A stretch of DNA of 46,706 nucleotides from a virus: positions 1-46,706 of the IMG/VR virus record IMGVR_UViG_3300042356_001329, one strand, 5' to 3'. Position 1 is the stretch's first letter, and every line of letters begins with the position of its first letter. The notes under the pieces were generated by a model, which saw nothing but the letters and a program-made list of their open reading frames with translations, was not told the DNA's origin and did no database searches. A program made the translations under genes and the position numbers. Positions 1 through 46,706 of the stretch are shown here, in pieces.

Positions 1-1
1 T

Positions 2-2413
2 GGCTATTTGAGACAGGTCGGAAATAATAATCACGAGAGTCTTGCTGCAGCAAAAAATGCCGCTAACGGTCGAAGTAAACTTTCCTCAAGTGGTCGCGGG
101 ATGCGCTCCATTACTGGTAGTAACGATTCCAATGCTGCACGAGAGTCCAGAAGACTTACCGGCACAAATTTTGATGAAATGAGCGATGAGGAACTTGATA
201 AAATTATCAATGAAGGAGATACATCTCAAATAGGTGGAAATCGTGACATTTATTTCTTTGGCGCAGTAGAAGAAAGAAATAGACGTAAGGGAATCAAGCC
301 ATTTAACTCAAATGATTTTGATTTTGATATTTCTCGTTTCTCAAATTCCTCAAGACCAACTTCACGAAGAAATAGTCGTCAATCACCTCCAGACAATCGC
401 TTATTAGACAACGAATCAGGCACACGTTCACGTCCTGTCCCAAAAACATTCAATGACTATGTAGAAAACCCCCCACGTCAAGGGATGCGTTCACAATCTA
501 GACCCAAACCTCCGCAATATCCTCGCAAGCCAACAATGGGTGCGTTCATCGGTTCTGCAGATTCAGAATTTGATGGAATAACAAATTGGGAAGATTTTAA
601 ACGCGTGCTTGCAGATAAAGAAATTGTTTTCATCGACTACGAAACAACTGGTCTCAAATTCAATGAATTTAACGAATCAGCAGGAAATGGACTACCTACT
701 CAAATAGGTGCCGTAAAAATGAAAAATGGCAAAGTCATTGACCGTTTCAACGTATTCGTCAACCCAGGAACACCAATGTCCCAATGGGAAAAATGGTCAC
801 AAGACAACCTGAAAGACGGCGACGGCAACCCAATAACTGACGCATATCTTGCCGACAAACCCTCAATAGCAGAAGCCCATAAACAATTAGTTGAATTCAT
901 GGGCAATACAGAATTGATGGGTATGCAAAATGCCGTTTTCGATAACGAAGTACTAGAAGACGCATTGAAAGATTCAGGAATTGATTGGCGACCCAAAGGC
1001 ATTATCGATACTAAAGAAATTTCAGATATGGTTCTTCCAAAATGGTCTGAAACAAATCAGAACGCCCCATTCAAGATCAACAAAGATGGAACAAAGTCAC
1101 CATCAAACTCACTTGGAGATATAACAAAATATCTTGGTATCGAACTTGGAGACAAACACCATAACGCAGACGCGGATGCCGAAGCAACAGCAAAAGTAAT
1201 GCAAGGAATTATTGACGGTGCCATAGAAAACAACTGGCCCACGGACGTATTAGACAAGTCCAAACGACGATCCAAAGAGAACGAAACTAAAACTAAATTT
1301 GAAAAAGCAGTTGCGGCATTTGAAAGTGAAAAAGAAACTTTCCTAAATGACAGACCTTCTTCCAATGATGAAGGCGGCATGCGATCACGTACTGCAACAA
1401 AGCCGACTAAATCAACCACCAAGCGGACGCCTAAACCAAAAGCAGTTGAGCCACGCGAATATAGGAATTCAAATACCGAAAATCTTCCACAATCACGTGA
1501 TTATTACAATGTTGAAGATATTGACAACGCAATGCGAGACATTATCGATGATGTTTATTCTGGTGTCAGGGAACCACAAGACATTACGGACAGAGTTAAT
1601 GCTTTACGTGATGAAATCAAAGAACTTGGATCATCGTCGGGCATGCCTGATGACATGATTGAAGATTTGCTTGATGGTACCAAGACTGGGCCAATTGCAT
1701 CCGAGGTCAATGATGTGGTAGGTGGATTTGAAAGATGGGGTGGATTACGTTCCCGTTCCAATGTTGGATCAAATGCACGGTCCAAGGCCGGTGTTGCTGG
1801 AAGAATTATTTCATCTGAAAGATCACGTAAGGCATTAGAAAAAATTGGTATTGATGAAGATAGAGCAGAGGCTGTTCAACTTCTTGGCGAAATGGCTGCA
1901 GCGTTCAGTATCAGTGGTCCTGCTGGCATGGGTACTGTTCTCGCTCGACGAGCAGGACGGGATGTTGCCGACTTTGGTTTAGCGGAAGCGGTAGAACGAG
2001 GCTGGATGAGTCAGGCGACAGCGGACAAGATTGCTAAGCGAATGTTGGATCGTGTCGCCCCAGAAGGATTACCAGACGATATTAAAGATATTATTGAAAA
2101 AGGTAAGGATGCTGTCACTTCTGATGAAAGCAAGGCTAAGGCTGCTGAACTTTTAGACACCATTCGCGAAACTGTTCGCTCGGGTGGCATGCAACGTCTT
2201 GTGGATTCGGCGAAACAAAGAACCAGGGTCTTGACGGACATCGCTAAAGAACGTGGTAGAGAATTGGCGGCAGAAAAAATGCGTGAGGCTCGTGAAATAG
2301 CGAGGGATAAAGCATCGGAGTTGGCGGACGATGCAATGGACGCACTGAAAGAGCGCGGCAAAGAAGCGGCAGGACGTCTAGTTGGTAGATTTGCAAGAAG
2401 AGGGGGCAGATAA
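2..2413 (+). CDS. Polyvalent head-region protein with DnaQ-like 3'-5' exonuclease domain (5' end cut by window)
   Basis: The frame is open to the window edge and the first possible start is a TTG without a Shine-Dalgarno (SD) site, so I read this as a partial gene entering from the left. Residue numbers count from that TTG. Residues about 198-405 form a DEDDh exonuclease: a D-x-E pair (D210, E212, followed by TTG), a mid-domain Asp in QNAVFDNE, and a final His/Asp stretch HHNADAD. All catalytic groups appear present, so it should degrade DNA or RNA 3' to 5'. The N-terminal 180 residues and residues 430-600 are low-complexity, and the last 200 are Ala/Arg/Glu-rich helix. GMRS linkers occur at about residues 31, 159 and 456, with a GLRSRS variant near 580; they flank the exonuclease. 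The stop overlaps the next start by one base. The exonuclease call is firm; delivery in the virion is inferred from context. Confidence 0.8.
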   Translation, partial: GYLRQVGNNNHESLAAAKNAANGRSKLSSSGRGMRSITGSNDSNAARESRRLTGTNFDEMSDEELDKIINEGDTSQIGGNRDIYFFGAVEERNRRKGIKPFNSNDFDFDISRFSNSSRPTSRRNSRQSPPDNRLLDNESGTRSRPVPKTFNDYVENPPRQGMRSQSRPKPPQYPRKPTMGAFIGSADSEFDGITNWEDFKRVLADKEIVFIDYETTGLKFNEFNESAGNGLPTQIGAVKMKNGKVIDRFNVFVNPGTPMSQWEKWSQDNLKDGDGNPITDAYLADKPSIAEAHKQLVEFMGNTELMGMQNAVFDNEVLEDALKDSGIDWRPKGIIDTKEISDMVLPKWSETNQNAPFKINKDGTKSPSNSLGDITKYLGIELGDKHHNADADAEATAKVMQGIIDGAIENNWPTDVLDKSKRRSKENETKTKFEKAVAAFESEKETFLNDRPSSNDEGGMRSRTATKPTKSTTKRTPKPKAVEPREYRNSNTENLPQSRDYYNVEDIDNAMRDIIDDVYSGVREPQDITDRVNALRDEIKELGSSSGMPDDMIEDLLDGTKTGPIASEVNDVVGGFERWGGLRSRSNVGSNARSKAGVAGRIISSERSRKALEKIGIDEDRAEAVQLLGEMAAAFSISGPAGMGTVLARRAGRDVADFGLAEAVERGWMSQATADKIAKRMLDRVAPEGLPDDIKDIIEKGKDAVTSDESKAKAAELLDTIRETVRSGGMQRLVDSAKQRTRVLTDIAKERGRELAAEKMREAREIARDKASELADDAMDALKERGKEAAGRLVGRFARRGGR

Positions 2414-5193
2414 TGCCTACGCGCCTTATTTTTGTTGGCAATACAACTGAGGGAAAGTTGTTCTATAACGCTGACGCCAACCCTACTGAAAAGAACGCAA
2501 TTTTTATTGATTCACAGGAAACTGAAACTCCAGTTGATTTAGTTTCTTTTATTAGTAGCAATCCTGATATGAACGAAATTAGATCAACACCGTTCCACCA
2601 GTTTTTATGGGATGGCGCTGAAGGACAGATGGCTGATCGCTGGAAGCGCGTTTTTATGAATCGCACACAGCCAGTCGATGAAAGCCTCATCAAAGATGTT
2701 GAAGTTAAGAAAAAACCCAAGAAACGCCTTGTTGCTCAGAGTAAGAACAATCAAATCATGGCATTTAAGTCATTGGTATTTTCTCAACAATTTGAAAAGA
2801 TGCCGAATTCGGCGCTTGGTAATCGGAGATCGTCTAATCGCACAATTATGGGGATGAATTCTAAAATTCTTGGTCCTGTTCGTGCTGGTTATGACGGTGA
2901 CAATGATGGATTTATTGATGATGGCTTGCCTACGATGCGTCCATTCATACCTGGTTTAGATGTAGCGAATATACGAATTCCAAAATCTGTTCGTGCTCAG
3001 GGGATGAGGGTGCGAACATCGTCTGCTCCTGTTGATAGGTTCGCAACGATTTCGGTTGATCAAATTCGTCAAACAGTGTTGAATCAAGATAAATTTCTTG
3101 AAGAAAGATTCAATGATGGGAAACCAATAACTTCCATTGGTGATGTTAAAAGAATATTGATGGATGAGTTACCTAGTTTTGCTAATGGTGGATCAAATTT
3201 TGATTTCTTAGATGGTCCAGATGACCAACCGCTAGAACCCTACGCATATGAGAATATGGTTGGTTTTTTACTCGTATTGCATGCTAACCCAAGTATGAAA
3301 AAGTTTTCTTATGACATGAAACCTTTTGGTATTGGTGACGAGCCGGGTGTTGGTGGAAAAACTCGCTATCAATCAGGAAATCAGTGGACTGTAGTCAATG
3401 GGGCATATGTTGCTACAAAAAATAGAACACCAAAAATCACTATTACTTATCGTCACCCGATGGACCCAATGTACAAGATGGCGAGTCCATCCATCTTATT
3501 CAGTGAAGGTCGATTTGATGTAAGTTCAAATATTATTGGTTCTGCCATGATGAGCGGAATGGCGGAGAGTTTGGGCGGATCGTTGGATGACGAGGCCTTG
3601 ATGTCTGTTTATGAATTTCTCAATTACAATAATATGAATAACTCTTTGGGCAATTTTATTGATTTAGTTACTCCCCAATTTGGTTCCAACCCAGACGCAC
3701 GGCTTCCTGGTGTTGATCAAGCAACAATGGACACTATTAAGTACTTAACTGATACTGGGGTTATCCCTGACGATATGTTTAATAATGGGGCAACGATTCG
3801 GCTTATTGAAAAAGTTCGTGACATAGCAAAGAATCAATCATCTGCCATATCTGACGGATTTACAGATCAGGCCAAGGGTGCTCTCAAATACCATGAAGAG
3901 ATGTGGTCTGTTTTGGCCAGGTCTACGGCGATACACGAAGCCACGCATGCCGCACACCTTGCGCAAATGCATGAAGATATGTTGGCCTATCTACTTCAAC
4001 GCGGTGTTGACCCTTCTGTTGGTATCCCTGAGATCGCTTCAATGATGACGAAATCTATGGATAAAAAACAATTGAAACAAATTTTGGATGATGCAACCGA
4101 TATGAATGCGGTAGTTCTGAATAAGATATTTTCTGATGTATTTAAAAACCTTGCTTATAAGGCATCATCTACTGGCAATCAGAATGCGCAAAATACTTTA
4201 GAAGATTTTATGAATCAGCCTCTTTATAATAAAGATGGTTCGGTTATTAAAATAAATAAAGAAATTGCTGATCTTTTTAATCACCTTGAATCCATGAGTG
4301 GACAAAGTGTTTTTGGTGAAGGATATCCTTATAAAGAAGGAGATAATTTCACTTTTGCACAAGCACACATGCTTGCAGACGGAAGAATTCTCAGCCTTCA
4401 GAGACAAGATGCTAGAAGGCAATTTGCGGGAATTAAATTGTATTACGATAAAGACAAAACTGTTGCGAGCAATGCATTAACGTTGATTAGGCAAGAGGGA
4501 TACCCGGCGCTCGTGATGCAGCGAGGGAAAACTCGCCCCTTATCTAAGGAATCAGGAAAATTGATCGCTGATTCCGTCAATTCTGCAATGGGTATGGTCG
4601 GAAGAATTGTTCATTCTGGCGTTGATCTGAGAAGTGTTCGTGCTGTTGGGTCTTTTAGGCATACCCCGACTGATGTTGCTGGGCCGTTGTTGCATTCAAC
4701 ACAAGTGAATGCGCGGACAATTCAGGACATGGCAGCAATGGATGATGTGGATGGGTTGAAAAATATTGCAGAAATGTCTATTATTAATTCTTTTGCTCCT
4801 CTTGCAAGAAATGCTGATCCTGCAACGCTTGGAACCATTATGGAAACTACTGGTATGGATTTTTGGCATTTTGATTCGCTGAAAGATGATGATGTGAAAA
4901 GTATTATTGATATGGCTAGACGGTCTGCTGAGCCGGGATACAGGAACTATATGTCAACGGCGCTCAATAGGAGAATCGTTAGTTTCCTTCAATCGAATCC
5001 TGATAGTTCGGAGTTGATGGCTGAGTTGGCAGTTTATGATGCTTTTGGTATACCTATTCAGGTTCATGAGGATGTTGTTGGTCGGTCAACTTCAAAACGC
5101 GCATTAACTTCTGATGAAATTAAATTGTTTGATAAGTTACTTAGTTGGCTTTTCCCAAAGGGTAAATTGAGTAACATTAATGAGGTCAAATAA
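2413..5193 (+). CDS. 926-aa head-region protein with zincin-like HEATH motif and acidic metal-binding-type loop
   Basis: The ATG overlaps the upstream stop by one base and follows a GAGGGGG SD sequence. An acidic loop, YDGDNDGFIDDG (about residues 160-171), looks like a calcium-binding EF-hand/dockerin loop and is followed by RPFIPG; equivalents sit in the 2517- and 2281-aa proteins downstream. HEATH at residues 508-512 fits the HExxH zinc signature of metallopeptidases, with helical sequence on both sides; a third ligand is not certain. A linker variant, GMRVR, occurs just after the loop. The rest is unrecognised. Position in a run of overlapping genes ahead of the capsid gene suggests a minor head or internal protein. 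Its peptidase could in principle process the linkers in its neighbours, but nothing in the sequence proves this. Confidence 0.7.
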   Translation: MPTRLIFVGNTTEGKLFYNADANPTEKNAIFIDSQETETPVDLVSFISSNPDMNEIRSTPFHQFLWDGAEGQMADRWKRVFMNRTQPVDESLIKDVEVKKKPKKRLVAQSKNNQIMAFKSLVFSQQFEKMPNSALGNRRSSNRTIMGMNSKILGPVRAGYDGDNDGFIDDGLPTMRPFIPGLDVANIRIPKSVRAQGMRVRTSSAPVDRFATISVDQIRQTVLNQDKFLEERFNDGKPITSIGDVKRILMDELPSFANGGSNFDFLDGPDDQPLEPYAYENMVGFLLVLHANPSMKKFSYDMKPFGIGDEPGVGGKTRYQSGNQWTVVNGAYVATKNRTPKITITYRHPMDPMYKMASPSILFSEGRFDVSSNIIGSAMMSGMAESLGGSLDDEALMSVYEFLNYNNMNNSLGNFIDLVTPQFGSNPDARLPGVDQATMDTIKYLTDTGVIPDDMFNNGATIRLIEKVRDIAKNQSSAISDGFTDQAKGALKYHEEMWSVLARSTAIHEATHAAHLAQMHEDMLAYLLQRGVDPSVGIPEIASMMTKSMDKKQLKQILDDATDMNAVVLNKIFSDVFKNLAYKASSTGNQNAQNTLEDFMNQPLYNKDGSVIKINKEIADLFNHLESMSGQSVFGEGYPYKEGDNFTFAQAHMLADGRILSLQRQDARRQFAGIKLYYDKDKTVASNALTLIRQEGYPALVMQRGKTRPLSKESGKLIADSVNSAMGMVGRIVHSGVDLRSVRAVGSFRHTPTDVAGPLLHSTQVNARTIQDMAAMDDVDGLKNIAEMSIINSFAPLARNADPATLGTIMETTGMDFWHFDSLKDDDVKSIIDMARRSAEPGYRNYMSTALNRRIVSFLQSNPDSSELMAELAVYDAFGIPIQVHEDVVGRSTSKRALTSDEIKLFDKLLSWLFPKGKLSNINEVK

Positions 5194-5194
5194 T

Positions 5195-5536
5195 ATGATT
5201 AGCCAAGAAGAGTGGAATCAAAAAATTAAACAACTCTGGGGGACGACTTTAGTCTCAGTGAATAATTCAGATTTATCTATTGACGAACACATTAGTAGGG
5301 CTAGGAAACTCCAAACAGGAATCGACCCCCACGAAGCCAGACGCAAAAACAAAGCACAAGAAATCGCCGCAATCATGTCACTCCCAGGAAAAAAGAACTG
5401 GGTACGAGAAGACGATAAGCCATATTTTGAACTAATCACAAGCGGACTAATTAATTATCCTCCCGAAGATAGGCTAGACTTATTAGAGTTAACGAAATCT
5501 GATGATTTCCTCAAAAAATATATATCGGAGTTATGA
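5195..5536 (+). CDS. Hypothetical 113-aa protein of the head cassette
   Basis: I do not recognise this protein. I chose the ATG at 5195 because GAGG lies about nine bases upstream, overlapping the end of the preceding gene; an in-frame start five codons earlier lies inside that gene. The product is charged and mostly helical, with no Cys motif, signal peptide or membrane segment. A basic patch (HEARRKNKAQE) is followed by an acidic C-terminal half. Its stop overlaps the next gene, so it is probably translated as part of the same polycistronic message and is likely a small head or assembly factor. Confidence 0.6.
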   Translation: MISQEEWNQKIKQLWGTTLVSVNNSDLSIDEHISRARKLQTGIDPHEARRKNKAQEIAAIMSLPGKKNWVREDDKPYFELITSGLINYPPEDRLDLLELTKSDDFLKKYISEL

Positions 5537-6177
5537 TGGAAACTGGACGCTACTCTTACAAAGCAGCGATACCTGAGGTCGGTATCCCTCAAGAAAAATT
5601 CACTGGCGACGTACTAAAGGGGTACGGCCCACGAAGAGGGAATCTTGAACGCCTCCTCCGCTACTGGCGTCCCATTATGCGCAAACCAGGCGGCTTCAGG
5701 CGATGCAAAGTCATCCTGGCAGACCATCCAGAACTGTATCCATTAAATAATATTTGCGCATGGCTACACCATGAAACTACAGGCTTATGGCCCAATGAGG
5801 GGTGTCATCACCCTGGAATGAAGAATTGTCGCCGCAAACTTAAAAAAGGCAAAAATGGTTCATTGTGGTCTAATGAGCAATTCAATAACCGTCTATCCCG
5901 TATCCCCAAAGCGGGCGCAAAGTCACTTCAAAGCGATGTTTTCTTTGATGCTGACTGGTATACCAAGGGATTGGATGTGTATGCGGGTAACGAAAATTAT
6001 GTTGTCACGCCAGATGATTTAACTCATGCATTTAAAGTGCTATCGGATTTTTGTGAAATGGAATCAAAGTTTGCCGAATATTTGCGCAATAACGACAATT
6101 GGGAATTTGAAGGCGAAAATGAAGCCGGGTTCACCCTCAAGTCGCTTATGCCTGTAGAGGATTGTGGATGTGACTGA
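5536..6177 (+). CDS. Hypothetical 213-aa Cys/His-containing protein
   Basis: Two adjacent ATGs are possible (5533 and 5536). The GGAG at 5527-5530 is five bases from the second and only two from the first, so 5536 is preferred. The central part, about residues 75-100, is rich in Cys and His (ICAWLHH, GCHHPGMKNCRRK) and could bind zinc. The following basic stretch may contact nucleic acid. The C-terminus ends in CGC. I cannot assign a family. The gene overlaps its neighbours on both sides, so it belongs to the head-region transcription unit. Confidence 0.6.
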   Translation: METGRYSYKAAIPEVGIPQEKFTGDVLKGYGPRRGNLERLLRYWRPIMRKPGGFRRCKVILADHPELYPLNNICAWLHHETTGLWPNEGCHHPGMKNCRRKLKKGKNGSLWSNEQFNNRLSRIPKAGAKSLQSDVFFDADWYTKGLDVYAGNENYVVTPDDLTHAFKVLSDFCEMESKFAEYLRNNDNWEFEGENEAGFTLKSLMPVEDCGCD

Positions 6178-8201
6178 TGAACTCTTTTGAGATCATTAAA
6201 CCAAGCAAATGCTGTCCTGATCAGCAGATTGTTGTTCAACGCCATGTTCTGACAGCAAAAAATGTTGATGGCAATGCATTTGTTGGGTCTATTGCTTCAA
6301 AACAAGAAATAGTCAACTACAAAGCAATGGTGAAAATGCTTGGTCTTGGTGACAACTATCGAGTTAAACGTGTCGGCACCATCGGTTCATCTTCCACTAT
6401 TGGACAAACGGCGCAGGCAGTCGGTTCATATTTCTTGCCTGGCGATACGTCAATCCTGAGAAGCCCTATTCGTTCAACCGGATTTTCTTTACTAACCCCA
6501 GGAACACCCAATATCCCCAGACTTCCTAGTATGCGCACTGGTCGCGACAAAGTCCATAGATGTCCTGAAGGATTTCAGTATGGCGGTCGTTTTACAGATA
6601 ATCAGTTCACTACATGTGGAGCAAAATTGTTCGACATTCCAAGCCCTCTTGGATTAGCCATGTCTGCTTTGCGTGCGTTACGCAGGGGAACAACCCTGAA
6701 GCCCATTCCTGTAGAAGGAAGGGCATTGACCCCGGGAGAGTACGGAGGATCAGTGATTGATTCTCGTGCACCACAAATCCCACGAGTTACAGATAGTGAT
6801 GTCAAAAAACAACTTGAAAGTATTAGGCAAATTGTCAAAGACATGAATCAACCGAACCTTGATGCCAAGAGAATGGTACGGCGTGACGGGTTCATTCTGG
6901 AACCAGTGGTATCTCCAAAAGTTTTGAGAACCATTCCCGATAACCGTGACATGGAAGGGGCAGCATACATTTTAAATGCAAATAATGTTTCTACCCTCGG
7001 TGGCGAAGAACTTGGGTTGCTCTCAAATACTGGAGTAACCAAACTTATGTACGTTTTACCTGGTGGATCAACACTTAGTTTAGAAAAAGTTAGACCATTA
7101 ACCGTTGGTGAACGTCGCAAACTTGGTAGAACAGTCAATGCTGCCTCTCGTATTGATAATAGTCAGATCGCTGCGGCAAGACTGATGTCTGTTGCTGAAG
7201 AAACTGGTGACGGGATTCAATATTCTGAAAATTTTGTTGGTGTCAGCAACCCCCATAAGAGAATTGCTACAAGAAATGGCAAAATGGTTGAAAGTTGGGT
7301 TGGTCAAGTATTTGCCAACCGCAAAGGCAAGCCATTGCCCGAGACGAGACAGACTTCTTCTGAGGCTGGCATTTCTGAAAAAATATCTTCACTTCAAGAA
7401 GCGATTGAGCATATTGCGGCGGGTGGAAGTCTTGCTTCTATTTCCCCCGATATTCTCCAACAGGCGCTTATTCAGGCTGGATTATTCAAAGCACGCAATA
7501 TTGGCAATAATCAGAAAATTTTCGACGGACCCAATGGAAGATCGTATTTGTCTATTAGTCCTATTAATGATTTTGAACATTTGAACGCAACTCTCGTTTC
7601 TGATATTCAACAGCATTTTGGTATTGAATCTCCAGACGTTTATCCATATGGCTCGGGTCCTCGTCGTTCATATTTGAAAGAAACTTCTGGGACTGTTTAT
7701 CCAGGAAATGTGCCATCTACCAGCAAACTATTTAAAGATGGCGACATTTCTCATGTGGCTGCGCTTTTAGTGTCCGACTTATTGATCGGTGATTCCAATA
7801 GGTCGCCCGCAAGCGTCGAAATTATAGAATTGTCAGACAAAAATGCGGTTGTCCCGACCATCAACTTGCCCGATTTTACTGAGATTCAAAAGAAAATCAA
7901 GACCCCCGAAGAACTCATCAGACAAATGGCATCACTTGCTGAAAATGGCTCCTATCAGGAGTATTATAGAGAGTTGAAGAGTCAACAAAAAAGACAATTC
8001 CTTGCCATCATCAATAAGTTGCTAGCAAGAGCACGGGCTTTTAATTTTGAAAAATATCAAGCCAGATTTGTTATTGATGGAAGATTGACCGAAGTAGAAA
8101 AAAGTCATTTACTAATAATGCAGAAGATAGTCAAGCAGAGAATTGGCTCTCTGGAAAGAGCCGGAGATTTGATCCGGAATATACTTGGAGGATTTCAGTG
8201 A
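6177..8201 (+). CDS. 674-aa head-region protein with Cys motif and a possible degenerate kinase-like segment
   Basis: The start overlaps the upstream stop by one base. Residues about 123-150 hold a short Cys motif (HRCPEGFQYGGRFTDN then TCGAKLF), which may be a small metal site. An isolated PSMRTGRDK resembles the GMRS linkers of neighbouring proteins. The segment around residues 450-570 ends in ALLVSDLLIGDSNRSPASV. That is faintly like the catalytic-loop region of HipA/PI-kinase-fold domains found in some phage head proteins, but key residues do not line up clearly, so I treat it as unproven. The C-terminus is basic and helical. A minor head or internal protein is the best guess. Confidence 0.6.
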   Translation: MNSFEIIKPSKCCPDQQIVVQRHVLTAKNVDGNAFVGSIASKQEIVNYKAMVKMLGLGDNYRVKRVGTIGSSSTIGQTAQAVGSYFLPGDTSILRSPIRSTGFSLLTPGTPNIPRLPSMRTGRDKVHRCPEGFQYGGRFTDNQFTTCGAKLFDIPSPLGLAMSALRALRRGTTLKPIPVEGRALTPGEYGGSVIDSRAPQIPRVTDSDVKKQLESIRQIVKDMNQPNLDAKRMVRRDGFILEPVVSPKVLRTIPDNRDMEGAAYILNANNVSTLGGEELGLLSNTGVTKLMYVLPGGSTLSLEKVRPLTVGERRKLGRTVNAASRIDNSQIAAARLMSVAEETGDGIQYSENFVGVSNPHKRIATRNGKMVESWVGQVFANRKGKPLPETRQTSSEAGISEKISSLQEAIEHIAAGGSLASISPDILQQALIQAGLFKARNIGNNQKIFDGPNGRSYLSISPINDFEHLNATLVSDIQQHFGIESPDVYPYGSGPRRSYLKETSGTVYPGNVPSTSKLFKDGDISHVAALLVSDLLIGDSNRSPASVEIIELSDKNAVVPTINLPDFTEIQKKIKTPEELIRQMASLAENGSYQEYYRELKSQQKRQFLAIINKLLARARAFNFEKYQARFVIDGRLTEVEKSHLLIMQKIVKQRIGSLERAGDLIRNILGGFQ

Positions 8202-11200
8202 ATCGTTACGCCCTATTAAAAGATTCTATTAATGACAGTATTTTTGGAGTAATCGTTGATAGTAACGGTCTCTCAAAATTCTATGGCGTAAGCGCCAAAG
8301 GGCTAGAATGGTCCAAGTGGGCCAACGGGATTAACGTTAAAAGCGAAAACAACGGTTTACCAATTGGCGTAGTGGTAGGCGGTTACTCGGCCCTTCGTAA
8401 CACTAACCCCAACTATATTCAAGCACTCGTAGATACTGTATCTCTCCGCAATCCTTCAATCAATAAGAAACAAGGCATCTCTGATTCTTTGATCAAGAAC
8501 TCTTCCTCGGTTGTCCCTGGTGTTCGTGACGCGGAATTGCGTGCATTTGACATCGACAAGCGTAATGAAGCCATTGCTTTCAAAGCGCGTGCATTCCGTA
8601 CCGACTCCAAAGTTTCATCGTTGCTTACCCAGGTGCGTGCGGAGCGACTGGGATTTGTTTCAGCCGAAGGCGTATTCAGTTCACGTAACCCAATCCATAC
8701 CCCTGAAGTGAAGCAAGCAGAAATTATTGATTCGTATGGTCGTTCTTTGCAGCGTGCTATTGGCTTGAGTCTTATTCGTAAGAAGTCAGCCAAGATGCTT
8801 GCTGTTGTCCGCAAGGATCAGGCGCTTGCTCAGTCTTTTGGTATTGAATTCAAGGCGGCTGGCATTGGTCCGAAGATTGGCAGTCGTTTGGGTGGCGGTC
8901 TTCGTTCTGCTCCTGCTGGCATGTCTTTTGTTGACGTTACTGGTGTGACTGACGCTGATACTGACGGTATCGTTTTTGAAGGTAAGCCTGGTCTTGAGCG
9001 TCCGATTATTCCTCGTTTTATGGTTCCGAAGGACCTTGCTCGTAAGTTGTCTGGGATTGTTGATGGTGATGCTGAAGAGATTGAGAAGCAGCGTCGTGCC
9101 GGCAATACGAGTGTTCAGTTTGATGAAGGTAAGTTGCGTAATATTGTTGCGAGTGTTGGTGGGGATGCGAGTCTTCTTCAGGCTGTAACTAATGATCGTG
9201 GTGTTCCTGCTACTACGACTTCTGGGCGTGAGCGTGTTTCTGCTGCTGCACGTAATGTTGCTGGCAATATTGCTTCTCGTCGTAGGGAGATTGCTTCGCG
9301 TCGTGGTATGCGTAGTGGTCAGCGTGCCGATCTTGGTGATGCGACTCCGCTTTCTCCTGGTGAGTTGAATAAGTTGTCGGAGCAGGAGATCGTTGATCGT
9401 TTGATTGAGGATCGTTATGCTGGTTTGAATCTTGATGAGGCTGCGAAGAAGTATGGTTTGAAGGGTGGTCGTGTTGAGGCTCGTCGTCTTGAGGCTCGCG
9501 AAATGCAGCGCCGTAATAACCAAGGTATGCGCTCGCGGACAACACCTCCAGGAATAGTTCGCGAAGATTATTTCAACTTTGAAGAATATGATTTCAATGA
9601 TCAGGTTGTTGACGCGATGGGGAACTGGATGGGTCGACCGGATCAGCAAGAAATGCGCGAAAGAAGCGGTGGACTTGAGGCACTCTGGGAAGACTTCAAG
9701 AAGTCTGACGAATACCGCGACATGGAAGCCGACATGCTGGATGACAACCTTAAGTTCAGTGGAGCAACTTCGGATAATCCGGTACTAGTCTCAACCGCAG
9801 GCAATGACCGTGGTCAGGCAGAAATCAAATATGACGGAGAAATGTTCACTGTTGACGTAAGTTTATGGAATAACGAACAAGACGAACTTTTTGATACTCC
9901 AGAAGCCAAGAAAGAATTCGATAATCTGTCTGAAGCAGAAGAATATGCATCGTCGCTATTTTCTGATGGCATGCGTTCACGTAACTTAAAAATGTCAGGT
10001 GCTCCAAAAGAAATTCAAGATTCTTACTCCGAAGATGACATTAAAAAAATTGAAAATTCATTACGTACTGGAGGTCGTCAGGAACTTCGCCTGTCGTGGG
10101 ACTCAGAAAATAACGGTTGGATGCTTGATTCTTTTGATGCCGACGGAGAAGTCTTTATTGAAGCAGACGCACCACTAGTTCGTTTAACTGATGCAATATC
10201 TGATGTTATTGCAGATCGATATGACTCAGAGGCATATGGTGGCGAACCGCCATACCTTAGCAATATGAATGAATTACTGCCCGATGAAGAAGATAGGGAC
10301 GATAGTTGGATTAAAGAATATCCAGTTTCTGGTATGCGTTCAGTTACTGGTATTTCAGAAATGAACACTTCTGGCGCTCCAAAAGAATATGCAGATGCTC
10401 TAGAAAAATGGCGTGGCTATTTTGGCGAAACACCTACTCGTAGGAATAGAAGAACAGGAAAAGTAACTGAAAGTGAGCGGAATCACCCAGCACTACCTTC
10501 AGTCTATTGGAATAAAGAAAATGAATCGTGGGTGCTTTCGTTCGATGGCGAACCGACCGAATTAAGTATTTATTCTGACGATCCAAGAGAAGCAGCAAAG
10601 GCAGTTTCGGATATTCTTGAAACAACAGCAGATCGTTATCGTTGGGAAAATGAAGACAACTTTGGGGATATTAGCGATTTGGCAGATATCGGTGAGATGT
10701 ACAGTGATGGCGACGGTAAAGATAGAACCGTAAAAATTACCGCTGGTATGCGTTCCAGTTCAGGAAACATTAATAGTTTTGACGACTATCTGAACCATCC
10801 CGCATTTGATAGAGATTTTGCTGAATGGCGCAAAGACAATCCAGGTAAAAATAAGAGAGATTTTATTGACGACCCAGACGGCGCAGAAGAATACTTCTCG
10901 CTTGGTATGGAAGAAGCAGGCGCATCCTTAAACCCAGAATCATATTTTGGCACTTCTGGCATGCGTTCACGTTCAGGTGGTATGCGTTCACGAGTTGGTG
11001 GTGGCAAATGGGATGGCAAGCGACCAGAACCACAAGACATTAAAGCAGGTGCAGACTTAAGCGGAGCGGACCTTAGTTATCAAATTTTGCGTCGTATTGA
11101 CTTGAGTGATGCTAATCTAACTGGAGCAAATCTTGTTGGTACAAAAATTAATGGTGCTAATTTGAAAGGTGCAAATCTAACAGATGCCAACCTTAGTAGA

Positions 11201-14200
11201 ACAGAATTGCAAGCCTCAAATCTTGTTGGCGCAAAACTTACTGGCACTGATTTCACTAGTGCAAACCTATCAAATGTCAACCTAACAAATGCCGACCTAT
11301 CTTCCGCAAACCTGTATAGCACAATGCTTGATGGGGCAAATCTAACTAACGCAAACCTTCAGGGCGCAAACCTTCGCGGTGCAAAAATGCAAGCAACAAA
11401 CTTGAACAATGCAAACTTAATTAAAGCAAACTTAACTGACGCAAATCTTACTGACGCAAAACTAATTGCCGCAGACTTAATTTACGCAGACCTACGAAAA
11501 GCAAAAATGATTCGTGCAGACTTGCGATTTGCGAACTTGGCAGGCGCAAACTTAACTAGAGCAAACCTTGGTACTGCAAACCTAAAAAAAGCAAATCTAG
11601 AAGAAGCAAACTTAACTGACGCAAACGTCACTGACGCAAATCTTACTGACGCAAAACTGGATAATGCAGTTTTAACGAACGTAAGAATGCCCAGAGACTG
11701 GATCATCAGCAATTTGGGCACTGCTGGTATGCGTTCACGTGGCTATCGTAATGACGATGATTCGGATTACGATAATGAGGATTACGGAGTTGACAGGGGA
11801 GACTGGGACGATGATCTAGACCCCGATGAGCGTCGACGCATCATGGATGGTATGCGTCGACGTTCAGGTGGAATGCGTTCCAGGTACTCTGATGACAGTG
11901 CAGATGGCTACGCGGAAGCAGATGCGCCCGATCTTGATAGAGAAGATTACGAGAACTACATAGATACTCCTACGTTTGAAGAACATTTAGGTGAATGGCT
12001 CGTAGATAACCCGGGCAAGACTAGAGAAGATTTCATCAATGACCCCGACGGTGCAGAACTCGCATGGGACAAATTTTTTGAAAACGATGATCCAAAAAAG
12101 TATTACGGCATTAGTGATGCTGAGTGGGCTGCCGCTTTCCGTTCACGTTCAGGGAACATAAATAGTTTTGACGACTATTTGAACCATCCCGCATTCGATA
12201 GAGATTTTGCTGAATGGCGCAAAGACAATCCAGGTAAAAATAAGAGAGATTTTATTGACGACCCAGACGGCGCAGAAGAATACTTCTCGCTTGGTATGGA
12301 AGAAGCAGGCGCATCCTTAAACCCAGAATCATATTTTGGCACTTCTGGCATGCGTTCACGTTCAGGTGGTATGCGTTCCAGTACAAAACCATTAGTGGAA
12401 GCAGAACTCCTAACTGGCGATGATCTCACGCGAGAACAAGAAGAAATGCTATTTGAAATAGTTTTCAATAATGGAGGTATAAGTGATGCCAGGCTAAACG
12501 ATGGTGATTACGAAACTGGCGATTTGATGGAAGCAGCAGGTATCAATTTATACAATATTCAGGTTAATGACGAACTTGCACAACGTATTGAAGACGCCAT
12601 AGTTGAGCGCGATAAAAATTATAACCGTTACATGGGTAAAAGTTACAATAGAGATTATGCTAGGACAATTATTGAACGTTGGCAAGATTCTGTAAATGAC
12701 GACCCAGATGAAATGTTTGACGCACTTTCTTTATATGAAGGCGATTTAGTTGCCGCAATGGAAAACCACTACGATGAATATGTGTATAGCCAATTAGATA
12801 CTTTTGAAAATAGCCGTGATGGCGGCATGCGTTCACGTTCAGGTGGTATGCGTTCCAGTACGCAACTACGTGGCAGGGACTTCAAGCGTGATGCCAATAT
12901 CAGAGCCAATCACCTTGGCAAAGATGCTGAAACATGGCCAAGAACAGCAAGATTGCAAGACGTAATCTATCCCGAGAGACCTTATTATGGTGCTCAAGAC
13001 GTGAGTCGGTCAGATAAAATTATTCTGAGTGCTCCAAGTGAAAATGGTGGCCCTGAAGGAAAAGTATATATCGCAGAGTTTGACGACGAAACTGGAACAC
13101 TCACAGTCAGTTGGGGCAGGGCAGACAGTAGAAATCTTCAGACAAAAGTTTATTCAGGTAAAACTGAAGAAGATTTTCACAAGTTATTACGAGACAAAGA
13201 AAAGCGTGGATATCGACTAGAAGGTGGTCATATTCCTGCCAAATCTTCATCATATGACAAAGATGTTGATTGGAAGGCAGATCATGAAAAACAAGCCAAG
13301 ATGGGTATGCGTTCCAGTACAGGGACAGAACAGCGCCCCTATACGAATGTCCCAGTAACAGGTTCATCAGCATTGCGACAAGCAAGTTATAACGCAGAAA
13401 AACAAGAACTAGTTGTAACTTACGCGAATGGAAAAACATACACATACAAAAACTTTTCAAATGATGACTTAGATAATTCTCTATCTGGGCCCGACTATGT
13501 CCTGACGGGCACTGCAGTAAATCAGATAAAGAAAAATCACGATTTCCGCGAAGGTGGAACACACACATTTGATCCTCAATATCAAGATGTTCAAGGTCCA
13601 GGTGGAGAATTCAGTGTAGAAAAACTTTCCCGCCTTGGACGTGGAGAAAAAACTCAAATTCCAGTAAGCGGTTCTTCAGCAATCGAAGCACTCACATGGG
13701 ACGATGAAAACGAAGACCTTATCGTAACCTACGCAGGTGGACGCACATACACATACAAAGATGTTGACTCTTACTGGATCGAAGATTTAGAAAGAGAAAC
13801 TGGCACTGGCCGAATTATCAACAACATCAAAAAAGAAGGTTATCGCGTAGTCGATGGCGGTGAACATGGTGATATGCCAAGTGAAGGCCTAACGGCAGAA
13901 CGCGCAGAATTCGGTATGCGTTCACGCATGGCTCCCTCGTCAGGCCGTATCCGTGCAGCAGAAATGGAAATCTCCGCTCGCCCACAAGGAATGGCATCAC
14001 GTCGCTCCGAAGGCCTCAAAGACCCACGTTTCGCCGTACCAGGACGCGACCGCGTTGACCCATCAGATGGACAACTATGGAACCGCCTATCAGACGAAGA
14101 AAAAACAACCGTTGCAAACCGTGCCGTTAATCGCGAAAGAATGCTTCTCAACGAGTTCAAGCAACGATTCCCAAGATGGTGGGATAGAGCAAGTAAGGAA

Positions 14201-15751
14201 GCAGACAAAAAAGGTTGGGACAAAGATTTGATGAAGGGAGGCAACGCTGGATGGCTTGACGAATTGCACAGATTCGTTACTAATCTTGCTGATGATCCGA
14301 ACTATCCAGAGAAGAGTAGAGCCGACGCGGAGAAGCAGTTCAATGACCTGCAGGCCCTTTATAACATGAGAATCAACCGAGGCTCACATGACCTTCTAGA
14401 ACACTTGAATCCTACTTCGCGACGCTACCTATTTGACGATGCTCGACGCGATGACAGTAAGAAAACTGGGATTTCTGCTAGCAGTAAAGAAATGAAAACA
14501 CCTTCTACTGCACCACGCCCATTCGGTGATCCGATTGATGTCGGAACACCAATTCGTGAACAGGTTGGACAGAATCAAAAGAAGCCAATGAAAGAACGTC
14601 TAGACGCATACTACAAGAGAATGTCAGACAAGATTCTTTATTCTGATCCCGCACGTCAGGCTCGCCGCGAAATGCGTAAAGCACGACGTCAAGGCATTAA
14701 CGCTGGAGGATTCACCGAAAGAGAAGCCAACCCAGTAGATGACGCAAAACGTAAGATTCGTCGCCGCAAGCGCCTCAAGCAAATGCGCAAAAATCGCACA
14801 CGCGACGTCAGCACCATCTCTGACTCATCAACAAGTAACCGTATAGATGGACGCCTTGCTCACACCGATGGCCAAGGTTCATTAGTATTCGGAGATAAGT
14901 TGGCTTCAACTCTTTCAACGATGATGCAAAATTATCGTACAGAAGCAAAACTGAAGCAGACCAAGGGCGGCGTTAATAAGAATAGAGCCCTTGCTGTTCT
15001 TTGGGATGGTGCCGGATATAACGGCACACCAAACATTGTTACACCCGATGAATTCAAAGCACTTCATGCAGCCGGCTGGGTCCCTGTAGTAAGAGGACAT
15101 GGCAACGGTTCAAATGGAGTTCGTTATGCGAACGACTGGATTGACGATCCCGTACGTTTCATCACAGGACAAGGCGGAGAAGCGCAAGGCGAAGGTGAAT
15201 ACTGGGCAAGGGCTACGCAAGGCGGTGGTGGCTGGTTCAGTTGGATGGATGGTTCATTGCCTGCAGGCACTGTAGGTCTCCTCCCTCCATCAACACGTCG
15301 TGTTAATAAGGCAGAGTTGCGTAAAATTCAAGCAGAGCATGCTCCTTTGGCGAAAGCAATTAAGGCTTTTGACGCAGGACTGCCGACTGGAGAACGCGAA
15401 AAAATGAATGCTGAAGAGTATGTGGATCAATTGCGTGATCATTTACGTGGCTCGCTTGGACCAATTTATGAATCAACAATGTCCACCAAGATGGGTCAGA
15501 TGACATCAAAGATTTTGGAATCACTAAGTGGTTCTTCGGATTCCAAGAAACAAGAACTTCTTGATTCTTTAGAATTCCTTGAACTTATTAGTAAGAAGAG
15601 AACTTCTAACTCATATGCTCCGCTATTAGGCTACGATACAATTATGGCTGATAGCGGCGTAGAATTGATTCATAACCGCACGGCAATCACTATCGTTGGT
15701 GATACATTCAAGAGAGATGACGCAGTCAATTTGGCTAAGTCGAAAGCATAA
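8198..15751 (+). CDS. Giant 2517-aa polyvalent protein: GMRS linkers, pentapeptide repeats, KTSC domains, possible ADP-ribosyltransferase
   Basis: It starts at GTG 8198 behind GGAGG (7-base spacing), overlapping the previous stop. In order: a head-type N-terminal region; an acidic DADTDG loop at about residue 252 followed by RPIIPR; paired SGAPKE modules (about 600-685 and 725-815); three copies of a DNPGK/DPDGAE module (about 858-920, 1248-1310, 1320-1385); a pentapeptide-repeat solenoid (about 950-1165, A(D/N)LxxANL pattern); two KTSC domains (about 1718-1790 and 1820-1880, each with VTYA.G.TYTYK); a basic tract near 2190; and a C-terminal region (about 2265-2345) with VVRGHG and EGEYWA that recalls ADP-ribosyltransferases. 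Fifteen exact GMRS linkers separate modules. Pentapeptide solenoids can mimic DNA and inhibit DNA-binding enzymes. Antihost cargo is inferred from this make-up and from its place just ahead of the capsid gene. Confidence 0.8.
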   Translation: MNRYALLKDSINDSIFGVIVDSNGLSKFYGVSAKGLEWSKWANGINVKSENNGLPIGVVVGGYSALRNTNPNYIQALVDTVSLRNPSINKKQGISDSLIKNSSSVVPGVRDAELRAFDIDKRNEAIAFKARAFRTDSKVSSLLTQVRAERLGFVSAEGVFSSRNPIHTPEVKQAEIIDSYGRSLQRAIGLSLIRKKSAKMLAVVRKDQALAQSFGIEFKAAGIGPKIGSRLGGGLRSAPAGMSFVDVTGVTDADTDGIVFEGKPGLERPIIPRFMVPKDLARKLSGIVDGDAEEIEKQRRAGNTSVQFDEGKLRNIVASVGGDASLLQAVTNDRGVPATTTSGRERVSAAARNVAGNIASRRREIASRRGMRSGQRADLGDATPLSPGELNKLSEQEIVDRLIEDRYAGLNLDEAAKKYGLKGGRVEARRLEAREMQRRNNQGMRSRTTPPGIVREDYFNFEEYDFNDQVVDAMGNWMGRPDQQEMRERSGGLEALWEDFKKSDEYRDMEADMLDDNLKFSGATSDNPVLVSTAGNDRGQAEIKYDGEMFTVDVSLWNNEQDELFDTPEAKKEFDNLSEAEEYASSLFSDGMRSRNLKMSGAPKEIQDSYSEDDIKKIENSLRTGGRQELRLSWDSENNGWMLDSFDADGEVFIEADAPLVRLTDAISDVIADRYDSEAYGGEPPYLSNMNELLPDEEDRDDSWIKEYPVSGMRSVTGISEMNTSGAPKEYADALEKWRGYFGETPTRRNRRTGKVTESERNHPALPSVYWNKENESWVLSFDGEPTELSIYSDDPREAAKAVSDILETTADRYRWENEDNFGDISDLADIGEMYSDGDGKDRTVKITAGMRSSSGNINSFDDYLNHPAFDRDFAEWRKDNPGKNKRDFIDDPDGAEEYFSLGMEEAGASLNPESYFGTSGMRSRSGGMRSRVGGGKWDGKRPEPQDIKAGADLSGADLSYQILRRIDLSDANLTGANLVGTKINGANLKGANLTDANLSRTELQASNLVGAKLTGTDFTSANLSNVNLTNADLSSANLYSTMLDGANLTNANLQGANLRGAKMQATNLNNANLIKANLTDANLTDAKLIAADLIYADLRKAKMIRADLRFANLAGANLTRANLGTANLKKANLEEANLTDANVTDANLTDAKLDNAVLTNVRMPRDWIISNLGTAGMRSRGYRNDDDSDYDNEDYGVDRGDWDDDLDPDERRRIMDGMRRRSGGMRSRYSDDSADGYAEADAPDLDREDYENYIDTPTFEEHLGEWLVDNPGKTREDFINDPDGAELAWDKFFENDDPKKYYGISDAEWAAAFRSRSGNINSFDDYLNHPAFDRDFAEWRKDNPGKNKRDFIDDPDGAEEYFSLGMEEAGASLNPESYFGTSGMRSRSGGMRSSTKPLVEAELLTGDDLTREQEEMLFEIVFNNGGISDARLNDGDYETGDLMEAAGINLYNIQVNDELAQRIEDAIVERDKNYNRYMGKSYNRDYARTIIERWQDSVNDDPDEMFDALSLYEGDLVAAMENHYDEYVYSQLDTFENSRDGGMRSRSGGMRSSTQLRGRDFKRDANIRANHLGKDAETWPRTARLQDVIYPERPYYGAQDVSRSDKIILSAPSENGGPEGKVYIAEFDDETGTLTVSWGRADSRNLQTKVYSGKTEEDFHKLLRDKEKRGYRLEGGHIPAKSSSYDKDVDWKADHEKQAKMGMRSSTGTEQRPYTNVPVTGSSALRQASYNAEKQELVVTYANGKTYTYKNFSNDDLDNSLSGPDYVLTGTAVNQIKKNHDFREGGTHTFDPQYQDVQGPGGEFSVEKLSRLGRGEKTQIPVSGSSAIEALTWDDENEDLIVTYAGGRTYTYKDVDSYWIEDLERETGTGRIINNIKKEGYRVVDGGEHGDMPSEGLTAERAEFGMRSRMAPSSGRIRAAEMEISARPQGMASRRSEGLKDPRFAVPGRDRVDPSDGQLWNRLSDEEKTTVANRAVNRERMLLNEFKQRFPRWWDRASKEADKKGWDKDLMKGGNAGWLDELHRFVTNLADDPNYPEKSRADAEKQFNDLQALYNMRINRGSHDLLEHLNPTSRRYLFDDARRDDSKKTGISASSKEMKTPSTAPRPFGDPIDVGTPIREQVGQNQKKPMKERLDAYYKRMSDKILYSDPARQARREMRKARRQGINAGGFTEREANPVDDAKRKIRRRKRLKQMRKNRTRDVSTISDSSTSNRIDGRLAHTDGQGSLVFGDKLASTLSTMMQNYRTEAKLKQTKGGVNKNRALAVLWDGAGYNGTPNIVTPDEFKALHAAGWVPVVRGHGNGSNGVRYANDWIDDPVRFITGQGGEAQGEGEYWARATQGGGGWFSWMDGSLPAGTVGLLPPSTRRVNKAELRKIQAEHAPLAKAIKAFDAGLPTGEREKMNAEEYVDQLRDHLRGSLGPIYESTMSTKMGQMTSKILESLSGSSDSKKQELLDSLEFLELISKKRTSNSYAPLLGYDTIMADSGVELIHNRTAITIVGDTFKRDDAVNLAKSKA
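10761..10989 (+). repeat. Internal 229-bp duplication, copy 1
   Basis: This segment is repeated at 12150-12378 with about four mismatches by eye. It encodes one GNINSFDDYL/DNPGK/DPDGAE module plus the trailing double GMRS linker. The near identity of the DNA, not only the protein, points to a recent duplication inside the 2517-aa gene. The copies lie 1389 bp apart, with the pentapeptide domain and a diverged third module between them. Confidence 0.9.
11045..11690 (+). other. Pentapeptide-repeat-encoding tract
   Basis: About 40 consecutive pentapeptides of the form A(N/D)L-x-x are encoded, with the recurring DNA words gcaaacct and gcaaactta. This gives a right-handed quadrilateral beta-helix in known family members. 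It is bounded by GMRS linkers on both sides (near 10982 and 11728), so it behaves as one interchangeable cassette inside the giant protein. Confidence 0.9.
12150..12378 (+). repeat. Internal 229-bp duplication, copy 2
   Basis: Partner of 10761-10989. The 3' boundary falls inside a GMRS linker codon run (tatgcgttc), after which the two copies diverge completely, so the linker DNA may have served as the recombination point. Confidence 0.9.
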
Positions 15752-15764
15752 GGTGAAGGGCATC

Positions 15765-16121
15765 ATGGAAACTGGAACAAATGAACGCATGTTCATGCAG
15801 CAACACTCTCATTTATCGGAATTGATGGATTATCCGCCATTTACGACAAGTATTGAAAAATCTCAAGCATTTGAAGATGCATTGTCCGCAGCATATGACG
15901 TTATCTCTAAAAAACTTAACAAATTAGATGACGATATGGGAATTGGTCGTGATGAAACTTTCAAGGACTCATATAAGGCTGTTGTTTCTAAATATATCGA
16001 TGATATTGAAGAAGCAGAATTGTATCGTGTTCGCTATGGTGAGGACATTGAAGCAGCGCAAGCAGCAGCACTTGAGGCTGAAGGCAAGACAATAGACGAT
16101 GATGGGGTACCATATCTCTAA
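15765..16121 (+). CDS. Hypothetical 118-aa acidic helical protein
   Basis: I placed the start at ATG 15765, which follows AAGGTGAAGG at a good distance. A longer in-frame reading would overlap the giant upstream gene and lacks an SD site. The product is acidic and mostly helical (for example EEAELYRVRYGEDIEAAQ), with no recognisable domain. It lies alone between the two giant polyvalent genes and may be a chaperone, scaffold-type or adaptor protein for them; that role is a guess. Confidence 0.65.
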   Translation: METGTNERMFMQQHSHLSELMDYPPFTTSIEKSQAFEDALSAAYDVISKKLNKLDDDMGIGRDETFKDSYKAVVSKYIDDIEEAELYRVRYGEDIEAAQAAALEAEGKTIDDDGVPYL

Positions 16122-16152
16122 TAGTTAATTAGAATGTGAAGGATTACTCTAC

Positions 16153-19100
16153 ATGAAATCTACATCGTCCAGCACATATAAGAAGATGCGGGCGTTGCGG
16201 GAAGCCCAAAAATTAGGTTGTTCTGGCGCTCATCAAAATAGCGATGGCCGCTGGATGCCTTGTTCTTCGCATGACAAATTAACTCAAGTCGCCCCAGTGA
16301 TTGCTTCTGCCAGTAGGGATGCCATATCTCAAAATCGTGGAAAAAGAACCCTAAAGGGCTCTAACAAGATTAAGAAACAATGGGAGAACCTCGGTCAAAG
16401 TGGCATCCTCAATTTAGGCAACGTCGCTGGCGGCGGGTTAGTGGCTGGTAGTCCTACAGGGAATTTTGGTGGAGATGCTGCTGGCATGAGCGCCAAAGCA
16501 TTACCCAATATTTTTGGTCCACGCGATCAAGACGTTGATGTTTTCACTGACATTGAATCTGCCAGACAGCGTTCGCGTCAATTAGGTTGCGTTGGTGTTA
16601 GTCGACGCATCTCCAAAACTGGAGCGACAGTCTGGATGCCCTGCACAAACATGTCTGATTATTCGTCGCTTGCTGGAACAACCAGCCTGGGCAGACGTCA
16701 TCAAAAAGAACGTTTAGAGCGAGTCATTAATGCCGCCATTGAAAAGAAACTAAAAAAGAACAATAAACGTAATAAGAAATCTCTTGCTGGTGATATCAAT
16801 TTCAAAGCACTTGGCGGTGGCTTGGGTGGAAACCTGAACCGTCCTGCATTCTTTGATCCCAACGCATGGGACGGAGACAACGACGGTCGCGTACAAGACA
16901 ACACGCCATTTGAACGCCCATCCATTCCTGGAGTCAACGGACTGCCCGTGAGTGGGATGAGAAGTGTCAGTAAACCGAGACTGAACATAGATGAAGCGCA
17001 ACGGGAAAGCATAGAAAGCGGCGACACCGCATTTGATGAACTGGTACTTTCTAAAAAAGCAAAAAAGTATGCCCGAAAATATTTGAAATTATTTGAATCA
17101 ACTTTTGAACCAATTGATGAAAAATATCGCTATATGGACGATGACGAAATTATCGATCTAATCAGAAGTAGCATGCCCGCATCTGCCGAAGAACTAAAAC
17201 AATTAGTCCGCACAAATCCATTCACAAAAAACAAAGCAAGAACTGCATGGAGCCGACTCATGCAGGCAAATCCAGACTTTGAAGCAACAGCCAAAATGCG
17301 TGATGCTTTCATTAAGCAAATCAAAGATAACCCTGGTGTTTTGGAAATGGTTCGTCGTTATGGCGTTCCACCAATTGTGGCCACAGAGTATGTTCCAGCA
17401 TTGGCCTGGTATGGCAATAACACTGAAGGGTGGGGTGAAAGCGGTGGCGGCTGGGCCCATCTTGGTGTCATAGCAATGAACTATACGTGGGTTGAATTCG
17501 ATCACGGGATGTCAATCGAAGATGCTGTACGCCACGAAATGGGTCACGCGTGGGAAGCAATGGCTGCAGTTCAAAATGATAAAGCAAGAGCACATTACGC
17601 TTTACAATTTTCTGAACTTTATGAAGGACTTATTCAAATGTCCAGGAATAAGGAAAAAGCATCCTCCTATCACGACGCCAAATGGGGTAATGAATCAGAG
17701 CATGCCTCAGCAGCAAAAATATCTGAGTATGCAACGACAGCAAGAATTGAATGGTTAGCAGAAACAATTGCTGCCCTAACTAGTTCCGACCCAAGTAAAA
17801 GAGCAAAAGTTGATGCTACTGCTAAAGAGAATATTAGCGAATCATTCGGCATTGCACCTTGGGAAGTTGAACAAATATTCACTCCCATAGATGGTTCTGG
17901 AGGTTTTGCTAGCAGAATTTCTTCTTTGCCAAACAAACGTGATTTAGATAACCCAAGTTTGAGTGATTTTCTTAAAAAAAGATATGAAATAGATGAAGAT
18001 TCATTATCAGAATCTATGAAATGGGTTGAAAAAAATCCTGAGTATTTATCGGATATGTCGCTATCCGTCCAGTTATCTTCCTCCCCAGGGGTTCAGAGTC
18101 AATACAGGCGATCAGTCGTTGAAGGATTCAGGTCATATAACTCACAGGGACGCCAAGGTTCTGGTGGTAGAGAAATGGGCCAAAAAATACTCGGGCGTGT
18201 CAACCCAGAAGAATCCAATCAAGACGAACCAACATTATATTTCGTTGGTGGCACTACCGGTTCCGGAAAATCGACATTAGTAGCCAGAGGGGTAATGGAC
18301 GGTGTGCCAAATCAAAGTTCTGCCGCGCATATTGATCCCGACGAAATAAAAACAGGGTTAGTTGGCTGGAATGGCGGGCAGGGGGCCAGTGCAGTGCATC
18401 AAGCCTCACGGGTTGCCACCGACAAAATCATGGATGATGCCGCATTACAGCGAATGCATATGGTTGTCCAGGGTACGGGCAAGCGTCGCGAACATCTAAC
18501 CAATATGCGCAGACGAGGATATAAGACTTCAGGTCATTTTGTGTGGATTCCTGATGATCTCGCAGATCAAAGAGTTGCGGAAAGGAAACGTAACGGCGGA
18601 GCGAATATACCGACATATTTTGGTTCGCAAATTGCGAGAGAACTTAGAAGTGGGCCTGATTCTGTTTCTCGTCAGATAACTGACGGTCTTTATGATGAAT
18701 TTTTTCTTTACGATAACAGTGGAGATGTCCCAAAACTTGTAGCCAAACGTTTAACGGATGGTTCGTTTGAAATATTGAATAATCAGGTGTTTAATTCTTT
18801 CTTTAGTCCAACTGGGGCAAAGTTTGTTCGTGATTATTGGGAGAGTAACTCTCCATCAAATAAAAAGAATTTAACCCGTACCGGAATGTCTAGCAGAAGA
18901 GGTCTTTCTTCGATGGGTGACAAAGTTGGGATGCGATCACGTCGTCTCGGCGAATGGGAAGATGTAACTGATTACGACAAATTTGGTGAATCAAGTATCG
19001 CTTTAAAAAATACTTATGGTGAAGATAGTCTGCGTGATCTCTCAGAAATTTTGGAAAGCGAACAATCATCTATTAAGAAAGCAATTGCGCATTGGGAAAA

Positions 19101-22100
19101 AACTGGTGAATGGCTTGGTGAAGATTTCAATGTTTCTATGCCAAGAACACCAAATGCGAAATCTGGAATAACAAAAAATCATACTGCCGAAAGTCTGTTA
19201 AAAAATCAGACAAAAGAACAAATGAAAAATAACTTTGATTTGTATTTAAATAACATTGATGCTCAACTAAAGCATGTTCGTGGGCGACTAAAGAATATTG
19301 AAGAAATAAATAATGGCGCTGAACCATTGCACATCAATTTTGCTACTTTGCGTGACATGCCGGATTTTGATGCTTTAGTAAAACGTGGGAAAGAAATTAA
19401 TAACTTGAGATATGGAGACGAAAATCCACTTATTTCAGATGATTATATTTATTTAACACATACTGGTCATCCAGAACTTGAAAATGGCATTCTTGACCCC
19501 AACTTTAGCCTTGACGCTGGTGGTGGAGGCATCCCTGGTCGTGGATCAATGGATACAAAACGTTTAAATAAAGTCGGCAGGGACATGATTGTCCGAAAGT
19601 ACGAAACGGCAGAGAAAGACCTGACCGCATGGCAGGAAGTTGTTGATCATTTTAGTAAAACTGGTGAATGGCGTGGAGCAAAATTGGCTAAATCACTTCA
19701 ATTGGGAGCACAAAAACCCACTGGAAGAATTTTTAATGACTACAGTGCCGATGATTTAGACAATAAAATTTCTTCAGAGTACCTTCTTGATCAAGCATCC
19801 AACAGTATTGACTTCAACAAAGAAGTTCTTCAAAGATTAAGCAAGCAGTACGGTCCTGCTAAACGTAATGAAGAACATTTAAGTTACGAATTTGCTGGCA
19901 GTGGACCAAATTTTGGTTATAGCCGACGAGACACCCCCAGCAGTAAGACTTATCTTGTAAGAGTTCCTCGCGATGAGGCAACTACAGAGGCTGGACCGTC
20001 CACAATGGGGGAATTCCAAGTTTTCGGTCAACTCAAACCTGTTGCTTCATTTGAATTCCCAAGCAATATCAATGATTGGGACACCAACGCTGCCGCTACT
20101 GCTTATTTTGAAAAAATAGCGTTAAAAAATGAAGGAATTGCCACTTCTGGTATGCGTTCACGAAATCAACTTGGACAATCTATAGAAAAAGATGAGATTT
20201 TCGGAGGTTCAGTATTCTCTGGATTCACTCCACGAAATCCGCTTACAACAAGGGACCTAAACAACAATAATTTGCGTATGGCAGAAATGATTTCGATACA
20301 TGTCGACCCTCGTATTGATTTCAAAAACAGAAACATGGATTATGCAAACCTTACAAGAGCACATTTGGGTGGAATTGACTTAACAGAGTCATCGTTGTTT
20401 AGTTCCAACTTAAGTAATCTCAATGGTTCTGGAGTCATATTTGGCAAAACAAATTCCAAACCTGCTGATTTACGTTACTCAATATTGAGTGCAGCACAAA
20501 TGCCAAATTCCCAATTTGAGGGAGTTGATTTATCTGGCGCACTAATGATTTCAACAAATTTCAACAAAGCGAATTTAAAAAATACCAATTTTGAAAATGC
20601 CGTCTTATGGAATTCAGATTTTCGTGGTGCGGATTTGCGTGGATCGAATATTACCGTAGAGCAGTTAATGAATTCAAAATTTGATTCAACAACCAAATTG
20701 CCTGAAGGTATGTCGTTGCCAATTGCGGAGAATAATGGGACCAATACGCAAAAACCATCAACTCACAAGATTCCTCTTGGTGTTATTGGCAACGATGATG
20801 CCGATTTGCTTCGTAAAAATCTTGTTGATGGTGTTTTGAAAATTGATGGGCCGCTAGATGCCAAGAAACTTGAATTATTACGTAGAAATTTGAGTAAATC
20901 AGAAATTTCCAATACTGATTTACGACGATCAACCTTTAATGAAAGCACTTTTTTTAATTCAACAATGGCAAATGTGGATTTAACTGGAAGTTCTTTGTTT
21001 AAATCAAACTTCAATAAGAGTACATTGAACAATATAAAATTTAATCATGCAAATTTGGTTGGTGCTAATTTTAGAAATGCAATAATTGGTCGAAATGTCT
21101 CATTCAAGGGCGCAAATCTTACTGACGCAAATTTTGCTGATGCTAAAATACAAGGCAAGATAGACTTGTCTGGTGCCGATCTTACCGGAGCGATATTAGA
21201 TGGTGTGGATTTGCGTGATGCCATAGTTGATAGTCAGACAAAACTTGATGGCGCTATTGGTCTTGACAGGAATAAAACACCTAAAATGGTTGTCCGTGGT
21301 TTGAGATCACGTAATTATTCTGATATGTCGACAGAAGATTTAATAAATACTCCAGGCAATGTTCTTTTGTCTGATGCCAATGATGCATTGCTAGAAATTG
21401 GCAAGATGAGTAATGCCAAGCGTCCAGATGCAAACATTGATCCCCTAGTATCTAAAATACAAATTATTTATGGACATCTTAATGATGTTCCTGGAATCAA
21501 TGAAGATTTCTCTATCAAGAATTCTGAGTTAGATAATCAAATATCTGCAGTAAATAACATTATTGATCAGTTTGGAACATTCAAATTCGGTGATGGACAA
21601 CCCATAGATGTTAGAAAATTCATTGAAAATAAAGATAAATCAGGATATGTCAAGGCAATTAAGTCTTCTGGACAAAATGTTCCACTCAGTATTCCAATTA
21701 ATGAGTGGAATAAAATAAATTCTCAATTAATTGCACGCGATATGTTGAATGATCGCAAAGAATTGTTATCTCCAACAACAAAGATAGTTAAAAGTAAACT
21801 GAATAGTTCTGTTGCTACAGAAGCGATGCTTTCTGACTATGGAATTATGAGCAATATTAATAATCTTCCAGATTTTTCAATCGCTGAACCGATTCGTAAG
21901 AAGCGACCAACGCCTTCAATAGCCAGTGGTGAACTTGGGCCAAATGAAATGTTGATTTATAACTCCAATAACCGTCCAACAATTTCCAAAATACCTAAAT
22001 CACAAAGAATTGAACAATCGATCAATCGTGTAAACGGTATGGCGAGCAGATCGAAGCCAACTTCTGAAACAGGGAGAGCAAATAGGTCAGAAGAAATCTA

Positions 22101-22998
22101 TAAAACTGTTTCTGATGCACTCATTGCAGCCCTAGAGGAATCTGTTGATGGGAATTGGGAACGTCCTTGGAATTTGGGGACGACAATTCCAAGAAACGCT
22201 TCCACTGGCAGACAATATGGCGGGTTTAATGTCATCCTTTTTTCTCTTGTCCAACAGAATCGTAAATACGAGTATCCTGTATGGGCCACATACAAGCAAT
22301 GGGAAGCACTTGGCGCCCAAGTTCAAAGAGGCGAAAGGGGTTTGACCGGAATTAAGTGGGTTTCTCGCGAACGCGACGTCAAACTCCCAGATGGCACCCC
22401 GACCAAGGATACGTTCTTGACCCCTAGTGCCTTCACGGTTTTTAATATTGCCCAAGTTACTGGGGCGAATCCAGATGATTTCCTCCCTCCAAGGCTTTCT
22501 CCAGAAGAAAGAATTCCTGCTCTAGAAGAAATCTTTGGACAAATTCTTCCCAATATTAAAACAATCAATGGAGATTCTGCATACTATAGTCCGGCTAGTG
22601 ACTACATCAATATGCCCCCGTTCTCAGCCTTTAATGACCCAAGCGCATACTATGCAACACTTTCTCACGAATTGATTCACTGGACAGGAAATAAAAAAAG
22701 AGCCGACCGCCCAAATATGAACCGATTTGGGACACCAGAATATGCTTTTGAAGAATTAGTAGCAGAAATAGGTTCTGCTTATCTAATGGCACTCCTTGGG
22801 ATGGAAGCAACACCTCAAAAACAACACGCCCAATATTTGAAATCATGGATCGAAATATTAAAAGATGACCCTACCGCAATTCAACGTGCCGCAAGCCAAG
22901 CACAAAAAGCAGTAGATTATCTTATTGCTCAATCACCAAAACTACAAGAATTATCGACGCCTATTAACATTTCACAAAATTTAGTGGAAGAAGCCTGA
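16153..22998 (+). CDS. Giant 2281-aa polyvalent protein: Cys modules, zincin, zeta-toxin-like kinase, pentapeptide repeats, ArdC
   Basis: The ATG follows GAAGG. In order: two Cys modules with LGC...WMPC (about residues 21-37 and 145-161); an acidic WDGDNDG loop at about 239 followed by RPSIPG; a zincin-like HEMGH at 461-465; a zeta-toxin/PNPase-type kinase with P-loop GTTGSGKS near 700; a possible ADP-ribosyltransferase-like region (LTHTGHPELENG near 1101, GEFQVFG near 1287); two pentapeptide-repeat blocks (about 1395-1505 and 1580-1700); and a C-terminal ArdC antirestriction module (about 1975-2275) with the ssDNA-binding N-terminal domain and metallopeptidase HELIH at 2172-2176 plus a downstream FEELVAEIG. 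GMRS linkers or variants (GLRSR, GMASR, GMSSR) separate blocks. ArdC proteins protect incoming DNA from restriction in plasmids and phages. Assignment of ArdC and the P-loop kinase is confident; the ART region is weak. Confidence 0.85.
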   Translation: MKSTSSSTYKKMRALREAQKLGCSGAHQNSDGRWMPCSSHDKLTQVAPVIASASRDAISQNRGKRTLKGSNKIKKQWENLGQSGILNLGNVAGGGLVAGSPTGNFGGDAAGMSAKALPNIFGPRDQDVDVFTDIESARQRSRQLGCVGVSRRISKTGATVWMPCTNMSDYSSLAGTTSLGRRHQKERLERVINAAIEKKLKKNNKRNKKSLAGDINFKALGGGLGGNLNRPAFFDPNAWDGDNDGRVQDNTPFERPSIPGVNGLPVSGMRSVSKPRLNIDEAQRESIESGDTAFDELVLSKKAKKYARKYLKLFESTFEPIDEKYRYMDDDEIIDLIRSSMPASAEELKQLVRTNPFTKNKARTAWSRLMQANPDFEATAKMRDAFIKQIKDNPGVLEMVRRYGVPPIVATEYVPALAWYGNNTEGWGESGGGWAHLGVIAMNYTWVEFDHGMSIEDAVRHEMGHAWEAMAAVQNDKARAHYALQFSELYEGLIQMSRNKEKASSYHDAKWGNESEHASAAKISEYATTARIEWLAETIAALTSSDPSKRAKVDATAKENISESFGIAPWEVEQIFTPIDGSGGFASRISSLPNKRDLDNPSLSDFLKKRYEIDEDSLSESMKWVEKNPEYLSDMSLSVQLSSSPGVQSQYRRSVVEGFRSYNSQGRQGSGGREMGQKILGRVNPEESNQDEPTLYFVGGTTGSGKSTLVARGVMDGVPNQSSAAHIDPDEIKTGLVGWNGGQGASAVHQASRVATDKIMDDAALQRMHMVVQGTGKRREHLTNMRRRGYKTSGHFVWIPDDLADQRVAERKRNGGANIPTYFGSQIARELRSGPDSVSRQITDGLYDEFFLYDNSGDVPKLVAKRLTDGSFEILNNQVFNSFFSPTGAKFVRDYWESNSPSNKKNLTRTGMSSRRGLSSMGDKVGMRSRRLGEWEDVTDYDKFGESSIALKNTYGEDSLRDLSEILESEQSSIKKAIAHWEKTGEWLGEDFNVSMPRTPNAKSGITKNHTAESLLKNQTKEQMKNNFDLYLNNIDAQLKHVRGRLKNIEEINNGAEPLHINFATLRDMPDFDALVKRGKEINNLRYGDENPLISDDYIYLTHTGHPELENGILDPNFSLDAGGGGIPGRGSMDTKRLNKVGRDMIVRKYETAEKDLTAWQEVVDHFSKTGEWRGAKLAKSLQLGAQKPTGRIFNDYSADDLDNKISSEYLLDQASNSIDFNKEVLQRLSKQYGPAKRNEEHLSYEFAGSGPNFGYSRRDTPSSKTYLVRVPRDEATTEAGPSTMGEFQVFGQLKPVASFEFPSNINDWDTNAAATAYFEKIALKNEGIATSGMRSRNQLGQSIEKDEIFGGSVFSGFTPRNPLTTRDLNNNNLRMAEMISIHVDPRIDFKNRNMDYANLTRAHLGGIDLTESSLFSSNLSNLNGSGVIFGKTNSKPADLRYSILSAAQMPNSQFEGVDLSGALMISTNFNKANLKNTNFENAVLWNSDFRGADLRGSNITVEQLMNSKFDSTTKLPEGMSLPIAENNGTNTQKPSTHKIPLGVIGNDDADLLRKNLVDGVLKIDGPLDAKKLELLRRNLSKSEISNTDLRRSTFNESTFFNSTMANVDLTGSSLFKSNFNKSTLNNIKFNHANLVGANFRNAIIGRNVSFKGANLTDANFADAKIQGKIDLSGADLTGAILDGVDLRDAIVDSQTKLDGAIGLDRNKTPKMVVRGLRSRNYSDMSTEDLINTPGNVLLSDANDALLEIGKMSNAKRPDANIDPLVSKIQIIYGHLNDVPGINEDFSIKNSELDNQISAVNNIIDQFGTFKFGDGQPIDVRKFIENKDKSGYVKAIKSSGQNVPLSIPINEWNKINSQLIARDMLNDRKELLSPTTKIVKSKLNSSVATEAMLSDYGIMSNINNLPDFSIAEPIRKKRPTPSIASGELGPNEMLIYNSNNRPTISKIPKSQRIEQSINRVNGMASRSKPTSETGRANRSEEIYKTVSDALIAALEESVDGNWERPWNLGTTIPRNASTGRQYGGFNVILFSLVQQNRKYEYPVWATYKQWEALGAQVQRGERGLTGIKWVSRERDVKLPDGTPTKDTFLTPSAFTVFNIAQVTGANPDDFLPPRLSPEERIPALEEIFGQILPNIKTINGDSAYYSPASDYINMPPFSAFNDPSAYYATLSHELIHWTGNKKRADRPNMNRFGTPEYAFEELVAEIGSAYLMALLGMEATPQKQHAQYLKSWIEILKDDPTAIQRAASQAQKAVDYLIAQSPKLQELSTPINISQNLVEEA

Positions 22999-22999
22999 C

Positions 23000-23203
23000 A
23001 TGCTGCAACGACCAAAAGGACCAAACGGTTCATTTACGGATGATCAAATTAGAAAAGCAAAAGCGTACGCCTTAGAAGTAAACGCCGCCGCATTTAACAT
23101 GCCAGAAAAAAGCCAAACACTGTTAGAAAAGATCAAAAAAACGTTCCGACGCAACATTGTTAAACGCACGGAATCAGTAGAACCAGAAAATAGTCGTCAT
23201 TAA
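23000..23203 (+). CDS. Hypothetical 67-aa basic helical protein
   Basis: It begins one base after the stop of the ArdC-containing gene. The product is small, basic and probably helical, with an N-terminal GPNGSFTDDQ segment that resembles the GPxGPFTDL repeats of the 127-aa protein at 30520. No family is recognised. It is the last gene before the capsid promoter and could be a vestigial scaffold or a decoration-type protein. Confidence 0.55.
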   Translation: MLQRPKGPNGSFTDDQIRKAKAYALEVNAAAFNMPEKSQTLLEKIKKTFRRNIVKRTESVEPENSRH

Positions 23204-23230
23204 ATAAAATACTGATAAAATTTGCTATTG

Positions 23231-23258
23231 TTGCACTAAAGTAGCAGCATAATAATGT
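23231..23258 (+). promoter_or_regulatory. Likely capsid-gene promoter
   Basis: TTGCAC (23231-23236) and TAATGT (23253-23258) are separated by 16 bases in the 132-bp gap before the capsid gene. The leader downstream, about 70 bases, is A/C-rich and ends with the SD CTAGGAG before ATG 23336. The hexamers are only moderately close to consensus; the main support is that this is the one sizeable non-coding gap in the first 24 kb. Confidence 0.45.
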
Positions 23259-23335
23259 AGTTTAGTAAGACAGGGCTGGGTGCTTACCTAAGCCAAGCAA
23301 ACAACAACCCAACAACCCTCAACTAGGAGTAAAAA

Positions 23336-24643
23336 ATGTCACAAGACACCGCTCGCCTGAACGAATTGCAGACCGCACTTCGTCAGAAGATGACCGACAA
23401 TAAGGCCATCGCAGATTCATTCAAAATTGAAAACGGCACCGTCGTAGTTTCAGCCGCTCAAAAGTCAGCATTCGACGTCAACATGAAGGACATCAAGGAA
23501 ATTAAAAGCCTTATCGATGGCCTTCAGGGTATGAGTGCTGCTGAAGAGTGGAACCGCTCGGGATACTCTTCCGTCGGTGGCTCGGCTGCTGCAGGTGCAT
23601 CGTACAACGGTCGCACCTCATTCAAGTCAATCGGTGATGAGTTCATCCAGTCCGCAGAATTCAAGTCACTCAACGGTGGCCGCAATGGCGCGAACATGAC
23701 CTCACCATTCACAACCAATGCAGTTCTCACCGGTTCATACAACCAGAAGGACATGTACTCGGCCCTCCCGACCGGAACCCCCGGAACGTTTGGCGCTGTT
23801 CAGCGTGACCCTATCGTTGTTCCTCCGATGCGCACCAAGCGTGTTCGTGACTTGTTCCCGGTTCGTACCACAACCGCACAAGTTATTGAATACTTCCGTA
23901 TGACTGGTTTCGCCAATAACGCTGCTGCAGTTGCACAGCGCAACAACGACAACACCAACTTCGGTGTCAAGCCGCAGTCGTCATTCACCTTCGTAGGCGA
24001 GCAGGCTCCGGTCCGCACCATCGCTCACTGGGAAGCCGCACACCGCAACGTTCTTGCTGACGAACCGCAATTGCGTTCGATCATCGACAACGAATTGATG
24101 TACGGTCTTCGTTTGCAGGAAGATGCACAGATTCTTGCTGGTGACGGTACTGGTGAAAACCTTCAGGGTGTTTTGACTACTACCGGCATTCAGGAATACG
24201 ACTGGTCATCAGGTGCCACCCTCCCCGTAGTCGACACCAAGGCTGACGCGATTCGTCGTGCCGCAACCTTGTCGTTCCTCGCCTACTACGAGCCAACCGG
24301 CATCGTTATGCACCCGAACGACTGGGAAGACATCGAATTGACCAAGGATTCACAAGGTCAGTACCTCGTAGCGGTTTCGGTCGCTATGGGTGGCGAGCCC
24401 AAGTTGTGGCGTATCCCGATTGTCGAAACTCCAGCCATCGCCGAAGGTACCGCACTTGTCGGTGCATTCGGTACCGGCGCACAGTTGTACGACCGTGAGC
24501 AGGCCAGTATCCGTATCAGCGAACAGCACAGCGACTTCTTCGTCCGTAACGCCATTGTGGTGTTGGCCGAACAGCGTTTGGCTCTTGCTGTTAAGCGTCC
24601 GGAAGCATTCGTCAAGGTTAACTTCGACGCCAAGCCTGCCTGA
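23336..24643 (+). CDS. HK97-fold major capsid protein
   Basis: The 435-aa length and layout fit the Phage_capsid family. An N-terminal helical delta-domain-like region (about residues 1-110) contains DEFIQSAEFK. The core follows, with the hallmark ILAGDGTGENLQGVL (about 266-280), an HPNDWEDIEL segment, and a C-terminal VNFDAK end. An internal prohead cleavage around residues 95-115 would be usual in this family but cannot be placed exactly. GGAG precedes the ATG. The codons are visibly more C-ending and GC-rich than in neighbours, in line with high expression. It has its own upstream promoter candidate and a strong downstream terminator, so it is probably transcribed at a different level from the genes around it. 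Confidence 0.95.
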   Translation: MSQDTARLNELQTALRQKMTDNKAIADSFKIENGTVVVSAAQKSAFDVNMKDIKEIKSLIDGLQGMSAAEEWNRSGYSSVGGSAAAGASYNGRTSFKSIGDEFIQSAEFKSLNGGRNGANMTSPFTTNAVLTGSYNQKDMYSALPTGTPGTFGAVQRDPIVVPPMRTKRVRDLFPVRTTTAQVIEYFRMTGFANNAAAVAQRNNDNTNFGVKPQSSFTFVGEQAPVRTIAHWEAAHRNVLADEPQLRSIIDNELMYGLRLQEDAQILAGDGTGENLQGVLTTTGIQEYDWSSGATLPVVDTKADAIRRAATLSFLAYYEPTGIVMHPNDWEDIELTKDSQGQYLVAVSVAMGGEPKLWRIPIVETPAIAEGTALVGAFGTGAQLYDREQASIRISEQHSDFFVRNAIVVLAEQRLALAVKRPEAFVKVNFDAKPA

Positions 24644-24666
24644 TAAGCAAACAAAATAATTAGTGT

Positions 24667-24705
24667 GAAACCCCCCGGTTGGATGCGAATCCTCTGGGGG
24701 GTTTC
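24667..24705 (+). terminator. Rho-independent-type terminator after the capsid gene
   Basis: A perfect 10-bp stem (GAAACCCCCC at 24667-24676, GGGGGGTTTC at 24696-24705) with a 19-base loop lies 23 bases past the capsid stop and is followed by a T-rich stretch (TCATTTATAA). The T-run is not continuous, but the stem is very stable. Confidence 0.85.
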
Positions 24706-24746
24706 TCATTTATAACTACAAAACTTGTGAGATAATAAGAAGTGTT

Positions 24747-24923
24747 ATGGGAAAGCAAAATCATTTTGATGATGAAGATGACTTCAATTGGGAAGACATT
24801 GAACGCATCACTAAAAATTTTAAAGGTTCTGCAGATGACATTGAAGACATCATTTTCAATGAAGCACAACCGAAGAAAAAGAAAAAACAACAAATTTTTA
24901 AAACTAGATTTGATCAGGATTAA
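24747..24923 (+). CDS. Small 58-aa acidic protein
   Basis: ATG 24747 opens a 58-codon frame with sensible composition: an acidic N-terminal half (DDEDDFNWEDIE), a helical middle and a Lys-rich tail (PKKKKKQQ). The N-terminal FNWEDIE resembles the FHWDDIN at the start of the following 902-aa protein, which may mark a shared docking motif. It lies between the capsid terminator and the next operon. A longer overlapping frame in the same place has poor composition and I reject it. Function unknown. Confidence 0.6.
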   Translation: MGKQNHFDDEDDFNWEDIERITKNFKGSADDIEDIIFNEAQPKKKKKQQIFKTRFDQD

Positions 24924-24931
24924 GGTGCTTC

Positions 24932-27640
24932 ATGAGCAATTTTCATTGGGATGATATCAACGTTAAGGTTGATGATTCTTGTCCTATTGCTACTAGCGAT
25001 ATTTCTGTCAATCTAAAGAACCGTCAGAAGGCAATTGATACTGCTGGTTATGGTCCGCTTAATCCAACGAAACCAAATAACGAATTTTGGGATGCTAAGG
25101 CAGAGCGTTGGAATGTTACTGCTGATGATGCACGTGATCAAAAGTGCGGTAACTGTGCTGCTTTTATTCAAACAAAGAGAATGCTTGATTGTATTGATAA
25201 AGGTTTAGGCAACGAGTCAGGCAATTCTGCTTGGGATGTTATTAATGCTGGTGATCTTGGTTATTGTGAGGCTTTCGATTTTAAGTGTGCCTCATCTCGT
25301 ACTTGTGATACTTGGATCGTTGGTGGTCCTATTACTGAAGAGAAGGAAAATAATATGGAAGAGAAATCTCTTGAAGATATGTATTCGGAACTCTTGGCTA
25401 TTGAAGAGAAGTCTTTAGAGGATACTTATTTGGAACTTTTGGCTATTGAAGAAAAGGCGGGCTTGATGGTTCCAGTTCGCCCTGACATTGAGGGCCTTAG
25501 ACTTAGAAAACCCAAGTTTGAAAAAAGGCTTCGCCCCCGACCGCCACTACCTGGGCCTGGTCCTGGTGGCATGGGTAGGGGGAGATATAAGGCTGAGGAA
25601 GAAGATGAGCCTGAAGAGGACATGCTTTATGATGAAGAGTATGTAGGCGACGATGAAGATGATAAAGCAATGATGAGGCCTATGGGTGGCGGTGGTGGTG
25701 CTGCTAATAATCCTGGTAGTCCTCGTGCTGCTGACGAACGTCAACGAGGTCGTCAGTTTATGAATTGGGCTAGTGGTCAATCGCCAAGTGGCAATAATGT
25801 TCATCCGACCTCTGTTGGCAATATGGATATCGGTGATTCTGGACGAAGAAACGTTGCTAATAGCAGAATGACTGATCTTATGAGAAATAGGTCTTGGACG
25901 AACCCAAGTCCGCGCCCTCGTGTTCGTCCTGAACGTGGTCCTGGAAATCCCGGACCGGCGAAAAAACCGAATATTCAACCGGCCCCACTACCCTCACAAA
26001 ACTACAAACCTAAAGATAAACCGAAGGATTGGGGTAGCGATAATAACGCTCAACTAATTTCTGGTGGTATTCCACAGAAGTCGGCGTGGGATGAAGAAGC
26101 ATATTATGAGTACGATTACGACTTCGATATGAAGAAGTTGCCGATTCAAGGTTCTTCACCTAAGCCATACAAGGCTTCTGGGCCTTCTGCTGATGCTCGT
26201 GCTGGTGCTTCTGTTGCTAAAGATCGTGCAGGTCTTGCTGCTGCGGGAAGATATTTTGGCGACCCGCAGAAAGGTAAAGAAAGAATAAGAAGTTTTGGCA
26301 ATACCGCTATTGGGGCGGCTGGTTCAGCATCGGGTGCCCCTATGGGTGATAATAGGAATGGCACAATTCGTCCGAATCGCGGAGCAGGCAATCCTGGCAG
26401 ACCCGCACCGCGACCTGTTCGTGGACCAGGGAAGGCCGCACCTACTTCTTTTGGTGATTACTTGCGTGGCAATGACCTTGGTCAGTCTAAGGGTCGTAGT
26501 GCTGCTGTGGGTCGTCGTGGTGCTAGTATTCGTCAGGCGGCATATGATATTGCTGGTAGCGAAGGACCTAAGCGTGGGCCGTCTTCTGTTGATCGCCCTC
26601 AGCAACAAAAGCCAATGGCATTCAATCAGGCTGTCCCTCGTCAAGATAAGCCCTCACAAGGTTCACTGGGTAAGTTTGGTAAGCCGAAGACGTGGAGTGG
26701 TTCGCCTGGTGCTGGCGGCCCTCGCCAAAGTGTTAATCCTAATATTCGATCATTCGCAGGCAAGTCGTATGATGAAGGCTACGAGTATGATGAGTACGAC
26801 GAGTACTTGTACCAGAAGTCTTACGATCAAGGCTATGACGAGTACGACGAGTACGACGAGTACATTGATTTCAAGGGCATGACTGATGAGCAGGCTGCTG
26901 GTTTGCGTGCAGCAGGCAACTACTTCAGTGGCCGCAATGTCGGCGGTAGTTCATTTGGCTCCGCTGATACTATGGCATCACGTGGAGCAGTGCGTCGATC
27001 AGCAGCACTTCAAAATTTTGGTAGCGAAGGACCGAAGCGTGGTGCACCATCCAAGCCTAGACCCGCTATGAGGAATACCCCGAATAGAACGCGCCCGGGG
27101 AATGTTTCGCCTGGTGCTGGTGGTCCTCGCGGTCCTCGACCTGGTGCAAAACCAGCATCATCTGGCGGTGGCGGCGGCGGCTTCTATGGTGAAAGTCTTA
27201 GTTCTAGATGGGACAGATGGACCGGCAAGGGTTCTGATGAAGAAATGTATTGGGATGACGAAGATGAGATGGCGATTCCTCCAGACACCGATGATAAGGC
27301 AGCAAATCCTGGAAGTTACGAACAAGCAGCAGGACGTGAAAGATTCCGACAGTTTGGTGATCACCTTAATGCTACGGATGTCGCTAAGGGCCCCCAGCGT
27401 GATGCAGAATCTGCAAAACGCAAAGCAGGTCTGAGTAAATACGTTGCAGGTTATAGTTCCGCAATGGGGACGGCTCAGACTTATGGTGGTAATAGAAGCG
27501 CCAGTAAACCACGGCCAATTCGTGGTCCAGGGAACACAGGGGCACCAAAACCACCAAGACCAATTCGTGGACCTGGTAATCCTGGACGTACGACCAACGC
27601 TCCCCGTCCTGGAACACCTAATCCTAGACGATATGTCTGA
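24932..27640 (+). CDS. 902-aa Pro/Gly/Arg-rich structural-type protein with Cys cluster and RPxRGPGNPG linkers
   Basis: The N-terminal 140 residues hold a Cys cluster (QKCGNCAAF, then GYCEAFDFKC and TCDTW). It resembles small Fe-S or zinc-type modules in other phage virion proteins. Next is a tandem 15-residue repeat EEKSLED(M/T)Y(S/L)ELLAI (DNA about 25360-25450). The remainder alternates short basic helical segments (AAGRYF.., SIRQAAYDI.., RERFRQFG..) with Pro/Gly linkers of the form RP(I/V/E/N)RG(P/A)GN(P/T)G, and very acidic Tyr-rich stretches (YDEYDEYDEY near 26775-26872). This modular build mirrors the GMRS-linked proteins upstream but with a different linker. No enzyme motif is seen. 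Likely a virion-associated or internal protein. Confidence 0.65.
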   Translation: MSNFHWDDINVKVDDSCPIATSDISVNLKNRQKAIDTAGYGPLNPTKPNNEFWDAKAERWNVTADDARDQKCGNCAAFIQTKRMLDCIDKGLGNESGNSAWDVINAGDLGYCEAFDFKCASSRTCDTWIVGGPITEEKENNMEEKSLEDMYSELLAIEEKSLEDTYLELLAIEEKAGLMVPVRPDIEGLRLRKPKFEKRLRPRPPLPGPGPGGMGRGRYKAEEEDEPEEDMLYDEEYVGDDEDDKAMMRPMGGGGGAANNPGSPRAADERQRGRQFMNWASGQSPSGNNVHPTSVGNMDIGDSGRRNVANSRMTDLMRNRSWTNPSPRPRVRPERGPGNPGPAKKPNIQPAPLPSQNYKPKDKPKDWGSDNNAQLISGGIPQKSAWDEEAYYEYDYDFDMKKLPIQGSSPKPYKASGPSADARAGASVAKDRAGLAAAGRYFGDPQKGKERIRSFGNTAIGAAGSASGAPMGDNRNGTIRPNRGAGNPGRPAPRPVRGPGKAAPTSFGDYLRGNDLGQSKGRSAAVGRRGASIRQAAYDIAGSEGPKRGPSSVDRPQQQKPMAFNQAVPRQDKPSQGSLGKFGKPKTWSGSPGAGGPRQSVNPNIRSFAGKSYDEGYEYDEYDEYLYQKSYDQGYDEYDEYDEYIDFKGMTDEQAAGLRAAGNYFSGRNVGGSSFGSADTMASRGAVRRSAALQNFGSEGPKRGAPSKPRPAMRNTPNRTRPGNVSPGAGGPRGPRPGAKPASSGGGGGGFYGESLSSRWDRWTGKGSDEEMYWDDEDEMAIPPDTDDKAANPGSYEQAAGRERFRQFGDHLNATDVAKGPQRDAESAKRKAGLSKYVAGYSSAMGTAQTYGGNRSASKPRPIRGPGNTGAPKPPRPIRGPGNPGRTTNAPRPGTPNPRRYV

Positions 27641-29033
27641 TAACTATCTTCATAATTGGGAAGTAAAAAAACTTCGTATCGCAGAATACGACGATCTTCC
27701 TGACGATTACATCATCGACGAAGATGGGAAAATGGTTGTTATGCCAACTGAAGAGTTGTATGACGACGGGTCTGAAGACGATGAAGAAGATTCTTCTGAT
27801 GAAGAGGAGAAGGCTGCTTTTTCTGGTTCGGCAGATACTCGTGAACGTAGAGCAGTTTCTGATGAGTTTCGTCGTACCGGTAAGGGTCAGGGATACGACA
27901 AACTAACTACACCTAGCCAGGTTGCTGCTTATCGTTCGTCGTATGGTTTGGGTCCAGCGAAGCCGGGTAGTGGTTCAAATCCACCTCCTGGACCTGCGCC
28001 GATGCCGAATCAAACACTGCCAATCAATCCAAGACGCAGACCAGCCCCCATGCCAGTAAACCGAGGCAGACAAACAAACGATCCAGGATTCAGAAGGCCC
28101 GCGCCCAATCAAAATCGTAGACCTGCACCCATGCCGACATACCGAGCAAACGAAACAAACGATCAAGGATTCATGAAATCCGCACAACAACCATTACGTG
28201 ACCCCGACGGCGGGTTAACCGCTGCTGGTCGTAAACATTTCAAGGAGACAGAAGGTGCGAATCTTAAACCCGGTGTTAAAGGTGCGGCAGATACGCCAAC
28301 CAAAATGCGTCGCAAAGGTTCTTTCTTGGTTAGGTTCTTTACGAATCCGCGTGGACCAATGGTTGATCCGAAAGGAAGACCGACTCGTCTCGCGTTATCA
28401 GCGCGAGCGTGGGGCGAACCCGTACCACGAAACTTGGAAGACGCAGCAAAACTTGCAGCAAAAGGACGTCGACTCCTAGATCGATATAGAAACAGCAAAG
28501 AAGAATCCAAAGGTCAGAAATCTTTTGAACAATTTGAATTATCTATGAAGCAGTTAAAGAGACCTCGCAATTCTAATGATGGAATGATCGAACCTGGCAA
28601 CATCGATGTATCAAAGCGCCGTGCCGTAAAACTCCCAGGTGGAGATTATGGCACTGTTCGAAGCATGGGAATTACTGACAACGGAAAAGAAGTCCTCATT
28701 CCAACAATTGGTCCTCGTGGAGAAAATTGGAGCGGCCCCAAGGGTGAACAAAGTGCTCGGGATCACTATAAAAGAACTGGACAACATCTAGGTAAGTTCA
28801 ATTCAATATCAGCGTCAAATGCGGCTGGGAAAAGACTTTCTAACAATGAAGCAAACCGCATCAATAAACCGCGTAAGGCATACAACACAACCAGTGGAAC
28901 AATGGATAGTCGTGAGCGAGCGAGTGCTGCAGAAGGACGAGACATAAATAGTAATCTTACCCGCCCTATTCGTGGTCCAGGGAACCCAGGAAGACCAAAA
29001 GCACCATCCATACGACCAAAGCCTAATAGATAA
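27633..29033 (+). CDS. 466-aa protein with DUF6321-like domain and large-polyvalent-protein-type domain
   Basis: ATG 27633 overlaps the previous stop by eight bases; a longer frame starting upstream is ruled out because it overlaps the 902-aa gene. The N-terminus is acidic. Pro-rich repeats with RRPAPMP follow. Residues about 195-290 (LTAAGRKHFKETEGANLKPG onward, with GSFLVRFF, GRPTRLALSARAWGEP and AAKGRRLL) match my memory of DUF6321. Residues about 335-390 (VLIPTIGP, then ARDHYKRTGQHLGKF) look like a domain found at the ends of very large phage proteins. It closes with an RPIRGPGNPGRP linker. Function unknown; a virion role is likely. Confidence 0.65.
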   Translation: MSDNYLHNWEVKKLRIAEYDDLPDDYIIDEDGKMVVMPTEELYDDGSEDDEEDSSDEEEKAAFSGSADTRERRAVSDEFRRTGKGQGYDKLTTPSQVAAYRSSYGLGPAKPGSGSNPPPGPAPMPNQTLPINPRRRPAPMPVNRGRQTNDPGFRRPAPNQNRRPAPMPTYRANETNDQGFMKSAQQPLRDPDGGLTAAGRKHFKETEGANLKPGVKGAADTPTKMRRKGSFLVRFFTNPRGPMVDPKGRPTRLALSARAWGEPVPRNLEDAAKLAAKGRRLLDRYRNSKEESKGQKSFEQFELSMKQLKRPRNSNDGMIEPGNIDVSKRRAVKLPGGDYGTVRSMGITDNGKEVLIPTIGPRGENWSGPKGEQSARDHYKRTGQHLGKFNSISASNAAGKRLSNNEANRINKPRKAYNTTSGTMDSRERASAAEGRDINSNLTRPIRGPGNPGRPKAPSIRPKPNR

Positions 29034-29034
29034 C

Positions 29035-29439
29035 ATGATCAATCCATACTGGTACACAGGAAAAGTTCTAGGAGTCGTAGATGGTGACACCGTTGACCTA
29101 ATGGTCGACCTTGGTTTTAGTGTTCATCATAAGATTCGTGTTCGTCTCTATGGAATCAACACACCCGAATCACGCACTAAGGACGCAGCCGAAAAACAAA
29201 TGGGTCTCAAAGCCAAAGAATTCACAAAAGATTGGCTACACAACCACGAGACGGTTTTCATCAAAACCATCGTTGATAAGAACGAAAAGTACGGTCGTGT
29301 ACTTGCCGAACTCTACTCATCGGGCGACATCGAATCACCAACAACCGCATGCCTCAACAAAGACATCGTTGGCGCAGGATATGCACGCGAATACTTCGGT
29401 GTTGGCGACAAGACATGGACTGAATTCAAAACCAAATAA
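29035..29439 (+). CDS. Staphylococcal-type thermonuclease (SNase) family nuclease
   Basis: The 134-aa protein has the full SNase core: VDGDT (D16, D18), RVRLYGINTPES with R37 and E45, and YGRVLAEL with R88. These correspond to the calcium-binding and catalytic residues of the family, so it should cut DNA or RNA. No signal peptide is present, so it acts in the cytoplasm or is packaged. It starts two bases after the upstream stop and is probably cotranscribed. Possible roles are degrading host nucleic acid or processing phage DNA. Confidence 0.9.
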   Translation: MINPYWYTGKVLGVVDGDTVDLMVDLGFSVHHKIRVRLYGINTPESRTKDAAEKQMGLKAKEFTKDWLHNHETVFIKTIVDKNEKYGRVLAELYSSGDIESPTTACLNKDIVGAGYAREYFGVGDKTWTEFKTK

Positions 29440-29481
29440 AAGTTTGAGTTAAACAAAACTTACTTACTGAAGGAAAATAAA

Positions 29482-30189
29482 ATGGCAGCACAAAAAGGTA
29501 TTGGAGTTGTTTTTCATTGCTCAGACTGTGACCCCTATGAAGTGAGGTCTTACGGTTGGGGTGGTGAATGGCCAGGTTCGGACTGCGGTTATCACGCACT
29601 TACCGAAAACGCCAGAAAGTACATCCACGCTCATCCTGAAGAGAACCACACGTTTGAAGACATGATTGCCATGGAGGTGGGAGACGAAGTACTACCAGTA
29701 CTCATTGATTTAGGAAATAAAATAGAATCAGGCTATGAAATAGTAAAAGATGGCGTAATCGATGCCTACCATTGGGTGGATGAAAACGGTTGCAACATAG
29801 CAGTGACTGCAGCAATCTCGGCTGGGGTTATTGCCTATTTTACGCCAGCACAACCCGCAGGTGCAGCAACATCAACCACTCTATCAATTATGGCACAGCC
29901 GCTTCTTTATGTTGCAGATATGGCAACCAAGGCAGTGGCAGTAGCGGCAATGAGCGAAATCATAACGGAAGGATTTTTACTAATACCATTCGTTAGCGAG
30001 AGCATCGACCCCACGCTATTAAAAAACATAATCTCAAACTGTTTAGCCAAAAGTTTAGATTCAGCAGCATTATGGGCAACGCCAGCGGGTGTTGGTATTG
30101 CAATCGGAGCAGCAGTTGCACCTGTTATCGCAGATTTGATATGCAAAAAAACTTGTCCTGAAGGATTTACTAAAGCGTTTAATGCGTAA
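29482..30189 (+). CDS. 235-aa protein with N-terminal Cys/His cluster and several membrane-type segments
   Basis: A GAAGGAAAA SD sequence precedes the ATG. The first 60 residues contain CSDCDPYEV, SDCGYH and HAHPEENH, a plausible zinc site. Downstream are long hydrophobic stretches (about residues 105-130, 140-165 and 195-225, rich in Ala, Ile and Val) that may be membrane helices or buried amphipathic helices. The tail carries two Cys (ICKKTC). I do not recognise a family. A holin-like role is possible in principle but the N-terminal Cys/His region is unlike classical holins. Confidence 0.55.
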   Translation: MAAQKGIGVVFHCSDCDPYEVRSYGWGGEWPGSDCGYHALTENARKYIHAHPEENHTFEDMIAMEVGDEVLPVLIDLGNKIESGYEIVKDGVIDAYHWVDENGCNIAVTAAISAGVIAYFTPAQPAGAATSTTLSIMAQPLLYVADMATKAVAVAAMSEIITEGFLLIPFVSESIDPTLLKNIISNCLAKSLDSAALWATPAGVGIAIGAAVAPVIADLICKKTCPEGFTKAFNA

Positions 30190-30210
30190 TGCAGAATACG
30201 GAGCCTGTAA

Positions 30211-30456
30211 ATGAAAGTTTGGATTGACCAAGATTTATGTACCGGGGACGGTTTATGCGCGGAGATAGCCCCAGATGTATTCGTAATGATGTCGGATGGT
30301 CTTGCCTATGTGCAAGAGAGCGGAAAGATTTATGCGGCAGCAGCGGGCAATTTAGAGGGTTCCGCTGGCCTGGCTTCTTTCTCAGACGACAGAATAGATG
30401 ATGTTGTTGAGGCTGCCGAGGATTGTCCTGGGGAATGCATTTTTATAGAACCCTAA
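30211..30456 (+). CDS. 3Fe-4S-type ferredoxin
   Basis: The 81-aa protein opens with the ferredoxin pattern DLCTGDGLC (C10, C16), followed by APDVF, and ends with DCPGEC (C72, C76). The position normally held by the second Cys of a 4Fe-4S cluster is Asp13, which favours a 3Fe-4S cluster as in actinobacterial ferredoxins that donate electrons to cytochrome P450s. GGAG precedes the ATG. A 20-residue Ala/Gly-rich insertion (about 38-58) lies between the cluster halves. It could supply electrons to a host or phage oxygenase. The phage 2-oxoglutarate enzyme at 36.6-37.4 kb would not normally need one. Confidence 0.85.
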   Translation: MKVWIDQDLCTGDGLCAEIAPDVFVMMSDGLAYVQESGKIYAAAAGNLEGSAGLASFSDDRIDDVVEAAEDCPGECIFIEP

Positions 30457-30483
30457 GTTTCGGTTGAATTATCTTTTAATAGG

Positions 30484-30512
30484 TTGACAACTGGGCAATC
30501 AGCGGGTAGGTT
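30484..30512 (+). promoter_or_regulatory. Consensus promoter giving a leaderless transcript
   Basis: TTGACA (30484-30489), a 17-base spacer and TAGGTT (30507-30512) form a sigma-70/HrdB-type promoter. The expected transcription start, 7-8 bases past the -10 box, falls on the ATG at 30520. There is no SD sequence before that ATG, which supports leaderless translation. Confidence 0.75.
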
Positions 30513-30519
30513 AATCACC

Positions 30520-30903
30520 ATGACCGACACCACAGTAAGCAAATCAAAAAAGAAGTACCCCACGCTTTGCGTTCGTATTAATACTACATTACGCTCCCAC
30601 CTCGACAATGCGGCATTGGTGCATGACATCACAAGAGGTGAGGTTGTCCGTCGGATACTTTCCGAACACTTTAGTAATCCAACATTCGTGACCCGTGATC
30701 GCGACTCGCGCGGGTCACGTATTCCAGCAGGCTATCCAAACGCAGGACAATTTACAGAAACGCCCGACACTAAGCAAGGTCCTTCAGGTCCCTTTACGGA
30801 CTTGTCCCTATTTGCAAAGGGCGCCAACGGACCAGCAGGTCCCTTTACAGATTTGTTCTCAACTGAGAAAGGCTTTACTCAACAAGGAACAACGGGTCCA
30901 TGA
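30520..30903 (+). CDS. 127-aa ribbon-helix-helix-type regulator with GPxGPFTDL repeats
   Basis: I chose ATG 30520 because it coincides with the predicted transcription start; an in-frame TTG further up is part of the -35 box. Residues about 11-50 (LCVRINTTLRSHLDNAAL then RGEVVRRILSEHF) fit a ribbon-helix-helix DNA-binding fold: a short beta strand and two helices. The C-terminal 70 residues are disordered, with two GPxGPFTDL repeats. Leading its own operon, it may be an autoregulator. The fold call is moderate; the target is unknown. Confidence 0.65.
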   Translation: MTDTTVSKSKKKYPTLCVRINTTLRSHLDNAALVHDITRGEVVRRILSEHFSNPTFVTRDRDSRGSRIPAGYPNAGQFTETPDTKQGPSGPFTDLSLFAKGANGPAGPFTDLFSTEKGFTQQGTTGP

Positions 30904-31214
30904 AACGCCTCATATGCCAATCAAAAAGAAAAGACGGGAACCAATGCAAAGGAAATGCAATGGGAGCCACTTACTTCTGCTACGTGCATCAAGACTCCAG
31001 AGACCCAATAACGTACAGAGACCCAATGATAGAAGCATTTCGCGAAATGAATAACTCAATAACATCCCTTATTGACTGGCACTACCGCACAGGCGGAGAC
31101 ATCTCTAGATATTTCGGAAACTACACCCCACCCCCAGGGAAAAACCCCTACCGCAAACGACCAAATTCAAACAAACGCTACACACCCCCAATGAGAAAGA
31201 AATATCATGACTAA
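30900..31214 (+). CDS. 104-aa protein with N-terminal zinc-knuckle-like motif
   Basis: The start overlaps the upstream stop (ATGA). Residues 6-30 contain CQSKRKDGNQCKGNA then FCYVHQ, a C-x9-C-x8-9-C-x2-H pattern found in many small phage and plasmid proteins and likely zinc-binding. The C-terminus is basic and Pro-rich. Function unknown; nucleic-acid binding is plausible. Confidence 0.6.
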   Translation: MKRLICQSKRKDGNQCKGNAMGATYFCYVHQDSRDPITYRDPMIEAFREMNNSITSLIDWHYRTGGDISRYFGNYTPPPGKNPYRKRPNSNKRYTPPMRKKYHD

Positions 31215-31428
31215 CAGAGACACCCACGACATCCTTGCTTACGAACAAGAACAACAAAATAGCGGAATCAACATTCAAATCAACACTCTAATTGATGCAA
31301 TGATTGATGCAGAGAAATGTTTGTTTCATAATAGTGACGCAAACCTCATGACGAACTCACTTGAAAATTCTGAAATCATAATCAAAGACCCATTCATCTG
31401 GCGTGGATGCCACCCCATTACGTCATAA
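31207..31428 (+). CDS. Hypothetical 73-aa protein
   Basis: It overlaps the upstream gene by eight bases and is the last gene of this + strand operon. Composition is ordinary, with a helical middle (INTLIDAMIDAEKCLF). No domain is recognised. It ends 32 bases before the convergent HNH gene. Confidence 0.5.
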   Translation: MTNRDTHDILAYEQEQQNSGINIQINTLIDAMIDAEKCLFHNSDANLMTNSLENSEIIIKDPFIWRGCHPITS

Positions 31429-31460
31429 AATATTGGTTAATAAAATTTTTCTATAGAGCA

Positions 31461-31943
31461 TTAGTCATTGGTCGTTTTATATTTATTTCTTCTGCGTATA
31501 TTAATTTTATTTCTATTGTTTTTATGATACTCATTGCTTGCTTTATTAGAACAATATTTGCACACCCTATGTCCACTGCTCCTATGATAAGTATTTTCAA
31601 TGGAGTATTCGCGTGAACATGTTCCACAATGTGTTTTTACTTGATTTCGATGTCTTTTTTTCCCAATCATGTCATCGACATTTCCTTGATTATCAGAAAC
31701 AAATAAATGACTTGGATTTACACATGATGGATTATCGCATGAATGGCAAACAAAAATATCACTGAATATTTCCCCATTAAGTAATGACCATGAGATACGA
31801 GATGCCGTGACTGTCTTCCCATTTAATTTAAAATTACCGTATCCACGAGAATTTTTTCCAGCAATCCATTCCCAGCATTCACTTTCTGTTTTTTTATCTA
31901 CTTTTGCCCAAAATCTTTTTAGTTGTTCATCTGTAAGTTTCAT
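31461..31943 (-). CDS. HNH endonuclease (homing-type), copy A
   Basis: The 160-aa product has an N-terminal FWAKVDKKTESECWEW module, then the HNH_3 signature VCHSCDNPSCVNPSHLF with the following DDM and KR. The C-terminal half contains a second Cys4-type ribbon (THCGTC, VCKYC). Such enzymes cut DNA at specific sites and are usually free-standing homing endonucleases in phages. Its start overlaps the stop of copy B by four bases. The proteins are clear paralogues (FWAKV, GYG.F.LN, CH.C.NP.C.NP.HL shared). The SD is weak, so translation may be coupled. Confidence 0.9.
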   Translation of the reverse strand: MKLTDEQLKRFWAKVDKKTESECWEWIAGKNSRGYGNFKLNGKTVTASRISWSLLNGEIFSDIFVCHSCDNPSCVNPSHLFVSDNQGNVDDMIGKKRHRNQVKTHCGTCSREYSIENTYHRSSGHRVCKYCSNKASNEYHKNNRNKINIRRRNKYKTTND

Positions 31944-32434
31944 TTGATTTCTTTAGTGTCCGTGTGGAAACTTTCTGTTGTGTGAATTTTAATTTTTGTA
32001 AAAATTCTACGTTTTCTTTCAGCATCACGTTTGCAAGACCTACAAACACGAGTAATCCCGCGGCCTTTTCGATCCCGAAGAAATGTATTTTCTTGATTAA
32101 ACTCATGCCCATTTTTACAATGTGTTTTTGACTGTTCAAAATGACGCATTTCACGAACGGATTGCTTCATATTGTCACTGCTTGTTCCGGCGTAAAGGTG
32201 ATTTGGGTTTATACAGGGAGGGTTGTTGCATGTGTGACAAATCATAAGTCCGTCTGGTATTTCACCCTTGTGGATTATGTAACTAATTCGGTGCGTTGAT
32301 TTGGCAATTTTATTTAGAGCAAACTGCCCATATCCCTTACTGCTTGTTGCCGCCGTCCATTCCCAGCATCCGTTATCCGCTTCTTTATTTACTTTTGCCC
32401 AAAACTTTTTTGATTGTTCTTCTGTAAGTTCCAT
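31940..32434 (-). CDS. HNH endonuclease (homing-type), copy B
   Basis: The 164-aa paralogue of copy A has ICHTCNNPPCINPNHLY as the HNH core and a C-terminal zinc ribbon (THCKNGHEF, VCRSCKRD). GAGGG precedes the ATG. The pair is probably a recent tandem duplication that then diverged. Both look intact. They sit between the + strand regulator operon and the - strand accessory island, a typical place for homing genes. Confidence 0.9.
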   Translation of the reverse strand: MELTEEQSKKFWAKVNKEADNGCWEWTAATSSKGYGQFALNKIAKSTHRISYIIHKGEIPDGLMICHTCNNPPCINPNHLYAGTSSDNMKQSVREMRHFEQSKTHCKNGHEFNQENTFLRDRKGRGITRVCRSCKRDAERKRRIFTKIKIHTTESFHTDTKEIK

Positions 32435-32467
32435 GTTTCCCTCTATGGTGTTTTGAGTTACTTCAAC

Positions 32468-33109
32468 TTATTCCGTATCAATTATGTCAATACCATACTC
32501 ATACCTATCATCGTCTGAGGTGCGCCATTTATCAGCGTCCTCCACATCCCACAGGCGAGTGTTAATGAGTCTTTCGATGAGTGTTCCGTCTTTGGTGGTG
32601 AACGACGGGTCAAACAGTCTTACCCTGTTGTTGGGTTGGATAGCGAAGTTGCCGTCGTTCCTGAGGATTACATGGCCGCATTTGTGTTGACCGGGGTTTT
32701 CGCTGAAACCTGCGTTGATTTGGTTGGCATCAGGGGAGTGCCAGTCAAGAGTGAATAGGTATTTGCCGTTAACAAATTCGCCTGACCGAGCAACATAGGT
32801 CATTCGCATATGGCGCATTGCTTCAAACTCTGTAACAGAGATTTGTGAACTAAAAGAGTTCCACAGAACTAAATCATGAATATCTACTTCGGGTACACCT
32901 GGTTCGGCACAAAACGCTGAAATGGGCATTCTCCACCAAACAGCACCATCTTCCATCAAGAAATGAAATAACGGTGACCGACCCTGCATTGAGGCCACGC
33001 CAAAAATCATGCAAGGAAAATATTGGTCGTGTGAGTCAACCTGGTTACGAAGATAGTTACCTCGTACATAACATTCGATTGCAGGTATGTTTGCGTTTAG
33101 TTCGGGCAT
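32468..33109 (-). CDS. Hypothetical 213-aa phage protein
   Basis: The start at 33109 is supported by AAAGGAG nine bases upstream; a longer frame reaches further but its first 24 residues lack an SD site and run into the leader. The protein is globular and beta-rich, with many Trp, Tyr and Phe (VWWRMPISAF, YLFTLDWHSPD). No enzyme motif is apparent. It probably shares the promoter of the accessory island. I cannot assign a role. Confidence 0.6.
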   Translation of the reverse strand: MPELNANIPAIECYVRGNYLRNQVDSHDQYFPCMIFGVASMQGRSPLFHFLMEDGAVWWRMPISAFCAEPGVPEVDIHDLVLWNSFSSQISVTEFEAMRHMRMTYVARSGEFVNGKYLFTLDWHSPDANQINAGFSENPGQHKCGHVILRNDGNFAIQPNNRVRLFDPSFTTKDGTLIERLINTRLWDVEDADKWRTSDDDRYEYGIDIIDTE

Positions 33110-33152
33110 TTTTATTACTCCTTTATTGACATTGCTATATCTTTTGAAATAA

Positions 33153-33659
33153 CTATTTGTGTGCACTCCAACGAACATCATTATTGACTGTATTCACTAG
33201 CACATTTTTGAAATTGTTGCGCTCTAAGGTCCATCGCATATCGCGAGCACCAATATTTGCATAGTATTCCCAATCACGAATTGGGTTTTCATCAATTGCG
33301 GAATGAGGGAATCTGCCTTCACCGGCAGCAGTGCCAATGAAGATTCCGCCTGGTTTCAAGTTTTTGTAAGTCATTTCTACGATTCTTCGCCACTCTTGAG
33401 CATGTTCGAAAACTTCGCAGCAAACAATTATGTCTACTGGTTCTGGGGCTAGCCAATATGCGGAATCCGCTATTAGGTCAACGCCAGGGCCTGTTTGTAT
33501 ATCAACGCCACAGTAGTTTTCGGCATCATTGAAAATTGTTCTAATAGTGCCGTTAATGTTTAGGCTACCAATTTCAATAACTCTATAGTTATCGTTCGGG
33601 TGAACTTCTTTCCATTTTTTGAATGAACTTTCTACCCAGTCAAATACTTCAGCGTGCAT
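33153..33659 (-). CDS. Class I SAM-dependent methyltransferase
   Basis: The 168-aa protein shows motif I as VIEIGSLNINGT, an acidic second motif in CGVDIQTGPGVD, and the post-motif CCEVFEHAQEW with LKPGGIFIG, as in Methyltransf_11 proteins. The glycine-rich loop is shorter than usual. GGGGAGAG lies just before the ATG, and it overlaps the glycosyltransferase gene by 11 bases, so they are translated together. The substrate is probably a sugar or small molecule. Confidence 0.8.
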   Translation of the reverse strand: MHAEVFDWVESSFKKWKEVHPNDNYRVIEIGSLNINGTIRTIFNDAENYCGVDIQTGPGVDLIADSAYWLAPEPVDIIVCCEVFEHAQEWRRIVEMTYKNLKPGGIFIGTAAGEGRFPHSAIDENPIRDWEYYANIGARDMRWTLERNNFKNVLVNTVNNDVRWSAHK

Positions 33660-35415
33660 TGTTCTCTCCCCATTTCATAATGAAACGTTTTTTGTCTTCT
33701 TCAACAATATTTTCAAAGTCTTCTGGTGGATTTGTCTTTATGGTCATGCTATCTGCATGGACGCAGTGTGTTTTGTGTGAAATAACAGTTTTGTATGGCG
33801 TATTATGATTTACCCAATTAACTAAATCGTCGTCGCCGTACCACCACTTGTACCCTTCATCGAACGACCATGCTTTGACGAGTTCTGAACGTAGAACCAT
33901 AGCGAAACCAGCCATGCCACCAGTGCCGTCATATCGTGAACGACAAGTATCAAAAACTTGCTTATCTTCAGTCATTTCAATTTCTGTATAGTTGGGGCAA
34001 ACTAGACCAATGTTTTTGTTTCTGTCTAAGGTTTCACAAAGTGAACTAATACATGAGACATCTAGCCGCACATCGTCGTTCAAGAATGCTATATGGTTTT
34101 TTCTACCAACAGTATTCATACCTAAATTCCATAAATACTGGATTCCTTTGCCTTCTTCGGCAGTAAAAAATTGAATAGATTCATTGATTTCTAAGTCGTA
34201 TGGCAATTCTAGAAGATTGTCAAATACGTGAGGTCCATCGGCAACTACGCATATTTTGCCAACTTTTTTATCGATGCATAAATCTTGCAATAAAGCAATA
34301 AGTCCTTCAAAATTACTTTTTGTTGGTATAACAACATTGACGCAAGTTTTTGCGCTCTCATACCAGTATTGATTATCTAGAAGACGTTCATCTTCGGGAT
34401 GAAAACTCAGCGCTTCTAAACCATGCTTGATTGCTTCATCGTATAGGCCTAGACGATAAGCGCTGATCGCTGCAAGGTCATGCGGCAAATATCCCCATGA
34501 TTTTGCTTCATTAAGATATAACGACCCTCGTTCAGTAATCGCTAGGGTACGTTTGGCGGCCCAGTAACATCCTTCCCATTTGGAAGTATCAAAACAATGT
34601 TGTGCTAGGTCAAGCCATGGTTCCCGACCTTCTGGATATTCGGCACATGCTCGCAGAAGCCAAAATTCTGCTTTATGTGGATGCATTATTGCGAGGAATC
34701 GCATTGAATAAGCACGTTCTGCATTCCAGTTGGAATCCTTCATTACTAGATGGCGTTCAAATAGTTTTGTTGCTTCTTCGTATCTGTTGTTAAAAAACAG
34801 TTCTCGTGCTGTGTAGTAGGTTTGCCGACCATTTTCTGGATCGTCTTCTATGTCTTGCAGTAATAGGGGGAGGTAGGAACTTCGTGATTTAGTTTGGTCT
34901 GGGAAATGATGTATTTGAAATTCGTTAGTGAAGTGGTGGCGTTCTTCCCCACTTGTTTGTACGTTGACTTCGTGACATGCGCCTTTCCATCTGAACATTT
35001 GGCGTCTAACTATTTTGTCTCCATGATAAACCAGGCCCGGGCTTCCGTCTTCTAGCCAATTCCAGGTATATGAGTAACGTACTCGTGTTGCCCAATCTGG
35101 TGCATTTTTTAATGCGGTAGTCCAGTCACCTAGTAATTGTTCATCTAAATCTAGGTTGATTATCCATGCATCAACATCTGGTAGTAAATCAAGTAAATGA
35201 TTTCGTGCGTTAGCAAAATGCCATGGATTGAACGTTTGTTCAAATACGCTAATGCCACATTCTTTGGCTATTGAAACAGTGTTATCCGTTGAGCCAGTAT
35301 CGAGAAGGAATATGCCATCTGCACCCTTGGCACTTTCTACCCAAGTTTTAACATACTTTTCTTCATTCTTGGCAATAGATGCAACAAAAATTGGTTTACT
35401 CATATCGCTCATCAT
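33649..35415 (-). CDS. Double family-2-type glycosyltransferase with central helical-repeat region
   Basis: Residues about 5-95 are a GT2 domain: FVASIAKNEEKYV, DTGSTDNT and the catalytic-type NLDLDEQL. Residues about 170-350 are helical with TPR-like character (ARELFFNNRYEEATKLFERH). Residues about 360-560 form a second glycosyltransferase domain with VNVVIPTK, VADGP and FLNDDVRLD. The two domains may add different sugars. The upstream SD is weak and a start at MSKPIF, four codons in, is possible. Phages use such enzymes to glycosylate their DNA or virion or to alter host surface glycans. Confidence 0.85.
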   Translation of the reverse strand: MMSDMSKPIFVASIAKNEEKYVKTWVESAKGADGIFLLDTGSTDNTVSIAKECGISVFEQTFNPWHFANARNHLLDLLPDVDAWIINLDLDEQLLGDWTTALKNAPDWATRVRYSYTWNWLEDGSPGLVYHGDKIVRRQMFRWKGACHEVNVQTSGEERHHFTNEFQIHHFPDQTKSRSSYLPLLLQDIEDDPENGRQTYYTARELFFNNRYEEATKLFERHLVMKDSNWNAERAYSMRFLAIMHPHKAEFWLLRACAEYPEGREPWLDLAQHCFDTSKWEGCYWAAKRTLAITERGSLYLNEAKSWGYLPHDLAAISAYRLGLYDEAIKHGLEALSFHPEDERLLDNQYWYESAKTCVNVVIPTKSNFEGLIALLQDLCIDKKVGKICVVADGPHVFDNLLELPYDLEINESIQFFTAEEGKGIQYLWNLGMNTVGRKNHIAFLNDDVRLDVSCISSLCETLDRNKNIGLVCPNYTEIEMTEDKQVFDTCRSRYDGTGGMAGFAMVLRSELVKAWSFDEGYKWWYGDDDLVNWVNHNTPYKTVISHKTHCVHADSMTIKTNPPEDFENIVEEDKKRFIMKWGENNAR

Positions 35416-35442
35416 AATATAAATATCTAAACAATTTTTCTT

Positions 35443-35931
35443 TTATGGCAAATCTATTTTTAAATGTTCTTTATTGAGTAGGCGAGTTGTTTCTGGAGCA
35501 TAATGTGCTGGTTCTGCCAATTCCCATGCTTTGTCGTAATCTAACCATCCCCAGATATCAACATTAATAAATTCTGGTACTTCGGGTTGGGCAGCAAAAA
35601 GAACTAAACCTTTTCCTAATTGATGTTTCCGCACTGCGACAGTGTTTCCTTTGCGTACACGTCGTACTTCAATGTTTCTGCCGACATCGGGAACATTTCG
35701 ATATTTATTATGTTCTTCTTTTGACCATACATGCCCACTCCAAAAACGATTAGTTGCTTTGGCTACGGCGAGTTCACAAATAGCAGATGCGACTGTTGCC
35801 GTTCTATCGTCTTCCATTAATTCTTTTTTATAATGTGGAGCATCTTGTTTTCCCCAATTTGCAGCAAACCTTGCTATGCCAACATTGCACGCATGCACGT
35901 ATTCCCAGGGTTCAAGAGTGATAATGGTCAT
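35443..35931 (-). CDS. 162-aa phage protein, possible PD-(D/E)XK-like fold
   Basis: I placed the start at ATG 35931 because the protein sequence becomes well ordered there; 31 upstream codons would overlap the divergent + strand gene. Core features are ICELAVAKATN, PDVGRNIEVRRVR, then FINVDIWGWLD. A conserved-looking Glu, a Asp...ExR pair and a following strand recall restriction-endonuclease-like nucleases, but the Lys is replaced by Arg. This is a tentative fold guess only. It lies 27 bases upstream of the glycosyltransferase gene in the same direction. Confidence 0.55.
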   Translation of the reverse strand: MTIITLEPWEYVHACNVGIARFAANWGKQDAPHYKKELMEDDRTATVASAICELAVAKATNRFWSGHVWSKEEHNKYRNVPDVGRNIEVRRVRKGNTVAVRKHQLGKGLVLFAAQPEVPEFINVDIWGWLDYDKAWELAEPAHYAPETTRLLNKEHLKIDLP

Positions 35932-35974
35932 ATATAAATTCCGTTTCGTAACGTGATGGCAATATGAGTTCAAG

Positions 35975-35980
35975 TATAAT
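35975..35980 (+). promoter_or_regulatory. -10 box for leaderless methyltransferase gene
   Basis: A perfect TATAAT ends six bases before ATG 35987, so the expected start of transcription is the A of the start codon. The -35 region is poor (GTGATG with a 16-base spacer). On the other strand, TATACT in the same 55-bp gap could serve the divergent gene, giving a compact bidirectional promoter. Confidence 0.55.
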
Positions 35981-35986
35981 TGAAAG

Positions 35987-36625
35987 ATGTTAGAAAAGCA
36001 CCTAAAATCATCTAGTGAACGCAAGTTTTCTGGCGTTTACACAGATTCTGATATTGCGGTGTTAATGAACTATGGGCGCGTAAGTAGTAACAGATATAAA
36101 AATAGACAAATAATGCATGACCCAATGTTTTTGAATGCAATGCGCATGCTCATTGACCACGAACGGCCTTCATATGTAATGGAATTCGGTACTTTTGATG
36201 GTGGCCTATCTGAGTACATGAGCGATACTGCTAAAAATATTAATCATGACATGAAGATCATTTCGTACGACATCGATTTTTTGAGAAATGTTATTCAGGA
36301 ACCAATTAGTGATGTTGAGTTAGTTCAACTTGATATTTTTGACATCAAAAATTATTTAACAGTTAATCACGAAATGATCGCAAATCTTGATGGACCAAAA
36401 TTTGTTATTGACGATGTTGGAATTAACACAATTGAGTTATTGGAAGCGATTGACCCATATTTAAAAAAGGGAGATCATTTCATCTGTTGTCATACTTTGA
36501 ATAAAGATACACATGACGGAATTTTAAACCACATAGGTGATAGTTATTCTATAAATACCTATGCTTGCGATATGTTTGGTGAGAACTTCATAGAAAATCC
36601 AAACGGATTTCTAGTAAAAAACTAA
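35987..36625 (+). CDS. CmcI-like SAM-dependent methyltransferase
   Basis: The 212-aa protein has VMEFGTFDGGLSEYM as motif I, IISYDID as the acidic motif and KFVIDDVG with YLKKGDHFICCHT further on. This arrangement resembles the cephalosporin-hydroxylase/rhamnosyl O-methyltransferase (CmcI) group, which methylates hydroxyls of sugars or antibiotics. It is the only + strand gene in the accessory island and overlaps the convergent oxygenase gene by four bases at the 3' ends. A shared pathway with the glycosyltransferase is likely but inferred. Confidence 0.7.
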   Translation: MLEKHLKSSSERKFSGVYTDSDIAVLMNYGRVSSNRYKNRQIMHDPMFLNAMRMLIDHERPSYVMEFGTFDGGLSEYMSDTAKNINHDMKIISYDIDFLRNVIQEPISDVELVQLDIFDIKNYLTVNHEMIANLDGPKFVIDDVGINTIELLEAIDPYLKKGDHFICCHTLNKDTHDGILNHIGDSYSINTYACDMFGENFIENPNGFLVKN

Positions 36626-37446
36626 AAAGTTGTCTTAACAATATAATGTTCTTTGTCGGCAATCTTATAAATATCGTGCTGATGAGGCATGGAACGTCTA
36701 ACCATCACTCTTTTCAACCATCTATCATTGCCATCATAATTAGGAACGAATGGTGTTCTCCCGTGAACAACTTTCCAATTTTCAATAATGGCAATATTAC
36801 CAGTAGATAATACAAAAGCCTGCTTGCAACTTTCTATGGCAGAAGAAAGAACTTCCAAAGCGTGATTCGCGTCCTTGTTGAGTCCATTCATCAAAACGCG
36901 ATCATAAGCCATCGACGTGCCATTATTAAAAAATACTGCAGTTTTAATTAAAGAGTCTTTCTGATTCGAATTTTGAAAACTCTTATCTAATGTTGTTGTA
37001 AACATCGGTTGATGCAAAATATCAATAGTTTCTTGATCCATGCCATATAAAATATCATCAAGAATTGCATAAGTTGTTTCAGCACGCTCATCTCCACGAA
37101 CACAAAGAAGAATTACATACTGTGGACGCCAAGGATGAAAAGCAGTCTCAGTATGCATCTCCAAAGTAGCCAAAGATGAAGAAGAAATTTGTTCACTTTC
37201 ATTTTTCTTTATTGGAAAAAGATTCTGAACAATAGCGCCATCCTGTTCCTGAATAAAACCATAAGGTTTACCCCATGCCTCGCAAAATCTAATTAACGAA
37301 GAATCAATTAGACGAAGATTATCTGAATCCCAAAACTTCGTACCGTACTCAAGCAACGTCGGCGTTTTAATATCATGCATTAACTCCGCAACAGAAGGAG
37401 AGTCCTTGTGGCATTTAAAGTCAATGATCTGTAAGCCTGCACCCAC
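36622..37446 (-). CDS. VioC/AsnO-type Fe(II)/2-oxoglutarate-dependent oxygenase
   Basis: The 274-aa protein matches the clavaminate-synthase-like amino-acid hydroxylase group: the iron triad is H98-x-E100 in LEMHTETAFHPWRPQY and H228 in VVHGRTPF, and R242, 14 residues after H228, is the 2-oxoglutarate-binding Arg, with the family's typical DRWLKRVMVR context. The best-known relatives hydroxylate the beta-carbon of free Arg or Asn. The start is GTG 37446, six bases after AGGA, two bases from the upstream gene; ATG at codon 24 is an alternative but would shorten the fold. All key residues are present, so it is probably active. The substrate cannot be told. Confidence 0.85.
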   Translation of the reverse strand: MGAGLQIIDFKCHKDSPSVAELMHDIKTPTLLEYGTKFWDSDNLRLIDSSLIRFCEAWGKPYGFIQEQDGAIVQNLFPIKKNESEQISSSSLATLEMHTETAFHPWRPQYVILLCVRGDERAETTYAILDDILYGMDQETIDILHQPMFTTTLDKSFQNSNQKDSLIKTAVFFNNGTSMAYDRVLMNGLNKDANHALEVLSSAIESCKQAFVLSTGNIAIIENWKVVHGRTPFVPNYDGNDRWLKRVMVRRSMPHQHDIYKIADKEHYIVKTTF

Positions 37447-37447
37447 T

Positions 37448-37618
37448 TCATTTTCCTACGTCTCTCAACACCAACAACTCCACATACTCCCTAATACTCA
37501 ACCCATACCCCTCAGCCTGCGCCAACACCAACCTCTTAAAATCAGCAGACACCTTCAACGACAAAGACGCACGATCCCCAACCGGAACAACCGGAGGCCT
37601 ACCCGTCAACCGCTTCAT
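37448..37618 (-). CDS. 56-aa ribbon-helix-helix protein
   Basis: The 57-codon frame starts inside the preceding gene's stop (ATGA overlap). RASLSLKVSADFKRL followed by GYGLSIREYVELLVL gives the beta strand and two helices of a ribbon-helix-helix DNA-binding protein, with a basic Pro-rich arm in front. Probably a small repressor or partition-type regulator tied to the replication genes upstream of it. Confidence 0.7.
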   Translation of the reverse strand: MKRLTGRPPVVPVGDRASLSLKVSADFKRLVLAQAEGYGLSIREYVELLVLRDVGK

Positions 37619-38082
37619 ACACCCACCCTCAACAACTCAACCAATCGCGCCTCACAAACATCACGATACACCTCCAAAAAATACTCCCGATCACCATTAG
37701 TCGTCAAACCAAACACAACATCTCCCAACTTCTGAATCGTTTCCACCACCGTCACAGCAAGCACCGGACGCTCCACACCAGAATTCAAAGCAACCCGCAA
37801 CCCCTGCAACTGACCCCACGCAACAGCAGGAGAAACAACATCACTAATACGATCAGCAAACACATGCCTACGCAACAACCCAGGAGTCGGCATCACCTTA
37901 GACACCGTCGCCAACTCAACAAACTTCACACGCAACAACTCAACATCCACATCCCCCAACACATCAAACCAAGCACGAACAACATTACGCCGATCACCCT
38001 CAAACAACTCACGATTAAACATCGCAAAACAAACCGACACAAACTGCTCAAACTCCTTCGACACATCACGAACCCTCACCAC
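37615..38082 (-). CDS. Putative replicative-helicase loader-type protein (155 aa)
   Basis: The protein is helical, with an N-terminal pattern (FNRELFEG.RRNVVRAWFDVL then TVSKVMPTPGLLRRHV) resembling helicase-loader/inhibitor proteins of phage G39P type, where a short helical domain is followed by a flexible tail. The likeness is weak and no ATPase motif is present. Support comes from context: it overlaps the replication-initiator-like gene by seven bases and is in turn overlapped by a small DNA-binding protein. The 15-base repeat (37740-37754) lies inside this gene and encodes VTVVET. Confidence 0.45.
   Translation of the reverse strand: MVRVRDVSKEFEQFVSVCFAMFNRELFEGDRRNVVRAWFDVLGDVDVELLRVKFVELATVSKVMPTPGLLRRHVFADRISDVVSPAVAWGQLQGLRVALNSGVERPVLAVTVVETIQKLGDVVFGLTTNGDREYFLEVYRDVCEARLVELLRVGV
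37740..37754 (-). repeat. 15-base repeat, copy 1 (TGACGGTGGTGGAAA)
   Basis: An exact copy lies inside the helicase-loader-like gene and encodes VTVVE. A diverged copy with two mismatches is at about 38380-38394 in the next gene. Confidence 0.8.
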
Positions 38083-38495
38083 GGCTCATCACCATCCACC
38101 AAATACCCCAAAAACCGCTCAACATTATCATGCGAACGAAAAATCAAATCCAAACTGTCATACCGACGCCCACGCTTATTCCGCCCCATATGAAAATCCG
38201 ACTTCGAACAACCATCAATCGCACGCCGGCACACCTCCATACCAAAATCACTAATCGCAGCCGCAACACGATCACGACCCTTAACATCCAGACGCGCAGG
38301 GTTCTTCCGATTCGGTCGCATCACATGACACCAGTAGTCGTAGATTTCTTGAATGGCGCTTTCCGCCACCGTAGAACCTTTGACTGTCTGTTCTACCGTT
38401 GCTTTTGAAGGTCCGCGAACTTTCTTCTTCTTCTTCTCTGGTTTTTGAAATTCAAAAAATTCGTTTTCCATAGTATTTAATATATTAACGTTCAA
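38076..38495 (-). CDS. Phage replication protein with Phg_2220_C-like C-terminal domain
   Basis: Start TTG 38495 has AAGGAAG five bases upstream; ATG 38471 is an alternative without an SD site. The N-terminus carries a run of Lys (PEKKKKKVR). Residues about 45-139 (IQEIYDYWCHVM, GRDRVAAAISDF, SKSDFHMG, LDLIFRSHDNVERFL) follow the pattern of the conserved C-terminal domain found on phage replication initiators (IxEIxxY ... ARL ... F.D ... LFR...FE.YL). It would bring the helicase loader to the origin. The long non-coding segment just upstream is a fitting place for that origin. Confidence 0.6.
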   Translation of the reverse strand: MNVNILNTMENEFFEFQKPEKKKKKVRGPSKATVEQTVKGSTVAESAIQEIYDYWCHVMRPNRKNPARLDVKGRDRVAAAISDFGMEVCRRAIDGCSKSDFHMGRNKRGRRYDSLDLIFRSHDNVERFLGYLVDGDEPW

Positions 38496-39128
38496 AGTGT
38501 CTTCCTTTCTTTACTTTGCTTGACCGATCGGTACGCGTATAGATTCTTCTCTCAAAAGGTGTTTTATTTGTGAGTTAATAAAGAATCATTACAAGCAATG
38601 ACTTTAGTTTCTCAATAGTTGAAAACTAGTAAGAGAAGAAAACCCCTTTGGAGGGGGTCCGGGGGAACCTTTAGAAAAGGTCTCTCCGTCTCAAGTGCAC
38701 CACTAATAGCACTTTGCGCAGGTGACGCAAGTGTTATCACAGTTCCGACCGGTCGACCGTAGTTGTTGTCGGGCAACGTATCACGCGTTGTGGCGCGCGT
38801 GCAAGCACCGATGGGATATTTCTTTAAATATTTGAAAGATTTGTTTACATGCACGTGTTTTGTGGTTGTGCTAGGTTGATTTTTAGCCGGAGAAGTTCCC
38901 CTTTCCTTCGATGGCCACTAGGGTTGATGCCTCAGGGGGTGGATGCAGGTGATGCCTCCTGAGGCTCCCCACCCGGGCGGGGGTTTTCCGAAAAGTAGTT
39001 TCTTTTACCAGGTGTGCTGGACGGCTAAAAAAGCAATTTTTTTTTTGGGGGTGGTGTGCTCCCCTTACATATTGGATAGATTTATCTAAACAGAGGAACG
39101 TGTTTATATATTTTTGACCCCTAGTGGA
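38496..39128. other. 633-bp non-coding segment rich in inverted repeats (possible replication origin or structured RNA)
   Basis: No convincing gene is present. I see a series of short hairpins: CCCCT/AGGGG near 38643-38656; ACCTT/AAGGT near 38667-38681; AAGTGC (38693-38698) with GCACTT (38709-38714); TTGCG/CGCAA just after; CACGCG (38782-38787) with CGCGTG (38796-38801); GCCTCAGG (38929-38936) with CCTGAGGC (38958-38965); and a GC-rich CCCCACCC/GGGCGGGG at 38967-38982 followed by TTTT, which would terminate + strand transcription. The palindrome CCGATCGG lies near 38523 and a ten-base T-run near 39040. It directly abuts the replication-type genes. Confidence 0.6.
38929..38987 (+). terminator. 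Double hairpin with T-run
   Basis: An 8-bp perfect stem (38929-38936 with 38958-38965) is followed at once by a GC-rich inverted repeat (38967-38982) and TTTT. No + strand gene ends here, so it may instead insulate the segment or be part of an origin. Confidence 0.4.
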
Positions 39129-39659
39129 TCAGAACACCCATTCCTTTTCGTGGTGAGGGCCGCTTTCCACCACCGTCACTTGTAGCGCGTGTAAGGGCAC
39201 AACATCAAACAAAAAAGAACCCTCTTCCCACATCGCACCAACAATTGAATACCCAACAACGTCTAGGATATTGTCCTCGATTGATTCATGATTGGGGGTC
39301 CGGCCCGAAGACATCAAGTTTTCGAGACGTGCAATCTTGTCATGCATACGCACCAGGAGACCCAAACGACCGAATCGAGCAATATTGTGATGCCCGTAGT
39401 CGCACTGTTTGCGGATCACCGTGTCTAAAACGTGCTGGGCAGCACTCGGACCTTCGAAATAGCCGTGGCGCCGGCCTAACTGCAACGCAATCTTCCCTAA
39501 AGCAACGAATTCTTCGCTCTGGCAGCCTTCTAAACGTTCTGAGGTGTTCGAGTCGACAAAGTGATCCAGAAGGAACCTGAGGCCTTCCAGGGTGCCGGAT
39601 GGTTGATCACCGTTAAAGATTCTTTCGGTGACTTCGGCTGCGGCAGTGTTCCAGTTCAT
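39129..39659 (-). CDS. DUF1599 (nucleotide-modification-associated domain)-like protein, 176 aa
   Basis: The start at 39659 gives an ATGA overlap with the upstream gene; a longer frame exists but its first 31 residues lie inside that gene. The C-terminal part shows FGRLGLLVRMHDKIARLENL followed by HESIEDNILDVVGYSIVGAMW, the signature of DUF1599, a family tied to phage nucleotide or base-modification loci. The N-terminal half (EVTERIFNGDQPSGTLEG) is helical and unassigned. One copy of the 15-base repeat lies at 39164-39178, near the 3' end, encoding VTVVES. Confidence 0.7.
   Translation of the reverse strand: MNWNTAAAEVTERIFNGDQPSGTLEGLRFLLDHFVDSNTSERLEGCQSEEFVALGKIALQLGRRHGYFEGPSAAQHVLDTVIRKQCDYGHHNIARFGRLGLLVRMHDKIARLENLMSSGRTPNHESIEDNILDVVGYSIVGAMWEEGSFLFDVVPLHALQVTVVESGPHHEKEWVF
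39164..39178 (-). repeat. 15-base repeat, copy 2
   Basis: Exact copy near the 3' end of the DUF1599-like gene, encoding VTVVES; the match continues into AAAGCG, as in the 41555 copy. Confidence 0.8.
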
Positions 39660-40078
39660 AAATCTCCGAGTTGGTCGACCAGGTTCTCTGGCGGGTTCTG
39701 ATCGTAAATGTACGCGATATCTTTCGCCAGTGTCGACATGAACTTTTCCCATTCCTCTTCGCGTTCCTCTTCGGAGTCGAACTCTTCGATCAATTCCTGA
39801 ACCCGATCCTGGATAAATTCATCCGAATAGGCGGCTACGATAATAAAATTCGACACCCCCGGAAACAAAACCGGCCCATCACCACCCAAACCAGACCGAG
39901 GAACATGCAAACACTTCACCAAACGCCGACCATCCGAACCCAAAAACAAAACATCCGACTCACCCCGGGACTCCCCTAACTCAAAAGACACATCATTCAC
40001 ACACTCAAACAACGCCCCAGGCAAAAAACCATCCAAACCACCCAAAAAATCAAACAAATCCCCAAAATCCTCACCCAT
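39656..40078 (-). CDS. Hypothetical 140-aa acidic protein
   Basis: ATG 40078 is preceded by GGAAAGG, which lies inside a copy of the 15-base repeat (40087-40101). The N-terminal half is Gly/Phe/Asp-rich and uses G/T-ending codons almost only. The C-terminal half (LIEEFDSEEEREEEWEKFM) is highly acidic and helical with ordinary codons. The change of base composition inside one gene at about 39845 is striking. No family recognised. It is coupled to the DUF1599-like gene. Confidence 0.6.
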   Translation of the reverse strand: MGEDFGDLFDFLGGLDGFLPGALFECVNDVSFELGESRGESDVLFLGSDGRRLVKCLHVPRSGLGGDGPVLFPGVSNFIIVAAYSDEFIQDRVQELIEEFDSEEEREEEWEKFMSTLAKDIAYIYDQNPPENLVDQLGDL

Positions 40079-40086
40079 AACAACCC

Positions 40087-40101
40087 TTTCCACCACCGTC
40101 A
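40087..40101 (-). repeat. 15-base repeat, copy 3, overlapping a ribosome binding site
   Basis: Exact copy ending nine bases before ATG 40078. The GGTGGTGGAAAGG stretch would act as the SD of that gene, so a protein bound here could block translation or transcription. Confidence 0.8.
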
Positions 40102-40193
40102 AACAAAGCACAAACACAAAAAAACATTAAAACCACAAAAAAACTTTACAACACACCCCACACCAACCAAAAACGTCAACTAACATACTAAAC

Positions 40194-40574
40194 ATGGACA
40201 ACAACACCAGATTCAACCAATACCACCAAGCACTACAACAATACATCCAACGCGAAGGCAACGCACTCGTCCCCGCAACCCACACCGAAAAACTCGACGG
40301 CCAACAAATCACACTCGGGGCTTGGGTCGGCTACATGCGCCAACGCAACAAAAACGGCAAACTCCCCCAAAACCGTCAACAAACCCTCAACAACACACAA
40401 GGCTGGACCTGGGGACCACTCAAACCAGGCCCCACAACCAAAACACTCCGCAACACCGACATCCACACACTCCGCCAAACCGGACAATCACTCTCCCAAA
40501 TCGCCGACCAATACAACCTCAGCCGCCAACGCATCCACCAAATCATCAAACGAACCACAACCACACCAAAATGA
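40194..40574 (+). CDS. Helicase-associated-domain (HA) protein with C-terminal HTH, 126 aa
   Basis: Residues about 5-75 match the helicase-associated domain: Phe/Tyr helix (FNQYHQALQQYIQREGNALV), then GAWVGYMRQRNKNGKL and GWTWG. Residues about 88-120 (LRQTGQSLSQIADQYNLSRQ, then HQIIKR) form a sigma-region-4-like helix-turn-helix. HA domains bind nucleic acid and occur in phage and actinobacterial proteins; with the HTH this is likely a DNA-binding regulator. There is no SD site; TAACAT ends seven bases before the ATG, so it may be leaderless. Almost every codon ends in A or C. Confidence 0.8.
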   Translation: MDNNTRFNQYHQALQQYIQREGNALVPATHTEKLDGQQITLGAWVGYMRQRNKNGKLPQNRQQTLNNTQGWTWGPLKPGPTTKTLRNTDIHTLRQTGQSLSQIADQYNLSRQRIHQIIKRTTTTPK

Positions 40575-40786
40575 AACAAAACAACGAACCCACCGCAACA
40601 GCCGTCCTCACCGGCTTCATGATCACGGTCTTGCTCACCCAGGCAGCCATCTGGGTCCCCCTCTACGTGCTCCACAAACAAAACATCGTCGCCAACCACC
40701 CCACCTGGCCACAAACAGCACTCATCGCCATCACATGGACACTCACACGCCTCTGGTGGAACAACCTCACCAACAAAAAAGAATAA
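40571..40786 (+). CDS. 71-aa protein with two membrane helices
   Basis: The ATG overlaps the HA gene stop (ATGA). Two hydrophobic segments, about residues 10-33 and 46-60, are separated by a short polar stretch, and the tail is basic (NNLTNKKE). Size and topology would suit a small holin or a membrane anchor. Its link with a DNA-binding protein suggests a membrane-tethered partner instead. Function unproven. Confidence 0.6.
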   Translation: MKQNNEPTATAVLTGFMITVLLTQAAIWVPLYVLHKQNIVANHPTWPQTALIAITWTLTRLWWNNLTNKKE

Positions 40787-40938
40787 CCACCCCACACCAC
40801 ACTGGATAAATCTAACCGAGACATCGGAACACCAAAAATATAGTACACGCCCGCCCACGGGGAAATCCCCGCACGGAAAAGTTGGGGGCAGCCCCGTATG
40901 TCCTACTCTTTGCGGGTCGCGTGGGGGTACAGGTGTTC

Positions 40939-40955
40939 GTTTGTACAGTACAAAC
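40939..40955. promoter_or_regulatory. 17-bp odd palindrome, operator-like
   Basis: GTTTGTAC and GTACAAAC flank a single A, an exact two-fold site of the kind bound by dimeric repressors. It lies inside the non-coding segment close to the composition switch, 150 bases after the two-TM gene. Confidence 0.5.
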
Positions 40956-41038
40956 ATCTACGGGTAAGTCTACGGGTGTTATTGGGCTTGTAATGGGGGC
41001 TGATTTGCGGGACTACCAGCACCTTTGTTTTCGGGGGC

Positions 41039-41100
41039 GAACAGGTGTTCGGGGGTCGGCGGGGGGGGGGGGCGAACGGGTGTTCGGCGAACGGGTGTTC
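41039..41100 (+). repeat. GAACN4GTTC repeat cluster with poly-G run
   Basis: GAACAGGTGTTC (41039-41050) and two copies of GAACGGGTGTTC (41074-41085, 41089-41100) occur within 62 bases, the last two as 15-bp tandem units. Each is itself a GAAC/GTTC inverted repeat. A run of 12 G (41061-41072) lies between. A related GAACGCCTGTTC is found at 42018-42029 in the VWA gene. Confidence 0.75.
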
Positions 41101-41183
41101 GGGTGGGGCTACGGCGAGGGTTATGGCAGTCGTTGTGACTATTGTTCGGCATACTTTTGCCGATCTTTTTGGGGGGTGTGTCG

Positions 41184-41211
41184 GCTTTCCACCACCGTCA
41201 AGCCTTGCGTA
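41184..41211 (-). repeat. 15-base repeat, extended copy 4
   Basis: Non-coding copy. The match with copy 5 extends to 27 of 28 bases, including a TTGCGTA flank, so these two probably arose by duplication. Confidence 0.8.
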
Positions 41212-41328
41212 AGGGCGTGAGAGTGTCCTGTCGTCGCCTAAGGCGAGGTGTGTGTGGCTCTCTGTGGCTTTTTCTTATGGTCTGAGAGTGAAGTGTTCGC
41301 TTTCGTTTTTGCTTTCGTTAGGCGGTCT

Positions 41329-41456
41329 TGTAAGGCGAGGCATAAGGGGAGTGCGATAGGGCGAGGCAGGGTGGCGAGGCGAGGGGCGAGGCGAGGTGTA
41401 AGGGGGGCGAGGCGAGGGGGTAAGGCAAGGGGGTAAGGGGCGAGGCGAGGGGGCAC
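41329..41456 (+). repeat. Purine-rich GGCGAGG low-complexity tract
   Basis: The + strand is built from GGCGAGG, AAGGGG and GGGTAAGG words in irregular tandem. It could form G-quadruplex or triplex structures, and it translates to Arg/Gly-rich nonsense in any frame, so I do not call a gene. Confidence 0.7.
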
Positions 41457-41552
41457 TACGATAAGGGGGTCAGTCGCAAGTGCTACGGGTAATCCTAGAC
41501 ATATACCCTATGCCTATGTCGGTCAGTCGTTATCGTTTCGTTTCGGCAGTTC

Positions 41553-41580
41553 GCTTTCCACCACCGTCAAGCATTGCGTA
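41553..41580 (-). repeat. 15-base repeat, extended copy 5
   Basis: Non-coding partner of copy 4, in the same orientation as all the others. Confidence 0.8.
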
Positions 41581-41958
41581 CCCCTACCCTAATGAGCCGT
41601 CAAAACGAAAAAAGTCCCTCCCCTACCCTGACCTGTCCTCGTTACCCTACTACCCCCTAGCGTGCTGTCTCTTAGTGTGTCCTGTCGCCAAGTGCTACGG
41701 GTAGTCCTACGGGTAACTCTAGGGAGTAAGGGAGTGTGCGTGTCGGAGTATGACAGTAGGCGAGAGCGTGACAGTAGTTCAGTACCTCGTGTCTCTCTCA
41801 TACCTGCCCCACATACCAATAAGCACCGCCCCACTCGTGAGAGCAAGGCAGTGCCAATAGGTGAAGTGTAGGAGTCACTGACTGACCACCACGACAAAAG
41901 TAACTCAACTACACTTCGGAAATAGCGTAGCACAACGCTTACGCTCGTACCCGAACCA

Positions 41959-43437
41959 CTAGCCGAATACTTGAGAGACAAACCGATCAAACCCCATACC
42001 GTAATCAGAAGTAGGGCGAACGCCTGTTCGTAGTTTAGTCAGTTTGTCAATAGCGTTAGTGACATCGCTCGCAAGAATAATCCCGTGACGCTTCACAAAC
42101 TCAAGACACTCAATGTTCAGAGCATCGTGGCACTCATCACGATAACCAGTCACGCCACCATCAGTAACCCAAATGATCGGCTCACGACGCTTACGATTAG
42201 CAACCGCCCAACGAACGGCAGGGAGATCAACCGCATTAGCAGAACCACGATCAAACGGTATCTCATCAACCATACGACCGTTCTGAGCGAGAACCCACGC
42301 ATTAGCAGGAAGTACGCCATTATCGTCACGGGTGAAACTCAACACTGTATAAGCAACGACAGTCGCACTAGGACTATTCAGCAACACTTCACGCACTTGA
42401 TCTTTACTGATCTGAGTAGAACCCGAACAGTCAATAAGAACGATACCGCCCTTACCACGAATAGTGTGGTCAAACACTCGTCGTTGGGGGTCAGTCAAGT
42501 AACGATGAAGTCGGCGAGGACTCTTACCAACATTGCTCGCAACACGCCTACGCCCCATAGAACCATTCAGTATCACTGGCATAGGGCAAGTCTCAACGAC
42601 CAACTCAAACCATTCAGGGATAGGAGTATCAGCGATAGACATCTGCTTATACTTCTCCACCACTTTCTTGATCTCGTCACGGGTAGGCTCACGGGTGTCA
42701 CTAGGCTCTTTCTTGGTATCAGAGTCTTTGCTTTCACTATCGTCAGTGTCACCATCGTCAGAGTTATCGTCGTCATTGTTTCTGTCGTTGGGATTATCAC
42801 CGCACAAACGATCAACCCAGTTCGCCAACATTTCGGTATAGATAAAACCGTAAGGCGTGAAGTCTGCTACGCCCTCAGCCGTACTAGCAAGACTGTGCTT
42901 ACCACGACGCTTATCGTGCTTCTTTAGTTCACGCATTGCTCGCCTACCAATATCGGCAAGAACATCAGCCCACACCTTGTTATGTCGGCGTACGCCCGTA
43001 ATGAATTGCCTATGGGCGTTACTACCGAGAGTTGCGATAGCAGTGCGCACCGCACCTTCCCAGTCCTCGTTAGCGACAAGACGCTCGCCTGCTTCTTTCT
43101 CAGAACCATCGGCGAGGGCTTTCATATCAAACCCTGCTTTCGTAGCGAGATAGTTCACTCGTGCTTCCTCGCAAGCGATCATTGACTCATAAGTGGCGTG
43201 TCCACGCTGTACCCACGGTGTGTAGTCCTGTGGTGACACTTTGATATGAACCATCTCGTGCGCTCGTACCGCCTGTGATAACGGGTCACTGCCCTGTGGA
43301 GCGACAAGACGCTTATTACTAATGACAGTGTGTGGCAAGCCACGGGTAGGTGCGCAGTCGGATACCGACCATTCACCTGCCGTAACATCAGGTCTAGTAA
43401 TGATCTCAGGTAGTGGGCGATGAAGTGTCTTGCTCAT
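41959..43437 (-). CDS. Metallopeptidase-like plus VWA-domain protein (partner of MoxR-type ATPase)
   Basis: The N-terminal domain has HEMVH at residues 60-64 and a following CEEARVN Glu at about 90, matching HExxH...E metallopeptidases. A highly acidic Asp/Ser linker follows (about 215-250). The C-terminal VWA domain has the metal-site motif DCSGSTQ at about 335 and a later VTDGG. This order recalls DUF2201/VWA-like proteins that pair with MoxR ATPases in bacteria. The start overlaps the ATPase stop by four bases. Such pairs remodel or insert metal into target complexes, or act in stress and defence systems. A phage example may work as a chaperone or as an anti-host complex. Confidence 0.85.
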   Translation of the reverse strand: MSKTLHRPLPEIITRPDVTAGEWSVSDCAPTRGLPHTVISNKRLVAPQGSDPLSQAVRAHEMVHIKVSPQDYTPWVQRGHATYESMIACEEARVNYLATKAGFDMKALADGSEKEAGERLVANEDWEGAVRTAIATLGSNAHRQFITGVRRHNKVWADVLADIGRRAMRELKKHDKRRGKHSLASTAEGVADFTPYGFIYTEMLANWVDRLCGDNPNDRNNDDDNSDDGDTDDSESKDSDTKKEPSDTREPTRDEIKKVVEKYKQMSIADTPIPEWFELVVETCPMPVILNGSMGRRRVASNVGKSPRRLHRYLTDPQRRVFDHTIRGKGGIVLIDCSGSTQISKDQVREVLLNSPSATVVAYTVLSFTRDDNGVLPANAWVLAQNGRMVDEIPFDRGSANAVDLPAVRWAVANRKRREPIIWVTDGGVTGYRDECHDALNIECLEFVKRHGIILASDVTNAIDKLTKLRTGVRPTSDYGMGFDRFVSQVFG

Positions 43438-44150
43438 CGGAGAGCGTCTACTTTCATCGCTTCTAGAACCGAACTCGCTCGTTCACCGAACACGATCTCA
43501 GCACTCTCCTCAATGGAGAGAGTAGAACGCAGTTTGTCAAACGCATAGAACGCACGGAGACTAATCCGTTGTTTACCAGCGTCAGACATACGCACTGCCA
43601 TACCACGCAAGTCGTCAGACAATTTCACGAGAGCGTTAGGGTGTGGCTCGCTGATACGAATACGAACGGGGAAACGGTCGGCAAGTGCTACGGGTAGTTC
43701 TGCCATATTCTCAATGTTCGTTGTCATTACGGCAGAGAAACCGCTACGGGGAGTGTAGATACGACCTGTCTCAGGGTGTTCCCAACTAGCCGACTCAGGT
43801 GAGTCAAGAAAGTTCAGCAGGGTAGCGAACACATCGCCACCAGCCTTGTCAATTTCGTCTACGACAAGACGACCGCCGAGAGTACCGTCGCCGTTCCACG
43901 CCTTCAGCGCAGAACCGCTAACCCAAGAGAAACCGCCCTTAGCGTCAGGCATAAATGAACCCGATACTTCACTGTTGGTCATATCCTCAGTACAAGCAAG
44001 ACGGAATGAACCGCCTGCTGTGTTGCCGAAAGACAAGCCAGCGAATGTTTTGCCAGTGCCAGCGGGTCCGAATAAGATAATTCGGTCAATACCAGCGTGT
44101 AGGGCGTTGTGGAACTTCTGCCAGCAGGCAGGGAGTGTGGTGGTGGTCAT
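43434..44150 (-). CDS. MoxR-type AAA+ ATPase
   Basis: The 238-aa protein has Walker A GPAGTGKT (K34, T35), Walker B RLVVDEID (D97, E98), a sensor-1-like TTNIEN and LPVALADRFPVRI, typical of MoxR/CbbQ ATPases. ATP-driven remodelling together with its VWA partner is the family role. It lies behind its own TTGACA promoter. One copy of the 14-mer AAGTGCTACGGGTA lies inside it (43683-43696). Confidence 0.9.
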   Translation of the reverse strand: MTTTTLPACWQKFHNALHAGIDRIILFGPAGTGKTFAGLSFGNTAGGSFRLACTEDMTNSEVSGSFMPDAKGGFSWVSGSALKAWNGDGTLGGRLVVDEIDKAGGDVFATLLNFLDSPESASWEHPETGRIYTPRSGFSAVMTTNIENMAELPVALADRFPVRIRISEPHPNALVKLSDDLRGMAVRMSDAGKQRISLRAFYAFDKLRSTLSIEESAEIVFGERASSVLEAMKVDALR

Positions 44151-44192
44151 TATGTTTCTTTCTGTGTGGTGGTGGTTTTGCTTACGGGTATA

Positions 44193-44221
44193 ACTCTAGC
44201 AGTGATTAGATCACCTGTCAA
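44193..44221 (-). promoter_or_regulatory. Promoter of the MoxR-VWA operon
   Basis: Read on the - strand: TTGACA (44216-44221), 17 bases, TAGAGT (44193-44198). The upstream word AAACACTTGACA is shared with the 45941 gene promoter. The octamer TACGGGTA (44183-44190) lies at the expected start of transcription. Confidence 0.75.
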
Positions 44222-44235
44222 GTGTTTGTTTGGAT

Positions 44236-44697
44236 TTATTTAGATTTCTTAGCCTGCTCACGATCAGCGTGATAATCACGGCACTCGTACAAGCCCTTCT
44301 TGATCTTATGGAAGTACGGATTACCGTCTATGAACTTCAGTGTCGTTTGATATCCGAACCCTGACGCTTCCACGATCTGATCTGTCGTGAACTGTTCCCT
44401 GTCGTGTTCTCTCGCCCACTGCTCAAACGCTTTGTATTGGTCAGCACGAGCGACCTTACGGGTGTCGTCAAGCGTTACCGACGGCATAATACGACCGATA
44501 ATGGATAGCGGAACCATATAGCGACCGAGTAGTTCTTTACTGACCGTACCCTCGTACTTGGCAACGACTGCCCACGCACGAGTGATCTCTGACGCTTCAC
44601 GCCATAAGTCGCTAGGGATAAAACTGTAACCGCCGTATTCCTCAGCGAGGCTACGGAGAGTGTTTTTGTATTCTGTATCCGCTTCGTGTGGTGTCAT
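44236..44697 (-). CDS. Hypothetical 153-aa protein with C-terminal winged-helix-like region
   Basis: I chose ATG 44697 because it coincides with the predicted transcription start of a strong promoter, giving a leaderless message; ATG 44709 in the same frame lies inside the -10 box. The N-terminal two-thirds are helical (LWREASEITRAWAVVAKY). Residues about 108-145 (EQFTTDQIVEASGFGYQTTLKFI, shortened here) look like a helix-turn-helix followed by a wing. A DNA-binding regulator is plausible. Confidence 0.6.
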   Translation of the reverse strand: MTPHEADTEYKNTLRSLAEEYGGYSFIPSDLWREASEITRAWAVVAKYEGTVSKELLGRYMVPLSIIGRIMPSVTLDDTRKVARADQYKAFEQWAREHDREQFTTDQIVEASGFGYQTTLKFIDGNPYFHKIKKGLYECRDYHADREQAKKSK

Positions 44698-44704
44698 AGT
44701 GTCA

Positions 44705-44733
44705 AGCATACAAGATAACTTTCTTTCTGTCAA
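44705..44733 (-). promoter_or_regulatory. Strong promoter for a leaderless gene
   Basis: On the - strand TTGACA (44728-44733), a 17-base spacer and TATGCT (44705-44710) lead to a start at 44697-44698, exactly the ATG. A divergent TATAAT for the + strand gene lies at 44743-44748. Confidence 0.8.
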
Positions 44734-44742
44734 GTCTTATTT

Positions 44743-44748
44743 TATAAT
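44743..44748 (+). promoter_or_regulatory. -10 box for the + strand Val/Glu-repeat gene
   Basis: A perfect TATAAT about 50 bases before the ATG, with only a weak -35 region (TTCTTT, 16-base spacer). The gene has an SD CAGGAG, so it is not leaderless. Confidence 0.5.
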
Positions 44749-44797
44749 AACCCTAGTATTTGATACACTGTTCTGTACCCCAATCAGGAGAACTACA

Positions 44798-45079
44798 ATG
44801 CGCAAACTATCAAGAGAAGAACTTATTGCTCACCGCGCCGCTCGTGCCGCAGCAATCAGCCCCGTTGCCGAAGTCGTCGCTGAACCCGTCGCAGAAGTCG
44901 TCACGGAAGTCGTCACGGAAGAAATCGCCCCTGTCGCAGAAGTCGTCACGGAAGAAGTTGTTACGGAAGAAGTTGTCGCCGAAGAAAAGCCTAAGCGCAA
45001 GTCCAAGAAGAACGACACTGAAGTCGCCACCGAAGAACACACTCACGACGAAAACTGCGAACACTCAGAAGAAGTCTGA
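44798..45079 (+). CDS. 93-aa Val/Glu-repeat protein
   Basis: ATG 44798 follows CAGGAG. The N-terminus MRKLSREELIAHRAARAA is basic. The middle is a tandem series of VAEVV, VTEVV and VTEEVV units with strongly repeated DNA, then a Lys/Arg patch (KPKRKSKK) and a His/Cys tail (HTHDENCEH) that may bind metal. Such repeats often vary in number between strains. It is the only + strand gene in this arm. Function unknown. Confidence 0.65.
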   Translation: MRKLSREELIAHRAARAAAISPVAEVVAEPVAEVVTEVVTEEIAPVAEVVTEEVVTEEVVAEEKPKRKSKKNDTEVATEEHTHDENCEHSEEV

Positions 45080-45203
45080 AAACCTTACGGGTAGTTGGCG
45101 AGGGCAAACAACCTTATAACGACGCAAAGAGAAAATTGCGAAAACTCTTATATCGCAGGTTGTCCATAAAGCAAGGAAATGCCGTAGCCCCAACCAAAAT
45201 CTG

Positions 45204-45941
45204 TTATGCGCTGACTTTCGGCAGTAATCCCTTGTCACGCAGTTGGTTGTCCACTTCAGTTTCTAACCAGCCGAGAATGTCACTGTCAAGTTCGCTCATC
45301 TCGTCCCAAGCGTCGTAGTTCCCGTCACTTGTACCAGACTCTATTTCCTCATCTATCCTCGCATAAGCCTCACGGAACTGCTCAGGAACTTTGTTGGCGG
45401 ATAGTTCGCAACCAGCCTCAGCAACAATCTCGCCTTTACTGAACGCCATCACGCAAGAGAACGAACGACCTTCCTCATCAGACGAAACTGTGAATAAGAG
45501 TGTGGGGAACTGTCTGCTCACCTCACGGATAAGTCCGTCAGCAGGCGACCACGCAGTCTCGTAGTACGCATAGATACCGCCACTCCCATCAGAGTGGTCA
45601 ATAATTTCCCACTCCTCAATACGAGGCGACCACTTCGTACTCCAGTTGTTGATACACCAGTCATACCAAGTGGTGTGACCGTACTCCGCCTTGTTTGCTT
45701 CGTACTTCTTGAGAAGTTCTTGGTATTCGGGGTCGTCAGTTTCGGTACTCAAGAACACGGCACGAATAGCCAACGGTTCAGGGACGGGGAATAAGATAGT
45801 CAAGTCGTAATCAACTTGCTCAACGCCCATCGTTGTCTCAGCGAGCGACGGGTCGTGCTTACGGGTAATCGCTTCAGTGAGTTTGACTAGCGACTCACGG
45901 TCGCCCGTAACATTCATTCTGTTGTAGCACCAGTTCGGCAT
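45204..45941 (-). CDS. DUF1281/YubB-like (Api92-like) protein, 245 aa
   Basis: The N-terminus MPNWCYNRMNVTGDRESL is the family hallmark: Trp-Cys followed by a beta-alpha-beta ferredoxin-like fold. The centre contains TTWYDWCINNWSTKWSPR, also typical. These proteins occur in plasmids and phages, often near antirestriction genes, but their biochemical role is unclear. AAAGGGGATT precedes the ATG and the promoter is strong. Confidence 0.8.
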   Translation of the reverse strand: MPNWCYNRMNVTGDRESLVKLTEAITRKHDPSLAETTMGVEQVDYDLTILFPVPEPLAIRAVFLSTETDDPEYQELLKKYEANKAEYGHTTWYDWCINNWSTKWSPRIEEWEIIDHSDGSGGIYAYYETAWSPADGLIREVSRQFPTLLFTVSSDEEGRSFSCVMAFSKGEIVAEAGCELSANKVPEQFREAYARIDEEIESGTSDGNYDAWDEMSELDSDILGWLETEVDNQLRDKGLLPKVSA

Positions 45942-45976
45942 AGTAATCCCCTTTGGTAGTGGTGGTTATAGCGATA

Positions 45977-46005
45977 AGTATATCGGTAAATCAAACCAAT
46001 GTCAA
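45977..46005 (-). promoter_or_regulatory. Promoter of the DUF1281-like gene
   Basis: On the - strand TTGACA (46000-46005), 17 bases, TATACT (45977-45982). This is the closest match to consensus in the window. Confidence 0.85.
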
Positions 46006-46008
46006 GTG

Positions 46009-46060
46009 TTTTGTGGAAGTTCTCCATAATGAATAGGGTCGCTACGGAGAACCCCACAAA
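46009..46060 (-). terminator. Inverted repeat between two - strand genes
   Basis: Arms at 46009-46025 and 46046-46060 (GTGG..GTTCTCC and GGAGAAC..CCAC) give a long stem with a small bulge. It lies between the end of the 99-aa gene and the promoter of the DUF1281-like gene, as expected for a terminator, though there is no T-run. Confidence 0.55.
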
Positions 46061-46063
46061 CCT

Positions 46064-46363
46064 TTATGCCTCTTGCTTCGCTTTCGCTTTCTCAGTAAGA
46101 GACAAAATCATTTCTCGTATCGTAGAGAGTTCAGGTTCGGCAGTTGGCTTCGGTGTATCGGAGAGTTCTACATTCTTGTAGTCAATCCAACGCTGACCGT
46201 TACCTTCCTTCGGCACTACGCACAAATCAAATCGCCCGTAACACACACGGGTATCAGTGACAGTGACAGACACCTTCATTCCACTCACATCTACCAGCCC
46301 CGACATACCTTTATAAGCGTCGGTGTCAATAGAGCCGTTCTCTTTCTTTATTGGATCGTTCAT
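46064..46363 (-). CDS. Hypothetical 99-aa beta-rich protein
   Basis: GGAAGGGA precedes the ATG. The middle (VDVSGMKVSVTVTD then YGRFDLCVVP and WIDYKNVEL) is beta-rich and might form a small barrel. The C-terminus is helical (IREMILSLTEKAKAK). No family recognised. Confidence 0.55.
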   Translation of the reverse strand: MNDPIKKENGSIDTDAYKGMSGLVDVSGMKVSVTVTDTRVCYGRFDLCVVPKEGNGQRWIDYKNVELSDTPKPTAEPELSTIREMILSLTEKAKAKQEA

Positions 46364-46405
46364 AATCCCTTCCTTGTTGTAGTGATATTCAGGCTATGGG
46401 TGCCC

Positions 46406-46642
46406 CTACGCTTGTAGCGACACATCAAACCATTCTTGATAGGTGCGCCCATTCGTACGGACGAGTTCGCCGTCCTCGTAGAAGTCAAAGATAACTCCCT
46501 CGTTAGTGAAAACGACAACGCACACATTTTGTTGTGGATCGTATGGGTCTGTGGGTAGTTGGACTACGACTTCTTTACGAGAGTCTGTAACGCAGTCAAA
46601 GTCCATACGGGTAGACCCAGTGAAATCGTGAAAGTCACTCAT
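46406..46642 (-). CDS. Hypothetical 78-aa acidic protein
   Basis: ATG 46642 has GAGGAG seven bases upstream; an in-frame GTG two codons earlier is too close to that site. The product is beta-rich and acidic (VCVVVFTNEGVIFDFYEDGE). It overlaps the upstream gene by eight bases. Function unknown. Confidence 0.6.
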   Translation of the reverse strand: MSDFHDFTGSTRMDFDCVTDSRKEVVVQLPTDPYDPQQNVCVVVFTNEGVIFDFYEDGELVRTNGRTYQEWFDVSLQA

Positions 46643-46706
46643 CGTCACTCTCCTCTAAGCGCACCCACTCATTGTCTTTCTCTCCGTAAAGAGCAAAAGC
46701 GTCACT
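46635..46706 (-). CDS. C-terminal end of a gene cut by the window edge
   Basis: The last 23 residues of a frame open to the window edge are visible, ending EWVRLEESDDE before a stop that overlaps the next start. Too little is present to name it; the tight overlap supports it being a real upstream gene of the same operon. Confidence 0.55.
   Translation of the reverse strand, partial: SDAFALYGEKDNEWVRLEESDDE

Follow-up and report, generated by a model that had tools for sequence, protein, structure and literature searches.

Polyvalent proteins of phages, as described by Iyer et al. 2017 (PMC5512222), are very large multidomain late proteins encoded beside head genes and carrying ArdC-N, MPTase, kinase and other effector domains, and their processing into units by embedded peptidases has been proposed, with the polyproteins of RNA viruses as an analogy. 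No separator word is named in that paper, from which the term "linker" is absent, and the assemblin-like peptidases described there are always C-terminal. Prohead proteases of the HK97 type (Peptidase_S78, PF04586; S78 below) are encoded between portal and capsid, and in HK97 the capsid is cut at K103/S104 (PMC10275583). Packaged proteins that enter the host and are cut by a prohead protease at a shared short motif include T4 internal proteins, the SPN3US gp245 substrates, among them ejection proteins (PMC10052503), and DarA of P1 (PMC12810830); mostly these have one N-terminal propeptide each (14 sites in nine SPN3US substrates, PMC10052503). In eukaryotic RNA viruses, one open reading frame (ORF) holds many units with repeated sites and the virus protease is in the same chain. 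The closest cultured relatives of the phage examined here are Cantare (Brevibacterium) and GMA6, ChisanaKitsune and DalanDe (Gordonia) (capsid 44–49%, S78 about 40%), which have effector-like genes between portal and capsid as it does.

The present study analyzes the window, i.e. the whole 46,706-nucleotide stretch of viral DNA in IMG/VR record IMGVR_UViG_3300042356_001329, together with related contigs. The giant ORFs of the window fit the definition of polyvalent proteins given by Iyer et al. 2017: they combine unrelated effector domains (RNase_T in one; pentapeptide repeats and KTSC in another; Zeta/AAA_33, ArdcN and MPTase-PolyVal in a third; all above Pfam cut-offs) and are encoded beside virion genes, with a portal-like ORF and S78 on one side and the major capsid on the other. 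They differ from those described in having a genome-specific word at the joints, and in this group S78 is N-terminal or upstream. Compared with ejection proteins, a short motif is likewise shared across ORFs of one phage, but there are up to 15–16 sites of one word per protein and 38 per genome, and these lie between modules. Compared with HK97-type systems, the protease has the expected family match, motifs and location but is fused to or followed by up to approximately 40 kb of polyprotein ORFs. As in RNA viruses, many units and repeated sites are found in one ORF; protease and cargo are in one ORF in seven contigs and S78 is a separate ORF in three others, and both protease and cargo are unrelated to those of RNA viruses. 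No description of a genome-specific word, of its concerted rewriting or of an N-terminal prohead protease with such cargo was found in the open-licence papers searched. The features of the window are as follows.

2–2413 (+): last 803 aa of a polyprotein that is 2727 aa long in contig G003, DnaQ-like exonuclease module and helical tail, three GMRS
98–109 (+): GMRS separator, exonuclease ORF aa 33
482–493 (+): GMRS separator, exonuclease ORF aa 161, left edge of exonuclease module
1376–1387 (+): GMRS separator, exonuclease ORF aa 459, right edge of exonuclease module
2413–5193 (+): 926-aa ORF with HEATH motif; D-box then variant GMRVR; exact GMRS absent
2893–2952 (+): D-box DGDNDGFIDDGLPTMRPFIP of the 926-aa ORF
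6177–8201 (+): 674-aa ORF with Cys box (CPxG..F.D..C), without separators, kept in most contigs examined
8198–15751 (+): 2517-aa polyprotein, constant N-terminal region, then modules divided by 15 GMRS (pentapeptide solenoid, KTSC pair, others)
8951–9013 (+): D-box DADTDGIVFEGKPGLERPIIP, before first exact GMRS of the 2517-aa ORF
9305–9316 (+): GMRS, 2517-aa ORF aa 370
9524–9535 (+): GMRS, 2517-aa ORF aa 443
9968–9979 (+): GMRS, 2517-aa ORF aa 591
10331–10342 (+): GMRS, 2517-aa ORF aa 712
10745–10756 (+): GMRS, 2517-aa ORF aa 850
10742–10989 (+): duplicated module copy 1 (NINSFDDYLNHP...), separators at start and end
10958–10990 (+): GMRS pair, 2517-aa ORF aa 921 and 928 (GMRSRSGGMRS)
11726–11737 (+): GMRS, 2517-aa ORF aa 1177, right edge of pentapeptide solenoid
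11870–11881 (+): GMRS, 2517-aa ORF aa 1225
12131–12378 (+): duplicated module copy 2 (DNA 96% identical)
12347–12379 (+): GMRS pair, 2517-aa ORF aa 1384 and 1391
12824–12856 (+): GMRS pair, 2517-aa ORF aa 1543 and 1550
13304–13315 (+): GMRS, 2517-aa ORF aa 1703, left edge of KTSC pair
13913–13924 (+): GMRS, 2517-aa ORF aa 1906, right edge of KTSC pair
16153–22998 (+): 2281-aa polyprotein, WMPC boxes, HEMGH region, Zeta/AAA_33 kinase, pentapeptide repeats, ArdC-N and MPTase
16870–16929 (+): D-box DGDNDGRVQDNTPFERPSIP, just before first GMRS of the 2281-aa ORF
16954–16965 (+): GMRS, 2281-aa ORF aa 268
18928–18939 (+): GMRS, 2281-aa ORF aa 926
20149–20160 (+): GMRS, 2281-aa ORF aa 1333
23336–24643 (+): HK97-type major capsid protein, N-terminal delta-like segment; lineage word absent at border

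Direct count gave 21 exact GMRS words in the window, distributed 3, 15 and 3 over the exonuclease, 2517-aa and 2281-aa ORFs exactly as the original prediction had reported, where approximately 0.1 would be expected from composition; ORFs shorter than 850 aa had none. In an unbiased scan GMRS was the top 4-mer of the 2517-aa ORF, scoring 75 against a shuffle maximum of 12, and the variants GLRSR, GMASR, GMSSR and GMRVR named in that prediction were all located in the window. Its placement of the word at joints between unrelated domains was borne out as well: GMRS frames RNase_T (aa 209–399 of the exonuclease ORF) at aa 161 and 459, the pentapeptide repeats at aa 928 and 1177 and the KTSC pair at aa 1703 and 1906 of the 2517-aa ORF, while in the 2281-aa ORF Zeta/AAA_33 (aa 688–840) precedes separator sites at 911/926 and ArdC (aa 1981–2249) comes after GMASR at 1962, and 0 of 21 GMRS fell inside best-stretch Pfam envelopes. 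AlphaFold2 was used to model the exonuclease ORF and aa 580–1240 of the 2517-aa protein, and each of the ten GMRS lay between folded units in a stretch with pLDDT under 50 (approximately 95 for the pentapeptide solenoid, approximately 85 for a helical module and approximately 85 for the exonuclease). With about 46% of modelled residues below 50 and shallow alignments, the models do no more than support a position of the separators in predicted disorder between folded modules. Among the matches listed, those of the 2281-aa protein to cultured phages were only around ArdC; the 674-aa ORF had no match in the phage collection, and a search of the window for RNA families and tRNAs returned none.

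The window holds part of a larger array. It continues upstream in contig G003, which is longer than the window and nearly identical to it. In this contig, whose 2281-aa protein and capsid are 100% identical to those of the window, 38 GMRS occur in four ORFs of 3661, 2727, 2557 and 2289 aa (stop-to-stop lengths) between the portal-like ORF and the capsid. The original prediction of an array in three genes thus holds for the window but understates its extent, and what it called the exonuclease protein, although correctly counted for GMRS, is only the C-terminal portion of the 2727-aa ORF, which the window edge truncates. The 3661-aa ORF begins, approximately 18.6 kb upstream of the window start and so outside it, with a 170-aa S78 prohead protease domain (PF04586, E=1.2e-12, 48.7 bits against a curated cut-off of 21), with His and Ser motifs (WGH, EWSIGY) kept in all aligned sequences. 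S78 was fused at the polyprotein N-terminus in G003, G005, G007, G011, G015, G017 and G022, and was its own ORF with the first polyprotein directly after it in G006, G013 and G014. Most polyprotein ORFs have in their N-terminal part a D-box (DxDxDG..RPxIP), a Cys box or WMPC boxes, usually one per ORF and usually before the separators, and these boxes, or fusion to the protease, may be the part that targets the protein to the head. In Cantare and GMA6 the S78 gene runs on into an acidic region, and a DGSFPI segment forms its end in GMA6 and ChisanaKitsune; in the lineage of the window the acidic/DGSFPI part is a separate ORF after the first polyprotein; cargo may have entered between the protease and the tail of an ancestral protease gene. 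That acidic ORF (L065, G003 18482–20380), whose terminal DGSFPI segment is fused to S78 in the cultured Gordonia relatives, also matched PepSY weakly (E=0.004, short of the Pfam cut-off).

S78 relatives in IMG/VR amounted to 573 stretches. Comparison was extended to 17 contigs with capsids 69–100% identical to that of the window. Related phages (capsid 69–96% identical) had the same layout with other words, namely GMSS, KLSSG, STRSSR, GSKSTTR, SSRS, LRSSG, GLASST and GLSSGA, each recurring across two to five ORFs of the genome to which it belongs but nearly absent from other genomes. GMRS occurred 38 times in G003, 37 in G005 and 14 in G006, the last also with 16 GMSS; STRS 33 times over four ORFs of G013; GSKS 18 times over four ORFs of G014; SSRS 15 times in G015; LRSS 19 times over four ORFs of G020; GLSS 14 times over two ORFs of G022; GLAS 7, 5 and 11 times in G021, G026 and G027; and KLSS 10 and 15 times in G011 and G012. 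Outside the own lineage counts were mostly 0–3, with some overlap of GL-type words, so that the word-by-genome matrix was close to block-diagonal, with almost no counts in ORFs below 850 aa. Full consensus words (GMRSR[ST]G, [KR]LSSG[RK], STRSSR, GSKS[TS]TR, R[ST]LRSSG, GLSSGA) were compact, with information near background beyond 5–7 residues, and most had in common a core of R, K, S or A followed by S after a mostly hydrophobic or small residue. No word was found in G028 and G030 and no clear word in G029, and the cargo-like ORFs at this locus in Cantare, GMA6, ChisanaKitsune and DalanDe had no over-represented word. A lack of such an excess at domain borders in relatives was one part of what would have contradicted the original prediction; this comparative check did not contradict it, and the relatives have words of their own. 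Internal translation starts at the GM of GMRS were considered and rejected, since KLSSG, STRS and GSKS of other lineages have no Met.

Homologous cargo carried the local word. The exonuclease module was 49–61% identical in G012, G014 and G027 and was flanked by GMRS in the window and G003, KLSSG and RLSSG in G012, GSKST and SKST in G014, and GLAS on both sides in G027. Among 477 cross-word module matches, 24% of left and 18% of right ends were within 5 aa of the local word, compared with 3% for random placement. The capsids and S78 domains of G020 and G027 are 96% identical and yet their words differ: GLASST-type words stood opposite [ST]LRSSG at 7 or more orthologous joints whose flanking sequence, on one side at least, was 48% or more identical. 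A word merely carried along with modules was rejected as a full account, since homologous cargo has the local word and orthologous joints have been rewritten. It is about an even chance that this reflects a rewritable cleavage code, in which the prohead protease and all separators of a genome would change together and cassettes from relatives would be re-punctuated to match. We also noted a basic module of 46–48 aa (RKKKGK..KRKPFSPEDRQRFADGDRLKARTIP) recurring in several lineages (G003 7449–18431; L022, L121, L130), in most cases with the local word on one or both sides.

Substitution patterns indicate at what level these sites are maintained. At 14 orthologous GMRS sites of G003 and G005, pN was 0.008 compared with 0.060 in the flanks while pS was 0.24 compared with 0.25, and in ten pairs of KLSSG polyproteins, which are not independent, there were zero amino acid changes at 5–10 LSSG sites per pair with pS of 0.08–0.45. 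DNA at the sites was diverse, with 23 different 12-mers among 24 LSSG sites, 19 among 38 GMRS sites, and GMRS codons mixing CGN with AGA and TCN with AGY. Diverse codons and near absence of amino acid change show that selection acts on the peptide and not on the DNA. A passive flexible linker of drifted composition, recognized by nothing, would fit the disordered Arg/Ser/Gly-rich stretches in which the sites lie, but neutral sequence would not be expected to yield an exact word of 4–7 residues with pN near zero that is uniform within each genome and changes from one relative to another, and such a linker is scarcely credible as an explanation.

Modules are gained, lost and swapped at separator joints. 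Where blocks had been replaced among five KLSSG polyproteins, 64 of the 82 boundaries fell within 6 aa of LSSG, compared with 18% of random positions; the pairs are not independent and represent roughly ten distinct events. The 248-nt duplicated module of the window starts and ends at separators in both copies, and the 2517-aa ORF and its G005 counterpart are alike at the ends but differ in content and order of cassettes between GMRS sites. These observations are what would be expected if the word were mainly a recombination joint, uniform within a genome as a by-product of module traffic through shared separators; nevertheless the peptide at the sites is conserved and the DNA is not, and in-place rewriting at orthologous joints is not module-borne, making this account very improbable. 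A DNA recombination site as sole cause was rejected because of the codon diversity at the sites, which also makes DNA-level recombination at the word unlikely. The original prediction, which took the word for a protease site, for a recombination joint or for both at once, is partly supported: module exchange at joints stands, recombination acting on the DNA of the word is unlikely, and the reading favoured here, on comparative sequence patterns, is a site between modules recognized in trans by a protein, most simply a protease. Favouring such a site are a lineage-specific word common to several ORFs, its in-place rewriting, near-zero amino acid change with normal synonymous change, and S78 fused or adjacent to the cargo. 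Proteolysis is the simplest form of recognition given the linked prohead protease, the K103/S104 precedent in HK97 and the cutting of packaged proteins in SPN3US and P1.

We consider it probable that these are processed polyproteins of head-packaged effectors, with the candidate word cut in trans by a phage protease, most likely S78. The giant ORFs between portal and capsid would be polyproteins with a constant N-terminal region (D-box, Cys box, WMPC box or S78) followed by effector modules, and the word between modules would be recognized in trans by a protease that the phage itself encodes, most probably S78 at or just upstream of the first polyprotein. Polyproteins would be carried into the prohead; the protease would then cut at the words during head maturation, and many small antirestriction and effector proteins would be freed and would leave with the DNA into the next host. 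Cassette exchange at joints would proceed alongside this processing. The analysis demonstrates a single word per genome common to several ORFs, its maintenance at the peptide level, its concerted change between relatives, its place in predicted disorder between folded modules, the exchange of modules at joints and the presence of S78; packaging, cutting, injection and the role of S78 as the enzyme are inferred.

Several observations speak against this reading or against S78 as its enzyme. First is that the lineage word was not found at the capsid delta/N-arm border, which is conserved across lineages in the capsid alignment, and the border was rejected as a further copy of the site. Secondly, the words of G020 and G027 differ despite their nearly identical S78 domains, and G028, G029 and G030 have S78 with no clear word. 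The cultured relatives, with cargo-like ORFs at this locus but no repeated word, likewise count against the reading. One residue in an S78 loop (x-KM) corresponded to R or S/A in the word, which was suggestive in a first set of lineages but had exceptions with more; this correspondence was post hoc and is not counted as evidence. Furthermore, many of these ORFs also contain HExxH metallopeptidases, which could do the cutting. The words might be cut instead by a zincin-like (HExxH/MPTase) domain in the polyproteins or by a host protease, perhaps after injection and not in the prohead, which would agree with the capsid border lacking the word, with the occurrence of HExxH motifs in at least one polyvalent ORF of almost every separator-bearing contig, and with the MPTase processing of polyvalent proteins proposed by Iyer et al. 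2017 (PMC5512222). We regard this as unlikely, as S78 is a constant feature whereas the HExxH domains of different lineages vary in family and in how many there are, and a host protease would not obviously account for the divergent words of two phages so closely related as G020 and G027. Less likely again is a role for the word in binding, as a short tag by which a head protein would recognize cargo for loading or packaging, with the polyproteins staying whole. Compactness, selection on the peptide and lineage-specific wording would fit any trans-acting partner, but one copy per polypeptide would be enough for packaging where approximately one per module joint, often doubled, was observed; the sites are always between folded modules in the two models, and the conserved N-terminal boxes are better candidates for a packaging tag.

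If cleavage by a phage protease is correct, it would supply a mechanism by which polyvalent phage proteins could be divided into units, as has been proposed. Exact candidate cut sites would be marked, such that the limits of modules could be taken directly from sequence for hundreds of uncharacterized injected effectors, and the lineages would provide a naturally occurring set of proteases that are close relatives but differ in specificity.

Host look-up in genome contigs gave as its only match a short contig of a Phycisphaerae metagenome-assembled genome (MAG), which is not trusted; the cultured relatives infect Actinobacteria. A relative of the S78 domain (L192) was on a 28.5-kb contig binned as a Phycisphaerae MAG, which is probably a phage contig of uncertain host. 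Elsewhere in the window, two ORFs after the capsid (24932–29033; 902 and 529 aa) share a phrase of their own, RGPGNPG(R/x), in long disordered stretches, and the 902-aa ORF also has YDEY repeats. On the minus strand, features recognized by eye were two adjoining paralogous HNH-like small ORFs (31461–32434), a glycosyltransferase-like ORF next to methyltransferase-like ORFs (33649–35415), and, side by side, genes similar to those for a MoxR-type AAA ATPase and for a VWA-like protein bearing an HEMVH motif (41959–44150).
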